Positions 1 through 64,000 of a stretch of 64,000 nt of DNA are shown here, piece by piece. The stretch is from Medicago truncatula (taxonomy: Eukaryota > Streptophyta > Magnoliopsida > Fabales > Fabaceae). Each line of letters starts with the position of its first letter. Positions within the stretch are counted from its first letter, which is position 1. The position numbers and the translations under genes were made by a program. The stretch covers positions 53,345,762 through 53,409,761 of the forward strand of contig NC_053042.1 of the NCBI RefSeq assembly GCF_003473485.1, given 5' to 3'. Under the pieces are notes generated by a model. The model worked only from the letters and a program-made list of their open reading frames with translations, was not told the origin of the DNA and made no database searches.

Positions 1-153
1 AAGAGTCACTGAGAAATGGGTTTAGGTTGAATTGGATAGCTAGTGATTGCAATGAGTGTAACAGCACTGGAGGAAGGTGTGGCTTTGATAAAGATGTATA
101 CAATTTCAAGTGTTACTGCACTGATAGAGTTCATTCTGCAAAATGTGATACAG
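1..153 (+). CDS. LRK-1: 3' end of a gamma-class LRK10L ectodomain exon (partial)
   Basis: The frame is open from base 3 and encodes the cysteine-rich end of a WAK-associated domain, with the C-x2-C-x5-GGRCG signature (CNECNSTGGRCG) and a following CYC. The exon ends at ACAG|GTTTGT at 153/154. It is almost base-for-base the same as 57472-57622 in LRK-8b, differing at a handful of positions, so it is a close paralogue whose start lies left of the window. No membrane or kinase exon is found in the following 9 kb before the next gene, so within this window it is an orphan ectodomain; it may be a secreted-only product or a decayed receptor. Role (wall-ligand binding) is family inference. Confidence 0.75.
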
Positions 154-1776
154 GTTTGTCTCTCTTAATTCCCCTTTGTGATTTCTTTATATCAGTTTAT
201 AACTTTTTAAGTAATTTGGTTTGTGTCAGTTACTTTTTCAGTTGCTTTAGTTACTAAGTTTGGTATTTAGTACCCCGTGCAACATTACTTTTACTTGCAT
301 AATAATAATACTCCTAACTATTTCAATTACAAATTTAAAACCGTCCCCGAGCGCATAGTTCATTTATATATATATAGGTTGAGATGTTGAAAGAGTATTA
401 CAAAAAAGGTCCATAACATTAACAAATTAATCACTAACGTTTGTCTATTAAAAAATTATAAGTCTAAAACTATTCAAAACGTTACCAATTATTCAAGTGC
501 TTGTTAATGAAATCATATTGAGACAAGTAAGTGGCTAATCAAACTTTTCCAATAGATATGTTTTGTAGAAATTAGAATTTCACGTCAGACACCGTATTCC
601 AAACACATTCTACATGGTTTCTGATTATATATTAACTCCCTCACCCTCCCTTGTGAATGTGAACACCCTCAGGCTAAGGTGTATTTCATACGATATCGAA
701 CATATGATGTCAAAATTGTACAAGTATCAACGTTGTTTTTCCAACAGGTTGTGTTAGAAGTATTAATCTAAAGTTAAAAGATGAAGATAGTTGATTTAGC
801 TTTTCTGATGCGTACCAAAAAAAGCTGAATAGTGACTAATGACTATATATACAAAATTTTAAAATCACAATTGCCCAAAAAAGGAACTTAGTATCACAGT
901 TCTGTTATTACAGTGAAGATTAGATTGGATAACTATGGACTACTATATGATTTGACGCGATAGAGATCTCGCGTTATCATAGGTTTAAGAGAAGGGTCAG
1001 AGTCAGAGGCATTAAAAGTCTTATTTGAATGAGACTCATTTCATTCATTCATCTCATAACTGTGCATATATGCATTAGTTTGTCAACGATGTACAAAGTT
1101 GTCTACTAATTTATCTAGCTGACGGTATGAAACACGGATACGGACACAAACATCTGATACGTGTCGGTACATGTGGGACATATCTGATGCGATGAGTGTT
1201 CATACTCTTAGTTTCCTCAAACTTTTTCTAATTGATGATTGCGATGAATAAACCAGTTGCTGGAAGAAATAAAGTATAGAAAAGCAAAAAGGTTTGCAGC
1301 CACGGACAAAAATCTTATGAACCTCTTATATTGAGGTTGACGATGTAAGAAAATGACATCAGTTGTCAAAGATTAATATTAGTGGTGCCACCTACCAATC
1401 ACCCTCTTGCTTCTCTTTTGCTGAATTATCACCACAAATCTGTGATCCTAATTAATTCGCATTATACTACCATCATTCAGACCTTCACTCTGTACTCATC
1501 TCTCCAAGTTCCACCATAATAACAATCACCACTTTACATTTATTGTCACGAATCCATCAAATAAGACTACCTGCAGTCAGATTTTTGCAGAATTCAATAG
1601 TTGTAGTCGTTAGATCGAAACCGGACAATCCAATTTTAATACAGATTTTATTTCTTTTATGCTAAAAAATACTGAATTTAAAATTTTAATCGTTTGATCT
1701 TGATCCAATGATCACGATTGTCCTAAACGCTAAATACGACAAAAATATTATTGCAGATACTCCTATGGCATGGCTT
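154..1776. other. Intergenic, no gene seen
   Basis: AT-rich sequence after the donor site at 154. No continuation of the LRK exon chain is visible. A stretch near 1128-1205 rich in ACACGGATACGGACAC-like words resembles a dispersed plant repeat, but I cannot place its ends. Confidence 0.5.
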
Positions 1777-1880
1777 AGGTGGATAACACATTAGTGACAC
1801 TTTTTTAGGTGGATATATGACACTCAAGGTGGATAACACATTAGTGACACATTTTTAGGTGGATAACACATTAGTAGACA
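1777..1880. repeat. Short tandem array, four copies of an AGGTGGATAACACATTAGTG unit
   Basis: Units begin at 1777, 1807, 1827 and 1857; the second is shortened and altered (AGGTGGATATATGACAC). Copies 1, 3 and 4 share AGGTGGATAACACATTAGT. Spacing is 30, 20 and 30 bases. Confidence 0.85.
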
Positions 1881-1883
1881 TGG

Positions 1884-2300
1884 AAACGGGGTTGGTCGGG
1901 GACGGGTTTTAGCATACCCACCCGTGCTTCACCGTACCCATCCCCACCCCCGCCCCCAAACCTGTTGAGAATAGAAAATTCACACCCAAACCTGCCCCCA
2001 ATGGAGACGGGTTTCCTAGCCCCGCTCCAACCCCCACCGCGAAGATGTAGTAAAAAAAAAACATGTTTTTATTTCACATATCTAAAAAAAAAAATCTTTA
2101 GATATGTACTTGCTATGTTAAGAAGGGTATAAGAGTAATAGGATTATCAAATATAAGAGTAAAAAAGTAATTTAAAATAAATGGGGCGGGTGCGGTGGTG
2201 GATGCGGGGCAGGTTTTACCATCCCCCGGCCCCGCCCCCGTATTAAAGAAACAAGTTTTCCCCACGCGCCCAATTAAATCGGCTTTTTTCCATTAAATAC
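1884..2300. repeat. GC-rich dispersed repeat of unknown class
   Basis: Islands of G-runs and C-runs (CGGGGACGGGTTTTAGCAT near 1897, a related CGGGGCAGGTTTTACCAT near 2204) flank an AT-rich middle. Composition is sharply unlike the surroundings. The two end motifs are in direct, not inverted, order. I see no coding potential and no clear target duplication. Confidence 0.45.
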
Positions 2301-3597
2301 AGGGTGGGGGCGGATTCAAATGTCATGCTTACACATTACATTTTTAGGGACCATTTTACCAAATTTCATACTCACTCTTATTCTCTCGCTGTCTTGCTAT
2401 TTATGATTCATGTCTCTCCTTTTTCCCTTCATATCTCTCCCTCCCTCATGATTTTTTATTTTTTCTTCTTTCTTTCTAATCTTTCCCTCTCTATTTTATT
2501 CTCCAATCAACTTTTTCCCCCCTCTCTCCTTCATTCACCTCTCTTTCTCACCTCCCGCATCTCATACTACTCTATCTATATATCTTTTTGCTATTTATTA
2601 TTCATTTCTCATATTTCCCCCACAATCTCCTTCCTCAAATCTCTTTAGTCTTTAGCACATCTTTGCCTCATTCAGAGGTGAATCTATGTATACGTATGTA
2701 TGAGGTAGCTTTGACTACCCAATTATTTTTTTAATTTATTTCATCAAGTTGAAAAATTCAGACTTTTTTAAAATGGTCTATGAAAATAGTCTCTTGATGT
2801 TAAAAGAGTCCCTAAAAATAGTCATTAGTTTCGGCAAAATAGTCTATGCTATGTGTCACCGTTGTGTTATCCATGTGGAGTGCCTCATATGAAGTTAACG
2901 TGCCATGTCATATCTCCTATGATGCAATTTAACAGAAAGACCAAATTGCTCGATGTAATTCAATTTCGTCGACTATTTTGCAAACTTGTAAAATTTAAGG
3001 GCGAAATTCACGACCCATTCATTTTTAGGAGGCGAATTTGTAATTTACTCAAAATCTTAGATTATCATGAAAGTCGTACTTTATAAAAGGTGCGATTATG
3101 CCCCTAAAATTTATGTCACATAATAAAGGGTCAAATATGTTTTTAATTCCTATAAATATTTCAACTTGTAATTTTAGTCCCCTTAAAGTATCCTCCAACT
3201 TTTAGTCTTCCAAAAGTTGTTCGTCTACACTTTTGGTCTATGCTGTTAAGCCAGGTTATGTGTACCCTTTAAATTTTTGAATTAGTTTATACAAGAACAT
3301 TTAAAATATTATAAGAATCTCTTAAAAAATAAGATTTTTTTTTTCTTCTAACAAAACATGAATTAATTATGAATTTTTAAGTGCCAAAAACATAAAAGTT
3401 CATTTTAATTCATATTTTGTTAAAAAAGTTTTTTATTTGAAAATATTATTATAATATTATAAACATTCATGTGAAAAAATCATTGTAAATTTCAAATGAT
3501 ACACATACATTAATTGAAAACTAAAAACTAAAATGGTGATGAAATTCGTTTTTGGAATTAAAAGTCAAAGCTGGCTTCTAATACATAAAACTAAGAG
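2301..3597. other. Intergenic: pyrimidine-rich tract then AT-rich DNA
   Basis: 2345-2650 is strongly C/T-rich on the plus strand (TTTCTTCTTTC-like runs) and yields a spurious serine/phenylalanine/leucine frame. From about 3125, words such as GGGTCAAATATGTTTTTAAT resemble one end of a foldback repeat like that at 45142-45304, but a partner end was not found. Confidence 0.4.
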
Positions 3598-4082
3598 TGT
3601 GTTTGGATGGGGAATGTATTGAGGGAATGTAATGTTACGAGGGAATTTAAATACTTTGAGGTGAATTCCATTGTTTGGATAATAATTTGAAGAATTTTCA
3701 AAATGATGGTAATTTATGAAGTATTTTGTTCAAGTTAAATTTAGAGAATTTCAAATAACATCTAAAAGTTAAAAATTTCAAAACTCTTCATTGTTAAATT
3801 TTTTTAAATTTTGCATTTTGGTCCTCAAATTTTTCAATTTGACCCAATAAATTTTCAAAATATTGTAAATTGACCTCTCAAATTTTTTGAAATTTACCTC
3901 TAAAATTTACCTCTAATTTCAATTTTTAAATTTGGCCCAAAAAAAAAAATTATAAAAGTTGGCCAAAAATGATGACAATAATTTTTTTTATTACTCCATC
4001 CAAATAAAAGGAATTTAATTGAATTATTCAAATTACTTAAAATTCTAAATTTTTTAATTCCAATTACCTCAAACAAACACAC
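3598..4082. mobile_element. MITE, hAT-like, with 8-bp target duplication
   Basis: The left end TGTGTTTGGATGG and right end CAAACAAACACAC are inverted. The element is bracketed by the direct repeat ACTAAGAG at 3590-3597 and 4083-4090. The 8-bp duplication and size of about 485 bp fit a non-autonomous hAT MITE. No transposase frame. Confidence 0.75.
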
Positions 4083-4264
4083 ACTAAGAGGCAAGGTGAA
4101 GGCAATTGAAATTGGTGTGGAAACTTACTACTATGATTTTGGCTTATATGTGATAGACTCGTTTTTTACGAACATAAGGAATTTGAGATTGAGTTAGAGC
4201 AATGGACACTAGCAAAAAAAATAAAAAAATCCAGAGTGGACTCACTTAAGAGGCAATTAAAGTA

Positions 4265-4848
4265 GGGTTTTGTTAGAAGACACCTTTCATGAAGGTGTTT
4301 TTTAGCAAGTTATTCTATGAACATTTGTTAAAAGGAATATGAATGATATTTTGACAACCATTTTTAACAACTTTAGTGACAACTTTCTCTACATACTTTC
4401 ATTGTACTATTATTCCCTCTCTTCTTTTCTCTATCTCTCTCTCTATTGTAATTGTCTAATAAGAATAGAGGAAAAAAGTTGTCACCCAAAGTTGTTTGGA
4501 ATTGGATGTCAAAATATCATTCCTCTTTATTAATGGATACCAACTAATTTTTAGAGAAATGATATTTTAACAACCATTTTGTGACAACCTATGTGACAAC
4601 TTTATCTCTCATACTCACATTATTTTTTTACTTTCTCTCTCTATTACTTTGGTTTCCGTGTCACTGTCTACTTTCCTTTGTAAATTAGTAGTTGTCACAA
4701 AAGTTGTCACTCAATTGATTGTTCAAATAACACACCTCTAATTTTTATGAAGGTGTCTTTTAACAAAGTTATAACTAAAAAGTGGAAATCACAACTTGAG
4801 GTGTGAGTTGCTAAAAGACACCTTCATGAATATTTTTTAGCAAAACCC
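4265..4848. mobile_element. Foldback element with two nested MITEs
   Basis: The outer inverted ends are GGGTTTTGTTAGAAGACACC (4265) and the complement of GACACCTTCATGAA...AGCAAAACCC (ending 4848). Inside are two copies of another MITE family: 4337-4526, bounded by ATGATATTTTGACAACC and its complement, and 4554-4735, bounded by ATGATATTTTAACAACC and a decayed complement. Relatives occur at 7727, 39048, 43997-44163 and 47199-47335. Confidence 0.7.
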
Positions 4849-5122
4849 ATTAAAATATATCTAGGATCATACTCGGAAAGCTAACATATCCCTTCAAATC
4901 TAAGTATTTAGAGTTACTTCAACGTCTTAAACCAACATCGTCAGAGATTGGTTTAATTTTTCTTAACTTTGACATTGCTTTCAAGTTACAACGTAATTAA
5001 TCACTCCTCTCCTCGAGCTTTAAGGAAATTTGATGGTTGGGCAGAGAAGTTTAAGAATGGAGTGATAAAGATGTGGAAGGATGATGTTAAAAATATTAGA
5101 GAAAATGCAATTTTTACCACGA
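4849..5122. other. Spacer with a short protein-like frame
   Basis: A frame from about 4969 to 5178 has balanced amino-acid use unlike the surrounding AT-rich noise (for example KFDGWAEKFKNGVIKMWKDD) but no ATG start, and it runs into the end of the next mobile element. I do not recognise the family. It may be a relic of a host exon. Confidence 0.3.
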
Positions 5123-6264
5123 CGCAAATTAACGAGAGAATTGCTGTTGACACATTACCTTTGGCTGAGAAACACTAGTAATTTACCCAAATGCTCCTTG
5201 GCAGTTAACTGCCGAATTATGAAACTGGCTGCAGTTAACTGCCGAGGAAAACTTCGGCAGTAAACTACCGAGGAAAACTGAAAACTTCTGCAGTTAACTG
5301 CCGAGGAAACCTCAAATCTGTTTTTTTTTTTTTTTTTGACAAAAACCATAAATATTCTTTGAGAATATTCCGCGGTCTTTATCATTTTTGATTGATTTTT
5401 CTTAATAATTCGTTTTTAATTTTATTGATTTGCCTTCCTTATTTATTTTAATTGTATTACTCCTTTGATCTTTTTTTTTTTTGTTATAACTGCTTTGATC
5501 TTCAACAATAGTGAATATTTTATTTCGAAAGAACTTTCACGGAATTTTCTTCTTTTATTTCCTTTTTACGGAAATATTCACAATTATTTTAATTGTATTA
5601 CTCATTTGATCTTCTTCTTTTTTTGCCTATTTTATTTCCAAAGAACTTTCACGGAATTTTCTTCTTTTATTTCCTTTTTCTTTGTTTTAGGCTTAACATT
5701 TAAGTCCTCAAAAAACATTTCAATAAGTGTAAAAATTAAGTATTTGAATATTGTTTTGCAAATTACTTAAATAAAAAAAAAATCTTTGTACACAATTATT
5801 TTAATGTAGAAAATATAAAAACATATTATACCTTAAAAAAAATCGTTGTGCACAATTATTTTAACGATTTTTTATTTTATTATTATTTGTATTTAAGTAA
5901 TGTACAAAACAATATTCAAATGCTTAATTTTTACACTGATTTAAATGTTATTCTTATTAAGATATATACGCATAAGTATAATACTGCAATTGTTTGAAAC
6001 GTATCAAAATAATGATTGAAACATTCAAAATCAATAAATATTATTAAAGACAATTTATGGTTTTTGTCAAAAAAAAAAAAAAAATAGGTTTGAGGTTTCC
6101 TCGGCAGTTAACTGCCGAAGTTTTCAGTTTTCCTCGGCAGTTAACTGCAGCCGTATTTCTAAAACTTCGACAATTAATTACCGAGGAACATTTGAATAAT
6201 TTACTCGTGTGGCCTAACCAAACCAAATGTAGGAACAACAATTCTCAATTAACGAAGAAATGCG
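5123..6264. mobile_element. Foldback element with TCGGCAGTTAACTGCCGA palindromes in its ends
   Basis: Inverted arms of about 210-240 bases face each other (roughly 5123-5360 and 6050-6264), sharing a poly-T/poly-A run, GACAAAAACCATAAAT and several copies or decayed copies of the 16-base palindrome core GGCAGTTAACTGCC. The AT-rich middle carries a direct duplication (about 5516-5567 and 5628-5680, sharing AAAGAACTTTCACGGAATTT). No transposase frame. A second family member lies at about 41805-42950. Confidence 0.75.
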
Positions 6265-7034
6265 AATAGTAACTTTTTCATCCGTACTCCTCCTTTTCTG
6301 GTAAAGAAAGAACATGAGTGGACTTTCCAACCAACCAATAATAAAGAGACAGCTGGACATTCTTGCCTTTGGTGTACTATAAGCTTAATACTATTATTAG
6401 CATCAACATTGATATTAATATTGTTCTTTTTTTTTGAAAAAAGATCATCACTTCATTCCTAACAACTAAACAACAGGGAGAAATTTTGTCAGTGCATATT
6501 GCCATATTCTATAAACTCATTGACAAAGTAAAATACACAAATTATAGTGATCACTATAAAACTTACAACATTGATTAAGAATACACTTCGAATAACTTCA
6601 AAGTTTAAACAACAGGTTTTGTTTCTCTATCCCCCATGATTCATAAAGTTGAAAATTAACTATGGATTAATTCTTTGATCAAGCCTATTTATAGACCGGA
6701 CTTCAGCTCTCTTTGTAATAAAAAAACTATTTATGGACAAAGTTATCCTAAACAATTCAATTTTTTATCATGAAATTTAAATCCATGCCAAAGTTATAGG
6801 AATTCTAAAAACTAATTATCTTTTCTTTTAGTTGAATATTTTCCTTCTATAAATTTGTTTGTAGTTTAATTTTAAAAACACATAAATTGAATCAAACTAA
6901 AACAAATGTTGTACAATAATAATATATATATAACAAAATACAGAGTGTTTAGTAAAATTAACAGTTGAACAATGTTATAAATATGAGATTACATGAAAAA
7001 AATATGTTTAATTAATATTTAATATTTTCAATTA
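6265..7034. other. Intergenic, no gene seen
   Basis: AT-rich sequence with no long frame, RNA gene or repeat that I can define. Confidence 0.5.
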
Positions 7035-7312
7035 CTCCATCTGTCCCATTATAAACGAGCCTTTTGTTTATTTCACAAATATTAAGAAAAAAATGTATAA
7101 GTGAAAGAGAGAAAAATGATTTTGAGCATCTTCTCAAGTATTGGTGTATTACCTATTATCATAAATTCAAAGTAGAATATATTAAATTGGAAGCGATGCA
7201 AATATCATTAATTAGAGTTATTAATATTGTATTGAAAAGTGAAATGAATCACTTATTTTAAAATTTATATTTTTTTTTTGCAAATAATTCACTTATTATA
7301 GAACGGAGTGAG
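7035..7312. mobile_element. Stowaway-type MITE
   Basis: It begins CTCCATCTGTCCCATTATAA and ends with the complement of CTCACTCCGTTCTATAATAA, and is flanked by TA on both sides (7033-7034 and 7313-7314). These are the classical features of Stowaway (Tc1/mariner-derived) MITEs. The length of 278 bp is typical. Confidence 0.85.
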
Positions 7313-7726
7313 TAAAATACATGGGTAAAATTGAGAAAAAATAATAAGCTACAAGTTCGTGAGAAAATGACGGTTGCCAAACACCACTTTTTTTTAAGTC
7401 TTATGAACCTGTAAGCTATAAGTTAAGCTATTAGCTAATACATTATATATATGCACCCGATGCTTAGCTCCAAAGAGTTCGAGACTGAATTCTTCAAGTG
7501 GAATCATTGCCAATTAGGATATATTTGGTCAAGTATTTATTGATTGTTTATTTTATAATAAATAAATGTTTCAAATTTGCACTGACCGTGACAACTGACA
7601 AGAATCATATCGGGCTAGAAACTTTTTTGGTTTGGATAAAGATGGAATAAATCATATCATCATGTATTAACAACAATGAAGTGGAGAACTTCATCCAATT
7701 TATAACATGATATCGAATTATCTATT

Positions 7727-7790
7727 TGAGAAATGTTATTTGTACAACTACTTTGTAATAATTTTTTTTTTCTCTATTATTTTTTATTTG
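7727..7790. mobile_element. Left half of an ATGATATTTGTACAAC-type MITE
   Basis: GAGAAATGTTATTTGTACAACTACTTTGTAAT followed by a T/C-rich stretch matches the left side of the MITE family at 43997-44163. It stops where the 7791-8799 foldback begins, and a possible right-hand half resumes after 8800, which suggests a nested insertion. Ends are approximate. Confidence 0.45.
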
Positions 7791-8799
7791 GGTTAATATA
7801 TCTTTACCTTCTGTACTTTAGGCGAGTTCCAATTTACCTCCTGTAAAAATAAAAGTTTAGCTTCCAACCTTTTAATTTGAAGATTCTTTCGAAATAGACC
7901 CTGTAATTTGAAGATTCTTTCGTTTTAGACCCTCGGGCCATATGACTGTGCAAACATGATGATGTGGCACACAGAGTCAACATTTTTGGATGATGCGGCG
8001 CGCTGACTGTATAATTAATTTGTTTTTAATTTTTTTTTATTTTCATTTATATTAATTTAAAAATAAAAAAAACTGAAAATTAATTTTAAAAATAGAAAAA
8101 AATTCAGATTATTTTTTTTTTGAAAAATTTTATTCCAGAATTTTTATAAAATCTTTTTCGTAATTAAAATATTAGAAAAATAATAATAATGATTTTTTGA
8201 AAAAATGAAAAATTCTGGAACTTAATGTATTTCAAAATTTTCGAAAATAATTAGAAAATATAAAGTTTGATTTTCATTTTTATACAAAAAATAAAAATTT
8301 TGGAAAATATTTTTCGTTGTAAAAAAAATTCTGAATTTTTTAAAAAAAATATTTTTCGTAAAATTAAAATTCCTGATTTTTTTATCTTTATAATTTTCCT
8401 GATTTTTTTATTTCAAATTTGTTTTTCTAAATTTTGTTTTAAAAATAAAATTCCTTAATTTAATTTTTATTTTTGAAAATATATTGATTTTATGATTTTT
8501 TTATTTTCAAAAATTAATTTTCAGATTTTTGAAATTAATATAACTTCATTTATATTATTTTTTCATTTTTTATTTTAAAAAATAGGCAAATGCAAATGCC
8601 ACATGTGCCCCAAAAAAATAAAAAAAAATTAATTATACAGTCAGCGTGTCACATAATCAAATATGCACAGTCGCATGCCACGTCAACATTTTGTCCATAA
8701 TCTTAAATTACAGGGTTGGAATCTAAACTTTTATTTTTATAGAGGGTAAACTGGAACTCACCCAAATTACAGGGGATAAATACATATTTTTATTTGACC
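7791..8799. mobile_element. Foldback (long-TIR) element, about 1.0 kb
   Basis: The left arm (7791 to about 8030) and right arm (about 8620-8799) are inverted: GAGTTCCAATTTACCTCC pairs with the complement of GTAAACTGGAACTC, and both arms carry the GACTGTGCA and GCTGACTGTATAATTAATT words in mirrored order. The middle is almost pure A/T. No transposase. A Mutator-like origin is possible but no clear target duplication was found. Confidence 0.75.
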
Positions 8800-9621
8800 A
8801 ATAAAAAGATAAGAAAAAAGAAAATAATCATAAAAATTGTTTCAAATGATGGTTCAAATTTGATGAAGCCTAGGGGACACGGAACATAAGAAATTATTAT
8901 GGTACAAATTAGATGCAGAAGAAGTTTGAAGTCAATGATTATGACATAAGACACAGTTGATAAATATGAGACAAATTTCCTTGTGAACGCGTTTTCTTTT
9001 GGGCCCTTTGTTGAATAGTCTTATGAAGTGAAGTGTGAACCAAAGATTAGTGTGTCTTATTCCCCAAGACTCTTTCAACGTCAAATTGCTGCTTGTTTTT
9101 TTCTCCCATCCTTTTCCAGTATTTCAACCACATGGCCCCACTTTATTAACTTTTAAAATTTCTTCATGGACTAACTCCAGAATCTAGACCTCTCAGTTTT
9201 GATATTTCTCAATCTTAGTTTCCATGCATATAACGTAACTCTACTAGTTTTCTTCGTGTTTATTATCGTATTTTACGTGGTTTAGACGGTTTTGGCGCCT
9301 CTAAGACCAATAGAAGAAGATTCAGATGCGAAGTTTGTGACATCAAGTCTTTGTCTTTATTCAAATAGGAGTATTGTAACTTGAGCAAGAAATTGGTCTT
9401 ACTTCAGTAAATGCCAAAATCTAGATTTCATGCGTTCCCACTTTTATTTCCATTCATGTTCATTTCCCACCTGGTGTATCTTATCACACACGTAAAGTTG
9501 GTGTTATTATACTGTGAACACTGTGAAGAGTGTAAAAACAAGTTGTAGACAAGCTTCAACTTACTTTAGAAAATCAAATTCCTGGTCCCTTTTGCACATA
9601 AAGTAGATAGGAGAATTAAGG
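8800..9621. other. Upstream region of LRK-2
   Basis: Non-coding. It is homologous to the region upstream of LRK-8a only for the last 10-30 bases before the ATG (CACATAAAGTAG...GGAGAATTAAGG), so the two near-identical coding exons are driven by different promoters. A TTGACG core (minus strand) lies near 9079. Confidence 0.5.
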
Positions 9622-12360
9622 ATGAGTCTAGTTAATGAATTTATGTTCATTTTGTTTTCACACCTCATGATGATGCTACTTGTGTTGGTGGGTGGAGATG
9701 AGAGTAAGCACCAAGCAGAGTGTCCACCTTCATTTAGTTGTGGATATCTTGGCAATATCAGCTTCCCTTTCACTACAACAGAACGCCAGGACTGTGGCTT
9801 ATTGCCAATACCTAACTGTGATGGTGATCCAATGAAGCCCAAAATGATCAAATATCATAATAAAGGGAAATGGTTTGAGTTTGAGGTTGCAGCTGTATAT
9901 CCTTCTGAGTTGCACAGTGGCAGTACTACTTCTACTTGTGTTTTCAGAGACAATAATCTCTACAAACTGCTGCAAAACAAAAGTTGTGAAGCTTTCAGAT
10001 ATAATTATACTCCTCCTCCCACCTATCACTTTGTTTCTTTTCGTATCGTTCTCTACACAACTCTGTTCATGTGCAACCGTACCCTCCATATCAACCCTCC
10101 AACATATATGCATAACTATACGTGTCCGCACTATGATCTCTACTACCAGCCTCATAGCCATGCTGATAATACGTCTCAGAGTGCTTTTACAGCTTGCACA
10201 AATGTCACACTTCCAACTAAAGATTTTGCTGACGCTAACGACCCTTCTACTTTCATAACGGCTGATATCCTAACTGAAGTAAAAATAACAGAGGAATGTG
10301 CACATTGTCACTACAAACAAAGAGGACAGTGTACACTTGACAACAACGAGAGATTTTATTGTGCCAATGGTATACTAATACAGTCAACCTAGAAGCGCAA
10401 ACACATAAATGCACTGCACTAGTATGATAGTTGTTGCTTTTGTCTGCTTTCCACATTTTAAGTTCATAAATGTTTCCATCTAAAATGATCAAGACCAGTG
10501 GAGATTGATGTGCCTAATTTAAGTACTATCTTGTTGTCTTTTAATATTGGCACTTACTACAATTTTTAGCTGATTTCCTATTACTGTTGGATGGCAAGAG
10601 ATGAGTTCCATTGATTGACTTTTTAATATTTTCTACGCAACACTAAATTAGCAAACCATATTTTTCTCTGCACAACTTTATCTTCATATGTCAAATCTGA
10701 ATTGTTTCTTTTATTTAATTGCAGTTAAAGGGCTGACTCGGAATGCCAAATTGGGTATAGGTAATGTACCGTTTACATAACTTTCAGCACACAACTTCTA
10801 TCCATTGGTTTGGAGTGTGAAAGTTCATCAATATGTTGAACTCATAGGATCTTCTGATTTGTTTTGTCAATTTTTTTTTTTGTTTCATTCTTTAGTCTAA
10901 AAGGATGAAACTTATTTTAAAATATTTGTGTGATTATAATCTGTGCAATGCCAGGTTTCATTTCCTTTCTTATACTATTTTATAGTAATCTTCAATTGAG
11001 ACATTCTTTTGGTCATTTTCCACAGGTTTGGGGATTGGTATTGGAATCCCAGGCATCTTGTTGATTGGGGTGGTGTTTCTCCTTCGACTCTGCAAACGGA
11101 AACATGCTATTTCGGTTGGACACTTCCAATCTAGTAACTCTTATTCTGATTCCTCCATAAATCCACGCAGAGAGACTGGTAGTAAATATTTCGGAGTTCC
11201 ATTATTCTCCTACGATGAGCTTAGAAAAGCAACAAACAATTTTGACCATAATAAAGAACTTGGAGATGGAGGTTTTGGTACCGTCTACTTTGGTAGGCAC
11301 ACAATTAACTGACACTAAATTTACTCTTTCCATCTTATTAAATAACTTATACTTCAACACTTAAAATCCAGGGAAACTTCCAGATGGACGTGAAGTTGCT
11401 GTCAAGCGTTTATATGAACACAACTATAGGAGAGTAGAGCAGTTCATGAATGAAGTCAATATTCTGACAACTTTGCGGCACAAAAATCTTGTGTCCCTCT
11501 ATGGATGCACTTCACGGCACAGTCGTGAACTACTTCTTGTGTATGAATATATCTCAAATGGTACCATTGCATGTCATCTCCATGGTGAATTGGCCAAGCC
11601 CGACTTACTACCATGGTCTATACGAATTAAAATTGCCATAGAGACTGCTAATGCCTTGGCTTATCTCCATGCTTCTGGGATCATTCACCGTGACGTGAAA
11701 ACCAGCAACATACTTCTTGACGGCAATTTTGGTGTTAAAGTTGCAGATTTTGGCCTTTCAAGACTATTCCCCGAGGATGCCACTCATGTCTCCACAGCTC
11801 CACAAGGAACACCAGGTTACCTTGACCCCGAGTATCACCAATTTTATCAGCTTACTAGCAAGAGTGATGTATATAGTTTTGGAGTTGTGCTCATTGAACT
11901 AATATCATCAAAGCCTGCTGTTGATATAAACAGAAGTAGGGAAGAGATTAACTTGTCAACTCTAGCCACAAAGAAGATTCAAGAAAGTGCAATTGATGAG
12001 CTCGTAGATCCTTCTCTTGGTTTTCATTCAGACAGTGAGGTTAATAGGATGATAGTTTCAGTGGCAGAATTGGCTTTTCAGTGTTTGCAAAAGGACAAAG
12101 AGTTAAGACCTTCTATGGAAGAAGTATTAGATGAACTTAGGAGAATAGAAAGTGGGAAAGATGGGGTTGAGGTTGTAGAGGAGGCAGATGTTGATGGTGT
12201 TGGATCATCACACAGTATTATACAGCCACCACCAGTCTCACCTGAATGGGATGAAGTTGGATTATTGAAGAATGTGAAAATTATGAAGCATCCGTCTTCA
12301 CCAAACACCGTCACCGATAAATGGGAAAGTATTAATACTACGCCTAATGCCAGTGCTTAA
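9622..12360 (+). CDS. LRK-2: LRK10L receptor kinase, alpha ectodomain + type-1 kinase (intact)
   Basis: Exons 9622-10369, 10725-10760, 11026-11292 and 11372-12360; all junctions are GT-AG with phases 1, 1 and 1, giving 679 residues. Residues 1-27 are a signal peptide; about 34-245 form a GUB_WAK-type cysteine-rich ectodomain (CPPSFSCGYLG, ISFPFT, and a final CxxC...GQC...FYC) with several NxS/T sites; about 265-284 are a membrane helix. The kinase runs from about 340 (LGDGGFGTVYFG) with VAVK lysine, HRD at 456-458 and DFG near 476, so it is a complete RD kinase. The C-tail ends in DKWES...TTPNASA. Reading past the first donor gives a 256-residue secreted form ending after ILIQST. Family role: plasma-membrane sensing in defence or stress; ligand unknown. 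Confidence 0.92.
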
Positions 12361-13987
12361 TCTTGTCTAATATCAATTGTTGATAATCCATTTTTACTGT
12401 ATTAACTTTAAGCAATGATTGTTAGTTGAAGCATGAAAATCAGGGAGTGCAATGTATCATTATTGTCTCATTCGCTTGTATAGATGATAATACATGATTA
12501 GTTTACAAGACATTGTGTTCAGGCATTGAGTTAAGTTGGAGGTACATGTAAATATCGTAAAACGAGGTATAAAAATAAGGCAGAAAAGAGCGAACATTTT
12601 TGGAAACAGCATTTTGCAATTTAATAAATTGATATAATAGAGCAGCTAGAATCTTTGTCATATCATTGTAATGTTCCAAGAAGGGAACTTTCACAATCTA
12701 TTAATTTGTTGTTTTTATCTGTGTTACTGTAACTTCATAGTATTTTTATGCCTTTTTTCCCTCTTAATATTTGGAATGCTAATTGGCACATTACATGTTC
12801 ATGTCATGTTGCAACGCCATGTAATTTATCACTTTTTTTTTTATCATACTACATTAATATAACTCTGTAAGGTGGTTATAGTCCCGTCCCAGTGCAAATG
12901 GTACAGACCAACTTTAATGAAACACCGGTCAATCCGATGAGGAACCGGCCACATAGCGGTCCAAGCTACTCTTTGAATTGAAAACGATGAGAAGTAAAAT
13001 TCAGTTTGACATTAATGGTTTAGTTGTCGAAACAAAGACTCGGTTGAAACATTGGGTTAAGCAACTAGGTCTGTTCAACTGGTTGTAGCTAGTGGTTGAA
13101 CCTCAATATCAAGTTAACAACACCTTAAAAAAAAGAAAGGGAGATAGAAGAATGAGCTGATGCCCCCCCACATGGTTCAGATGAGCATGACCAATGCCCA
13201 TAAATTTTGTCCTCGTTTTCTTGCTTTTGTCTTTAGGGGAAAAGTTTCCTGTTGGAATCTAGTTGGAAACTTCAGGTGCCAAGAAGTTTATTAAATTAAA
13301 AGTCATGAAATGTATGCGTGACAGTCAAATTGATGGCACATTTTTCATCATATGTACACTTCTACTTTATCACCAACCTTGACCTTAACAAGTGTCCCTA
13401 TCAAGTGAGCAACATTGGCCTCCCCAATAACGGTATATAGTCTTTTTTTTCCTTAAAAAAAAAAAAAAGAGTACAATGTGGAAAAATTAATGTGCAAAAA
13501 ATTGTGAGAAAATATGGGAATATTCTCTCTAATGGCTAAACCATCAAATAAATAAGTTCCAAGTTGGAAAATAAGATAAATTTGGAAGCATTTCAATGTT
13601 GAAGGATTCAATGTCTCAATGTGCTGTTTTGTCAATAAAGAAAATAGAGCAGTGGGGTCGAGCTTCATAAGTGGGATAATTAAGAAATGGCCAGCAATAA
13701 ACCTTTATAGCTTATCTCACATATATATGGACTATGGTTAATCTGCCTCTTTTTTTCATCAAGTCTTCCTCCTTCATTTTCCAAGTCAACTGACGTAACA
13801 AATAAGTTATCTTTTTAGACCACTTGATTCATACATGAGACCGACACATATCTATTTGTGAAGACATTGTATGTATAATGTAACAGTTCCCACCACTAGT
13901 ACTTAACCTTCACTACATCAATGAAGAATCAGTTATTTTACTTCTTTTCATGTTAAGAATCCTTTACTTCTTCCTCGTAAATTTGAG
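12361..13987. other. LRK-2/LRK-3 intergenic region
   Basis: 3' flank of LRK-2 followed by the LRK-3 promoter. Around 12880-13110 a less AT-rich stretch (AACACCGGTCAATCCGATGA and nearby) looks like an old dispersed repeat. No other gene seen. Confidence 0.5.
13783..13800. promoter_or_regulatory. Putative W-box plus TGACG element upstream of LRK-3
   Basis: AAGTCAACTGACGTAAC contains TTGACT on the minus strand (the WRKY W-box core) directly next to TGACG (TGA/bZIP core), about 200 bases before the LRK-3 ATG. The same AAGTCAACT word sits upstream of four other genes of this cluster. Confidence 0.5.
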
Positions 13988-16291
13988 ATGGCTCCATTAG
14001 ATTTTTTCTGCTTCCTCTTGTATTGTCTCCTTGTGTTGATTTTATCAGCAAGGTATGGAAATGGGAACCAATATAACTGTCCACACTCATTCAGTTGTGG
14101 AGCTCGTGGGATTTTCCATTACCCTTTCACCAAGGCAGAACAACCAGACTGTGGCTCCATACTCATACGTGGCTGTGATGACAGTTATTATTCACCCAAA
14201 ATGATCCAACTGGACAAGAATGCAAAACCAATTGAGCTAACTGGTGTCGTTGACCAGAGTACCATTACACTTTCTGATCAAGATTTTTACAAACGTTTGC
14301 AAGATAATGCTTGTGATACTTTGAACCACAATTACACTCTTCCTCCCCCTTCTCCTTTTGTTTCTTTTTATATAAATTATAATGTAACTCTTTTCCTATG
14401 CAATCGCAGCCATAATATCAATCCACCAGAACAGTATTTTAAACACAACTGTACTTCCTTTTCCTACGATATCTATTATAACAGGAAACCATATCTCAAT
14501 GTTACTAATGAGGCAGATAAATTTTTCTCGTCCTGCTCGGTTCTTCAGTTTCCAACTAAAGATTTGCCTGATACCGAACACATTTTATCATTTGTATCTG
14601 GTCAGATGGTTATTAAAATAGTACTATCTGCTGATTGTAATGCATGCTGCAACCACAGAGGAGGCCAATGCAGGCTTGATGCCAACCAAATGTTTTACTG
14701 TGACAATGGTACGCTTCTAATAAACTTCTCATTCTCATGTACTCCATTTGTTTATTTACAGTTTACTTACAAAGTTGCTTCAAATTGGCTTCTGCTGCAG
14801 AGCGGAAGAGAAAATATTTTAAGCTGCTACTTGGACTTGGACTTGGAATAGGTAATATATATAATTAATAATTTTTTTAATTGATAACGAAACGTAAGAA
14901 TATTTCATATATTTAAAATTTTATCCGGTTGAAAGTTGAATTTCCCTACTACAGGTTTAAGCATTACATTGTTTGTACTGGGTATTCTTATAATACGATG
15001 CCTCTCCAGAAGAAAACGTGCTCCATCAGACCTCCAGAATCAATCGAGAAGCGCATATGCTGATGTGACTGATCCCTACCGAAATCCAGATCAAGAAAAT
15101 GGCACTGTCTACTTTGAAATCCCTCTGTTTTCTTACAAGGAGCTAGAAGAAGCTACAAATAATTTCCACCACGGCCACCAGCTTGGAAGCGGAGGCTTTG
15201 GAATAGTTTACTATGGTAAATCGTTCCTTTCCCAAACTTTACTCTATCGAAATGTTTTAGTTGTACACTTATACAGTATTTCCAATATGTTGAATAACTA
15301 ATGATTACCTGATCTGATCCTTAACAAATAACAACCAGGAAAACTGCACGATGGACGAGAAGTTGCTGTGAAGCGCCTATATGAACATAACTGGAGGCGA
15401 GTAGAACAGTTCACGAATGAAATTGAGATCCTTGCTCGCACACGCCACACGAATCTTGTATCCCTTTATGGCAGTACTTCATATCACAGCAACGAACTAC
15501 TGCTCGTGTACGAATATGTTCCAAATCACACTGTTGATTGCCATCTCCACGGCAATCTAGCAAGATCAGGCACACTGCCATGGCATATCAGGATGAAAAT
15601 TGCCATAGAGACAGCAAGCTCATTGGCTTATCTGCATGCTTCAGGCATCATCCACCGTGACGTAAAAACCAAAAACATTCTCCTCACAGATAACTTCAGT
15701 GTCAAAGTTGGAGATTTTGGTCTTTCAAGGCTATTCCCCCTCGATATCACCCATGCTTCCACGGCACCACAAGGGACACCGGGTTATGTTGATCCAGAAT
15801 ATCACCAATGCTACCAGCTTACTAGCAAGAGTGATGTATACAGTTTTGGTGTTGTGGTCATTGAGCTAATATCATCTAAGCTTCCAGTTGATATGAAGAG
15901 GCATAAGGATGAGATTAACTTGTCAAACCTGGCCTTAAAGAAAATACAAGAGGGTGCATTAATTGAGTTGGTGGATCCTTATCTTGGTTTTGATTCAGAC
16001 AATGAGATAAAGCGGATGATAGTTTCGGTGGCAGAGTTAGCTTTTCAATGTTTGCAAAGGGACAAGGAATTGAGACCTTCCATGGAAGAGGTTTTGAAGA
16101 TGTTGATGAGAATTGAAAGTGGGAAGGATGTGCCTGAGCATATAGTTGAAGAAGATGTGTGTCCACCCTCTCCACCTTCACCAGATGGGGATGGGAATGA
16201 GATTGAGATTGGACTATTCCAAAAAATGATGCCACAGCCATCACCTAAAGCTGTGGTTGATAAATGGGATAGTAAATCCAGTACCTTCTAA
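13988..16291 (+). CDS. LRK-3: LRK10L receptor kinase, alpha ectodomain + type-1 kinase (intact)
   Basis: Exons 13988-14708, 14801-14851, 14955-15215 and 15339-16291 give 661 residues, all introns GT-AG, phase 1. The start gives a clear signal peptide (FFCFLLYCLLVLILSARYG). The ectodomain shows CPHSFSCGARG, YPFT, CDSS-like spacing, NYT/NVT/NRS glycosylation sites and a terminal CNACCNHRGGQCRLD motif. The membrane helix is in exon 3 (SITLFVLGILIIRC). Kinase: LGSGGFGIVYYG, VAVKR, IIHRDVKTKNILL, DFGLSR and GTPGYVDPEY; an RD kinase with all key residues. The tail ends DKWDSKSSTF, shorter than in its sisters. Tandem neighbour of LRK-2 and LRK-4 in the same direction. Confidence 0.92.
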
Positions 16292-17694
16292 TACCAGTGG
16301 TCGTTGATAGCATAGCCTTGCAAACTAATTACTGATATGCAGCATTTAAACATTGTCATTCATAATAAGAGGGCACACTTTTTACTTTTGGTATACAAGT
16401 GATTAGATTTTAGCTCTATTGTCATTGTAAACGAGTTTAAATATAATGTATCTTCCCTCCCCCAACTTTTGTAATATATATTTTTTTTAATAATCTTAGA
16501 TAATATGTTATACAAAAAGGGTTTTGTTACAACTATATTAAGGGCAGTTTTTGTCCTTTTAGACAGTAGTGTGTATATAATGATTTGATTCTCTCTTCTT
16601 TTATATGAGATTTTATTTGCTTCCTTCGAACCAAGCAATTGAGCTCAAATGATTATAAAGACCTTTTTCCTTGAAACCGGAAGGTTAACACCAAATTTTT
16701 TTCTTCGTCTCTTGTAATGTTAGGACTTCTCATTTGATATTATTGGAGCCCTCCTCATGCTTCTATTCTCTCTCTCTTCTTATCTTAATAGATAAAATGG
16801 CATAACTTTCATGGATAAGATTTGCTTGCGAATTGCAATTGTGTCCCAACAATTGAACCAAAAGCACTAATAGTAACAATATGAAGATCTATATTTGAAA
16901 TAAAAATAAACTATCAATTTAATTCCTAATAAAAATAATTTAGGGACTAAATTACTTAAAGTAATAACATTGCAAAATGATGCCAAAATCATAGTGTCAT
17001 ACTTCAATTGTTTTAAGATAAAAATTTGTTCCAGATAAGTCCTCGACAATATATCAAAACTACCGGTAGAAAATACAACAATCAAACATTATCTTACTAG
17101 GTTGGATTGACTAAACTACACGATACTATTATATTTTATGATAGTTCATATCTATCCATGAGAGAAGATACTCTTCGAAGTTAAAAAAAAATAAAAAATA
17201 CAGTTAAATAGAATGATTGTCATGCTTAATGTTTTTAGCCTTTTAGGAGGAATTAATTGCTGTATGACTTTATTTTATCTACTTTTTTCTATTAACAACA
17301 CATAGTGTTGAATTGAAATGAGATGGATGTCATAGTAGAAAAAGGCCAATAACCAAAACAATACAGAGACAGCACGTACGTGGCATCATGAACTGGTCAC
17401 CTCACCTTAACTCTCACTTCTACGTTGGATTGATACAGTGGAATAAGAATTCTGTAAGCGAGGACTTGCCCTTCTTGCAAGATAACCTTTTCTCTAACAA
17501 ATTCCACTAGTCTTTCTTATTTCAAGTCAACTTGCGTATTAGGTGGTTCAATACGGGGATATATTGTGGAAGTTAAAGAGTGAAGTACAACACACTTTCA
17601 TTAGTGAATCACATTACAATCTCTACCTATAAAGTGGGGGATTTTCTTGCTTATTTTCCACCACTGTTTCCGTATCTTGGCCTTGCAATACACA
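16292..17694. other. LRK-3/LRK-4 intergenic region
   Basis: AT-rich, no gene seen. The last 200 bases are the LRK-4 promoter: a TATAAAG at about 17630 lies 65 bases before the chosen ATG. Confidence 0.5.
17525..17530. promoter_or_regulatory. Putative W-box upstream of LRK-4
   Basis: AGTCAA (TTGACT on the minus strand) within TTTCAAGTCAACTTGCG, 165 bases before the LRK-4 start codon. It matches the word and rough spacing seen at the sister genes. Confidence 0.45.
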
Positions 17695-20541
17695 ATGAAC
17701 CCCCTTTTCATTTTCAAATCATTAATATTCTTCCAGTTACTGCTTGTTTCAGCTCAAGATGGAGGATGTCCAACCTCCTTTAGTTGTGGATATCTTGGCC
17801 AAATTACCTTCCCTTTCACAGTCACACAATACCCTCACTGTGGCATACTGGCCATAAGTGGTTGTGATAAAAAAAATACATCTGCTCCCAAAAGCATCCA
17901 ACTAGGAAAGATGCCATCCAAACAGCCTTTAATAGTTACATACGTGGAAGGTAATACCATCACGGTCTCAGATAAAACACAGCGGAAGTATTTGCTATCC
18001 AAAAAATGCCAAGCCTTTCACAATTATCCTGTTCCTCCCACTACTCCTTTGGGTTCTTTCTACCTCAAATTTAATATAACTATGTTCAAATGCAATCGCT
18101 CCCTTAAGGTCACCCCTCCAAAATCATTTCAAAACTACGCAAACTGTTCCGGTTATGATATCTACTATGACCTTCAAAATATTGTGAGACCTCCTCCTTT
18201 CAAAGTGCCAAACTCTTTAGCACAGTGTACACAGTGTCAGGCTGCGGTAAGAGACATGCCCAATGATGACCCCTTTGAGTTTCTATCTCCTCAGATCTCC
18301 ATTGTAGTACAATTATCTGATGATTGTAACCAGTGTCTTCATCATCAAGGGGGACGATGCCGACTTGATATTCAAGGAAAATTCCACTGTGCCGAAGGTA
18401 TGCTTTCACAATACATGCGCATTGTTAAAAAGAGTTTAAGAGAGGGGAGGTTGTCCTGATTGAAGGGCATTAAATAGACCTCAACCAAAGGTTACACAAC
18501 AAAGGTTGTTAAAAAAAGGTTACCAGAAAATCCAACTTCTAAGACTTTTTCGTTGGACGTATACTAAAATTTTGGCACCCAACAGTGTTCAATCCTAAGT
18601 ATCAGTTACTAGACTGTATTATATACAGTAGAATAGAAATTTGAAATTTCCATCCTTGTATAGTAATTTAAGGAAATGGATCCCCTTCAGCTGCTGCACC
18701 GTGCAGCTGCTGTCGGGGTCAAAATACATAATTTAGTCTCAAGTGCAGCTGCTGTCGGGGTCAAAATACATAATTTAGTCTCAAGTCTTCACTTTATTGC
18801 TTGTTTTCAATTTAATCGGTACCTTTGATTTCTGCTGCAGGGGATAAAAGTTTGGCGTGGAAGTTAGGACTTGGTAATGTTTGTTCCTCTAACATAGAAT
18901 TTTCTTGAATTTCGAATGTCGATATTTAAAGATTATGAGCATCATACACATATCATATGTTCCATCTATTTTATACCCTACTCCCCCTTTTAATGGGAAT
19001 GAATATTTTTATATAGGAATTTTAGATGGCACGATATATTTTTGCCTATATATTTATTTCCCTTTTTATAGACCTATCACAGTTTGAACGGTGGAGGATA
19101 TAATAGTCAAGCAATCACAGTCAATCAGAGAGTATTTCAAATTCCCTTTGCATGCTCTTCAAGTTAATATTCAATAAATTATTGAATTTTTCTCACCTTT
19201 ATTGATTTCTAGGCATTGGACTTCTTGTCATTATTATAACCGGGTTGCTGATTATATGGCGCTGCAAACGACGTGTTCCTGATTTCTACTCAAATAAATA
19301 TACAGAGAGTAACAGTTTCTACCATGGGGTGCCGGTCTTTTCCTTTAAGGATCTTGAAGTAGCAACAAAAATTTTTGACAGTTCAAGAGAACTTGGAGAA
19401 GGAGGATTTGGCACTGTTTATTACGGTATGTGTAGCACTCACAAACTCTACTATCTATGAAAAGGCGGTAGGTTTAATTAGAACTTCCCTGTAGTTATAA
19501 GTAAATAATAACTCTTGCTTTCATCTTTAACAACCAGGAAAACTCAAAGATGGACGTGAAGTTGCTGTGAAGCGCTTATTTCAGCACAACTTTAAACGAG
19601 TTGAACAGTTCATGAATGAAATCAAAATCCTCACTCGATTGCGCCACAGAAATCTAGTTTCTCTCTATGGCTGTACTTCACATCATAGTCATGAACTATT
19701 GCTTGTATATGAATACATTTCAAATGGAACTGTTTCCAGTCATCTGCGTTGTGAATCAACGAATCCTGGCTTTCTTCCATGGCATATTCGAATGAAAGTT
19801 GCCTTAGAGACTGCTACTGCTTTGGCTTATCTCCATGCTTCTGAAATCATTCACCGTGATGTGAAAACAAACAACATTCTCCTTGACAACACCTTTTGCA
19901 TTAAAGTTGCAGACTTTGGACTATCAAAACTGTTCCCAAATGATATCACACACGTCTCCACAGCTCCACAAGGAACCCCGGGATATATGGATCCGGAATA
20001 TCATCAATGCTACAGGCTTACAAGCAAGAGTGATGTTTACAGCTTTGGAGTTGTACTTGTTGAGCTGATATCGTCTATGCCAGCAGTTGATATGAGCAGA
20101 GATAAGGATGAGATAAACTTGGCAAATTTAGCCATACGGAAGATTCAAAAAAGTAAAATCCATGAGCTTGTGGATCCTTCCCTTGGCTTTGAGTCAGATA
20201 AGGATGTTAAAAGGAAAATAGTTTTGATAGCAGAGTTGGCTTTTCAGTGTTTGCAGCGGGATAAGGAATTGAGGCCCTCAATGGATGAGGTTTTGGACGT
20301 GCTGAGGAGAATTGATAGTGTTAGTGGGAGGGATGAGTTTGGAAATGTAGAGGAAGTAATAGCTCGTGGAGCAGTGATGTCGAGTATTAACGTATGTTCA
20401 CTGTCATCGTCCTCACCCGATCACGTTGAGATGAAATTGTTGAAGAATAAAAAGTTAACGTCTCCTACGGGTGTGACGGATAAATGGGATAGTGAATCGA
20501 CTACTTCTAATGTCAGCGGTCAGTCAGCAAGCCGGATTTAA
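17695..20541 (+). CDS. LRK-4: LRK10L receptor kinase, alpha ectodomain + type-1 kinase (intact)
   Basis: Exons 17695-18397, 18841-18873, 19213-19425 and 19538-20541 give 650 residues. I chose the ATG at 17695 over an in-frame one at 17647 because it places a good signal peptide (FIFKSLIFFQLLLVSAQ) at the N-terminus. Ectodomain: CPTSFSCGYLG, FPFTV, HCGILAISGCD and CNQCLHHQGGRCRLD. Exon 3 encodes the helix (GLLVIIITGLLIIW). Kinase: LGEGGFGTVYYG, VAVKR, IIHRDVKTNNILL, DFGLSK and GTPGYMDPEY, a complete RD kinase. The C-tail DKWDSESTTSNVSGQSASRI is near that of the orphan fragment at 28279-28569. The 3' flank is also shared with the flanks of LRK-5 and LRK-6. Confidence 0.92.
18701..18784. repeat. 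Perfect 42-bp tandem duplication in LRK-4 intron 1
   Basis: Two adjacent copies of a 42-base unit beginning GTGCAGCTGCTGTCGGGGTC (18701 and 18743). It lies 57 bases upstream of the exon-2 acceptor. No effect on splicing signals is evident. Confidence 0.9.
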
Positions 20542-23147
20542 TATAACACTTGTAGAGGAAATGTAATCTGGTCAATTAGCATATTTCCTTTATTGTGTTT
20601 TCTTTTCTCCCATTGCATAATTTGAATTCGTTACTATAATATAATTAGCTAGAGCAGAATTGCACCTATATACTACATTATTTGATACTTCTCTATGTTC
20701 ATTCTCTTGTAAGTAATTGGGTTATGATGATTTATGAAAAAAAATAAGAAAATTCAGTGTAATCATATAGTATTATTTATACTTTAAGAGTTTATCTTAT
20801 TCCTATAGTACATACTTAAGAGATTTTTTATCATATCAAAAGGGAATAAAATTAGCATGGTGGTCCGATTGACAGAGTAGCAAGAAACAACGAGTTACCT
20901 GAGCACCGTTCAACATTTGCGATTTGCGAAGAAAGCAAAGTGGCGGCTACTGATGATGATCATGGAATTTAGGGATTTCAGTTTTAAGTAATTTGATTTG
21001 ATATGAAACTATTGGAATTTTTCTAGATGCAAAACGATACTCCTATACTATATAGTATATAGTTTTTCAATTCATAATATGAAAACAAAAACAATAATTC
21101 ATTTCGTTCAACAGGTTCAAACCGCTGAAATGCTTATTTATTGTATCTGTTGGTTCTTTGGCGGATACAACTGATTTTTAATTAAAATTTGAAATGGGAA
21201 AAATACCCCCTCTATTTTGTCACATGACACAAATCTCCCCTCCCGTTAAAAACTTTAAATTTCCATCAAATGAAAAAATAGAAACGCCGCCACGCCTCTT
21301 CTCATTCCTTTCACTCTGGTTATAAATTGCATACACACTTTTTCAGTTTCTCTTTTCATTGTTGTTGTAACTTGTTATCATTTTTTTCGTCATCGATTCT
21401 TTTCTTCTATGGAAGCATTAGACAATAGTTAAATCATTAGGTATAATTGCTTTCATACTTATCATTGTTCGTTGCATTGGGTATCGTTTCTTTCATTAAC
21501 ATATTTTGATTTTTGAAATATGACGTAGATGATTTTGGAGATACTTTAATCAACAGGTTTGATAGTTTCAATTCTGATGAGTCTTATTTTGTTAAGCCAA
21601 TTGAATGTCTAAATGCATATCAATTCAAATGTTGTACAGTGGACACCATATTTTATGTGAAGTGTTCACATATGCATTCAACAAAAGAGATTTGAGCATT
21701 ACTTTTTTCATCCTATGTATTTCCTCGCGCGCCCTATTTTTTTTTCTAAAATTACCCTCGGAGCATTCCGGATTATATAATCCGGAATGGTGTTTTCTTT
21801 TGTTAAAGGGTGAAAAAATGAGTAACGAATTTTGTAATCTGGAAACTTCAAAAAATAGGGCGCGTTACATGATGTTTCCGGATTACATAATCCAGAAACC
21901 CCCTAAACACCCCTTTTCAAGGTAAAACAGTTCGGATTATATAATCCGAACTGTATCAGCATAAATTCTAACCATGTTTGTAACATAGATAGTCATTTTA
22001 GGGACAATATTAATCTTCCTAACTCTCATTCTTATGTTTTGGGTCATTGTTACATGTTCTTAGTTAAAAATCGGGTTTTCAGCCTACTTGATCGGATTGC
22101 TCCGAAACTTCCCCAGAAAATCAGAAAAAATTCAAGGGACTTCTTACGGGACTCCGCCCCTCAAAATTCAAAATTCCATCGTTTAGACTCATTTTTCATA
22201 TTCTTAGAAAAATCCGAAAAAATTTGCATTAGTTTTATTTGATTTTTAGAATTTTTTGGTACTATTTTATAATTTTATTTGACAGGTTTTTAGCATTTTT
22301 TACTTAGTTTTTTTTGTTGTTTTTAAAAGCAAAACTCAAAATTGCTGAAATGTGAGAGAGTCTGATGGCTGATAATACATAAGAATTGTCCGGATTATAA
22401 AATCCGAAATAGTAAACATGAATCTGAATTTTAAAATCCAAAATGCACAAGGGCATTTTTGGAAATTTTACAGGACGCGGAAGAAGGCCATCTTAGGCAA
22501 AGTAATAGTCAAGAGATTTTTATATATTTTTCGATGGTTTCATTCGTATATTGTATGTGATAGGACAATAAAAAATATATAGATAGCTATATGGATATTG
22601 AACTACCGAGAAAGACTCAATTATTATACTAGAAACATAAGTTATAAGACGCTAGAAAATAAAAATGGATTAAGTTCATTCTACATATGGATTGATAATG
22701 GTCATAAGAAAATAACAGAAATTGATAACCCATCGTTGAGAAGAGACATTATCAATATTTTTTTTAGTAACAATAATAATGTTAAGCTAGTAAAGTTAGT
22801 TTTTATCTTTTCCTAAATAAAAAGTTGTTTTAGGAGGTTATTGTTACTAAAAGTATGTTTGTTTAAAAAAATATATGTTGAACACAATGATTAATAAAAA
22901 ATTTGAACTTTTTTGGGGGATTTTTTTTCATGTTCTAAAATGTTAAGGTTAATTATGATTTTTGTTCCAACAAATTGGAATCTTTTAAGCATACTCTTTA
23001 ATTTTAATAGTTTTTTAATCCTTACAAAAAATTTCAAATAATAGGTTTCAAATAGGTTTCAAATAATTGGAGATCAATTAATTATAGTCACTCGGGTCCC
23101 ATCCCATAGCCGCAGACTCATAAGACTTGTGTGGTACTCATTTTACA
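20542..23147. other. LRK-4/LRK-5 intergenic region
   Basis: 20542-20970 is a 3' flank shared with 28570-29170 and about 33185-33780 (common words include TTCAACATTTGCGA and GAAGAATGCA-like motifs). The middle holds the palindrome cluster listed separately. The rest is AT-rich with no supported gene. Confidence 0.55.
21726..21954. repeat. Cluster of long palindromes sharing core GGATTATATAATCC
   Basis: 21764-21789 is a perfect 26-base palindrome and 21927-21954 a perfect 28-base palindrome. Both have the core GGATTATATAATCC, but their arms differ (CATTCC/GGAATG versus ACAGTTC/GAACTGT). 21874-21899 is an imperfect one (core GGATTACATAATCC), and a fourth decayed copy lies near 22390. An outer inverted pair, CGCGCCCTATTTTTT (about 21727) and AAAAAATAGGGCGCG (about 21851), encloses the first. 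No frame; probably part of a mobile element or cruciform-forming repeat. Confidence 0.85.
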
Positions 23148-23153
23148 AGTCAA
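23148..23153. promoter_or_regulatory. Putative W-box upstream of LRK-5
   Basis: AGTCAA (TTGACT on the minus strand), 118 bases before the original LRK-5 start, inside a promoter block of about 150 bases conserved with LRK-6 and LRK-7 (shared words: AGACTTGTGT, CAAGTCAACTA, AGTGTGGAACAAATTG). Confidence 0.5.
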
Positions 23154-24101
23154 CTAACGTGTCAATTGGCTCAGAAGGATATCTTTATGCACTACAAATT
23201 AAGAAAGTGTGGAACAAATTGATAAACACAATTGTTGTAAAGAAAATAAAATTGATAAACACAATTGGATATGGCTCTAGTTTATGTAGTAGTACGTCTT
23301 TTGTTCTCTCATTTAATTGTGTTACTGCTACTTGTCTTAACTAGGAAAGGAAATGGACACAGTGATGATTGTCCAGAATCATTTGATTGTGGAATTGATT
23401 AAATACCCTTTTACAACAGTTGAATTCCCAAGCTGTGGTACATTGGCAATTCAAGGTTGTGATAATCTCAACAAAACTGCTATGAAGCACGTCCAGTTAA
23501 CCAAAGGAGGAAAACTCTTTCAAGTTACAAACATTGATAATCGCGGGTCCATTGGCAACACTATTTCCATTATTGACCCCAATATCACCAAGCTTTTGGA
23601 GAAGAATGCTTGTGAGGCATTCAGCCATGTTAATATTACACTCCTTCCTTCCTCTCCTTTTGGAACTTTTTTTTATGAAAAACTACATAACAGCTTTCAA
23701 ATGCAACCGTACCCGAAAATTAGGCATCCAACCTCCAAGTAATTTCTTCAGAAATAGTTCTTGTCATCCCTATGATTTTTACTTTGGCGATTCAATATTT
23801 GATGATGAGTCCAACCACTCTTTCGTGTCCTGTTCGTCATTGCATCTTCCTGTCAATGAATTAGGCTTTGCACTTTCCGGCAATCCATTTCCATTCTTAG
23901 ATGATCAAATAACCTTTCAGTTCAAACCTTCATATATCTTTCACCAATGTCATTACCGTGATAAAAATATTAATTGTCGTGTTGACAGAAAAGGACAAAT
24001 TTATTGCCCCGCAAGGTAATGCGTTAACAAAACTTACAGAAACATTTACGATATTACATGGATCATTAGAATTTTGCTAACTACTTCCTATTTGAATTAT
24101 T

Positions 24102-24717
24102 GAGAAATACTAGGGACACACTCTCTAACACACCCTTTTAACACACACCAATTATAAATTGCCACGTCATCCAATTTCCTTATTGATTTACCTGACAACC
24201 GGCTGCATAAGTTAAGAAACAACGTTATTATTTTTTTCAAAAGTCGTCCAATAATCTTAATTGTGAAAAGAAAAAAAAAAATCGTCACTATCCTTTGTTC
24301 CTTCAACCACCCTTCCACTAATCTCATTCCTGCAAGTATTTCCAATTACGTTTTTCTTCCCGTTGAAATCGAAATCTAAAACAAACTCACTAGAAATTAC
24401 CAAACTCAAATTGTTATAGAAATGGAACCCTTATGCTTTTTCAAACTCAAATTCTCTGTTTTTTTTTTTTTTGCAAAGGTTCCAAAAAAGTGAAGGTACA
24501 GTCATGGTGAAAAGTGGAAACGCATGGAAGAATGAAGATGGACGGTTTTTTTCAAAACTGAAGATGGAGAGTTAAAGTCCAAATAAAAAAAATAAATACT
24601 CTTTCAAAATCAAACCGGTAGCAAGTTACCAAATTAAAAATAGTGGATGACATGTCAAGTTATAATTGGTGTGTGTTAAAAGGGTGTGTTAGAGAATGTA
24701 TCCCTAACATTTCTCTC
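24102..24717. mobile_element. MITE in LRK-5 intron 1, 8-bp target duplication
   Basis: Inverted ends of about 70 bases (GAGAAATACTAGGGACACAC on the left; complement of GAATGTATCCCTAACATTTC on the right) and a duplication GAATTATT at 24094-24101 and 24718-24725. The paralogous intron of LRK-7 at 35734-35749 lacks the element and has the uninterrupted TTTGAATTATTATTATGCAG, an empty-site control. Confidence 0.88.
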
Positions 24718-24826
24718 GAATTATTATGCAGGAGGGGTAGAAGTTCAACTTGGAAGCTAATATTGGTTTTAGGTGATGTACAAACTTTAATATTCAATAC
24801 AACTAGTTTGTGTGCATTTGGGTATA

Positions 24827-25114
24827 TGTTTGGCTAAGACCAATAAACTAGCTTATAGCTTACAAGTTCATAGGAGTAAAACAGTCTATTTTACTATCTT
24901 ATAGTTTATTTTTCAAATGTTATTTCAAATAAGATTTAAGTTTAGCATATCATCTTTTTTTTCCTTTCTAATTTTATCCTTATTATTTTATTTGAAATTC
25001 AGTTTTACCTTATGTTTTAAATGTAATCAGATCCATTAATTTCTTGGTTGGATGAAATATTTGTTTCTATTCTTACATTTAATTTTCTATTGTTATGCTT
25101 AAATTTTTTTGCCC

Positions 25115-25156
<42 letters not shown>

Positions 25157-26555
25157 TTAGGATCCGTTGACACCAGGTGTCAACGGATTCGTTGACACCA
25201 AATCTCATCCATCAATTTTATTTGATCAAAGGCTCGTATTTTTCTATATGGTGTGTATCTTTCCCCAGTGACATACTATTATTTTATTAAATCGTTGAAA
25301 AACTGCAATCGAAAACATTAATATTGGTGATACTCTTCTCTTGTCTTCATCTCTATTTCCTCTTACTTAATTCAACATATGGACGAAGGTAATGAAAACG
25401 ATCGCAATTGGAGAAGGGATTCAACCTAGGAAAATTGCAAATTACGAATGTTCATAAAATAGAAATCTCAATGTATATGGATTATAAACCCTAGATTTCA
25501 ATTTGGGGATTTTTGGTTTATTTTTCAATTCGTATATGAACCCTGATATTAGAATCGCTGTCATGAATCCAGGAACCGGTGCGAGTATGTTTTACGATAA
25601 TTGCTGCTGAAATCTATTATGATTCATTTTGGTATGTAAGCTGCGATTTCTTAATTGTTCATGAAATTGTAGCTGTGTATAAATTGGATGTTGCTTTTTT
25701 GGCTCTTAGCTTTTGGCATATAAACCAGAAAAGCAGAAACTGGTGGTATTACCTTTCAACTTCAAAGATTCAAATAATTGGAAGCACTAGAATGATAAAA
25801 AATTATTATATATGTGAATTGTTGCCAATTCTAAGCGTCTGGAAAAATCAAGAGGTGATGGGTATGAACAATGATATGATTGAGATATGTGAAGAGAATC
25901 AATAAAGCCTATTACGAGAATTGGGGTTTTTAATTAATTAAAACATAATGGTATACGGGAGAGGAAGGATGGGTTAATTTAGAAACTATTATAAGCCTTT
26001 GATCAAATAAAATCGATGGTTGAGATTTGGTGTCAACGGATTCGTTGATATCTGGTGTCAACGGATCCTGTCTCTATATATATATATATATATATATATT
26101 TTACGTCTAAATATGATACTTAAATTTTTTCATCGCGACTATTTTTCTTGGTTACGTCTATTTTTTTATTTTTTACTTCTCAATCTTTTGCTCTTTATAT
26201 TTTATCATTATATTTGTTTTTTTTTTTTATAAAGTATAGATAGTGAAATGAAAATAAATATAAAATAAAATTTTAAAGAATAAAATTTAATTTAATATAC
26301 TAGATTTCTTTTTTTTTTTGAAAGGAAAATACTAGATTTCTAACTACTTAAATATTAAATGATGATATAAATTTTATAATGAATTAATAATGACTTTTTT
26401 TATGTCATTTTACATTTACTCCAACTAACTTATCAGATATAACTTATAAGTCATCAATCATCAACTATCAACGATAAGCTATAAGATATAGTCATCAACC
26501 AGTAGCTATAAGATATCAACTAGTTTATCAGCTATTTATTATTTTTACCAACATA
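24827..26555. mobile_element. Outer foldback element in LRK-5 intron 2
   Basis: The left end (GTTTGGCTAAGACCAATAAA then CTAGCTTATAGC) is mirrored on the right (AACTAGTTTATCAGC...TTTTTACCAACATAG). Homology between the LRK-5 and LRK-7 introns stops where this element begins. It hosts the inner element 25154-26074. Ends are approximate and no target duplication is clear. Confidence 0.5.
25154..26074. mobile_element. Inverted-repeat element inserted in a (TA)n tract
   Basis: Ends of about 75 bases are inverted: GGATCCGTTGACACCAGGTG on the left and its near-complement on the right, each with the internal mirror GTTGACACCAGGTGTCAAC. (TA)n lies directly on both sides (25121-25153 and 26075-26099). 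Size 921 bp, no transposase. It resembles elements described as targeting TA microsatellites. Confidence 0.8.
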
Positions 26556-28278
26556 GTCTTTTAACATTTATTAAAGTAGCAAATATACCATTTTTCATAC
26601 AAATTTACCTCGTTTGGCTCGTTAAACAATTACCTAAGGGTATTTACTAGCATTCTCCATATAAAAATACTTACGCCTTTTGTTTATATACATGGATAGA
26701 GATAAAATTTATGATAGAACATCATGACTTCGTTTGATCCATGTAAAAGATCATACTTGCTGGGATAAAACTTATTGTCGTTGCTTTTTATTTATAAAAC
26801 TTATTGTTGTTGCTTTTCGTTTAATATTATATACTAGTATATATACCAAGCTCATTACTTTCTTACATTTAACATTCCCGTTTTATTTAAATAATTTATA
26901 ATTCTCCAGCGGTTGTGGTGGCTGTTGGAGTTGCAGTGCTGATGTTGTTTGCATGCTGCACCAAGACAAAGATATTCCCTCCAACATTTCATCTGTTCAA
27001 GAAGGAGAGTTCAACCCATCAAATTATTGAGGAGTTTTTGAAAGAACATGGACCTCTTCCAGCTGCTAGGTATAGTTATGCAGATGTCAAGAAAATAACA
27101 AACTCTTTTAGAAACAAATTAGGCCAAGGAGGGTTCGGAAGTGTATACAAAGGGAGGTTACGTGATGAGCGTGTTGTTGCTGTGAAGGTTTTAAGTGAAT
27201 CAAAAGGCGACGGGGATGATTTCATTAATGAAGTTGCGAGTATCAATAGAACTTCGCATGTCAACGTTCTTAGACTTTTGGGGTTCTGTTTGGATGGTTC
27301 TAAAAAGGCACTAATATACGAATTCATGCTTAATGGATCTCTTGAGAAGTTCATATACGAGAAAAATCCATTGAAGGATGATGGCCAATTGGAATGCAAA
27401 ATGTTGTATGATATTGCTGTTGGCGTTGCTCGTGGGTTAGAGTACATGCACAGAGGCTGCAACACTAGAATCTTACATTTTGACATAAAACCTCATAATA
27501 TATTACTTGACGATGATTTGTGTCCAAAAATTTCAGATTTTGGACTTGCTAAAATATGTCCAAGAAAAGAAAGCATTGTATCAATATTTGGTGCAAGGGG
27601 GACACCAGGATATATTGCTCCAGAGCTGTTCTCTAGACATTTTGGTGGGGTGTCACACAAATCAGATGTCTACAGTTATGGAATGATGGTTTTAGAAATG
27701 GTTGGTCGAAGAAAGAACATCAAAGTTGAAGTGGATTGTTCTAGCGAGTTATATTTTCCACATTGGATCTACAAGCGTCTTGAATTGAATCAAGATCTTG
27801 GACTCAAGTGTATTAAAAATGAAATTGATGAAGAGATGGTAAGAAAGATGACAATGGTGAGTTTATGGTGCATACCAACCGACCCTTCACATCGACCAGC
27901 AATGAATAAAGTGGTGGAAATGCTAGAAGGGAGCCTTCAAGTGCTAGAAATACCACCCAAACCCTTTTTGTCCTCTCCTTCAAGATCTTTGATCAATTTA
28001 TCATCTGAAACACTTTAATTTGTGTGGATATTAAGTTGCAATGTAGAGTATGTAGCACTAGAAAAAAATGTCATCATTTCTTTTGTATTATATCTCTGGA
28101 TTATGTTTTATTACCAATGAGCAATTAAGGAATGAGGAAATTCTCTGAGATCATGATCATCATTTTTAGAGAGACAGAAACACATTTTCGAATGTGACGT
28201 TGATGCCCAATTTGGGTCCGACAGCATTAGAAGTTTTAAAAAAACTATTTGAATGAAACAAAAAAAAAAGACACGGGT

Positions 28279-28569
28279 TTGCAACGGGACAAGGAATTGA
28301 GGCCTTCAATGGATGAGGTTTTGGAGGTGTTGAGAAAAATTTATAGTGGCAGTGGGAGGGAAGAGTTTGGACATGAAGATGAAGTAATAGGTCGTGGAGC
28401 AGGGATATCACGTATTAATGTACGTTCACTGTCACTGTCTTCACTCGACCACGTTGAGATGAAATTGTTGAAGAATAAGAAGTTAACACCTCCTACAGCT
28501 ATGACAGATAAATCGTATAGTGAATCGACTGCTTCTAATGTCAGTGGTCAATCGGCGAGCCGAATGTAA
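28279..28569 (+). pseudogene. Orphan C-terminal fragment of a type-1 LRK kinase
   Basis: About 96 codons from LQRDKELRPSMDEVL to SGQSASRM, followed by a stop, closely match the last 97 residues of LRK-4. There is no upstream kinase in this frame; instead the intact type-2 kinase of LRK-5 ends 261 bases before. The DKW motif of the tail is altered to DKS. It is the remnant of a type-1 kinase gene lost or replaced here, and the following flank also matches that of LRK-4. Confidence 0.85.
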
Positions 28570-29564
28570 TATGACACTAGTAAATTGAACCTTTAATATT
28601 TCAGTAGATAATGATAAGATTTCATCAGCACTTGTCATAGGATCCAAAGGTTAGCCAAAAACTTATGTATACTCTATTAGTAATGTGACATATCTTGAAA
28701 ATTGGTTGTTTTTTCTTTATTGATTTATCTTGTTGTGTGGATGCAAGTTCCTGACTGATAATTCTTTGAGTCGAATTGACCAATTCAAAACTGGATACTG
28801 AACTTCGAAATTTACATATTAGCATATTCCTTAACTATGTTTTCTCTAATTGCATAATTAAAGTTGTTAATATTCATATTTAGCCACAGCAGAATTACAA
28901 CTATGTACTACATTATCAAATTTTATTTCAGTTCATTCTCGTATAAATAGTCCTAGTAGTAATTTAGTTACAAGGAATTAGAATTACCTGAGCATAGTTC
29001 AACATTTGTGACTTGCGAAGAATGCATCCATTCTGCCTGTTCGTAATAGCAAAGGAAAGTCGTCCCTAGAGGAGAAGAAGAGGTAAAGGGTAGCTCTATG
29101 TTCAGCAGTGGTGCTGTTGGTGATGATAATAGCTTTAGGGTTTTGGCTTTAACTTAATTTGATCAGAAACTGAAACTACTGGAATTAGTTTTAAAAGATG
29201 AAAAACGATATACATAGTTTTGCACTTTCTTAATAAGAAAAGAAAAACAATGCATTACTGAACAAGTTCAAGCCGTTGAATTGCTAGTACTTGTTGATTA
29301 TTTGGCGGTTCTTTTTCGGTTAAATATATTGTTCAGTCAGCTTAGTGATCTATGTTTCTAGATATACTTCTAATTTTCTCCAAGGCACTTTATTTTTAAT
29401 CCGAAAAGATAAATACTACGGAAACTCACATACACAAGTGTACATTCAAACTTTGATTTTTCAATGTCTTTTGTTAAAAGGGATTTTTTTTTTTTCTTTT
29501 CAAAAGCTAATCAAGATATCTATTTTATTTTCAACACAATAAGTTTTTTAACATGCATATTCCG
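28570..29564. other. 3' flank shared with LRK-4, then spacer
   Basis: 28570-29170 matches the LRK-4 3' flank and the region about 33185-33780. No frame of interest. Confidence 0.55.
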
Positions 29565-29915
29565 AGCAATTCTCATGGTGTGCACCAATGCCCATATCTC
29601 AGCAGTTACAGAATTGTTGCGGCCAAGATTGCAGTAAAAATCTTGGATGAAAGCTCCACGAAATCTCTTAGTAATCCTCCACAAGGCGATTGAACATTGA
29701 CTTTATTATGAGATCCATCAGCATTAAATTTATAAGTACCTTCAATTAGAGGTTTCCCATTTCACGTGTAAAACATTACTATTTTCTTCCATGTATCTTG
29801 AAGGTTTAACCATATTTGGACAATCATCTGCACTTGACTTGTTAGAAAGGGAAGTCAATTATCTCGAAATATTAGTTCATTCCGATCCTTCCACATAGCA
29901 GGATTAGTAACACTA
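29565..29915 (-). pseudogene. LINE (non-LTR retrotransposon) RNase H-like fragment, minus strand
   Basis: The complement reads, in two shifted frames, MWKDRNELIF, then YKFNADGS...GGLLRD, then GAFIQDFY...NLGRNNSVTAEIWAL. These are the landmarks of the plant LINE-type RNase H domain (KFNxDGS, GGxxRD, AExWAL). Stops and at least one frameshift show that it is dead. Confidence 0.7.
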
Positions 29916-30550
29916 AAAAATATGTCTCAATTCCAAGGATTGTTTCCAATGTCAATATTTGAAATAATTTTTCATGTATATATTTGACTTCATGTAAACA
30001 AACATTAATGTAGTGTTTCTATTAAATAATTTTTCATGTATAAATTTTGAAAATTGATCACTATTTTTAAAATATTAACATTAAGTTTCTATTAAATTAT
30101 TTTTTACTTTATATACAAATCAGTCAGATTAAGAGATTAACCAAGATATATATTAGAAAAATGGTGACCAATACTTTTGAGAAACTAGGCTTTGAAATGT
30201 GAAACGCTAGTAAGATACAACGTCTTTTACTCTTTTAGTTTTCAGAGAATCAAATAGTGGAAAACTTAGCCGGAAGTGGGTTTCAATTATAGACGCAGAC
30301 TCATAAGACTTGCTTAGAAGGATATATTATTAGGCAAATTCTATGGTACACCCAATAAATTTGGGTGTATCGGTACACCAAGTCGTAAAATTATGGTGCA
30401 ACATAAGGAGTACATGTTTTACTTTTCTAGAGAATCAGTATCAGAGAATTTAGCAAAAATTGGGTTTCAATTTCAAAACAAATAAATGATAGAAAATCAT
30501 TGTAGTCCGTGATAGACACAAATTCACATGACTTGTGTAGTAATTTTCCA
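29916..30550. other. Spacer and LRK-6 promoter
   Basis: AT-rich; no gene. The end of the segment belongs to the promoter block conserved among LRK-5, -6 and -7. Confidence 0.5.
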
Positions 30551-30556
30551 AGTCAA
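30551..30556. promoter_or_regulatory. Putative W-box upstream of LRK-6
   Basis: AGTCAA within CCAAGTCAACTATAGCGTG, 84 bases before the ATG at 30640; same block as in LRK-5 and LRK-7. Confidence 0.5.
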
Positions 30557-30639
30557 CTATAGCGTGTCAATTGGCTTCAAAGGATATATTTATGTTGTGC
30601 AAATTAACAAGTGTGGAACAAATTGTGAAACAGAATAGG

Positions 30640-32917
30640 ATGGCTCTAGTTCATGCACTACATCTTTTGTTCTCTCATTTGACTGTGTTACTGCTACTTG
30701 TCTTAACTAGTAAAGGAAATGGACACAGTGATGATTGTCCAGAATCATTTGATTGTGGAAATCTTGGATTGGTTGGCTACCCTTTTACCACAGTTGAATT
30801 CCCAAACTGTGGTGCATTGGCAATTCAAGGTTGTGACGATCTCAACAAAACTGCTACGAAACACGTCCAGTTTACCAAAGGAGGAAAACACTTTCAAGTT
30901 ACAAACATTAAAAATGAGCGGCCCAACACTATTTCCATTGTTGATCTGAATTTCACCAAGCTTTTGCAGAAAAATGCTTGCGAGGCCTTTAGCTATGATA
31001 TCACTCTCCCTCCTCCCTCTCCTTTTGGAACTTTTTATATGAAAGACAACATAACAGCTTTCAAATGCAGCCATACCCAAAAATTAGCCAGCAACCCACC
31101 AAATAATTTCTTCAAAAATAGTACATGTCCTCGCTATGATTTTTACTTCGGTGATTCAACAATATCTAATGATGAGCCCAACCACTCTTTCACGTCCTGT
31201 TTTCCGTTTCATCTTCCTGTCATTAAATTAGGTTTTGCACTTTCTGGTAACCCATTTCGATTGTTAGCTGATGAAATTACCTTTAATTTCAAATCTTCAT
31301 ATTATTGTCGACAGTGTTATTACCGTGATAAAAAGAGTAATTGTCGTGCTCACATCAACGGACAAATTTATTGCGCCGCGAGGTAATGTACAATTAACAA
31401 AACTTCCATTAATAATTACAACATTACATGTATCATTACAGTTTTGCCAACTACTTCCTATTTTATCGTAATTGTATTTAATCGACTTGACTATATTAAT
31501 TAAAATTCCTTGTTTGTTTGCATGACACTTGATTAGCTTAGCATCACTATACTAATCAGACACAACCGCTTCTATTGAATTGGTTATGCAGGAAGGGTAG
31601 AAGTTCAACTTGTGCTTCCAAACATAACTGATGTATGCACATATACTCTGTGAGAGTTAACTTAAAATCAGGTTATGTAGAAATCGTGGCATGATGGCTG
31701 GGCAACGTGGCACAATTGGAGGTTTCAGTTTTGAGGCAAGTCACTGGATTTTTCGTGGCACGATGGTGCGCTGACAGCGAATAACATAAACGTATTTTTG
31801 GGTGCAGATTTGTTCCAAATTTTAAGCGATACTTTTACTATAAAAATTGTTGGCATACTACATTAGGACAAAGATCATCCCTCCAGCATCTCTTTTGTTC
31901 AGAAAGGAGAGTTCAACCCATCAAATTATTGAGGAGTTTATAAAAGAGCATGGACCTCTTCCAACTGCTAGGTACAATTATTCAGATGTCAAGAAAATAA
32001 CACACTCTTTTAGAAACATATTAGGCCAAGGAGGCTTCGGAAGTGTATACCAAGGGAAGTTACCAGATGAGTGTGTTATTGCAGTGAAGGTTTTAAGTGA
32101 ATCAAAAGGTGACGGTGAAGATTTCATTAATGAAGTTGCGAGTATCAGTAGAACTTCTCATATCAATGTTGTTAGGCTTTTGGGGTTCTGTTTGGATGGT
32201 TCTAAAAAGGCACTAATATACGAATTCATGTCTAATGGATATCTTGAGAAGTTCATATACGAAGAGAAAAATCCATTGAAGGATGATCGGCAATTGGATT
32301 GCAAAACATTGTATAATATTGCAGTTGGGCGTTGCTCGTGGACTAGAGTATTTTCGTAGAGGCTGCAACACTAGAATCTTACATTTTGACATAAAACCTC
32401 ATAATATATTACTTGATGAGAATTTCTGCCCAAAAAATTCTGATTTTGGACTTGCTAAAATATGTCTGAGAAAAGAAAGCATTGTATCCATATTTGGTGC
32501 AAGGGGAACGCCAGGATATTGCTCCAGAGTTGTTCTCCCGAAATTTTGGTGGGGTGTCCCATAAATCAGATGTCTACAGTTATGGAATGATGGTAAATGG
32601 TTGGTCAAAGAAAGAACATCAAAGTTGAAGTGGATTGTTCTAGCGATTTATATTTTCCACATTGGATTTACAAGCGTCTTGAATTGAATCAAGATCTTGG
32701 ACTCAAGTCTATTAAAAATGAAAATGATGAAGAAATGGTAAGAAAAATGACAGTGGTGAGTTTATGGTGCATACAAACCGATCCTTCACACCGACAAGCA
32801 ATGCATAAAGTGGTGGAAATGCTGGAAGGGAGCCTTGAAGTGCTGGAAATACCACCCAAACCCTTTTTGTCTTCTCCTTCTACATCTTCGATCCATTTAT
32901 CATCTGAAACATTGTAA
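30640..32917 (+). pseudogene. LRK-6: beta ectodomain (open) + type-2 kinase (broken)
   Basis: Exon 1 (30640-31382) is intact: signal peptide LHLLFSHLTVLLLLVLTSKG, CPESFDCGNLG, YPFTTVEFPNCG, and a terminal CRQCYYRD...CRAH...YC motif. I prefer the ATG at 30640 because it matches LRK-7; an upstream in-frame one is at 30571. Exon 2 (from 31592) loses homology after about 20 bases and then meets a stop. The kinase region (about 31851-32917) carries three length changes relative to LRK-8a: one extra base near 32330, two missing near 32518 and five missing near 32593. The [11 protein letters not shown] segment survives in a shifted frame. A secreted ectodomain-only product remains possible. Confidence 0.85.
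31680..31800. mobile_element. Possible LTR-retroelement scrap in LRK-6
   Basis: Words such as CGTGGCACGATGG, CAACGTGGCAC and GTGCGCTGACAG resemble the CACGATGG-rich part of the LTRs at 59672 and 63142. It sits where LRK-6 loses exon 2 and the start of the kinase exon. No boundaries can be fixed. Confidence 0.35.
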
Positions 32918-34804
32918 TTTGTGTGGATATAAAGTTACAATGCAGAGTTACATTTCTTTTGGTTACATGCAGAGTTACATTGTAATTTGTGTGGATATTA
33001 GTTGCATGCAGAGTATGTAGCACTAGAAAAGAATGTCATCATTTCTTTTGGTTTATGCTTTGAATTGGCTGTAAACATGTGTCCTTATAATTGCATTGAT
33101 CACTAGAATTTTGTTTCTCTGCAGATTTCTACAAGATTTCATTTTTGAATTTAGCGTAACTTATTTTGGTTTGCTTCGTAGTTCTCATAGATGCAAGTTT
33201 CTAACTAGTGATTCTTTGAGCCGATTGACCAATTCAAGAATGGATGCTAAACTTCAAAATTAACATGTTAGCACATTTCCTTTATGTTTTATCCAAAAGC
33301 ATAATATAAAGCTGTTACCGTAAATATTTAACCACAGCAGAATTGCACCTATATTCTACAATATTGATACTTATCTACGTTCATTCTCTTATAATTAATT
33401 CGAGTAGCAATTGGTTTATAAAGAAATTAGAATTACCAACATAATGTGACACGGTTGTCCTTTAAGCATGTGGTCATCATGGATTCCATCTCTAATGAGT
33501 GAAAAGTAAGAAAAAAACACTTCATGCGCCGGGGATAGCTTGGGAAATCATATTAATATACTCCAATGGATAGAGTAGCAAGAATGACTTACCTGAGCAT
33601 CGTCCAACATTTGCGACTCGCGAAGAATGCAGTCATTTTCCTGTTGGTAACTGCAAAGCAGAGTCGTCACCGGAGATGAAGAAGAGGCAAATGTTAGGTA
33701 TGTGTTCAGTGGTGCTGTGATGATCATGCATCTAACCATTTAGGGTTTTGATCCAAAACTATTGGAATTGGCTTTAGAAAGATGCAAAACGCTAGTATAT
33801 ACTTTTGAAGTTCTTTCTTAACCACTGAGTTGCTAGTACCTGTTGATTATTTGGCGGTTTTTTCAGTTAAATCCATTTGTTCTGTCAGCTTTGAGATCTA
33901 TGTTTCTATACACTTCTTATTTTCTCCTACACACTTTAATTGTATGATGATCAGATTTAATCCCGTTTTTTTTACCTGTCGGTTCCTGAGTTCCTATGTG
34001 AAGAAGGTCGTTGTAATCTGATTAAGAATTTTTTTCAAATTTAGATTCTCTAGAATTATTCGTTGTTTAATGGAGCTTATTAACCACTTTAACTCATTCA
34101 CTTAGTTAATTAGATTTTTTCTAATTTTAGACACAATTTAAGTCCTTTTATCATTTTTATTTCTATTTTTTTATATGTTCTTATTTTTTTGTCGAATAGA
34201 CTAATGATTAGAAATTTACACTTAAATGAATAAGTGGGAAATTCGAGATTGTTAACTTCTCTTCATTTAATCTCATTTTTTATTGATGATTTTATTTTCT
34301 GTTACTTTCATTTTTATTTATTTTTTATTATATTTCAATCTTATTTTTAAGAATTTAACTTTGATAAGTTGTAAAAAGTTTTCCACAATCATATAGCTTT
34401 AGTAGTAGTTATAACTAAAGTCAAACACTCATAAAAAAGAAAAAAAAACTAAAGTCAAACACGTTTCTCCTCTAACAGTGATGTTCAATCGACAATATAC
34501 AAAATACTTAAATAAATAGTGTACATAGAGTAAATCATATCTTCAAATAACTAAATTTTCTAATCAGACAAAATAGAAAAATTGTAGTCAAGTGCTTTTA
34601 TTTTGAAGGAAATACCGTATTTTTCTAGGTTGAGATAGTGGTCTTTGGAATATTCAAACGTGAAGAAGAGAATTATTAGCAGAGAATTTAGCAAGAAGTG
34701 GATTTCAATTTCAAAAGAAATAAATGGTGGTCAATTTTAGCTGCAAGTCATTGTGGCCGGTGATAACTACAAATTTACAAGACTTGTGTGGTACTCATTT
34801 TCCA
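32918..34804. other. LRK-6/LRK-7 intergenic region
   Basis: Just after the LRK-6 stop, a stretch including AATTTGTGTGGATAT and GCAGAGTTACAT is duplicated (32917-33010). To about 33185 the flank is type-2-like (as after LRK-8a); from there to about 33780 it is like the LRK-4 type-1 flank. The rest is AT-rich with no gene. Confidence 0.55.
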
Positions 34805-34810
34805 AGTCAA
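34805..34810. promoter_or_regulatory. Putative W-box upstream of LRK-7
   Basis: AGTCAA within TTCCAAGTCAACTAGCGTG, 81 bases before the LRK-7 ATG. Confidence 0.5.
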
Positions 34811-34890
34811 CTAGCGTGTCAATTTGCTTCAAAGAATATATTTATGTCGTGCAAATTAAAAGTGTGGAACAAATTGTTTAACACAATTGA

Positions 34891-37560
34891 ATGGCTTTAG
34901 TTTATGTTTTACATTTTAGGTTCCTTTTGTTCTCTCATTTGACTGTGTTACTGCTACTTGTCTTAACTAGGAAAGGAAATGGACACAGTGGTGATTGTCC
35001 AGACTCATTTGGTTGTGGAAATCTTGGGTTTTTTAAATACCCTTTTACAACAGTTGAATTCCCAAGCTGTGGTGCATTGGCAATTCAAGGTTGTGATAAT
35101 CTCAACAAAACTGCTATGAAGTATGTCCAGTTAACCAAAAGAGGAAAACTCTTCCAAGTTAAAAAGATTGATAATCACTGGTCCATTGGCAACACTATTT
35201 CCATTATTGACCCCAATATCACCAAGCTTTTGGAGAAAAATGCTTGTGAGGCATTCAGCTATGTTAATATTACCCTCCCTCCTCCCACTCCTTTTGGAAC
35301 TTTTTTTATGAAAAACTACATAACAGCTTTCAAATGCAACCATACCCGAAAATTAGGCATTCACCCTCCAAGTAATTTCTTCATAAATAGTTCTTGTCAT
35401 CCCTATGATTTTTACTTTGGCGATTCAATATTTGATGATGAGTCCAACCACTCTTTCGTGTCCTGTTCGTCATTGCATCTTCCTGTCAATGAATTAGGCT
35501 TTGCACTTTCCGGTAACCCATTTCCCTTTTTAACTAATGAAATTACCTTTCAGTTCCAATCTTCATATGACTGTCAACAGTGTCATAACCATTACCATGA
35601 TAAAAAAAATCATTGTCATGTTGACAGCAACGGACAAATTTATTGCGTCGCAAGGTAATGCATTAACAAAACATACAGGAACAGTTTAAGACATTACATC
35701 GATCATTAGAGTTTTGCTTACTATTTCCTATTTGAATTATTATTATGCAGGAAGGGTAGAAGTCCAGCTCGGAAGCTAGGATTGGTTTTAGGTGATGTAC
35801 ATACTTTAATGTTCAATATAACTAGTTTGTGTGCATTTGGGCATATATTTATCCTTCCCTACCGTCTTTAACGGCAGGCTATGATTGAAAGCAGCATGAA
35901 ACTCAAACATGTTTTTTAACTCTTTTTTCTTCATTAGTTTCATTTTTTAGTTTTGAAGTTGAACAAAAACTTAAATATGCAAGTTCTTGTCAATTGTCAT
36001 ACTAAAAGTCATTACAATCTACTGTTAAAGGAGTCGGTGTTGGACCATGGATCATAGTTGGATTATTCCTCGCGCTACGGCACTACAAACGAAAATCTGG
36101 CCCTGCACAGACCCAATCCCAACCAAGCAACAACACTTATGTTGATCCTTATTTGAATCGTGAAGTGGAGTCAACCAAGCTCTTCTTTGGTGTACCTGTC
36201 TTCTCCTATGAAGAACTTCAACAAGCAACAAATAATTTTGACCGCAGGAGAAAGCTAGGAGTTGGAGGTTTTGGCAGTGTTTACCATGGTCAGCACTCAT
36301 TTATTCTATTTCTACAGATACTATGATTGATTTATTTGAACTTATCTAATGCATAAGAACTTGTGAGACTGTTTGAGAGAACTTATGAAAATAGCTTATG
36401 ACATGTCCATAGTTTGTTTTCAGCTATTTTCATAGTTCTCCAGGATAACTTATGAAAACGGCTCATAGCTTATATAAATATAGTCTGACTTTATTTTATC
36501 CTTTATTATAGAAATAACTTATACATAATATATTAATAATAGAATGCACAGTTCAATCTTACTGATTCACTTCACCATTTATATTTAAAAATTAGGGAAG
36601 CTCAAAGATGGAAGGGAGGTTGCTGTGAAACACTTATTTGAGCAAAATTACAGGAGAGTAGAACAGTTTGTGAATGAAATTGAAGTACTCGCTCGCTTGC
36701 GCCATAGGAATCTAGTGTCCCTCTATGGCTGCACTTCACGTCACAGCCGTGAGCTACTACTTGTATATGAATATGTTCCAAATGGAACTGTGGCTAGCCA
36801 TCTCCATGGTGATTTAGCTAGAGCCGGTTTGCTGACATGGCTTATTCGAATGCAAATCGCAATAGAAACCGCTTCTGCATTGGCTTATCTACATGCTTCC
36901 GACATCATTCACCGTGATGTCAAAACCACCAACATTCTACTTGACATTAATTTTTCTGTTAAGTTAGCAGATTTTGGACTATCAAGGTTGTTCCCTAGCG
37001 ATGTCAGCCATGTTTCCACAGCTCCACAAGGAAGTCCGGGTTACCTTGACCCTGAATACTTCCAACTCTACAAGCTATCGGAGAAGAGTGATGTGTATAG
37101 CTTTGGCGTTGTGCTCATCGAGCTAATATCATCTATGACAGTAATTGATTCTGCCAGAGAAAGAGAGGAAGTTAACTTGGCAAATCTAGCAGCTAAGAAG
37201 ATCCGAAATGGTGCAGTCGGGGAATTGGTTGACCCATCACTTGGTTTTGAATCAGACAGTGAAGTTAACAGGATGGTAACTTCAGTGGCAGAATTGGCTT
37301 TTCAATGTGTGCTAGGAGACATGGAATTAAGACCTTCCATGGATGAAGTTCTGCAAGAACTCAAGAAAATTGATGGTGGGAATTTTGAGTTTGATCATCT
37401 AGAGAAAGTACATGACAGTGTTGGCTCCTCGCGGTACGAAGAAGTACATTCACCGATAGTTGGAACTTCTATCTATAGGAAGCAAGAAGTATCAACTTCA
37501 CCAAAGTCATTGACAGAGAAATGGGAAAGTGAATCTATTACGCCCAATGTCAGTGGTTAA
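34891..37560 (+). CDS. LRK-7: LRK10L receptor kinase, beta ectodomain + type-1 kinase (intact)
   Basis: Exons 34891-35654, 35751-35791, 36031-36288 and 36596-37560 give 675 residues; intron 1 is phase 2 (beta trait), introns 2 and 3 are phase 1. Signal peptide LLFSHLTVLLLLVLTRKG; ectodomain CPDSFGCGNLG, YPFTTVEFPSCG, CDNLNKT and a terminal histidine-rich CQQCHNHYHD...CHVD...YC. The helix spans the exon 2/3 junction. Kinase: LGVGGFGSVYHG, VAVKH, IIHRDVKTTNILL, DFGLSR and GSPGYLDPEY; an RD kinase. The tail ends EKWESESITPNVSG. It has the ectodomain of LRK-5 and LRK-6 but the other kinase class. Intron 2 starts like LRK-5 intron 2 for about 70 bases, then differs. Confidence 0.92.
36335..36560. 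repeat. Dispersed repeat in LRK-7 intron 3
   Basis: Words such as ACTTATGAAAATAGCTTATG and AACTTATGAAAACGGCTCAT recur in both directions. It resembles the AGCTTATAAGC-rich foldback families seen at 24827 and 26400. Ends unclear. Confidence 0.45.
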
Positions 37561-38232
37561 TCCATTTTTCTAATTACAGTTACTAGTAATGGGTTAAAGT
37601 AATGAGTATTACACATGCTTAAAAAGACTAAAAAAAGGTGAGCAAATAAACTCCAACTCCCAAGGATTTCATGAAATTTGTGCAACAACATTCTTATTTG
37701 AAAATCAAAATCAAAATAAAAAAATACAGACAACAAATTTGAGACACTTTATCTATCTCTATCTTGGACTTACAATTTATTCAGATTTAAAAAATACATA
37801 CAAAATTCATTGAACATGTATTTGACATTTAAGAATCATTTCCTTATGTGCAAGTTATGTAAAACAAAATATATTCTTATGATAATTACTTAATTCTCGA
37901 TTCATCAATAGGATATATTTATAAAATGGTTGAAGTTAGTGTTTGTAGCACTCGCACTCACTCACTCCTCTATCGGTCAATTTATAAATACAATTAAAGA
38001 GTGTAAATAGATCCCATGCTTTTAAAAGGAGAGAAAGAAAAAGGGATGAGTCCTAGTTGTAATTCCATTATATGGTCATCGGTCATAAAGAAAAAGTAAT
38101 GAAGATGTTGGAGGCATTCCCAAAATAGATCCCATGTCCCCTCACTCTCACACCACAACATTCAAAATTCAAACTCACACACACTCCTATAAATCTATTA
38201 TTTACAGGGTGAGAGCATAACAGAGTCTAGGG
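37561..38232. other. LRK-7 3' flank and promoter of the small gene
   Basis: AT-rich; no gene. A TATAAATC at about 38190 lies some 45 bases before the next start codon, and a tract rich in CACTCTCACACC and CACACACTCC precedes it. Confidence 0.5.
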
Positions 38233-38649
38233 ATGGCGAAGTTGCAGAGATTCAAGCTCTTCGCGACACAATGCGGTGTTGAAAAGAGCCCTACGTTAAG
38301 CCCAAGAACAAGCCCGCTGATTCAGCTTCCAAGGCCCAAAACAACACTCCGTACTCTACTTGGGCTAAGCCTGACGCGACCGCAACGAAGGCAGGGACAC
38401 GTGTCGGTGTTGGAGAAGAAGGATAAAGATTCGATGCGGAGAAGCTCATTGAAGGATCTGTTTGTGTCCTCGCCATCGAGAGAGGAAGATGAAGAAGGAC
38501 ATGCTAGTTCTCCGATGTTGGGAAACATGGGTCTTTTTCGGTCTGATGATACCGGTTTAAATAACCCGGTTTGGACCGCTTTTCGTTGTAGGTCTTTGCT
38601 GAAAAGGAAAGCTTGGCGCCCTATGCTGCTTACTATTACTGAAACATGA
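38233..38649 (+). CDS. Small uncharacterised plant protein (138 aa)
   Basis: A single exon of 138 residues with an ATG 45 bases after a TATA-like box and codon use richer in G+C than the flanks. It begins MAKLQRFKLFATQCGV, has a proline/serine/threonine-rich basic first half, a middle SLKDLFVSSP motif with an acidic run after it, and ends in an aromatic/basic KRKAWRPMLLTITE. I recall short plant proteins of unknown function with the same start, middle and end motifs. There is no signal peptide or membrane segment; the function is unknown. Confidence 0.8.
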   Translation: MAKLQRFKLFATQCGVEKSPTLSPRTSPLIQLPRPKTTLRTLLGLSLTRPQRRQGHVSVLEKKDKDSMRRSSLKDLFVSSPSREEDEEGHASSPMLGNMGLFRSDDTGLNNPVWTAFRCRSLLKRKAWRPMLLTITET

Positions 38650-39695
38650 ACACTAATCTTCTATTTCATTTAATACTGTGTATCTTCGTCATATTTTCTT
38701 CCATTTTATATAATATATTAAGATTTTCGTTTCTTTTTCGTCTTTAAAATTTGTTTAGTTCTCATCATATCAATTGCTTTTTCTTTTTATAAGGTTTCCT
38801 CAATGTGTATTGTTTTGGTTTGGTAAACACTTACATTTTGGATTAAAAAATCAGAAGAATGAATATATGTAGAAAAACAATTGAGTGAAGAGTGGATTGA
38901 GTCAAAATAAAAATATTAAATAATAGTTTTCTTTGTTTGTTTCGATGAAAACAAATATAAAAATGAATCATTTACATAATATTTTTTTCCTTTGATAGAG
39001 AATATGCGACACAAAAAAGAACCAAAAAATATGAATGTTGAAGGAGAAATGATATTTGTAAAACCAATTTGTCACAAATTTTTGACAACTTTCTATCTCA
39101 TACTCACATTGTACTATATTTCACAATTTTTTCCCTCTTCCATATGAGTGATTAGTACTTTTTTTTTTCTTCTTCAAATTTTTTCCTTAGATTTGATATA
39201 GAATCAAACAGAGTATAGTTATCCTATAAAAAACAGAGTATAATTATTTTAAATACAGGAAACAGAGCATAAGCCAAGCATACATTAAGAAGATTGTTAA
39301 TAAATTTGAATTATTTGGTTAAGTTATATTGAAAAATATATTTTGTTTGGGAGAAACCGTTCTTGGTCGTTTCTTACACTTCTTTTCAGGAGTAAATAGG
39401 AATGGAAAGTGAAATTGGAATTGAAATTAGATAAAGAGAGGCGTGTGACACGTTATGTGTTGGTACTTGGTAGTGAAGAATACTTTCTTAAAGCATGAAC
39501 AAACAATGACTTTGGTCCCTTGTTACGCTGAAAAAGTACTACCTAATATTTAACTAGTTTAGTTTGAAAATGAGGCAGGAATTAGAAAATTGCCATTGAT
39601 CAACTATACTTTATTTGGTCTTGTTTATCATTTATACCTTGAGTAAAAACTCAATTTCGTCCCTCACAATTTTCTCTTGATCTAATTTTATTTTT
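38650..39695. other. Intergenic, includes half a MITE
   Basis: AT-rich. At 39048-39110, ATGATATTTGTAAAACCAAT and a TTTGACAACTTTC word match the left half of the ATGATATTTGTACAACC MITE family; no right half is seen. Confidence 0.45.
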
Positions 39696-41323
39696 GGCTT
39701 AATTGCACTTTTGGTCCTCTATATTTTAAGAAGTTGCGATTTTGGCCCCCTAATTAATTAAAATACAAAACAGCCCCCTATGTATTGGATCTTTGGCAGT
39801 TTTGGCCCCCTAACTAATTAAAATACAAAACAGTCCCCTATGTATTGGATCTTTGGCAGTTTTGGCCCCCTAGATCAATTTTGACTAAGTCAACGCTGAC
39901 GTGACACTTCAAAGTCGCCACATGTGCATTGTTTTAATTAAAAATAAATAAAAAAACCACATATAAATTAAAGAATTAAATAAATGAAAAAAAAAACAAC
40001 AAATAATTAAAAAAAATAAAAAAGAAAGAAAAAAAAGGAAGGAAATCGTGTTCCAAAATCTGATTCTCCCTCTTCTTCCTCTCATCTCTCTCTAAAACAC
40101 TGATTCTCTCGCTCCAAAACCCTTTGTTCCAAAATTTTGAAGCTTTCTGCCATTGCTTCATCACCACCATGGATTTGCTCCGATTAAATCTCTCTCGTAT
40201 TCGAATTGTAACCAGAAACACGAGGAAGTAAAGTGGCATTCTAATTTTTCAAACACAGGTAAACTAGTTGTAGCATTCAGGAACAGAGTTGATGAGAAAA
40301 TATAAATAGAAACTGTCATTATACTTTTAATAATGTAAACAGTATGTGATTGTTCTGATTTTTTTGGGATATCATCAAATTGATAATACATGGAGTTCTT
40401 ATTCATGCATTCAAGGTAACATGTAGGAGTTATTGTGTCTCAGATGAGGAGTTTTAAAACACTTTTTAACTAATTCAAGAATAGATATTCATATTATTAA
40501 AGATTATTCATATATTCTTGCATTATTCATGCTGACACTGATAATATTGCATTTATAACTGCAAATTAACAAATAACTGAGCAGTTCATAATAAATATAC
40601 GGATAGGAAATGACAGAGTAAGGGAGGATAAAAAGAATTTATATTATAAATATATCAAGCTATTGGATTGTAAGGGAACAATGAAGGTGTAATTATTATT
40701 CAAGTTATGTATAAGCAACATGCAACTAATATAGCTACCTTGTTTTGTGCCCTTTATATATGTCAAAGTGCATGTGATATGCTCCTTTTTCTTTTGATAA
40801 AAAAGAAACTTTCGTTTCGTTCAATAGAACATTATTTCATTATCGTGCTTGCATTGAGCTACTCATCCTTTTTTCACTTTTTCCATGCTTTTGTCAATGG
40901 AGCAGGTTCTTGAATCAGTGTTTTAGAGAGAGATGAGAGAAAGAAGAGCTATAATCAGATTTTGGAACACAATTTCCTTCCTTTTTTTTCTTTCTTTTTT
41001 ATTTTTTTTTAATTATTTGTTGTTTTTTTTTCATTTATTTAATTCTTTAATTTATATGTGGCTTTTTTTTATTTATTTTAATTAAAACAATGCACATGTG
41101 GCGCCTTTGAAGTGCCACGTCAGCGTTGACCGAATCAAAATTACTCTAGGAGGCCAAAACTGCCAAAGATCCAATACATAGGGGGATGTTTTGTATTTTA
41201 ATTAGTTAGGGGGCCAAAACTGCCAAAGATCCAATACATAGGAGGTTGTTTTGTATTTTAATTAGTTAAGGGTCTAAAATCACAACTTCTTGAAACATAG
41301 GGGGCCAAAAATGCAATTAAGCC
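39696..41323. mobile_element. Mutator-like foldback element (1.63 kb), 9-bp target duplication
   Basis: Long inverted arms (about 39696-40110 and 40910-41323) start GGCTTAATTGCACTTTTGG and end with the complement. The flanking direct repeat TTTATTTTT is at 39687-39695 and 41324-41332, the 9 bp expected of Mutator-like elements. Each arm contains an internal near-tandem repeat (TTTTGGCCCCCTAA...CAAAACAG...TATGTATTGGATCTTTGG, two rounds). The central 800 bases have no transposase frame, so it is non-autonomous. Confidence 0.88.
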
Positions 41324-41804
41324 TTTATTTTTTACAAATTTTAGCCTCTAAAAATTTGTTTTTTACAAAATAGTACTCAAATTAGTCATTATTATTTTTA
41401 TACATAGGACAAAGTAATCCAACTCATCATATTAAATAATCTAATTTGTCCTTAATTCGAAAATATCAAGGACAAGTTTAGTATTAGTTTTTTGTTGAAG
41501 ATTAAATTGTGCTCTGAGAAGCAAACCCTAAGCTTAAACAATAGAAAATAACCGTAGCCGCTTTGCAATTCAAGATGTAGACACAATTGGCTTATTATCA
41601 AAGACCGTTCAATGTTAGCGTATTTCAATTTTTTTATTTATCATTTTTTTTGGTAGTGTCTAAATACCTTTTTTTGGTAGTGAATTTTTTTATTTATCTT
41701 AAACCTGGATTTCTATTCAAAACAAACTTATAGATGCCTAAAATGTTAAATTGTTGCAATATAAAATTGTTCTACATAAAACATCGCTGTGATGCTTAGA
41801 TTGT
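41324..41804. other. Intergenic, no gene seen
   Basis: AT-rich sequence between two mobile elements; nothing recognised. Confidence 0.5.
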
Positions 41805-42950
41805 TTTTGAGTATTATTCTTGGCACGTGTTGTTTGGCTAAAAAACACATGTAAAATACTAAAATGTCTTTCGACAGTTAACTGTCGAGGAGTCGAGGAA
41901 GTCCAAAATCGGCTGCAGTTAACTATCGAGAAAAACATTTTTCGGCAGTTAACTGCCGAAATTCAGTTTCGCCCATGTAGAGCATTTTCTTCCATCATGT
42001 AGCCATTAATGTATTTTGCTTTAATTCTGCAAGATTTTTAGTTAGCACTATACACAGTGAGAAGGTCGATTAGAAAGTTTTATTGAAGTTAAATGCTATA
42101 TTTAATTGAGCAAGCCAATTATTTTTTCTCGATACGAACCAAATGATTTTTTTTTTAGAGGAGCAAGTGATTTGTTTTATCACTACAAAGAATTATTCCC
42201 GACTTTCCAACAAGGATTTATTGCAAATAAAACTGGACAATAGCCCTTAAAAAATTTAGACAATTGAGAATATTATCAAATCAATTACTGTTAACATCAA
42301 AAAAAAAATCAATTACTGTTGTGAAATTCAAATGAACTAAATAGTACTTCCAAAAAATATTATACTTTAGTTGCTAAAAAAAATAACATCATCCCTAAAA
42401 AAAATAGTATATATTAGTTTATTATTTTAATATTATATATTACTATCAGTATATTAGTTTATTGTTTTATATTATATAAATGTGAGTGATAATTTTTAGT
42501 TACAATGGGATGGCGAACACTGTGTAGAAGTATATGGATATTATAGTGATACATATAATGATATAAAATATTCTAGATTAATTGAGAGATATGGTCAACG
42601 GATTCTGATCATTTTATTTGCAAAAATATTGCACCATCAATGACAAAAATATTACTCCTTAATGAGGAAGATATGGCTCCTTTAAAAATATTTTATCACC
42701 ATTAATGCGTTGATCCTCTTCCTTGTGTCGTAATGAATGTTGACTTTCCTCTTTGAGCAACCAAAAATTAAGACATAAAAATGTGATCGGCACTTAAGAG
42801 ATCTCGGCACTTAATTGCTGACAAATATAACTGGATTTCGGCAGTTAACTACCGCCAGTTAACTTTCGCGGCAGTTAACTGCCGAGGGGGTATTTTGGTC
42901 ATTTATTGGTGTGTTTCAGCTTAACCACATGCGTCAACAGCAATCCTCAT
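41805..42950. mobile_element. Second GGCAGTTAACTGCC foldback element
   Basis: The left end (about 41805-41970) has decayed copies such as CGACAGTTAACTGTCG and a good CGGCAGTTAACTGCCGA near 41943. The right end (about 42835-42950) has GGCAGTTAACTACCG and GGCAGTTAACTGCCGAGG. The complement of the right end (CTGTTGACGCATGTGGTTAAG) matches the left end of the element at 5123 (CTGTTGACACATTACCTTTGG). Length is near 1.1 kb as in that copy. Ends are approximate. Confidence 0.6.
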
Positions 42951-43996
42951 TGTTTTTTCATTTGAAAAATATGTTCAAAGTGTGGACATTGATCCAAGAC
43001 ACCTATTTGGCATCGGAATCCTTAGTTGTATGATATGATATCTCAGGTTGGTGACAGTTTGTCAAGTATACAACTCGGAGAATGTGTCATTTCTCCATCT
43101 TAGCAATTTTTACATTTGTTATGGAATTTAGTTAAAAGTAATTAGTCTTATTCATTTCTTAAAAAAAGCACATTCACAGAAATAATTTTTTATGAGATTA
43201 ATATTTCTAAACACATTGCATTTCAATTGTTCGATAATATCAGAAAAATAATTTTTTATTATACTAGCAGCATTTAACACAGATGTCTTATTGCCGACTC
43301 GATGATTAGTTCTATAACAAGTCCAAAGAATATAGGTGGTAAAGATACTTTAGAACATCTATAGGTATCAAAGACCCTCTCTTCTATTGTTGTTTTTTAA
43401 CTTTACCCTTAGTACATTATTTTTTTCATTTAACAGTTTATCAGCTAACCTAAATTAACATGAGTGAAGGAAAACATAAAGTTGGGAGGATATAATCTGA
43501 CTCCAAAAAAAAAACCAAATTATAAACTCCTCCGTTGGAAATCATAGTTCATGTGCAGAACCTAAAGACTTTTTCATGGCCAATGGTAACCTCAATCTGG
43601 TAAATTTAATTGCTTAATTCAAATTAATATGGTCACAACACTGTTGGGTAATGCTACAACACAAACAGATGACTCGGTCAGTTTGTCAACTTGGCTAGTT
43701 GTTGTTCCAAAAATCTAAAGTCACTTTCAAAAGTTGCATAGAACTAACGATGTACACATGACCTTTTCCTCATTTTGTGAATATATATATATATATATAT
43801 GCTCAGAAATGCATATTAAATGCTTGTAATTTCATTGTCTTTGTCATCTTCAACTGGTTGTATGATTCATTAATTTGTATCGTAGCAACCACAAATATAT
43901 ATGCTATATGCCCCACCAACCATAGGACTGCACACATAGATTAGATAAGAAAGAGCACACCGAGACAAAGACAAGCATATATATATATATATATAG

Positions 43997-44163
43997 TATG
44001 ATATATATATATCCATTTCATGACAACTTTATTTTTATCTTTTTTTATTGGTTAAAATCAAGGAGAGAGAAAAAGGAAGAGAGAGAAAAAGAACATCATG
44101 TGAGTATAAGAAAGAAAGTTGTTAAAAAATTATCATAAAATGGTTGTACAAATATCATTTCTC
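43997..44163. mobile_element. MITE of the ATGATATTTGTACAACC family
   Basis: CCATTTCATGACAACTTT on the left is inverted in AAAGTTGTTAAAAAATTATC...ATAAAATGG on the right, which ends GTTGTACAAATATCAT. The outermost left end is overwritten by TA repeats. Confidence 0.6.
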
Positions 44164-45141
44164 ATATATATCTTCACTCCTCAGCTGGTGACTCATGCTG
44201 TTATTAATTAGAGTTGTGATCTTATATAGTAACTTGTCAAAAAAAAAAAAAATCAATAAATATGTGAAAAATTATTCAATACATATATCATACTGATGTG
44301 AATTAAAACCAGCTACTGTATGATATATGCATAAGACCCTTCGCTTTGTATAGTTCAGTTGTCTCAGGCTCCCAGCCAGTCAAGTTGCAGTGACAAGCAG
44401 CGTGATCATGTTAGTTTTTCAAATTTGGAAGGTGCAAGTGCGTTAAAAGAACTCAATGTGAAAATTTTGTCAATTGATGTTTAAAAAGGTTAAAAATTAA
44501 TTTTTATTGATAAATATTTTCTATTTAGAGCGCATGTTAACATTATACATTATTTCATAAAGGATACATTTTAGCATGACACATATTATTTTGCAAAAAT
44601 TAAATAAAATAACTGACAAATTGTGATGTTGGCTTAAAATAAAATTGTGATGTCCACCCTTCAGAAAGAAAACAAAAAGAATAATTAAATCCTTTTTATT
44701 GACCATTTTCATCTTATTTCTTTGAAAGATAAGTGAAGGCAGGGCTGGTCCATTGGCAACACAGTCCAAATTCTCTATTTAGACTTCCAAATTTTAACAT
44801 TTTATTATCTTTTTATTTCTCTCTTCTCATCAGATCACTAACATAATCATCTTTCTATTCCTTTCGCTCCTATGGTATAAAATAGATATGGATGTTCGTA
44901 AATTATTTTCCTTCTTAATTTGTGCGTTATTTTGTTAAATTATATTAGTATATATTGTTAATTGTTATTCATAAAAATAAAAAAAATAAAAAAAAGTACT
45001 AGGGAGCATTGGATGCCTATGTGCTAAATCAGTAGTTAGTAGGTTTAATGAATAGCCTGTCTAGAGCTACCATACAGAGCATAATTGGAGGAGCAAATTA
45101 TATACTCACTCATGCGACCACGTGCTTCTTGGTTTCATTTT

Positions 45142-45304
45142 GGGTTAAATGTGTTTTTTTTTATCTTTATAAATATATCAATTTTTTGTTTTAATTCTTC
45201 TAAAAAATTTCTTCAACTTTATAGGGACTAAAAGTTGAAGGAAAATTTTAGAGGGACTAAAACAAAAAGTTGATATTTTATAGGAATCAAAAACATATTT
45301 AATC
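45142..45304. mobile_element. Small foldback (about 160 bp)
   Basis: GGTTAAATGTGTTTTT at the left pairs with AAAAACATATTTAATC at the right. The middle TATAGGGACTAAAAGTTGAAG is a word common in legume foldback repeats. Confidence 0.65.
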
Positions 45305-45909
45305 TTTTTTTAAAGGAACTTGTTCTTCATTTTTGGCATGAGTTTATTGTTTTTAAAATTTAATTATAGAAATCATTTTTTATGAAAATGTTTTTAATTA
45401 TTGTATATTTTCTGTAGCTAATAATAAATGTTATAATGAGAAGATAAATTAATTTTCTTTCATAAAAGATTAACCTAAAAAAGTGTAACAAATACTTTAA
45501 AAAATCATTTTTATATGTGATTTATTCCGAATGATTTGTATTTATTGAGAGTTTTAGTAAAATAACAAACTCTATTTCATGTGAATTTAACTTAGTTGAT
45601 TGGGACATCACATCATTCTAATGTTAAGTGATGAATTTATAATCAATAAACTATTTAACGAAAAAAATAATAACCTCCACTAAAGTTAAATAAAAATGGT
45701 CATACTAATAAATCATAGTTAAATAAAAATGGCCATACTATAATAAATGATTTGTATTTATTAAGAATACAAATAAAACAATGTAAAAAAATAAATACAC
45801 AACATTCTATAAAAGGTGTGGACAATATTCTGTCCGTAGAGTTTACATGTTATGTGTTGAAGAACTCGTTAACTCCTCTCATCTCCGACATCCAAATTAT
45901 TTGTTCGGA

Positions 45910-46860
45910 ATCTGGAAGCTCAAGGTTCCCTCTAAAGTTAAGAATCTAACGTGACGTATGTCTCGGGGTTGCCTCCCGACTCGTGTTAGTCTTCTTAACA
46001 AGGGCGTTTAATGTCCTACAAATTGTGTTAGTTGTCAATCGCATCATGAAGACCTTGCTCATGTTTTTTTCAATTGCCCCGTTGTTGTCCAAGTTTGGCA
46101 AATGACATGCCTTTGGGGAGCTATCCAACACGCCTTGTCATCTACTACTTCGGCAACTGATACTATTTTTCTGTTGTTGGAAAATTTGTCCGTTGAAGTT
46201 AAGCAACGGTTGGCATCAACATTTTAGCGCATTTGAAAGCATTGAATTCTTCGAGTTTGGGATGATGTTACGGAGGTAAGTGCCACGGTTGTTGAGTGAG
46301 ATAAGCATTTGGTCGTTGATAGATAGTTTGCTAATGTTCCCACCGTAGTTGATCACATTCCCAACAACAACCGCAACAGTCCTTCAGAGAGTGGAATTTG
46401 GCCGAAGTTGGCACTTCGGCATCCATGACATCTTCTGGTTGGTAGCACCCTCTGTTAGGTAAGTATAAGTGTAATATTAATACTGCGTTTTTCTCTCATC
46501 TTAACCGTACTGACGTGGGTAATTGTGTTCGGGATTCAAAAGGTACATTTGTCTTGGCTAAGGTTGTCCGTTACCCATGCTTTGGTGAAGCGTTGGGCCT
46601 TCATTCTGCATTGTAGCGGCCGAGTGATATTCTATTTGACAGCGTCGATTTTGAAACGGATTCCAAGCTTACAATTGTGATGCTTTTCACGCTACTCGAG
46701 ACGACACTTCTAAATTTGAGTGTATTATCTCTTCATGTCGGTCTCTTTTCGGTTATTTCTTTACCAACTCTAGGATGAAGTTTGTTAGGTGACATGTCAA
46801 CGGGGTTTCTCATGTTATTGCAGAAGAGACATATTACTAAATAATCCAATTGTTTATTTT
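45910..46860 (+). pseudogene. LINE remnant: zinc-binding RT tail and RNase H domain
   Basis: From 45910 the frame reads IWKLKVPSKVKN, RGCLPTRVSLLNKGV, CPTNCVSC, EDLAHVFFNCP and VWQ, the zf-RVT domain of plant LINE reverse transcriptases, interrupted by TGA and TAA codons. About 46460-46830 continues with KCNINTAFF, GNCVRDSKGTF, GEALGLHSAL, FETDSK and FVR-HVNGVSHVIAE, the LINE-type RNase H domain, with frame changes. The first catalytic aspartate is replaced by asparagine. Clearly dead. Confidence 0.82.
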
Positions 46861-49486
46861 AATATACCAGATTGTATTGAACCTCTTATTATTAATGAGA
46901 TGCTATAAACATATTTTTTTAAAAAAAATGTAAAAGTGAACGCATTTCTTGATTAAAACAATGCTTTAAGCATATATGTTAGCATATTTTTTTTAATCAA
47001 ACGAGATTATTCAATATTTAACGTTGAAGTAGTTTGATTTGGGTGGCAAAAAAAAATGGAAGTAAAAGGAATGTGTTGTGCAAAGGTGCATCGCAAAAAG
47101 ACAGACAAACGCATCGCTGTCTCCATCATTGCCATCCCAGAAACACATGCAAATCCCTCTACCACGTGTCTCTTCCCATTCATCAATTCCCATATTTATT
47201 TGAATAATCACTTTTTAACAACTTTCTCTTATATTCGTATTATATTTTTATTCTCTTTTTTCTTTTGATCGATAAGAAGAGAGAAAATTAAAGTTGTTAT
47301 CAAAATTGTCATATACGATTGTATAAATAAGTTATTTATTTTTCTCACACTATTTTCTGTGGTCCCCACTTCTATCTCCCTATGTTCTTTTGTTGTTTCC
47401 TTCCTTGACCCAATTTCCTTTGTTATTATTACTGTCCTAAATATAAATATCAATAATAATCAAACTTATTCATTCCGTTGTTTCTCACGCAAACTGGTTC
47501 CAGCTGACTAGTTTCTATGTCCATCTCACTTTTACACTTAACTTATCTACTATTACAATCCGTTTCTTCACACTAATATACGTGTGCTTGGTTAGACTTG
47601 ATAAAAACTGATTTTAGATTAATTAATTTTGGTTAAAAGTAAATTGAATTTTGTTAATTTATATTTGATTATATCCACGTAATTTAGATAGGTAGATTTT
47701 ATGTTTAAATATGATTTTCACACTAAAATGTATTGTTTAGCTCAGTAAATGTATCAAAACATAATTATATTCAGCTTACTTTTAAATAAAATTAGCTTTA
47801 CAAGTCAATTCATTTAAAATATGTATTTGTCATCGTTAAACTAAACATGCACAAAATCAATTTTTAGTCGCCCCAACCATAATCTTGTTGGGTCATGAAG
47901 GAAGCTCAGGAGATCAAATACATTACGTCAAGAGCAAGTACACAATGTATTTGATATCTTTGTAAAAAAAAAAAAGTGTTGGACATCACATATCTACAAC
48001 AAAAAAGTCTTATGATATTAAGTTTACGAGTCATCTCATTTGCGAAGTATTCTAACTTTTTAAAATAATGCGAGAATTCTAACTCATCTTATGCCACAAC
48101 AAAACCAAACTTACACTTATTAATTTTTAGCCAAATACCTCTCACGATCCTTTAAATTAGATGTTTATAACAAATTAGTTATTTAAATATCTTTTTTGTT
48201 AATAATTGGTCCATTAAGTTTTTTTGTCTTCATAAATTGGTCATTTAAGCCATATAATACATACAATGTCACTTATGAACTATTTAACATTGAGGTGGTA
48301 TGTCCAAAACTGCTTATGATATCAAATATGAATACTTTGCACATTTTCAACTTTCAAGCCTAACAATATTATAAAATTGATCAATTTTTTTTCTTCTTCA
48401 AATCAAGATGCAACACACCTATAAACCAGAGTTTTGAGAGTGGTAAATTTAGTGGTAACAACTTAACATTTAACGTCCACCTAAACTAAACTCTTTAACT
48501 GAACTTATGAAAAAAAGATAATGGTGCAGATTTATTTGGCTTACATAGTTTTCCTCTAGGCAAAGGAAACAGAGAGAGAAAAAAAAAAGTTTAAAGATAC
48601 CGACTTTTAACTGAAACAGAATGTGAGTATTAGTAAGCAAGGTTTAGCTTTTACATGTCAGCTAAAGCCACTTTCTTCTTTCCATCCTTGAAAGCTGGCT
48701 TCATCATAAGCTACCACCCCATCACCATTTTCTTTTTTGCCATTCTTTTTGGTCCTTGGAACAGAATCTACATGTAAATGTCCTCAAAATATTTTATGCT
48801 TTTTTTGTTCTCCCATTTTTTTTAACTTAAGAATTTAGTGCTTAATATTATTTTAATGAAATATTATATACTATATGTTTAAAATTTAGAATTAGAATAA
48901 TGTGTTTAACAGTTCATATCTAGTCATCAATACGCGTTTGGTGTATGTATTGATTGATTCTTGTTCCATGCATGTTTTATTGCTTCTTGTAGCATTCAGA
49001 TCTACAACTTGCTTTGTTCACATTCCAAACATTCTCACTGGTAATTCTGTCAACCTTGTTTCTTTTATGTTTTCAATTTCTCTTCTTTTTTTTATTTTTT
49101 TTTTGTCTGCTTTGATGTCTCTTCCTTTTTCTATTTTGGCAAAGCTTAGTTGAAAGTTGAAAACTTGATATTCATGGTTCATAAATTTATTAGTAGTTAA
49201 AAACTTGGTAAAAAAGAAATGAATTTTGAACTGATATGATTAGTGGGTTGTTCAATTCTGATATGACAACTTTGTTTGTGATGAATGCAGATCAAGTTGG
49301 GAAAAAAATCAGAGTTTGTGTGCAAATAAGTACTTACTGTGTGGAATAAGCACTTTTGTATTGATGTGTGTGCCCTTTTGAGTGTTTTACTTTTGGAGAT
49401 CTAATATACTTGTGAGAAAGAGTGTGTTTTGGAATTGGACTAATTGGGTGTGAGACTAAGAGGAGGATTCTTTGGTGGGGTAAGAT
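46861..49486. other. Upstream region of the PP2C gene
   Basis: AT-rich. It holds one MITE (listed next) and no other gene. A 5'-UTR intron cannot be excluded: TGAATGCAG|ATC near 49291 is an acceptor-like site. Confidence 0.45.
47199..47335. mobile_element. Short MITE of the AACAACTTT family
   Basis: ATTTGAATAATCACTTTTTA...ACAACTTTCTC on the left and AAAGTTGTTAT...GATTGTATAAATAAGTTAT on the right form an imperfect inverted repeat resembling that at 43997. Confidence 0.5.
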
Positions 49487-52359
49487 ATGGCCTCCGGTGA
49501 AGGGAGGCGGCATCATCATGATCTTGTGCCTCTTGCTGCATTGCTTAAGAGAGAGATGAAAAGTGAGAAGATGGAGAAGCCTACTGTAAGAATTGGTCAA
49601 GCTGCCCAATCTAAGAAAGGGGAGGATTACTTTTTAATTAAGATTGATTGTCAGCGCGTTCCCGGGAACTCTTCAACGTCGTTTTCTGTATTCGCGGTAT
49701 ATTTCACTATTTCAGTTTCAGATTATTTATTTACTCCTTTTGAACTACATGACATAATAGCTTAGCTAGCTGTCCGGAGATTGCTTTAATTTTTTACTCA
49801 CTTCTTCTGGTTCACAGATCTTTGATGGACACAATGGAAATGCTGCTGCTGTTTATACTAAGGAAAATTTGCTAAATCATGTGTTGTGTGCTCTTCCTCG
49901 AGGGCTTGGGCGAGACGAGTGGTTGCAAGCTTTACCTAGGGCATTGGTTGCTGGATTTGTCAAGACTGATAAGGAATTTCAGAGCAGAGGTGTGTGGACT
50001 TTGGCTTTTATTCTTTTTTGTTCATAGAAAGCTATTTTTATTGAGGATGGAATACAGAACCAAGGATCAGGAATTGATATGTTATTCTTAACTTATTTAC
50101 GAGTCCTAACCTAATTGATTTTGTCTAGGAGAAACTTCTGGAACCACAGCCACGTTTGTGATAGTTGATCGGTGGACTGTGACAGTTGCATCAGTTGGAG
50201 ATTCTCGTTGTATACTTGATACCCAGGGTGGTGCTGTGACCACCTTAACAGTTGACCATAGACTAGAAGAGAATATTGAAGAGTAAGTTAATTTTGATAT
50301 TTTTCTCTAAGGCCGCGTCAGTTAACTTTTTCTGTATTGCTCATGTCATGAGTTGAACTGTCTATACAGGAGGGAACGTGTTACTGCAAGTGGAGGTGAA
50401 GTTGGTAGGCTTAGCATTGTCGGAGGTGCTGAGGTCAGCATATTATGTTGTAATTATACTTATTCCATCCTAAAATGGAAAATAGGAAGATAGCTTACAA
50501 CTGGTTTTCTAGCATCTTATCAAATGACTTTCGTTTAGCTTTTCCTTGTTTAAAATTTAGTTTTGAATAATTGCAGATTGGTCCCCTTCGATGCTGGCCA
50601 GGAGGTCTATGCCTTTCAAGGTCAATAGGAGACATGGATGTTGGAGAGTTTATAGTTCCAATACCTTATGTCAAACAAGTGAAGGTATAATCTGCTTCTA
50701 GATAACCTTTCCTTATTTCCGTCGTTGATTATAAGGTCTATGCATCCTACAAGGTCTTTGTTCAGGATAAAAAACTTACACTTTGTCGTGGATTTTAGCT
50801 ATCAAAAGCTGGTGGCAGACTTATAATTGCTTCTGATGGAATATGGGATGCTGTATCATCAGAACTGGCAGCAAAATCTTGCCGTGGTTTGCCTGCCGAA
50901 CTTGCTGCGATGCAGGTTGTCAAGGTAATATGCTCCACTATGCTTTGCTTGCTGTAGTTGGTGATTTTAAGCAAAATCATGTTGCGAAGTTGACATTTCT
51001 CGTGCAATGTATTCCTACTGTTATTCAGGAAGCCCTAAGAACAAGAGGGTTAAAGGATGATACAACATGTATAGTAGTTGACATAATCCCACCTGATAAC
51101 GAATTGCCACCAACACCTCCCCCAAAAAAGCGGAATAAGCTGAAAGATTTTTTTTCGTTCAAGAAAAGGTCCCGTGATACTGCTGGTAAGCTGTCGAAGA
51201 AGCTTTCGGCTATAAATATAGTGGAAGAATTGTTTGAAGAAGGATCAGCAATGCTTGCTGAAAGGTAATATTTTATTATCTTTTATAGACATAAGTTTTT
51301 AATTGATGAATACCGGAAAATCTTCTGAATATTCCCTTTATATTGTTTTCCTTCTATGGTGATCCTTTTGTCCCCATAGGATTTCTGTCATTACAAATGG
51401 AGGTTAATTCATAGGCTGGTACATTAACTGTTCTTTTAATAACAACAAGGGGCTGAAACTAGGGGAGGGTAATCTTTAATAATATATTGGGTGGAATCTG
51501 AGCTTGGAATATTGGTAACTGGTTAAATTAAATGGTAGACTTTGAAGATTTTACATTTAAGATCTAGATCAAGACTTATTCAAATATTGGTTGAGAGTAT
51601 CAAAAACACAACATTAAGGATCCTTAATATAATGATGCATTGTCATTTCTCAATTTCACATATATATATATATATAAATTTATATATAGCAAGTTTCACG
51701 TATCAAATAGACAAGGTTTTTGTATAGACTGGCGTCAATATATTTATTTGTTTTTCGATTCTTACTTAGGATTCTATGCATGCAAATTTCCGGTATGTGA
51801 TCTGTAGTTTCAAATTTGTTCAGGCCTAGAAGCATTATAAGCTTGTAATATTTTGTTAACTGGGTTTCTTGTTGATTGAGACGTACTCAAGGACAAATTT
51901 CTATTCATAATTCTTTAAATATTTATAAAAGAGAAATGTTGTTTTGACAACATTGTTGTTGTCCGGTGTAGATACGGTTTCACCTTTTAATTAATTTTTT
52001 TCTCTCCAAGTCACATTAATAGTTTTAAAGGATGCAAGATTATATGGTGTCAAATTTATTAGGTTCAAATAACATCACTCTTTATGAATTATGAAACTAT
52101 TGTGGTTCACAAAGATTTAATACCAATTGTGTCCTGCAGATTAGGAAATGATGAAAACTCGGGGCAATCAACATCTGGTCTTTTTGTCTGTGCTGTATGC
52201 CAACTTGATCTTGCTCCAAGTGAGGGCATATCCGTCCACGCAGGTTCAATTTTCTCCACAAGTTCGAAGCCATGGCAAGGTCCTTTTCTATGTTGTGATT
52301 GTCGCGATAAGAAGGATGCAATGGAAGGAAAACGGCCTAGTGGAGTTAAAGTGTCATAG
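49487..52359 (+). CDS. Protein phosphatase 2C, PP2C12-like (eight exons)
   Basis: Exons 49487-49696, 49818-49989, 50129-50282, 50370-50433, 50577-50684, 50799-50924, 51029-51264 and 52140-52359; all GT-AG and in phase, giving 429 residues. This is close to what I recall for Arabidopsis PP2C12 (At1g47380) in order and length. Mg/Mn-dependent Ser/Thr phosphatase: metal-site motifs GED, FDGHNG, SVGDSR, SRSIGDMD, ASDGIWDAV and DDTTCIVVD are all present. After the catalytic core (to about residue 300) there is a basic PPPKKRNKLKDFFSFKKR segment, an EELFEEGSAMLAER motif and a C-terminal CAVC...CCDC cysteine pair region that could bind metal. No signal peptide. Substrate unknown. Confidence 0.93.
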
Positions 52360-53153
52360 TAGGCTCAAAACTGAAGTCATTCTATTCTTTAAGCCATCTT
52401 TCATTTTTTGTAATCGCAATTTTTATAGGTCAAGTAATTGATTGAATCTCGCAATCAAGTAGCAAAGACTGTGACCTGGAAGAGAGGCCTGCACTGAGTT
52501 TTTGGGCGTATGAAGATTGTTCAGCTCTACCTGATTGTTAGAGTTTGAGGGTTAAGATCAGTGTGAGGTAGATTCTTTTGTATAGTAGACTAGTAGTTAT
52601 GTTGCTTAATGTGCCACCAAATCAGAATAATATTGATTAACTATGCAGGCACCCCAACTTCCTGTATATATAAACTTTTAATCTGTAGTTACATTTTTTT
52701 CATTTCCATTTAAACATAAAAAATTATAATAATAAATAATTATCTTACGCACTAGACAACACTTTTTAACAAAACTTTTGAATAAGTCTCGCACACGGGG
52801 TTGGCGGAATGCCCAGTGCAGTGTGGAAAATGGCTTATTTGTTTGTAACTGCAATTTGAGCCTTTCAGGAGTGAAATTTTAAGAAGTTTCCCTCCCCACC
52901 ACTATTTGTTTTTTCTGGAGACTGATTAGTCATTAGGCCAAGTCTTCCGTAGTCATTGTCCACGTCAACTAAGCAGCTAAATCATACATGCAGTGTATGG
53001 TGAAAAATGAATGAAGACTTTGCTGATGACATTATAAAGTTTATTGGCTCATAAACGTATTAGTGGGTGATTCATGATGGCCTTATTCCACTATTCCACG
53101 AATTTTTGTTCCTTCTGTTTTCTCACATAAAGTAGCTAGGAGGAGAATTAAGG
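52360..53153. other. PP2C 3' flank and LRK-8a promoter
   Basis: No other gene. The promoter has GTCAACT at 52964-52970 (TTGACG-type core, not the full W-box), preceded by CCAAGTCTTCCG. It differs from the LRK-2 promoter until the last 10-30 bases before the ATG. Confidence 0.5.
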
Positions 53154-54240
53154 ATGAGTCTAGTTAATGAATTTATGTTCATTTTGTTTTCACACCTCAT
53201 GATGATGCTACTTGTGTTGGTGGGTGGAGATGAGAGTAAGCACCAAGCAGAGTGTCCACCTTCATTTAGTTGTGGATATCTTGGCAATATCAGCTTCCCT
53301 TTCACTACAACAGAACGCCAGGACTGTGGCTTATTGCCAATACCTAACTGTGATGGTGATCCAATGAAGCCCAAAATGATCAAATATCATAATAAAGGGA
53401 AATGGTTTGAGTTTGAGGTTGCAGCTGTATATCCTTCTGAGTTGCACAGTGGCAGTACTACTTCTACTTGTGTTTTCAGAGACAATAATCTCTACAAACT
53501 GCTGCAAAACAAAAGTTGTGAAGCTTTCAGATATAATTATACTCCTCCTCCCACCTATCACTTTGTTTCTTTTCGTATCGTTCTCTACACAACTCTGTTC
53601 ATGTGCAACCGTACCCTCCATATCAACCCTCCAACATATATGCATAACTATACGTGTCCGCACTATGATCTCTACTACCAGCCTCATAGCCATGCTGATA
53701 ATACGTCTCAGAGTGCTTTTACAGCTTGCACAAATGTCACACTTCCAACTAAAGATTTTGCTGACGCTAACAACCCTTCTACTTTCATAACGGCTGATAT
53801 CCTAACTGAAGTAAAAATAACAGAGGAATGTGCACATTGTCACTACAAACAAAGAGGACAGTGTACACTTGACAACAACGAGAGATTTTATTGTGCCAAT
53901 GGTATACTAATACAGTCAACCTAGAAGCGCAAACACATAAATGCACTGCACTAGTATGATAGTTGTTGCTTTTGTCTGCTTTCCACATTTTAAGTTCATA
54001 AATGTTTCCATCTAAAATGATCAAGACCAGTGGAGATTGATGTGCCTAATTTAAGTACTATCTTGTTGTCTTTTAATATTGGCACTTACTACAATTTTTA
54101 GCTGATTTCCTATTACTGTTGGATGGCAAGAGATGAGTTCCATTGATTGACTTTTTAATATTTTCTACGCAACACTAAATTAGCAAACCATATTTTTCTC
54201 TGCACAACTTTATCTTCATATGTCAAATCTGAATTGTTTC
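53126..54240. repeat. Near-identical duplicate of 9594-10708 (43.5 kb apart)
   Basis: Exon 1 and nearly all of intron 1 are the same in LRK-2 and LRK-8a. The 256-codon reading frames differ by one residue (Asp in LRK-2, Asn here, codon at 53769 region) and the overlapping frames on both strands are the same. Identity falls abruptly about 10 bases before the exon-2 acceptor. Confidence 0.92.
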
Positions 54241-55611
54241 TTCTAATTGCAGTTACAAAAGAGCTGACTTGGAATGCCAAACTGGGTTTAGGTAATGTAC
54301 AATTTATTTAAATTGCAGCACATGACTTTAAATTCGTTGATCTTGAATTTGAAAGTTCATCAATATGACAACGCAAACTTCGTTGTAGAAAGCCAAAATT
54401 AGTCTGGCTAACGTAAAAATGCAAATTTTGTTTATATTTGTAGCAATCATTACTTTCTAACACTAAACATTGTGTTTCAAATAAATTACAATTCTCCAGC
54501 AGCCATGATAGCTATTGGAGTTGCGGTGCTGATGTTGTTGGCTTACTGCATCAAGAGAAAAGTCTTTCCTCCAGCATTTTTTTTGTTCAGGAAGGAGAGT
54601 TCGACGCATCAAATTATTGAGGAGTTCTTGAAAGAACATGGACCTCTTCCAGCTGCAAGGTACAATTATTCAGATGTCAAAAAAATAACTAACTCTTTTA
54701 GAAACAAATTAGGACAAGGAGGGTACGGAAGTGTATACAAAGGGAAGTTAAATGATGAGCGTATTGTTGCAGTGAAAGTTTTAAGTGAACCAAAAGGCGA
54801 CGGCGAAGATTTTATTAATGAAGTTGCGAGTATTAGTAGAACTTCGCATGTCAACGTTGTTAGACTTTTGGGGTTCTGTTTGGATGGTTCTAAAAAGGCA
54901 CTAATATACGAATTCATGCCTAATGGATCTCTTGAGAAGTTCATATACGAAGAGAAAAATCCATTGAAGGATGATCGCCAGTTGGATTGCAAAACATTGT
55001 ATGATATTGCAGTTGGGGTTGCTCGTGGACTAGAGTACTTGCACAGAGGCTGCAACACTAGAATCTTGCATTTTGACATAAAACCTCATAATATATTACT
55101 AGATGATAATTTTTGTCCAAAAATTTCAGATTTTGGACTTGCTAAAATATGTCTAAGAAAAGAAAGCATTGTATCAATATTTGGTGCAAGGGGAACACCA
55201 GGATATATTGCTCCAGAGTTGTTCTCTAGAAATTTTGGTGGGGTGTCACATAAGTCAGATGTCTACAGTTACGGAATGATGGTTTTAGAGATGGTTGGTC
55301 GAAGAAAGAACATTAAGGTTGAAGTTGATTGTTCTAGCGAGTTATATTTTCCACACTGGATTTACAAGCGTCTTGAATTGAATCAGGATCTTGGACTCAA
55401 GAGTATTAAAAATGAAAATGATGAAGAAATGGTCAGAAAAATGTCAGTGGTGAGTTTATGGTGCATACAAACCGACCCTTCTCATCGACCAGCAATGCAT
55501 AAAGTGGTGGAAATGCTGGAAGGGAGTCTTCAAATGCTGGAAATACCACCCAAACCCTTTTTGTCTTCTCCTTCAACATCTCCAATCCATTTATCATCTG
55601 AAATATTGTGA
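53154..55611 (+). CDS. LRK-8a: LRK10L receptor kinase, alpha ectodomain + type-2 kinase (intact chimera)
   Basis: Exons 53154-53901, 54253-54291 and 54500-55611 give 632 residues. The ectodomain (residues 1-249) is that of LRK-2 with one substitution. Residues about 263-280 are the membrane helix (AAMIAIGVAVLMLLAYCI). The kinase starts near 333 (LGQGGYGSVYKG), lysine near 355, HFD at 453-455 in the catalytic loop (so non-RD), DFG near 473, GTPGYIAPE, and a short tail ending IHLSSEIL. It lies in a single exon, unlike type-1 kinases. Non-RD kinases of this subfamily are often linked to immune signalling (family knowledge). The pairing of an LRK-2 ectodomain with this kinase makes it a chimera. 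Confidence 0.92.
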
Positions 55612-56866
55612 TTTTTATGGATATTAAGATGCAATGCAGAGTATGTAACACTAGAAAATGATGTCGTGATAATTACATATAAAAATAAAATGTTATATAT
55701 CTCAGAGAATTGTAATGGTGTATCATTTCTTTTGGTTTATGTTTTATGAGTAGGCTGTTATTACATACCCTTATGATTGCAATTATCACTAGAATTTTAT
55801 TTCTCTGCAGCCTAACTTATTTTGGTTTGATTCACAGTTCCAAAAAAGATATAGGTACACTTTTCTCATTTCTGCGTTATACATTTATTGAAAGATTACA
55901 CAGAAAAGAGGATTTTTCTTAATCTCTGTTGTTTTTGTTTTTATAGGTCACTATTGTCATTGACCGTCATACAAGGAAAAGTTTTATGAATATTTTATTT
56001 GCAACCTAATTAACTGATATGGTGTTGAGAACAGAAAATATAGAAACTAAATGCAAGTTATTTTTTAGTTACTTGTGAATTTTTTATTTGCCAAAAAGTT
56101 TATCATTTGAAAAACTAGTAACTTGCAAAAACTAGTAGCTTCTGTTATTAAAGGCAGAACAATGTTAATCTATATTAGTTTCTGGAATGGAAAACTTGAG
56201 CATATATTTTTTAGTCCTACTCCTTGTGTCATTGGCCTTGCCGAAAGAAAATAAGGGAAGGAAGATGTAATATTGTCTTCAAATTGACAACTAGAATATA
56301 TTGTCTTCCAAGATCTACTTAACTGTGATCATTAACTTTGTGGACATAGATTGTACTAACAGTTAGAGTATTATAGTTCTAATCTGATTGTCGTGCAATG
56401 GATTGTAGCAAGGTGTCAGGAAACAATATAGATAGTGAATTTTAAATTTTGAATATTCCTGAAAAGTGTCTGGTATGTGATAGTTGGTAAATACTAATAT
56501 CAATTAAGCCAATGCTTATGATGCAGCCTTTTTTTAGTAATTAAAACCTATACTTTGAAGGATTAACCCCTCTAAAATAATGCATAATTAATTCAATCTA
56601 AACTTCAATCCAAAATTTAACTGAAAAACTGACAGTAGCATTATACAAAAAACTGAAGAAAAAAACTTAAGACAATTTATTAATAAAATTGTCATCAAAA
56701 CAAATGCACTGAATGGTTAAAAGTCAAGAATGATGGCAACAACTTTGTGGAAGTAGGATTCAAAAGAAAAAACCATGTGGAAGTAAATTTCCCCAAGTAG
56801 ACAATGATTGCAACATCCAACCACTGAACATAATCATACTTATTGTTTGCACCCTTTCCATTAGTA
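55612..56866. other. LRK-8a/LRK-8b intergenic region
   Basis: 3' flank of LRK-8a (type-2 flank, shared with LRK-6) then AT-rich sequence. No other gene. Confidence 0.5.
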
Positions 56867-59247
56867 ATGCCATTGCTTAATGTTCTAGCTTTTCATTTTC
56901 ACATCATTAGTATTCTCAGCCATCTCCAATACCCTCCGTCTAGAACCAGGATGAACAAAAATTTGTAGATTGTGAAGCCAAAACATGTGGCAACCAAAGT
57001 ATAAGCTACCCTTTCTATATAATAGGATTACAACATTCCTATTGTGGCTACCCTGGTTTTGGTATCACTTGTAACAATACTATTGGTTTTCCAATCCTTA
57101 ATCTTTCTAATACTGAATACATAATCGAGGAGATTTTCTATCAAAACCATTCATTTAGAGTTTCCAATGTTGTTTTTTCAAGATCAAACACCAACAAAGG
57201 TTGTCTTTCACCAACCCAAAACCTCACTTTTCCCCATAACATGTTCTATCTTGCACCTAACCAAAGTGAAGTGAAATTGTTCTTCGGATGCGATTCAACA
57301 AAGCTACCCAGAGAGCTGCAAAGGAACACAATTGGTTGCTCTGAAGAAAACAAAACGAGTTCGGTTGTGGCATTGTATGGCGATGATAAAAATGCAAGCT
57401 TGGTGTCAAAGAATTGCAGGGATGAAGTGGTTTATGCGATGGTGGAAAATGTTGTGAAAGGAGGGATTGAAGAGTCACTGAGAAATGGGGTTCGGTTGAA
57501 TTGGATAGCTAGTGATTGCAATGAGTGTAACAGCACTGGAGGAAGGTGTGGCTTTGATAAAGATGTATACAGTTTCAGGTGTTACTGCACTGATAGAGTT
57601 CATTCTGCAAAATGTGATACAGGTTTGTCTCTCTCTCTTGAAAAAATGCACGGTTTATTATATAATAAAAAATAATTTTTGAAATGTTATAGAAAGTGAT
57701 ACTACTATATTATTAAGCATTTATCTTTTTATTTGCATTTTGTCACCTGCAGTTGCAGTCAGAAGGAAGTTCCAGAGGGTGCGTATAGTGATAATAGGTA
57801 AAAGTTTTAGATTTCTGGAAATATTAAAATGTTGAGTTCTACCAAGGAAGCTTTGCATCATTTCATGGAAATAAATACTATCTTTTAATGATTAATTAAT
57901 GAATGAAATTCCTAATCCCATTTTATAGATAAAATTTGATTATTCACTTTTATCTATTTAAACTATTAAACATTAAGTCTAGTTAATCAAAGAGATAACC
58001 TTTAGTGGGATAAGGCTTGGTTTTTGTTGTAATCAAAGAGATAACCTATAAATATGATTTGAATTCAATAAATTTTTCATTATTTGTTGCTTACCCTAAA
58101 CATTTTCATGTTCTATCAAACAAAAATGTCCAGTGGGCTCAGAAGCTGGAGTTGCATTTGGCTTGCTGATGATCTTAGTTTGTTGGTTTAGGACAAAGAT
58201 CTTCCCTCCCACATTTCTTTTGTTCGGGAAGGAGAATCCCACCCATCAAATTATTGAGAATTTTTTAAAGGAACATGGACCTCTTCTAGCTGCTAGGTAC
58301 AATTATTCAGATGTCAAGAAAATAACGAACTCTTTCAAAAGTAAATTGGGCCAGGGAGGATATGGAAGTGTATACAAAGGTAAGTTACATGATGAGAATA
58401 CCGTTGCGGTGAAGGTTTTAAATGAATCCAAAGGTGACAGTGAAGATTTCATCAACGAAGTTGCGAGTATCAGTAGAACTTCGCATGTCAACGTTGTTAG
58501 ACTTTTGGGGTTCTGTTTGGATGGTTCTAAAAAGGCACTAATATATGAATTCATGCCTAATGGATCCCTTGAAAAGTTAATATATGAAGAAAAGAATCCA
58601 TTAACAGACGATCACCAATTGGATTGCAAAACATTGTATGATATTGCAGTTGGTGTTGCTCGTGGGTTAGAGTACTTGCACAGAGGCTGTAACACTAGAA
58701 TCTTACATTTTGACATTAAACCTCATAATATATTACTTGATGAAGATTTCTGTCCTAAAATTTCAGATTTCGGACTTGCTAAAGTATGTCCAAGAAAAGA
58801 AAGCATTGTATCCATATTTGTTGCGGGGGAACACCAGGATATATTGCTCCAGAGTTGTTCTCCAGAAATTTTGACGGGGTGTCACATAAATCAGATGTTT
58901 ATAGTTATGGAATGATGGTTTTAGAAATGGTTGGCCGAAGAAAGAACATTAAGGTTGAAGTTGATTGTTCCAGCGAGTTATATTTTCCACACTGGATTTA
59001 CAAGCGTCTTGAATTGAATCAGGATCTTGAACTGAGGTGTATTAAAAATGAAATTGATGAAGAAATGGTAAGAAAAATGACAGTGGTGAGTTTATGGTGC
59101 ATACGAACTGACCCTTCGCATCGACCAGGAATGCATAAAGTGGTGGAAATGTTGGAAGGGAGCCTTCAAGTGCTGGAAATACCACCCAAACCCTTTTTGT
59201 CGTCTCCTTCAACATCTTCAGCTCATTTATCATCTGAAATAGAGTGA
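56867..59247 (+). pseudogene. LRK-8b: gamma ectodomain + type-2 kinase (frameshifted)
   Basis: Coding homology is 56944-57622, 57753-57797 and 58134-59247. The ectodomain is the canonical LRK10L type: CGNQSISYPF, CGYPGFGITC, a GUB_WAK region rich in N-glycosylation sites, then a WAK-associated end CNECNSTGGRCGF...CYC. A signal-peptide-like start at 56867 (NVLAFHFHIISIL) is in another frame and stops at 56968, so a one-base shift or a lost start separates it; translation could begin at 57241 without a signal. The kinase has [27 protein letters not shown] and DFGLAK, but one base is missing near 58826 in the activation segment. The rest (GTPGYIAPE to SSEIE) is in the next frame, so a full kinase is not made. 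Confidence 0.85.
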
Positions 59248-59671
59248 TAAGTGTAGATTTTATGATGCAATGCAGAGTATGTAACCCTATAAAAGAATGT
59301 CATGATAATTCATATATAAATAAAATGTTATGTAACTAATAGAATTGTAATGTTGTATCACTTTCTTTTGGTTTTTGTTTTATGAGCTTCTCAATGTGGA
59401 TTTTCTAGTAGTGCAACTAATGGTTTATGGTTGACTTTTATGGAGAAGATATTATGATGAGTCTACAGCTGAGTTCTTATATAACTCCTTGATCAAGAAA
59501 ACATTGGCTCTCAGGTCCACATGGTATAACTAGCTAATAGCAATCCTCAATCGTTCCTTCTGATTTACTTCTCATTTTCTTTCTACGATTTTCTGCTGAT
59601 TAGTATAAGATTTCACTTTGCATTGATGCTGACCTATTTTGGTTTACTAACAGTTCACAAAAATGAATTAT
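59248..59671. other. LRK-8b 3' flank
   Basis: Type-2-like flank (ATGCAATGCAGAGTATGTA) then AT-rich sequence up to the LTR. The five bases before the LTR are ATTAT (59667-59671), the predicted target duplication. Confidence 0.5.
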
Positions 59672-60080
59672 TGATGACAGTCGTCATTACATTATTTTTA
59701 TGGTCTTTTTTATGATATTTTTATGGCATTTAGAGAGTCAATTGCTTGTATACATGGTTAAATCATCTCAAGATTCATAAAAGAGAAGTTCTGCATAAAT
59801 TGGAGAAGAATGCAAGAATTTAGCTACTGGAGAAATTGTGCCACGATGGACCTGAGTTGTGGCACGTTTGAAGCGTGAAATTTACCTGAAGATGCTGGAA
59901 AAATTGTGACACGATGGATGTGCAACGTGCCACGATGATTCAATAAATTTACTACCATGTATGAATTACTTGGATAAGCCACGTGAAACTTTTGGGTGGT
60001 GTGAATAAAAGAAATATTAGGAAAGCAATTGGGCTTTGTGTGTACATTGGCAAACAAGTGGAAGGAAACTAGTTCACTTG

Positions 60081-60141
<61 letters not shown>

Positions 60142-61056
60142 GAAGTAACACAAAAAGGAGGATACGGCTGGCGGTTTGGAACAGCAGGCGGCTATATTCC
60201 TTTGGTTTGGAAAAGGCACGCGTCATGAGACAAGAAGGAGGCACATGGATATGAAAAGAAACATCAACAATAGAAATTGAGAAAGAATTGAGGAGCAAAA
60301 GTCATCAACGACGGAACTCTATCGGTTTATTTTCTTTACTATGTTGTTTATTTATTTGATCATGTCTAGCTAAACTCTTAGTTTGATTGAGCCATGATGA
60401 ACCTTTGTAATATATGAATTAGTAGTTGATATTCTCTTATTAATAATGCTATTCAGTCTTTATTCAGAATTACTTGTGTTCATTGCTTTCATATAATTGC
60501 TTGTATGACTATTAACCCTAGCTTCTTGAAATTACATGAATTGATATTAGGAATTGATTGACTACTAACCCTAGCTTTTAATCTTGAAATAGTAATACTG
60601 TTTGATTCAACATATAGAAACCTAGAGATAGGAAATTGAGAATCATGACATATGAATTAACATTCTGACATCGCTTCCGCGGTTATTCAATCGGTTTAAG
60701 AGATTAAAAGATTATAACTTAGGAAAGGGTTTTGAGTCAAGAGATTGATCAAAACTACTTAGTTAATTTATCGTAAAGAATAAATAGTAATTAGCAATAA
60801 GGGAGGTAAACTACTCATATAGAACAATAGGGGATTCATCGGCTTAATCATTCATCTCCAATCATCTTTCAAACCATTTTATTTTCTTTTATTTACTTTT
60901 TATTGCAATCAAATCCAACTGCCTAGGGCAACCCATAAAATTTACTACATCCTTTATTTTAACGAACTTGCTAAGTAGAAATTAACAACGGTCCTCGTGG
61001 ATACGAACTTTATTATTACTTCGATAGTTTTTGGTACACTTGTCAATTATCTATCA
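59672..61056 (+). repeat. Left LTR
   Basis: Begins TGATGACAGTCGTCATTAC and ends ...ATCTATCA just before the primer site. It has a (TA)n tract at 60083-60138 (56 bases), against 22 bases in the right LTR, and several GTGCCACGATGG words. Transcription signals are not resolved. Confidence 0.85.
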
Positions 61057-61062
61057 AGTTTT

Positions 61063-61080
61063 TGGCGCCACTGCCGGGGA
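61063..61080 (+). other. Primer-binding site, tRNA-Asp type
   Basis: TGGCGCCACTGCCGGGGA matches the 18-base complement of the plant tRNA-Asp 3' end (TGGCGCCGTTGCCGGGGA as I recall it) with two mismatches, six bases after the LTR end. Confidence 0.75.
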
Positions 61081-61310
61081 CTGTTGAATCATTTCAACTT
61101 GGCAATTTTGTTTTTATTTAGGATTCCTGTCATTTTTATACATTTTTTTGTATATATATATATATATATTGAAAAAAAAATGATTTATGCTCTTCGTTTT
61201 CTTCTCATTGTACTGTGCTACTAAAAAGTTTATTCAAATTTTGCAGCAATGATAGAAGGTTACGCCTCTATGACACGGAAAAGATTTGGTCGCTGCAGTA
61301 TGAAAAATAT

Positions 61311-61838
61311 ATGCTATCTCTGAAGATCAAATGTTTGGACAGTAAAATCTCGTTATTAAATGAGAGTTGTGGTCGTTGTGAGGCGAATCAACCGGATATT
61401 GATTGTGAAGGAAAGAAAGAGGTAATCAACATCGATTACAATACTCAACTTCAAACTATTTTAGATGATTTATTGGTGTCAAATCAAGTTGCATTTGAGA
61501 AGTTTGATGTTCTGTGTGGTGATCTTGTTGAGAAAGCACATGAGTCTCAGAGAAAGTTAGTTCAGATGGATACTGAGTGTCACGAGGTTGTGGAGGAAGA
61601 AAACTCCAAAGTGAGGAGTGTTGATATTTTTCCGAAGTCTGAACCATTGGTGGTTAAGGAAATCACTCGTGTGAAGATGAATGCATGTCCTTCTCTAAGG
61701 TGGAAGAGCTTAAATTCCAAAAGATTAACAGTGAGTGCATGTGAGTATCTGATTCTTTATGCCAAGTTCATGGAATTCCTGCCAGACAAGAGGAAGAAGA
61801 AGGGTGATATATTCTTTCTATCATTTTTGCCACCCTAA
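61311..61838 (+). CDS. Retroelement frame, 175 aa, unknown function
   Basis: First in-frame ATG at 61311; the frame is open upstream to 61215, with an acceptor-like TTTTGCAG|CAATGAT at 61245, so a spliced or non-ATG start is possible. The protein is charged and probably helical (KIKCLDSKISLLNESCGRCE, FEKFDVLCGDLVEKAHESQR). Near the end, LYAKFMEFLPDKRKKK resembles the YxKFLK...KR motif found before the protease in some plant gypsy polyproteins, so it may be a remnant gag-protease linker. There is no zinc knuckle or catalytic motif. Part of the LTR element, not a host gene. Confidence 0.5.
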   Translation: MLSLKIKCLDSKISLLNESCGRCEANQPDIDCEGKKEVINIDYNTQLQTILDDLLVSNQVAFEKFDVLCGDLVEKAHESQRKLVQMDTECHEVVEEENSKVRSVDIFPKSEPLVVKEITRVKMNACPSLRWKSLNSKRLTVSACEYLILYAKFMEFLPDKRKKKGDIFFLSFLPP

Positions 61839-63141
61839 CAGTGGTTGAAGCGTCAAGCTCAAGGACGTAAAAGAAAGCGCTTGGTGGGAGGCAACCCATC
61901 CTTTTTATTATGTTTTTATTTTCAGTATTTTATTTCTATTGTTGAGTCAGACAATTGTCAGTATGTTTGAATAACTCAGTTGTACCCCCTGTTATGTATT
62001 GAATTTGCACTTGTTTATTATTGATGAATTTGTTTGTTAGTTGATCTTTTACAGTTTAGTAACAAATGCTTCTTCAAGTGGTATTCCAAGAGTTCATAAG
62101 GAGGAGTGACTTGTGATTCAAAGGCGAAGTGTACGGCAGTTAAAGATAGGTAGTCACAACTCCCAGAAATCTAACACTGTAAGGTTCATGGCCAAATTTT
62201 CTTTTTCAATTTACTTATGTATAGAGTGTTCCATGCATCTACATTTCTAGAACTTGCATTGTTTCTTTACTGTTGATTAATCTTTGTCATATACACACTG
62301 AGGCAAAAGTGCTTGGTCCTGTGAGCCTTTTGAAGTCTACCCTGATTTTATTGAAATTTTATCCTTTTTGAAAACCAAATTGAGCCGGTAGGTTATATCT
62401 TTTTGTTCGGTGACCAACTACATTACAAGCCTAGAGACTTTTAGGATATGACCCAAAAATGTTATATTTGAGTTAGACTATGTAGAGTGTTGCTAAACAA
62501 TAAGTTTGGGGTTGCTATTGGAATTTGCAACCAACTAAGTTTGGGGTGGGGGTACTAGAGAAAAAAGAAATATTATCATGAAAAATACACTCAAAAATTG
62601 TGTATTAAAAAAAAAAAAAAAAGGAATGAAAAAGGGACAAACAATGAAAAAAAAAAATCTTAGTAACTTTAAACTCGATTGTCCCAACAAGTTACAAATA
62701 TTCTCTAGTACCTTTACAAATTGTTGTTTCAAGGGGTGAATGAGGGATTGAATTTTGTGCTTTAACTTCCGTAGGAGTGCCTAACTCAAAATTTTGTGTA
62801 GCCTACTTATCCAAATATTATCCCACCTTCACCTAAGCCCCGTTATAACCCTTTAAGACCTCAAAGTGTGCATTGACATTGATTTTGATTGACGTTTAGA
62901 AATTTTTCAAGCGTATGGTAATATGTAGATTTGCATGTCGATTGTGTGTGAACCCTATTCATTTTGTTGCGTGGAGTTGTGAATTGGTGGATGCGTACAA
63001 GTCAAACTAGCTCATCATTAGCTATTAAGGAGTTGAACTTTTGGGTACTATCGCTTGATTAGGTAATTGTTATTTTACTGTCAATTGTCAATATTGCAAA
63101 TAAATTCCTTGAGGACAAGGAATAGTTCAAGTTTGGGGTTG
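61839..63141 (+). other. 3' non-coding part of the LTR element, with purine tract
   Basis: GGTGGGAGGCAACCC lies at about 61888-61902. AAGTTTGGGGTTG occurs just before the right LTR (about 63129-63141) and is the likely polypurine primer. Similar AAGTTTGGGGT words near 62501 and 62538 look like older or duplicated tracts. No frame. Confidence 0.55.
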
Positions 63142-64000
63142 TGATGACAGTCGTCATTACATTATTTTTATGGTCTTTTTTATGATATTTTTATGGCATT
63201 TAGAGAGTCAATTGCTTGTATACATGGTTAAATCATCTCAAGATTCATAAAAGAGAAGTTCTGCACAAATTGGAGAAGAATGCAAGAATTTAGCTACTGG
63301 AGAAATTGTGCCACGATGGACCTGAGTTGTGGCACATTTGAAGCGTGGAATTTACCTGAAGATGCTGGAAAAATCGTGACACGATGGATGTGCAACGTGC
63401 CACGATGATTGAATAAATTTACTACCATGTATGAATTACTTGGATGAGCCACGTGAACAATTGTTTTGCTTTTGGGTGGTGTGAATAAAAGAAATATTAG
63501 GAAAGCAATTGGGCTTTGTGTGTGTACATTGGCAAACAAGTGGAAGGAAACTAGTTCACTTGATTATATATATATATATATATATAGAAGAAGTAACACA
63601 AAAAGGAGGATACGGCTGGCGGTTTGGAACAGCAGGCGGCTATATTCCTTTGGTTTGGAAAAGGCACGCGTCACGAGACAAGAAGGAGGCACATGGATAT
63701 GAAAAGAAACATCAACAATAGAAATTGAGAAAGAATTGAGGAGCAAAAGTCATCAACGACGGAACTCTATCGGTTTATTTTCTTTACTATGTTGTTTATT
63801 TATTTGATCATGTCTAGCTAAACTCTTAGTTTGATTGAGCCATGATGAACCTTTGTAATATATGAATTAGTAGTTGATATTCTCTTATTAATAATGCTAT
63901 TCAGTCTTTATTCAGAATTACTTGTGTTCATTGCTTTCATATAATTGCTTGTATGACTATTAACCCTAGCTTCTTGAAATTACATGAATTGATATTAGGA
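63142..64000 (+). repeat. Right LTR (cut by window end)
   Basis: The first 859 bases of the LTR. It differs from the left copy by scattered substitutions in the first 450 bases (for example TGCATAAATTGG versus TGCACAAATTGG), an extra ACAATTGTTTTGCTTT near 63459, and a shorter TA tract (63565-63586). From about 63675 to the window end I see no difference. Confidence 0.85.

Follow-up and report, generated by a model that had tools for sequence, protein, structure and literature searches.

The 64,000-nt window analysed here (Medicago truncatula, GCF_003473485.1, NC_053042.1:53,345,762-53,409,761, forward strand) contains a cluster of LRK10-like receptor kinase genes, all on the + strand, that were compared with each other and with relatives elsewhere in this one genome. 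As an initial annotation had proposed, two kinase types can be told apart by their catalytic loops and exon structures. Type 1 has HRD in LRK-2, -3, -4 and -7, and type 2 has HFD (non-RD) in LRK-5, -6, -8a and -8b as well as in LRK-9, LRK-10, C7A and C7B; in the gene models, TM and N-lobe of type 1 lie on one exon and the remaining kinase on the next, whereas TM and kinase of type 2 form a single exon. A third proposed marker, the DKW tail, occurs in LRK-2, -3 and -4, and in LRK-7 the tail is EKW. Both types match Pfam PF00069/PF07714, and the sequence relatives of these kinases in the PDB include the plant RLK/Pelle kinases SYMRK, BAK1 and BRI1. In the kinase tree these kinases group with those of gamma-bearing genes of the same genome; type 1 would correspond to LRK10L-1 and type 2 to LRK10L-2. 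Retention of RD in type 1 and its loss in type 2 match the state of the cucumber pair CsLRK10L1/CsLRK10L2 (PMC7649820).

The ectodomains had been divided into alpha, beta and gamma classes, and this threefold division was abandoned. The alpha ectodomains of LRK-2, -3 and -4 are 34.6-38.1% identical among themselves and 34.5-37.3% identical to the beta ectodomains of LRK-6 and LRK-7; because these ranges overlap, alpha and beta are treated as one divergent class, leaving two classes (alpha/beta and gamma). No alpha/beta ectodomain exceeded a curated Pfam cut-off (best, GUB_WAK_bind at 17.5 bits versus 29.4 needed), and PDB sequence searches with the ectodomains gave only chance-level matches (E 0.5 and 0.7). 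The gamma class corresponds to PF13947 plus PF14380 (GUB_WAK_bind and WAK_assoc), both found in LRK-8b. Gamma is also not peculiar to type 2, as had been supposed, since all three type-1 genes fetched from outside the alpha/beta loci carry it.

All four alpha/beta type-1 genes (LRK-2, -3, -4 and -7) are matched elsewhere in the genome by a type-2 gene with a closely similar ectodomain, and the kinases of twin partners are 31-33% identical. For example, LRK-2 (9622..12360, gene model with exons 9622-10369, 10725-10760, 11026-11292 and 11372-12360; 679 aa) has an alpha/beta ectodomain and a type-1 HRD kinase, and its ectodomain is 99.6% identical in amino acids to that of LRK-8a (53154..55611, gene model with phase-1 introns and exons 53154-53901, 54253-54291 and 54500-55611; 632 aa), which precedes a type-2 kinase. 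Pairwise comparison reveals a 1,101-bp gene-conversion-like tract (9609..10709) that has one mismatch against 53141-54240 and spans the ATG, the ectodomain exon and intron 1. The sequence past this tract is diverged yet homologous (~77%): LRK-8a has its own mini-exon and intron 2 (54241..54435), alignable to LRK-2 at ~77% up to 54367, and its joint to the type-2 kinase block falls between 54367 and 54435.

The ectodomain of LRK-4 (17695..20541; 650 aa if translation starts at the ATG at 17695, 649 aa in the gene model, which begins at 17698), an alpha/beta type-1 gene, is 94.4% identical in amino acids to that of LRK-9, a gene with a type-2 kinase located 3.5 kb beyond the window (L026; C1:53,413 kb). 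Here a tract with 8 mismatches in 643 bp ends at the splice donor that closes exon 1, and the ectodomain Ka/Ks is ~0.9. The twin of LRK-3 (13988..16291, gene model; alpha/beta ectodomain, type-1 kinase, 661 aa) is C7A on chromosome 7 (L030), which has a type-2 kinase and an ectodomain 82% identical in amino acids. C7A is an LRK-8a-like gene in which the LRK-3-type ectodomain lies between remnants of an LRK-2-type ectodomain; it also carries the 5' flank proper to LRK-3, and similarity to LRK-3 ends inside the ectodomain region. The C7A gene model is open, and its VAVK motif reads IAVK.

LRK-7 (34891..37560, gene model with exons 34891-35654, 35751-35791, 36031-36288 and 36596-37560; 675 aa) combines a beta ectodomain with a type-1 kinase, and its ectodomain twins, LRK-5 and LRK-6, have type-2 kinases (73% amino acid identity and Ka/Ks 0.64 for LRK-7 and LRK-6). 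LRK-5 consists of a frame-broken beta ectodomain (23271..24016) and an open type-2 HFD TM-kinase exon (26909..28018), and LRK-6 of an open beta ectodomain (30640..31383) and a type-2 kinase (31847..32914) that lacks the TM start and has frame breaks. Behind the LRK-5 type-2 kinase lies a scar, the 3' end of a type-1 kinase (28277..28582, 85.6% to LRK-4 20249-20554) in which the DKW tail reads DKS. The LRK-5 3' flank (28740..29398), common to LRK-6 (33190-33944), is LRK-4-like at 28818-28949, 28984-29026 and 29107-29322, and a type-1, LRK-4-like 3' flank also lies behind the LRK-6 kinase (33268..33631, 64.7% over 380 columns). Searches of 571-1,289 bp behind each of LRK-8a, -8b, -9, -10, C7A and C7B gave no match to such type-1 3' remnants.

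LRK-8b (56944..59247), a gamma ectodomain with a type-2 kinase, has a kinase frameshift near 58813-58828 and lacks an in-frame signal peptide, and a search for an upstream region common to LRK-8a and LRK-8b gave no match. At the window's start lies the 3' end of another gamma ectodomain exon (1..165), which matches 57470-57634 at 97.6% and extends beyond the window into L025; between it and LRK-2 no kinase was found. A fifth twin pair, of the gamma class, occurs in a cluster on C6, where the two ectodomains are 89% identical in amino acids and match nothing else above 38%; in the type-2 member, ~2.8 kb separate the ectodomain and kinase frames, a distance that weakens the case for their being spliced together. 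Twinning does not extend to every gene, since two of the seven type-1 genes examined, at C7:38.39 Mb and C8:37.70 Mb, lack a close twin. The best match of the former is 34%; that of the latter reaches 42%, is followed by a type-2 kinase and may represent a twin of greater age. Among the alpha/beta loci, LRK-10 had no type-1 twin.

Phylogenetic analysis of the two halves separately gave incongruent trees. In the ectodomain tree, which left out a fragment at C2:47.79 Mb and a weak match at C1:53.554 Mb, four groups each unite type-1 with type-2 genes at 100% bootstrap, the starred branches force four label changes, and a single clade of type-1 ectodomains is rejected (p-AU 0.00018). The kinase tree, built without all other kinases matched in the genome, separates type 1 from type 2 at 100/100, and a single clade of all alpha/beta kinases is rejected (p-AU 0.00019). 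Ks between twin ectodomains is 0, 0.035, 0.20 and 0.21, versus 1.16-2.65 between lineages, and the type-2 kinases of LRK-5, LRK-8a and C7A are only 0.27-0.37 apart. In three of the five groups (LRK-2/LRK-8a, LRK-7/LRK-5 and -6, and the C6 pair), similarity breaks off within the intron that precedes the TM exon or immediately before that intron. Sharp gene-conversion-like tracts, which might also be young duplications, occur in two groups (LRK-2/LRK-8a and LRK-4/LRK-9), and the other three are 80-88% similar without one.

This incongruence, which had been set as the test, upholds the proposal that sensors were repeatedly re-paired with RD and non-RD kinases. The ‘free shuffling’ first described is not supported; the pattern is twinning, one sensor on two kinase types, and LRK-7 was dropped as a swap product, its kinase sitting inside the alpha/beta type-1 clade. 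All of the pairings listed in the initial annotation are physically present, although LRK-5, -6 and -8b are broken, and only LRK-7 and LRK-8a are open from ATG to stop among those outside ‘alpha + type 1’; it mentions neither the near-identity of the LRK-8a and LRK-2 ectodomains nor the type-1 3' remnants following LRK-5 and LRK-6. Overall, its observations were confirmed in part and its interpretation partly supported.

The twins apparently arose by copying of sensor or kinase pieces between genes. We propose that ectopic recombination, acting on ectodomain and kinase exons as separable modules, has probably generated RD/non-RD receptor twins recurrently. The starting set would have been four old type-1 (RD) genes, each with its own ectodomain, copies of which would have moved onto type-2 (non-RD) kinases, a direction of copying that we infer. 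Products of two kinds are seen: type-1 genes that now carry a type-2 kinase (LRK-5 and -6), and type-2 genes with new ectodomains (C7A and LRK-9). The ectodomains alone of LRK-2/LRK-8a and LRK-4/LRK-9 may later have been re-homogenised, as by gene conversion.

The same twins might instead descend from a single ancient fusion of an alpha/beta ectodomain with a type-2 kinase, followed by block duplication and later gene conversion of ectodomains and type-2 kinases. The conversion-like tracts fit this history, as does the one 5' flank common to LRK-8a, L029, LRK-9 and C7A, by which several type-2 genes have a common origin. We consider it unlikely, since C7A combines the LRK-3 5' flank with foreign ectodomain remnants on both sides, as expected of insertion or replacement, the type-1 3' end behind LRK-5 and -6 was not found within 0.6-1.3 kb behind LRK-8a, -8b, -9, -10, C7A and C7B, and the fifth pair sits in the separate C6 cluster. 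Assembly error, in which near-identical tracts represent mis-joined paralogues or uncollapsed haplotypes, would explain the identity of LRK-2 and LRK-8a at 1,100 of 1,101 bp, but the sequence past that tract is diverged yet homologous. As a general explanation it is highly improbable, because twins of 0 to ~20% divergence occur on three chromosomes (C1, C7 and C6), and the assembly places 430 Mb in 42 contigs; the 1.1-kb tract could reflect either a duplication of very recent date or a mis-assembly confined to that spot.

It is also possible, if somewhat doubtful, that the twins are products of ordinary birth and death in tandem clusters, chance recombinants that mostly decay without any selected use. 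Four type-2 copies (LRK-5, -6, -8b and L029) are broken, and therefore some chimaeras may be dead by-products; the ectodomain Ka/Ks values given above for LRK-7/LRK-6 and LRK-4/LRK-9 point the same way. However, a like pair is reported in cucumber (PMC7649820), the models of LRK-8a, LRK-9 and C7A are open with kinase motifs kept, type-2 kinase Ka/Ks is ~0.2 (LRK-5 versus LRK-8a), and all four alpha/beta type-1 genes are twinned. If recurrent twinning by module exchange is functional, both twins might bind one ligand and pass it on to two outputs, or RD and non-RD twins might associate through their like ectodomains.

In Brassica, gene conversion between the linked paralogues SRK and SLG homogenises their ectodomains, and SLG is not known to carry a kinase; in Medicago, each partner has a kinase, and the two kinases belong to different subfamilies. 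The mammalian paired receptors Siglec-11 and Siglec-16 have highly similar extracellular parts on differing signalling parts, and repeated gene conversion has preserved the likeness; they belong to other protein families, and for them glycan binding was tested and co-expression is stated (PMC5701461), whereas the Medicago twins were compared as sequences. PR5K and SNC4, relatives of the CsLRK10L2 kinase, place a type-2 kind of kinase under unrelated thaumatin-like or glycerophosphodiester phosphodiesterase ectodomains that come, as far as these sources describe them, from outside the WAK-like receptors (PMC7649820; PMC4261838), whereas in Medicago sister receptors are the source of the ectodomains, each of which is found on both kinases.

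The closest parallel is CsLRK10L1/CsLRK10L2, which lie at one cucumber locus, are >90% identical N-terminally and <30% C-terminally, and, as in the Medicago twins, place similar ectodomains on an RD kinase in one gene and a kinase that has lost RD in the other; the authors infer that a copy of the ectodomain encoded by the first exon became joined to a different kinase (PMC7649820). That case is a single pair with a WAK-type ectodomain, and scars or conversion tracts are not described in the available text of the source (PMC7649820), whereas a single Medicago genome has five twin groups, of which four have the divergent ectodomain class, and traces of joints and donors. One such pair was therefore already known, and what is new here is five sets, some with scars. 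A literature search combining paired receptors, gene conversion and receptor-like kinase returned no match. We tentatively suggest, from these sequence comparisons, a plant paired-receptor system, a reading we consider rather unlikely, in which RD/non-RD LRK10-like twins would share one sensor with two outputs, arise by repeated module exchange and have their ectodomains matched by gene conversion, the RD member perhaps serving as a built-in partner for a non-RD immune kinase via contact between like ectodomains.

Among RLKs, like ectodomains usually accompany like kinases; three exceptions are stated, LRK10L being among them (Shiu and Bleecker, 2003, cited in PMC7649820). The four alpha/beta twins, together with the fifth set elsewhere, make this exception testable, and the twins constitute natural domain swaps with known joints, in which the same sensor is joined to an RD or a non-RD kinase. 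In cucumber, the pair sits in a downy-mildew resistance locus, and the non-RD member, cloned from a line derived from the resistant parent, caused necrosis in Nicotiana benthamiana (PMC7649820), so such twins could matter in immunity.

The ectodomain and kinase exons listed in the initial annotation of the window (C1:53,345,762-53,409,761, in a genome of 430 Mb and 42 contigs) were borne out by stop-to-stop reading, self-comparison and tblastn, and the two kinase types proved separable as it had proposed: the type-1 kinases of LRK-2, -3, -4 and -7 carry HRD and are encoded by two exons each, whereas type-2 kinases carry HFD in a single TM-kinase exon. LRK-2, -3, -4, -7 and -8a can each be modelled as an open gene with GT-AG introns; LRK-5 is broken in the ectodomain, LRK-6 in the kinase and TM start, and LRK-8b by a frameshift in the kinase and the absence of an in-frame signal peptide. 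Direct copies of ~1.4 kb and 94-98% identity (59672-60552 and 63142-64000, continuing at 60553-61053 and L026 1-500) lie between LRK-8b and LRK-9, a gene of the downstream locus L026, and a 221-aa open frame without a Pfam match occupies 61173-61838.

Three ectodomain classes had been claimed, a scheme that fails: codon-aligned identity within the LRK-2, -3 and -4 ectodomains (34.6-38.1%) matches their identity to LRK-6 or LRK-7 (34.5-37.3%), so alpha and beta are a single class, for which Pfam gave no match at the curated cut-off. The gamma ectodomain of LRK-8b matches GUB_WAK_bind and WAK_assoc, as do those of all three type-1 genes fetched elsewhere, a C6 type-2 gene and C7B (a gamma-bearing type-2 gene), while that of the type-2 gene at C1:55.88 Mb matches WAK_assoc only. 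Gamma therefore occurs with both kinases and is not particular to type 2; the special form is alpha/beta. A further gamma exon, running from L025 9484-9999 in the upstream locus into window 1-165 (96% aa to LRK-8b), starts with a sequence resembling a signal peptide; no kinase for it was found before LRK-2, and it is perhaps a receptor-like protein or a relic.

Genome searches that scored all first-look candidates (20 with a beta ectodomain query, 21 with LRK-3) gave 15 and 14 matches, respectively. Leaving aside a weak match at C1:53.554 Mb (E 2.2e-4), these represent 12 alpha/beta loci. Seven belong to the window; LRK-9 and LRK-10 follow shortly downstream of it in L026, and the others are C7A (L030, C7:22.675 Mb), the broken copy L029 (C1:52.90 Mb) and an ectodomain fragment on C2 (L031). 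Of the 12, four carry a type-1 and seven a type-2 kinase, and no kinase was found within the 10 kb surrounding the C2 fragment. In L029, direct repeats that resemble LTR element ends (5037-5327 and 8526-8809, 95% identity) flank the ectodomain-to-mini-exon stretch of the LRK-8a-like copy, and a tandem array with a ~183-bp unit spans about 164-2327. Self-comparison of the window also revealed long self-complementary stretches (59-61%) at 5136-6246, 7753-8836, 24095-24722 and 25128-26099, two of the four in the gap separating the LRK-5 ectodomain from its kinase exon.

Separate ectodomain and kinase trees, the test set by the initial annotation, were built within this genome and are incongruent. 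The ectodomain tree (11 rows, with the C2 fragment and the weak C1:53.554 Mb hit left out and LRK-5 and L029 entered as pieces) groups LRK-2+LRK-8a+L029, LRK-3+C7A, LRK-4+LRK-9 and LRK-7+LRK-5+LRK-6, each at 100% bootstrap, with LRK-10 alone on a long branch, and forcing the four type-1 ectodomains together cost 943 log units (p-AU 0.00018). Starred branches of this tree force four kinase-type changes, a count not unusual by itself because shuffled labels likewise require ~3.4; the telling point is that every type-1 row lacks a type-1 sister. In the 19-row kinase tree, the types are parted by very long branches (100/100) and the alpha/beta type-1 kinases (LRK-2, -3, -4, -7) form a single clade (100/99). 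Unstarred branches with bootstraps of 70-93% place the gamma-bearing LRK-8b and C7B kinases among those of alpha/beta type-2 genes.

Between twins, which bear nearly the same ectodomain on a type-1 and a type-2 kinase, ectodomain Ks is 0 for LRK-2/LRK-8a (one non-synonymous change in 249 codons), 0.035 for LRK-4/LRK-9, 0.20 for LRK-3/C7A and 0.21 for LRK-7/LRK-6; between ectodomain lineages it is 1.16-2.65. With kinases that differ from one another by Ks 1.08-1.30, the type-1 genes appear to be old, coherent units. The type-2 kinases of LRK-5, LRK-8a and C7A have a mutual Ks of just 0.27-0.37 despite ectodomains from different lineages, which is a conflict within type-2 genes alone; those of LRK-9 and LRK-10 are older (1.1-1.9). 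We infer that type 1 was the ectodomain donor.

Two twin pairs share tracts that resemble products of gene conversion. LRK-2 9609-10709 and LRK-8a 53141-54240 differ by one base, and in the next homologous stretch (10710-10835) 30 of ~131 columns differ (~77% identity); the tract holds one of 37 differing columns (hypergeometric 1.9e-34 over 1,248 columns, for a tract picked after being seen). Between LRK-4 and LRK-9, the 643 bp at 17761-18403 contain eight mismatches; a more diverged signal-peptide stretch precedes them, and similarity ends at the splice donor; a sharp tract is absent from the other three twin groups. Six of the eight LRK-4/LRK-9 changes alter amino acids, four of these six replacements losing a positive charge, and across the two ectodomains (window 17698-18397, L026 3531-4233) Ka is 0.030, about equal to the Ks of 0.035. 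Identity varies along LRK-7/LRK-5, at 93-100% centrally and ~78% toward the exon end, and similarity extends beyond the mini-exon into intron 2. This intron, ahead of the TM exon, contains the LRK-8a joint (between 54367 and 54435) and is phase 1 in LRK-2, -3, -4, -7 and -8a, unlike intron 1 (phase 1 in LRK-2, -3, -4 and -8a, phase 2 in LRK-7), so it provides these genes with a frame-safe joint; open models of LRK-9 and C7A came from a search in which phase 1 was required.

Scars of exchange also flank the modules. Behind the LRK-5 type-2 kinase, 306 bp are 85.6% identical to the LRK-4 kinase end and are followed by an LRK-4-like 3' flank; of these two elements, the flank also lies behind the type-2 kinase of LRK-6. 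A type-2 kinase is thus lodged in a type-1 gene here. C7A reads, in order, as LRK-8a-like upstream sequence, an LRK-2-type ectodomain-start remnant (88%), an LRK-3-type 5' flank and ectodomain (79.6%), an LRK-2-type ectodomain-end remnant (78%), an LRK-2-type intron 1 and mini-exon, and an LRK-8a-like kinase. LRK-9 has the same upstream sequence and start remnant, yet its ectodomain is LRK-4-type. The two remnants (L026 2769-2854; L030 6548-6464) end at the same place, suggesting descent from one ancestral gene that underwent at least one further ectodomain replacement.

A fifth twin pair, on C6, has one gamma ectodomain preceding a type-1 kinase (38.413 Mb) and another preceding a type-2 kinase (38.352 Mb). 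The two share 87.6% identity across 1,462 columns, with similarity stopping 61 bp ahead of the open frame with the type-1 TM; in the whole genome, the sole close match of this ectodomain is its twin (89% aa; next, 37-38%). Three of the five twin groups (this pair, LRK-2/LRK-8a, and LRK-7 with LRK-5 and -6) lose similarity within the intron preceding the TM exon or slightly short of it. A type-2 twin is present for five of seven type-1 genes with an ectodomain examined, a set that leaves out those at C5:24.82, C6:16.56 and C6:16.54 Mb (65-67%) and three on C6 (56-57%); no close twin was found for C7:38.39 Mb, whose best match reaches 34%, or for C8:37.70 Mb, whose best match reaches 42% and precedes a type-2 kinase.

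A non-RD receptor working with an RD co-receptor is familiar biology, as in FLS2-BAK1. A review excerpt gives this pair and terms FLS2 a pseudokinase (PMC7313013). According to excerpts on cucumber CsLRK10L1 and CsLRK10L2, their N-terminal parts are >90% and C-terminal parts <30% identical, one keeps RD and the other lost it, their proposed origin is duplication of a first exon and its fusion to another kinase, and one CsLRK10L2 allele triggers necrosis (figure 7 legend), so this kind of receptor pair is already known (PMC7649820). Siglec-11/16, as excerpted, offers an analogue for twins maintained by conversion (PMC5701461). Neither the class scheme nor 'free' shuffling stood, but the central idea of sensors repeatedly re-paired with kinases did. 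At the DNA level, repeated re-pairing of ectodomains and kinases is shown, and its odds depend on the conflicting trees, the scars and the 1,101-bp tract.
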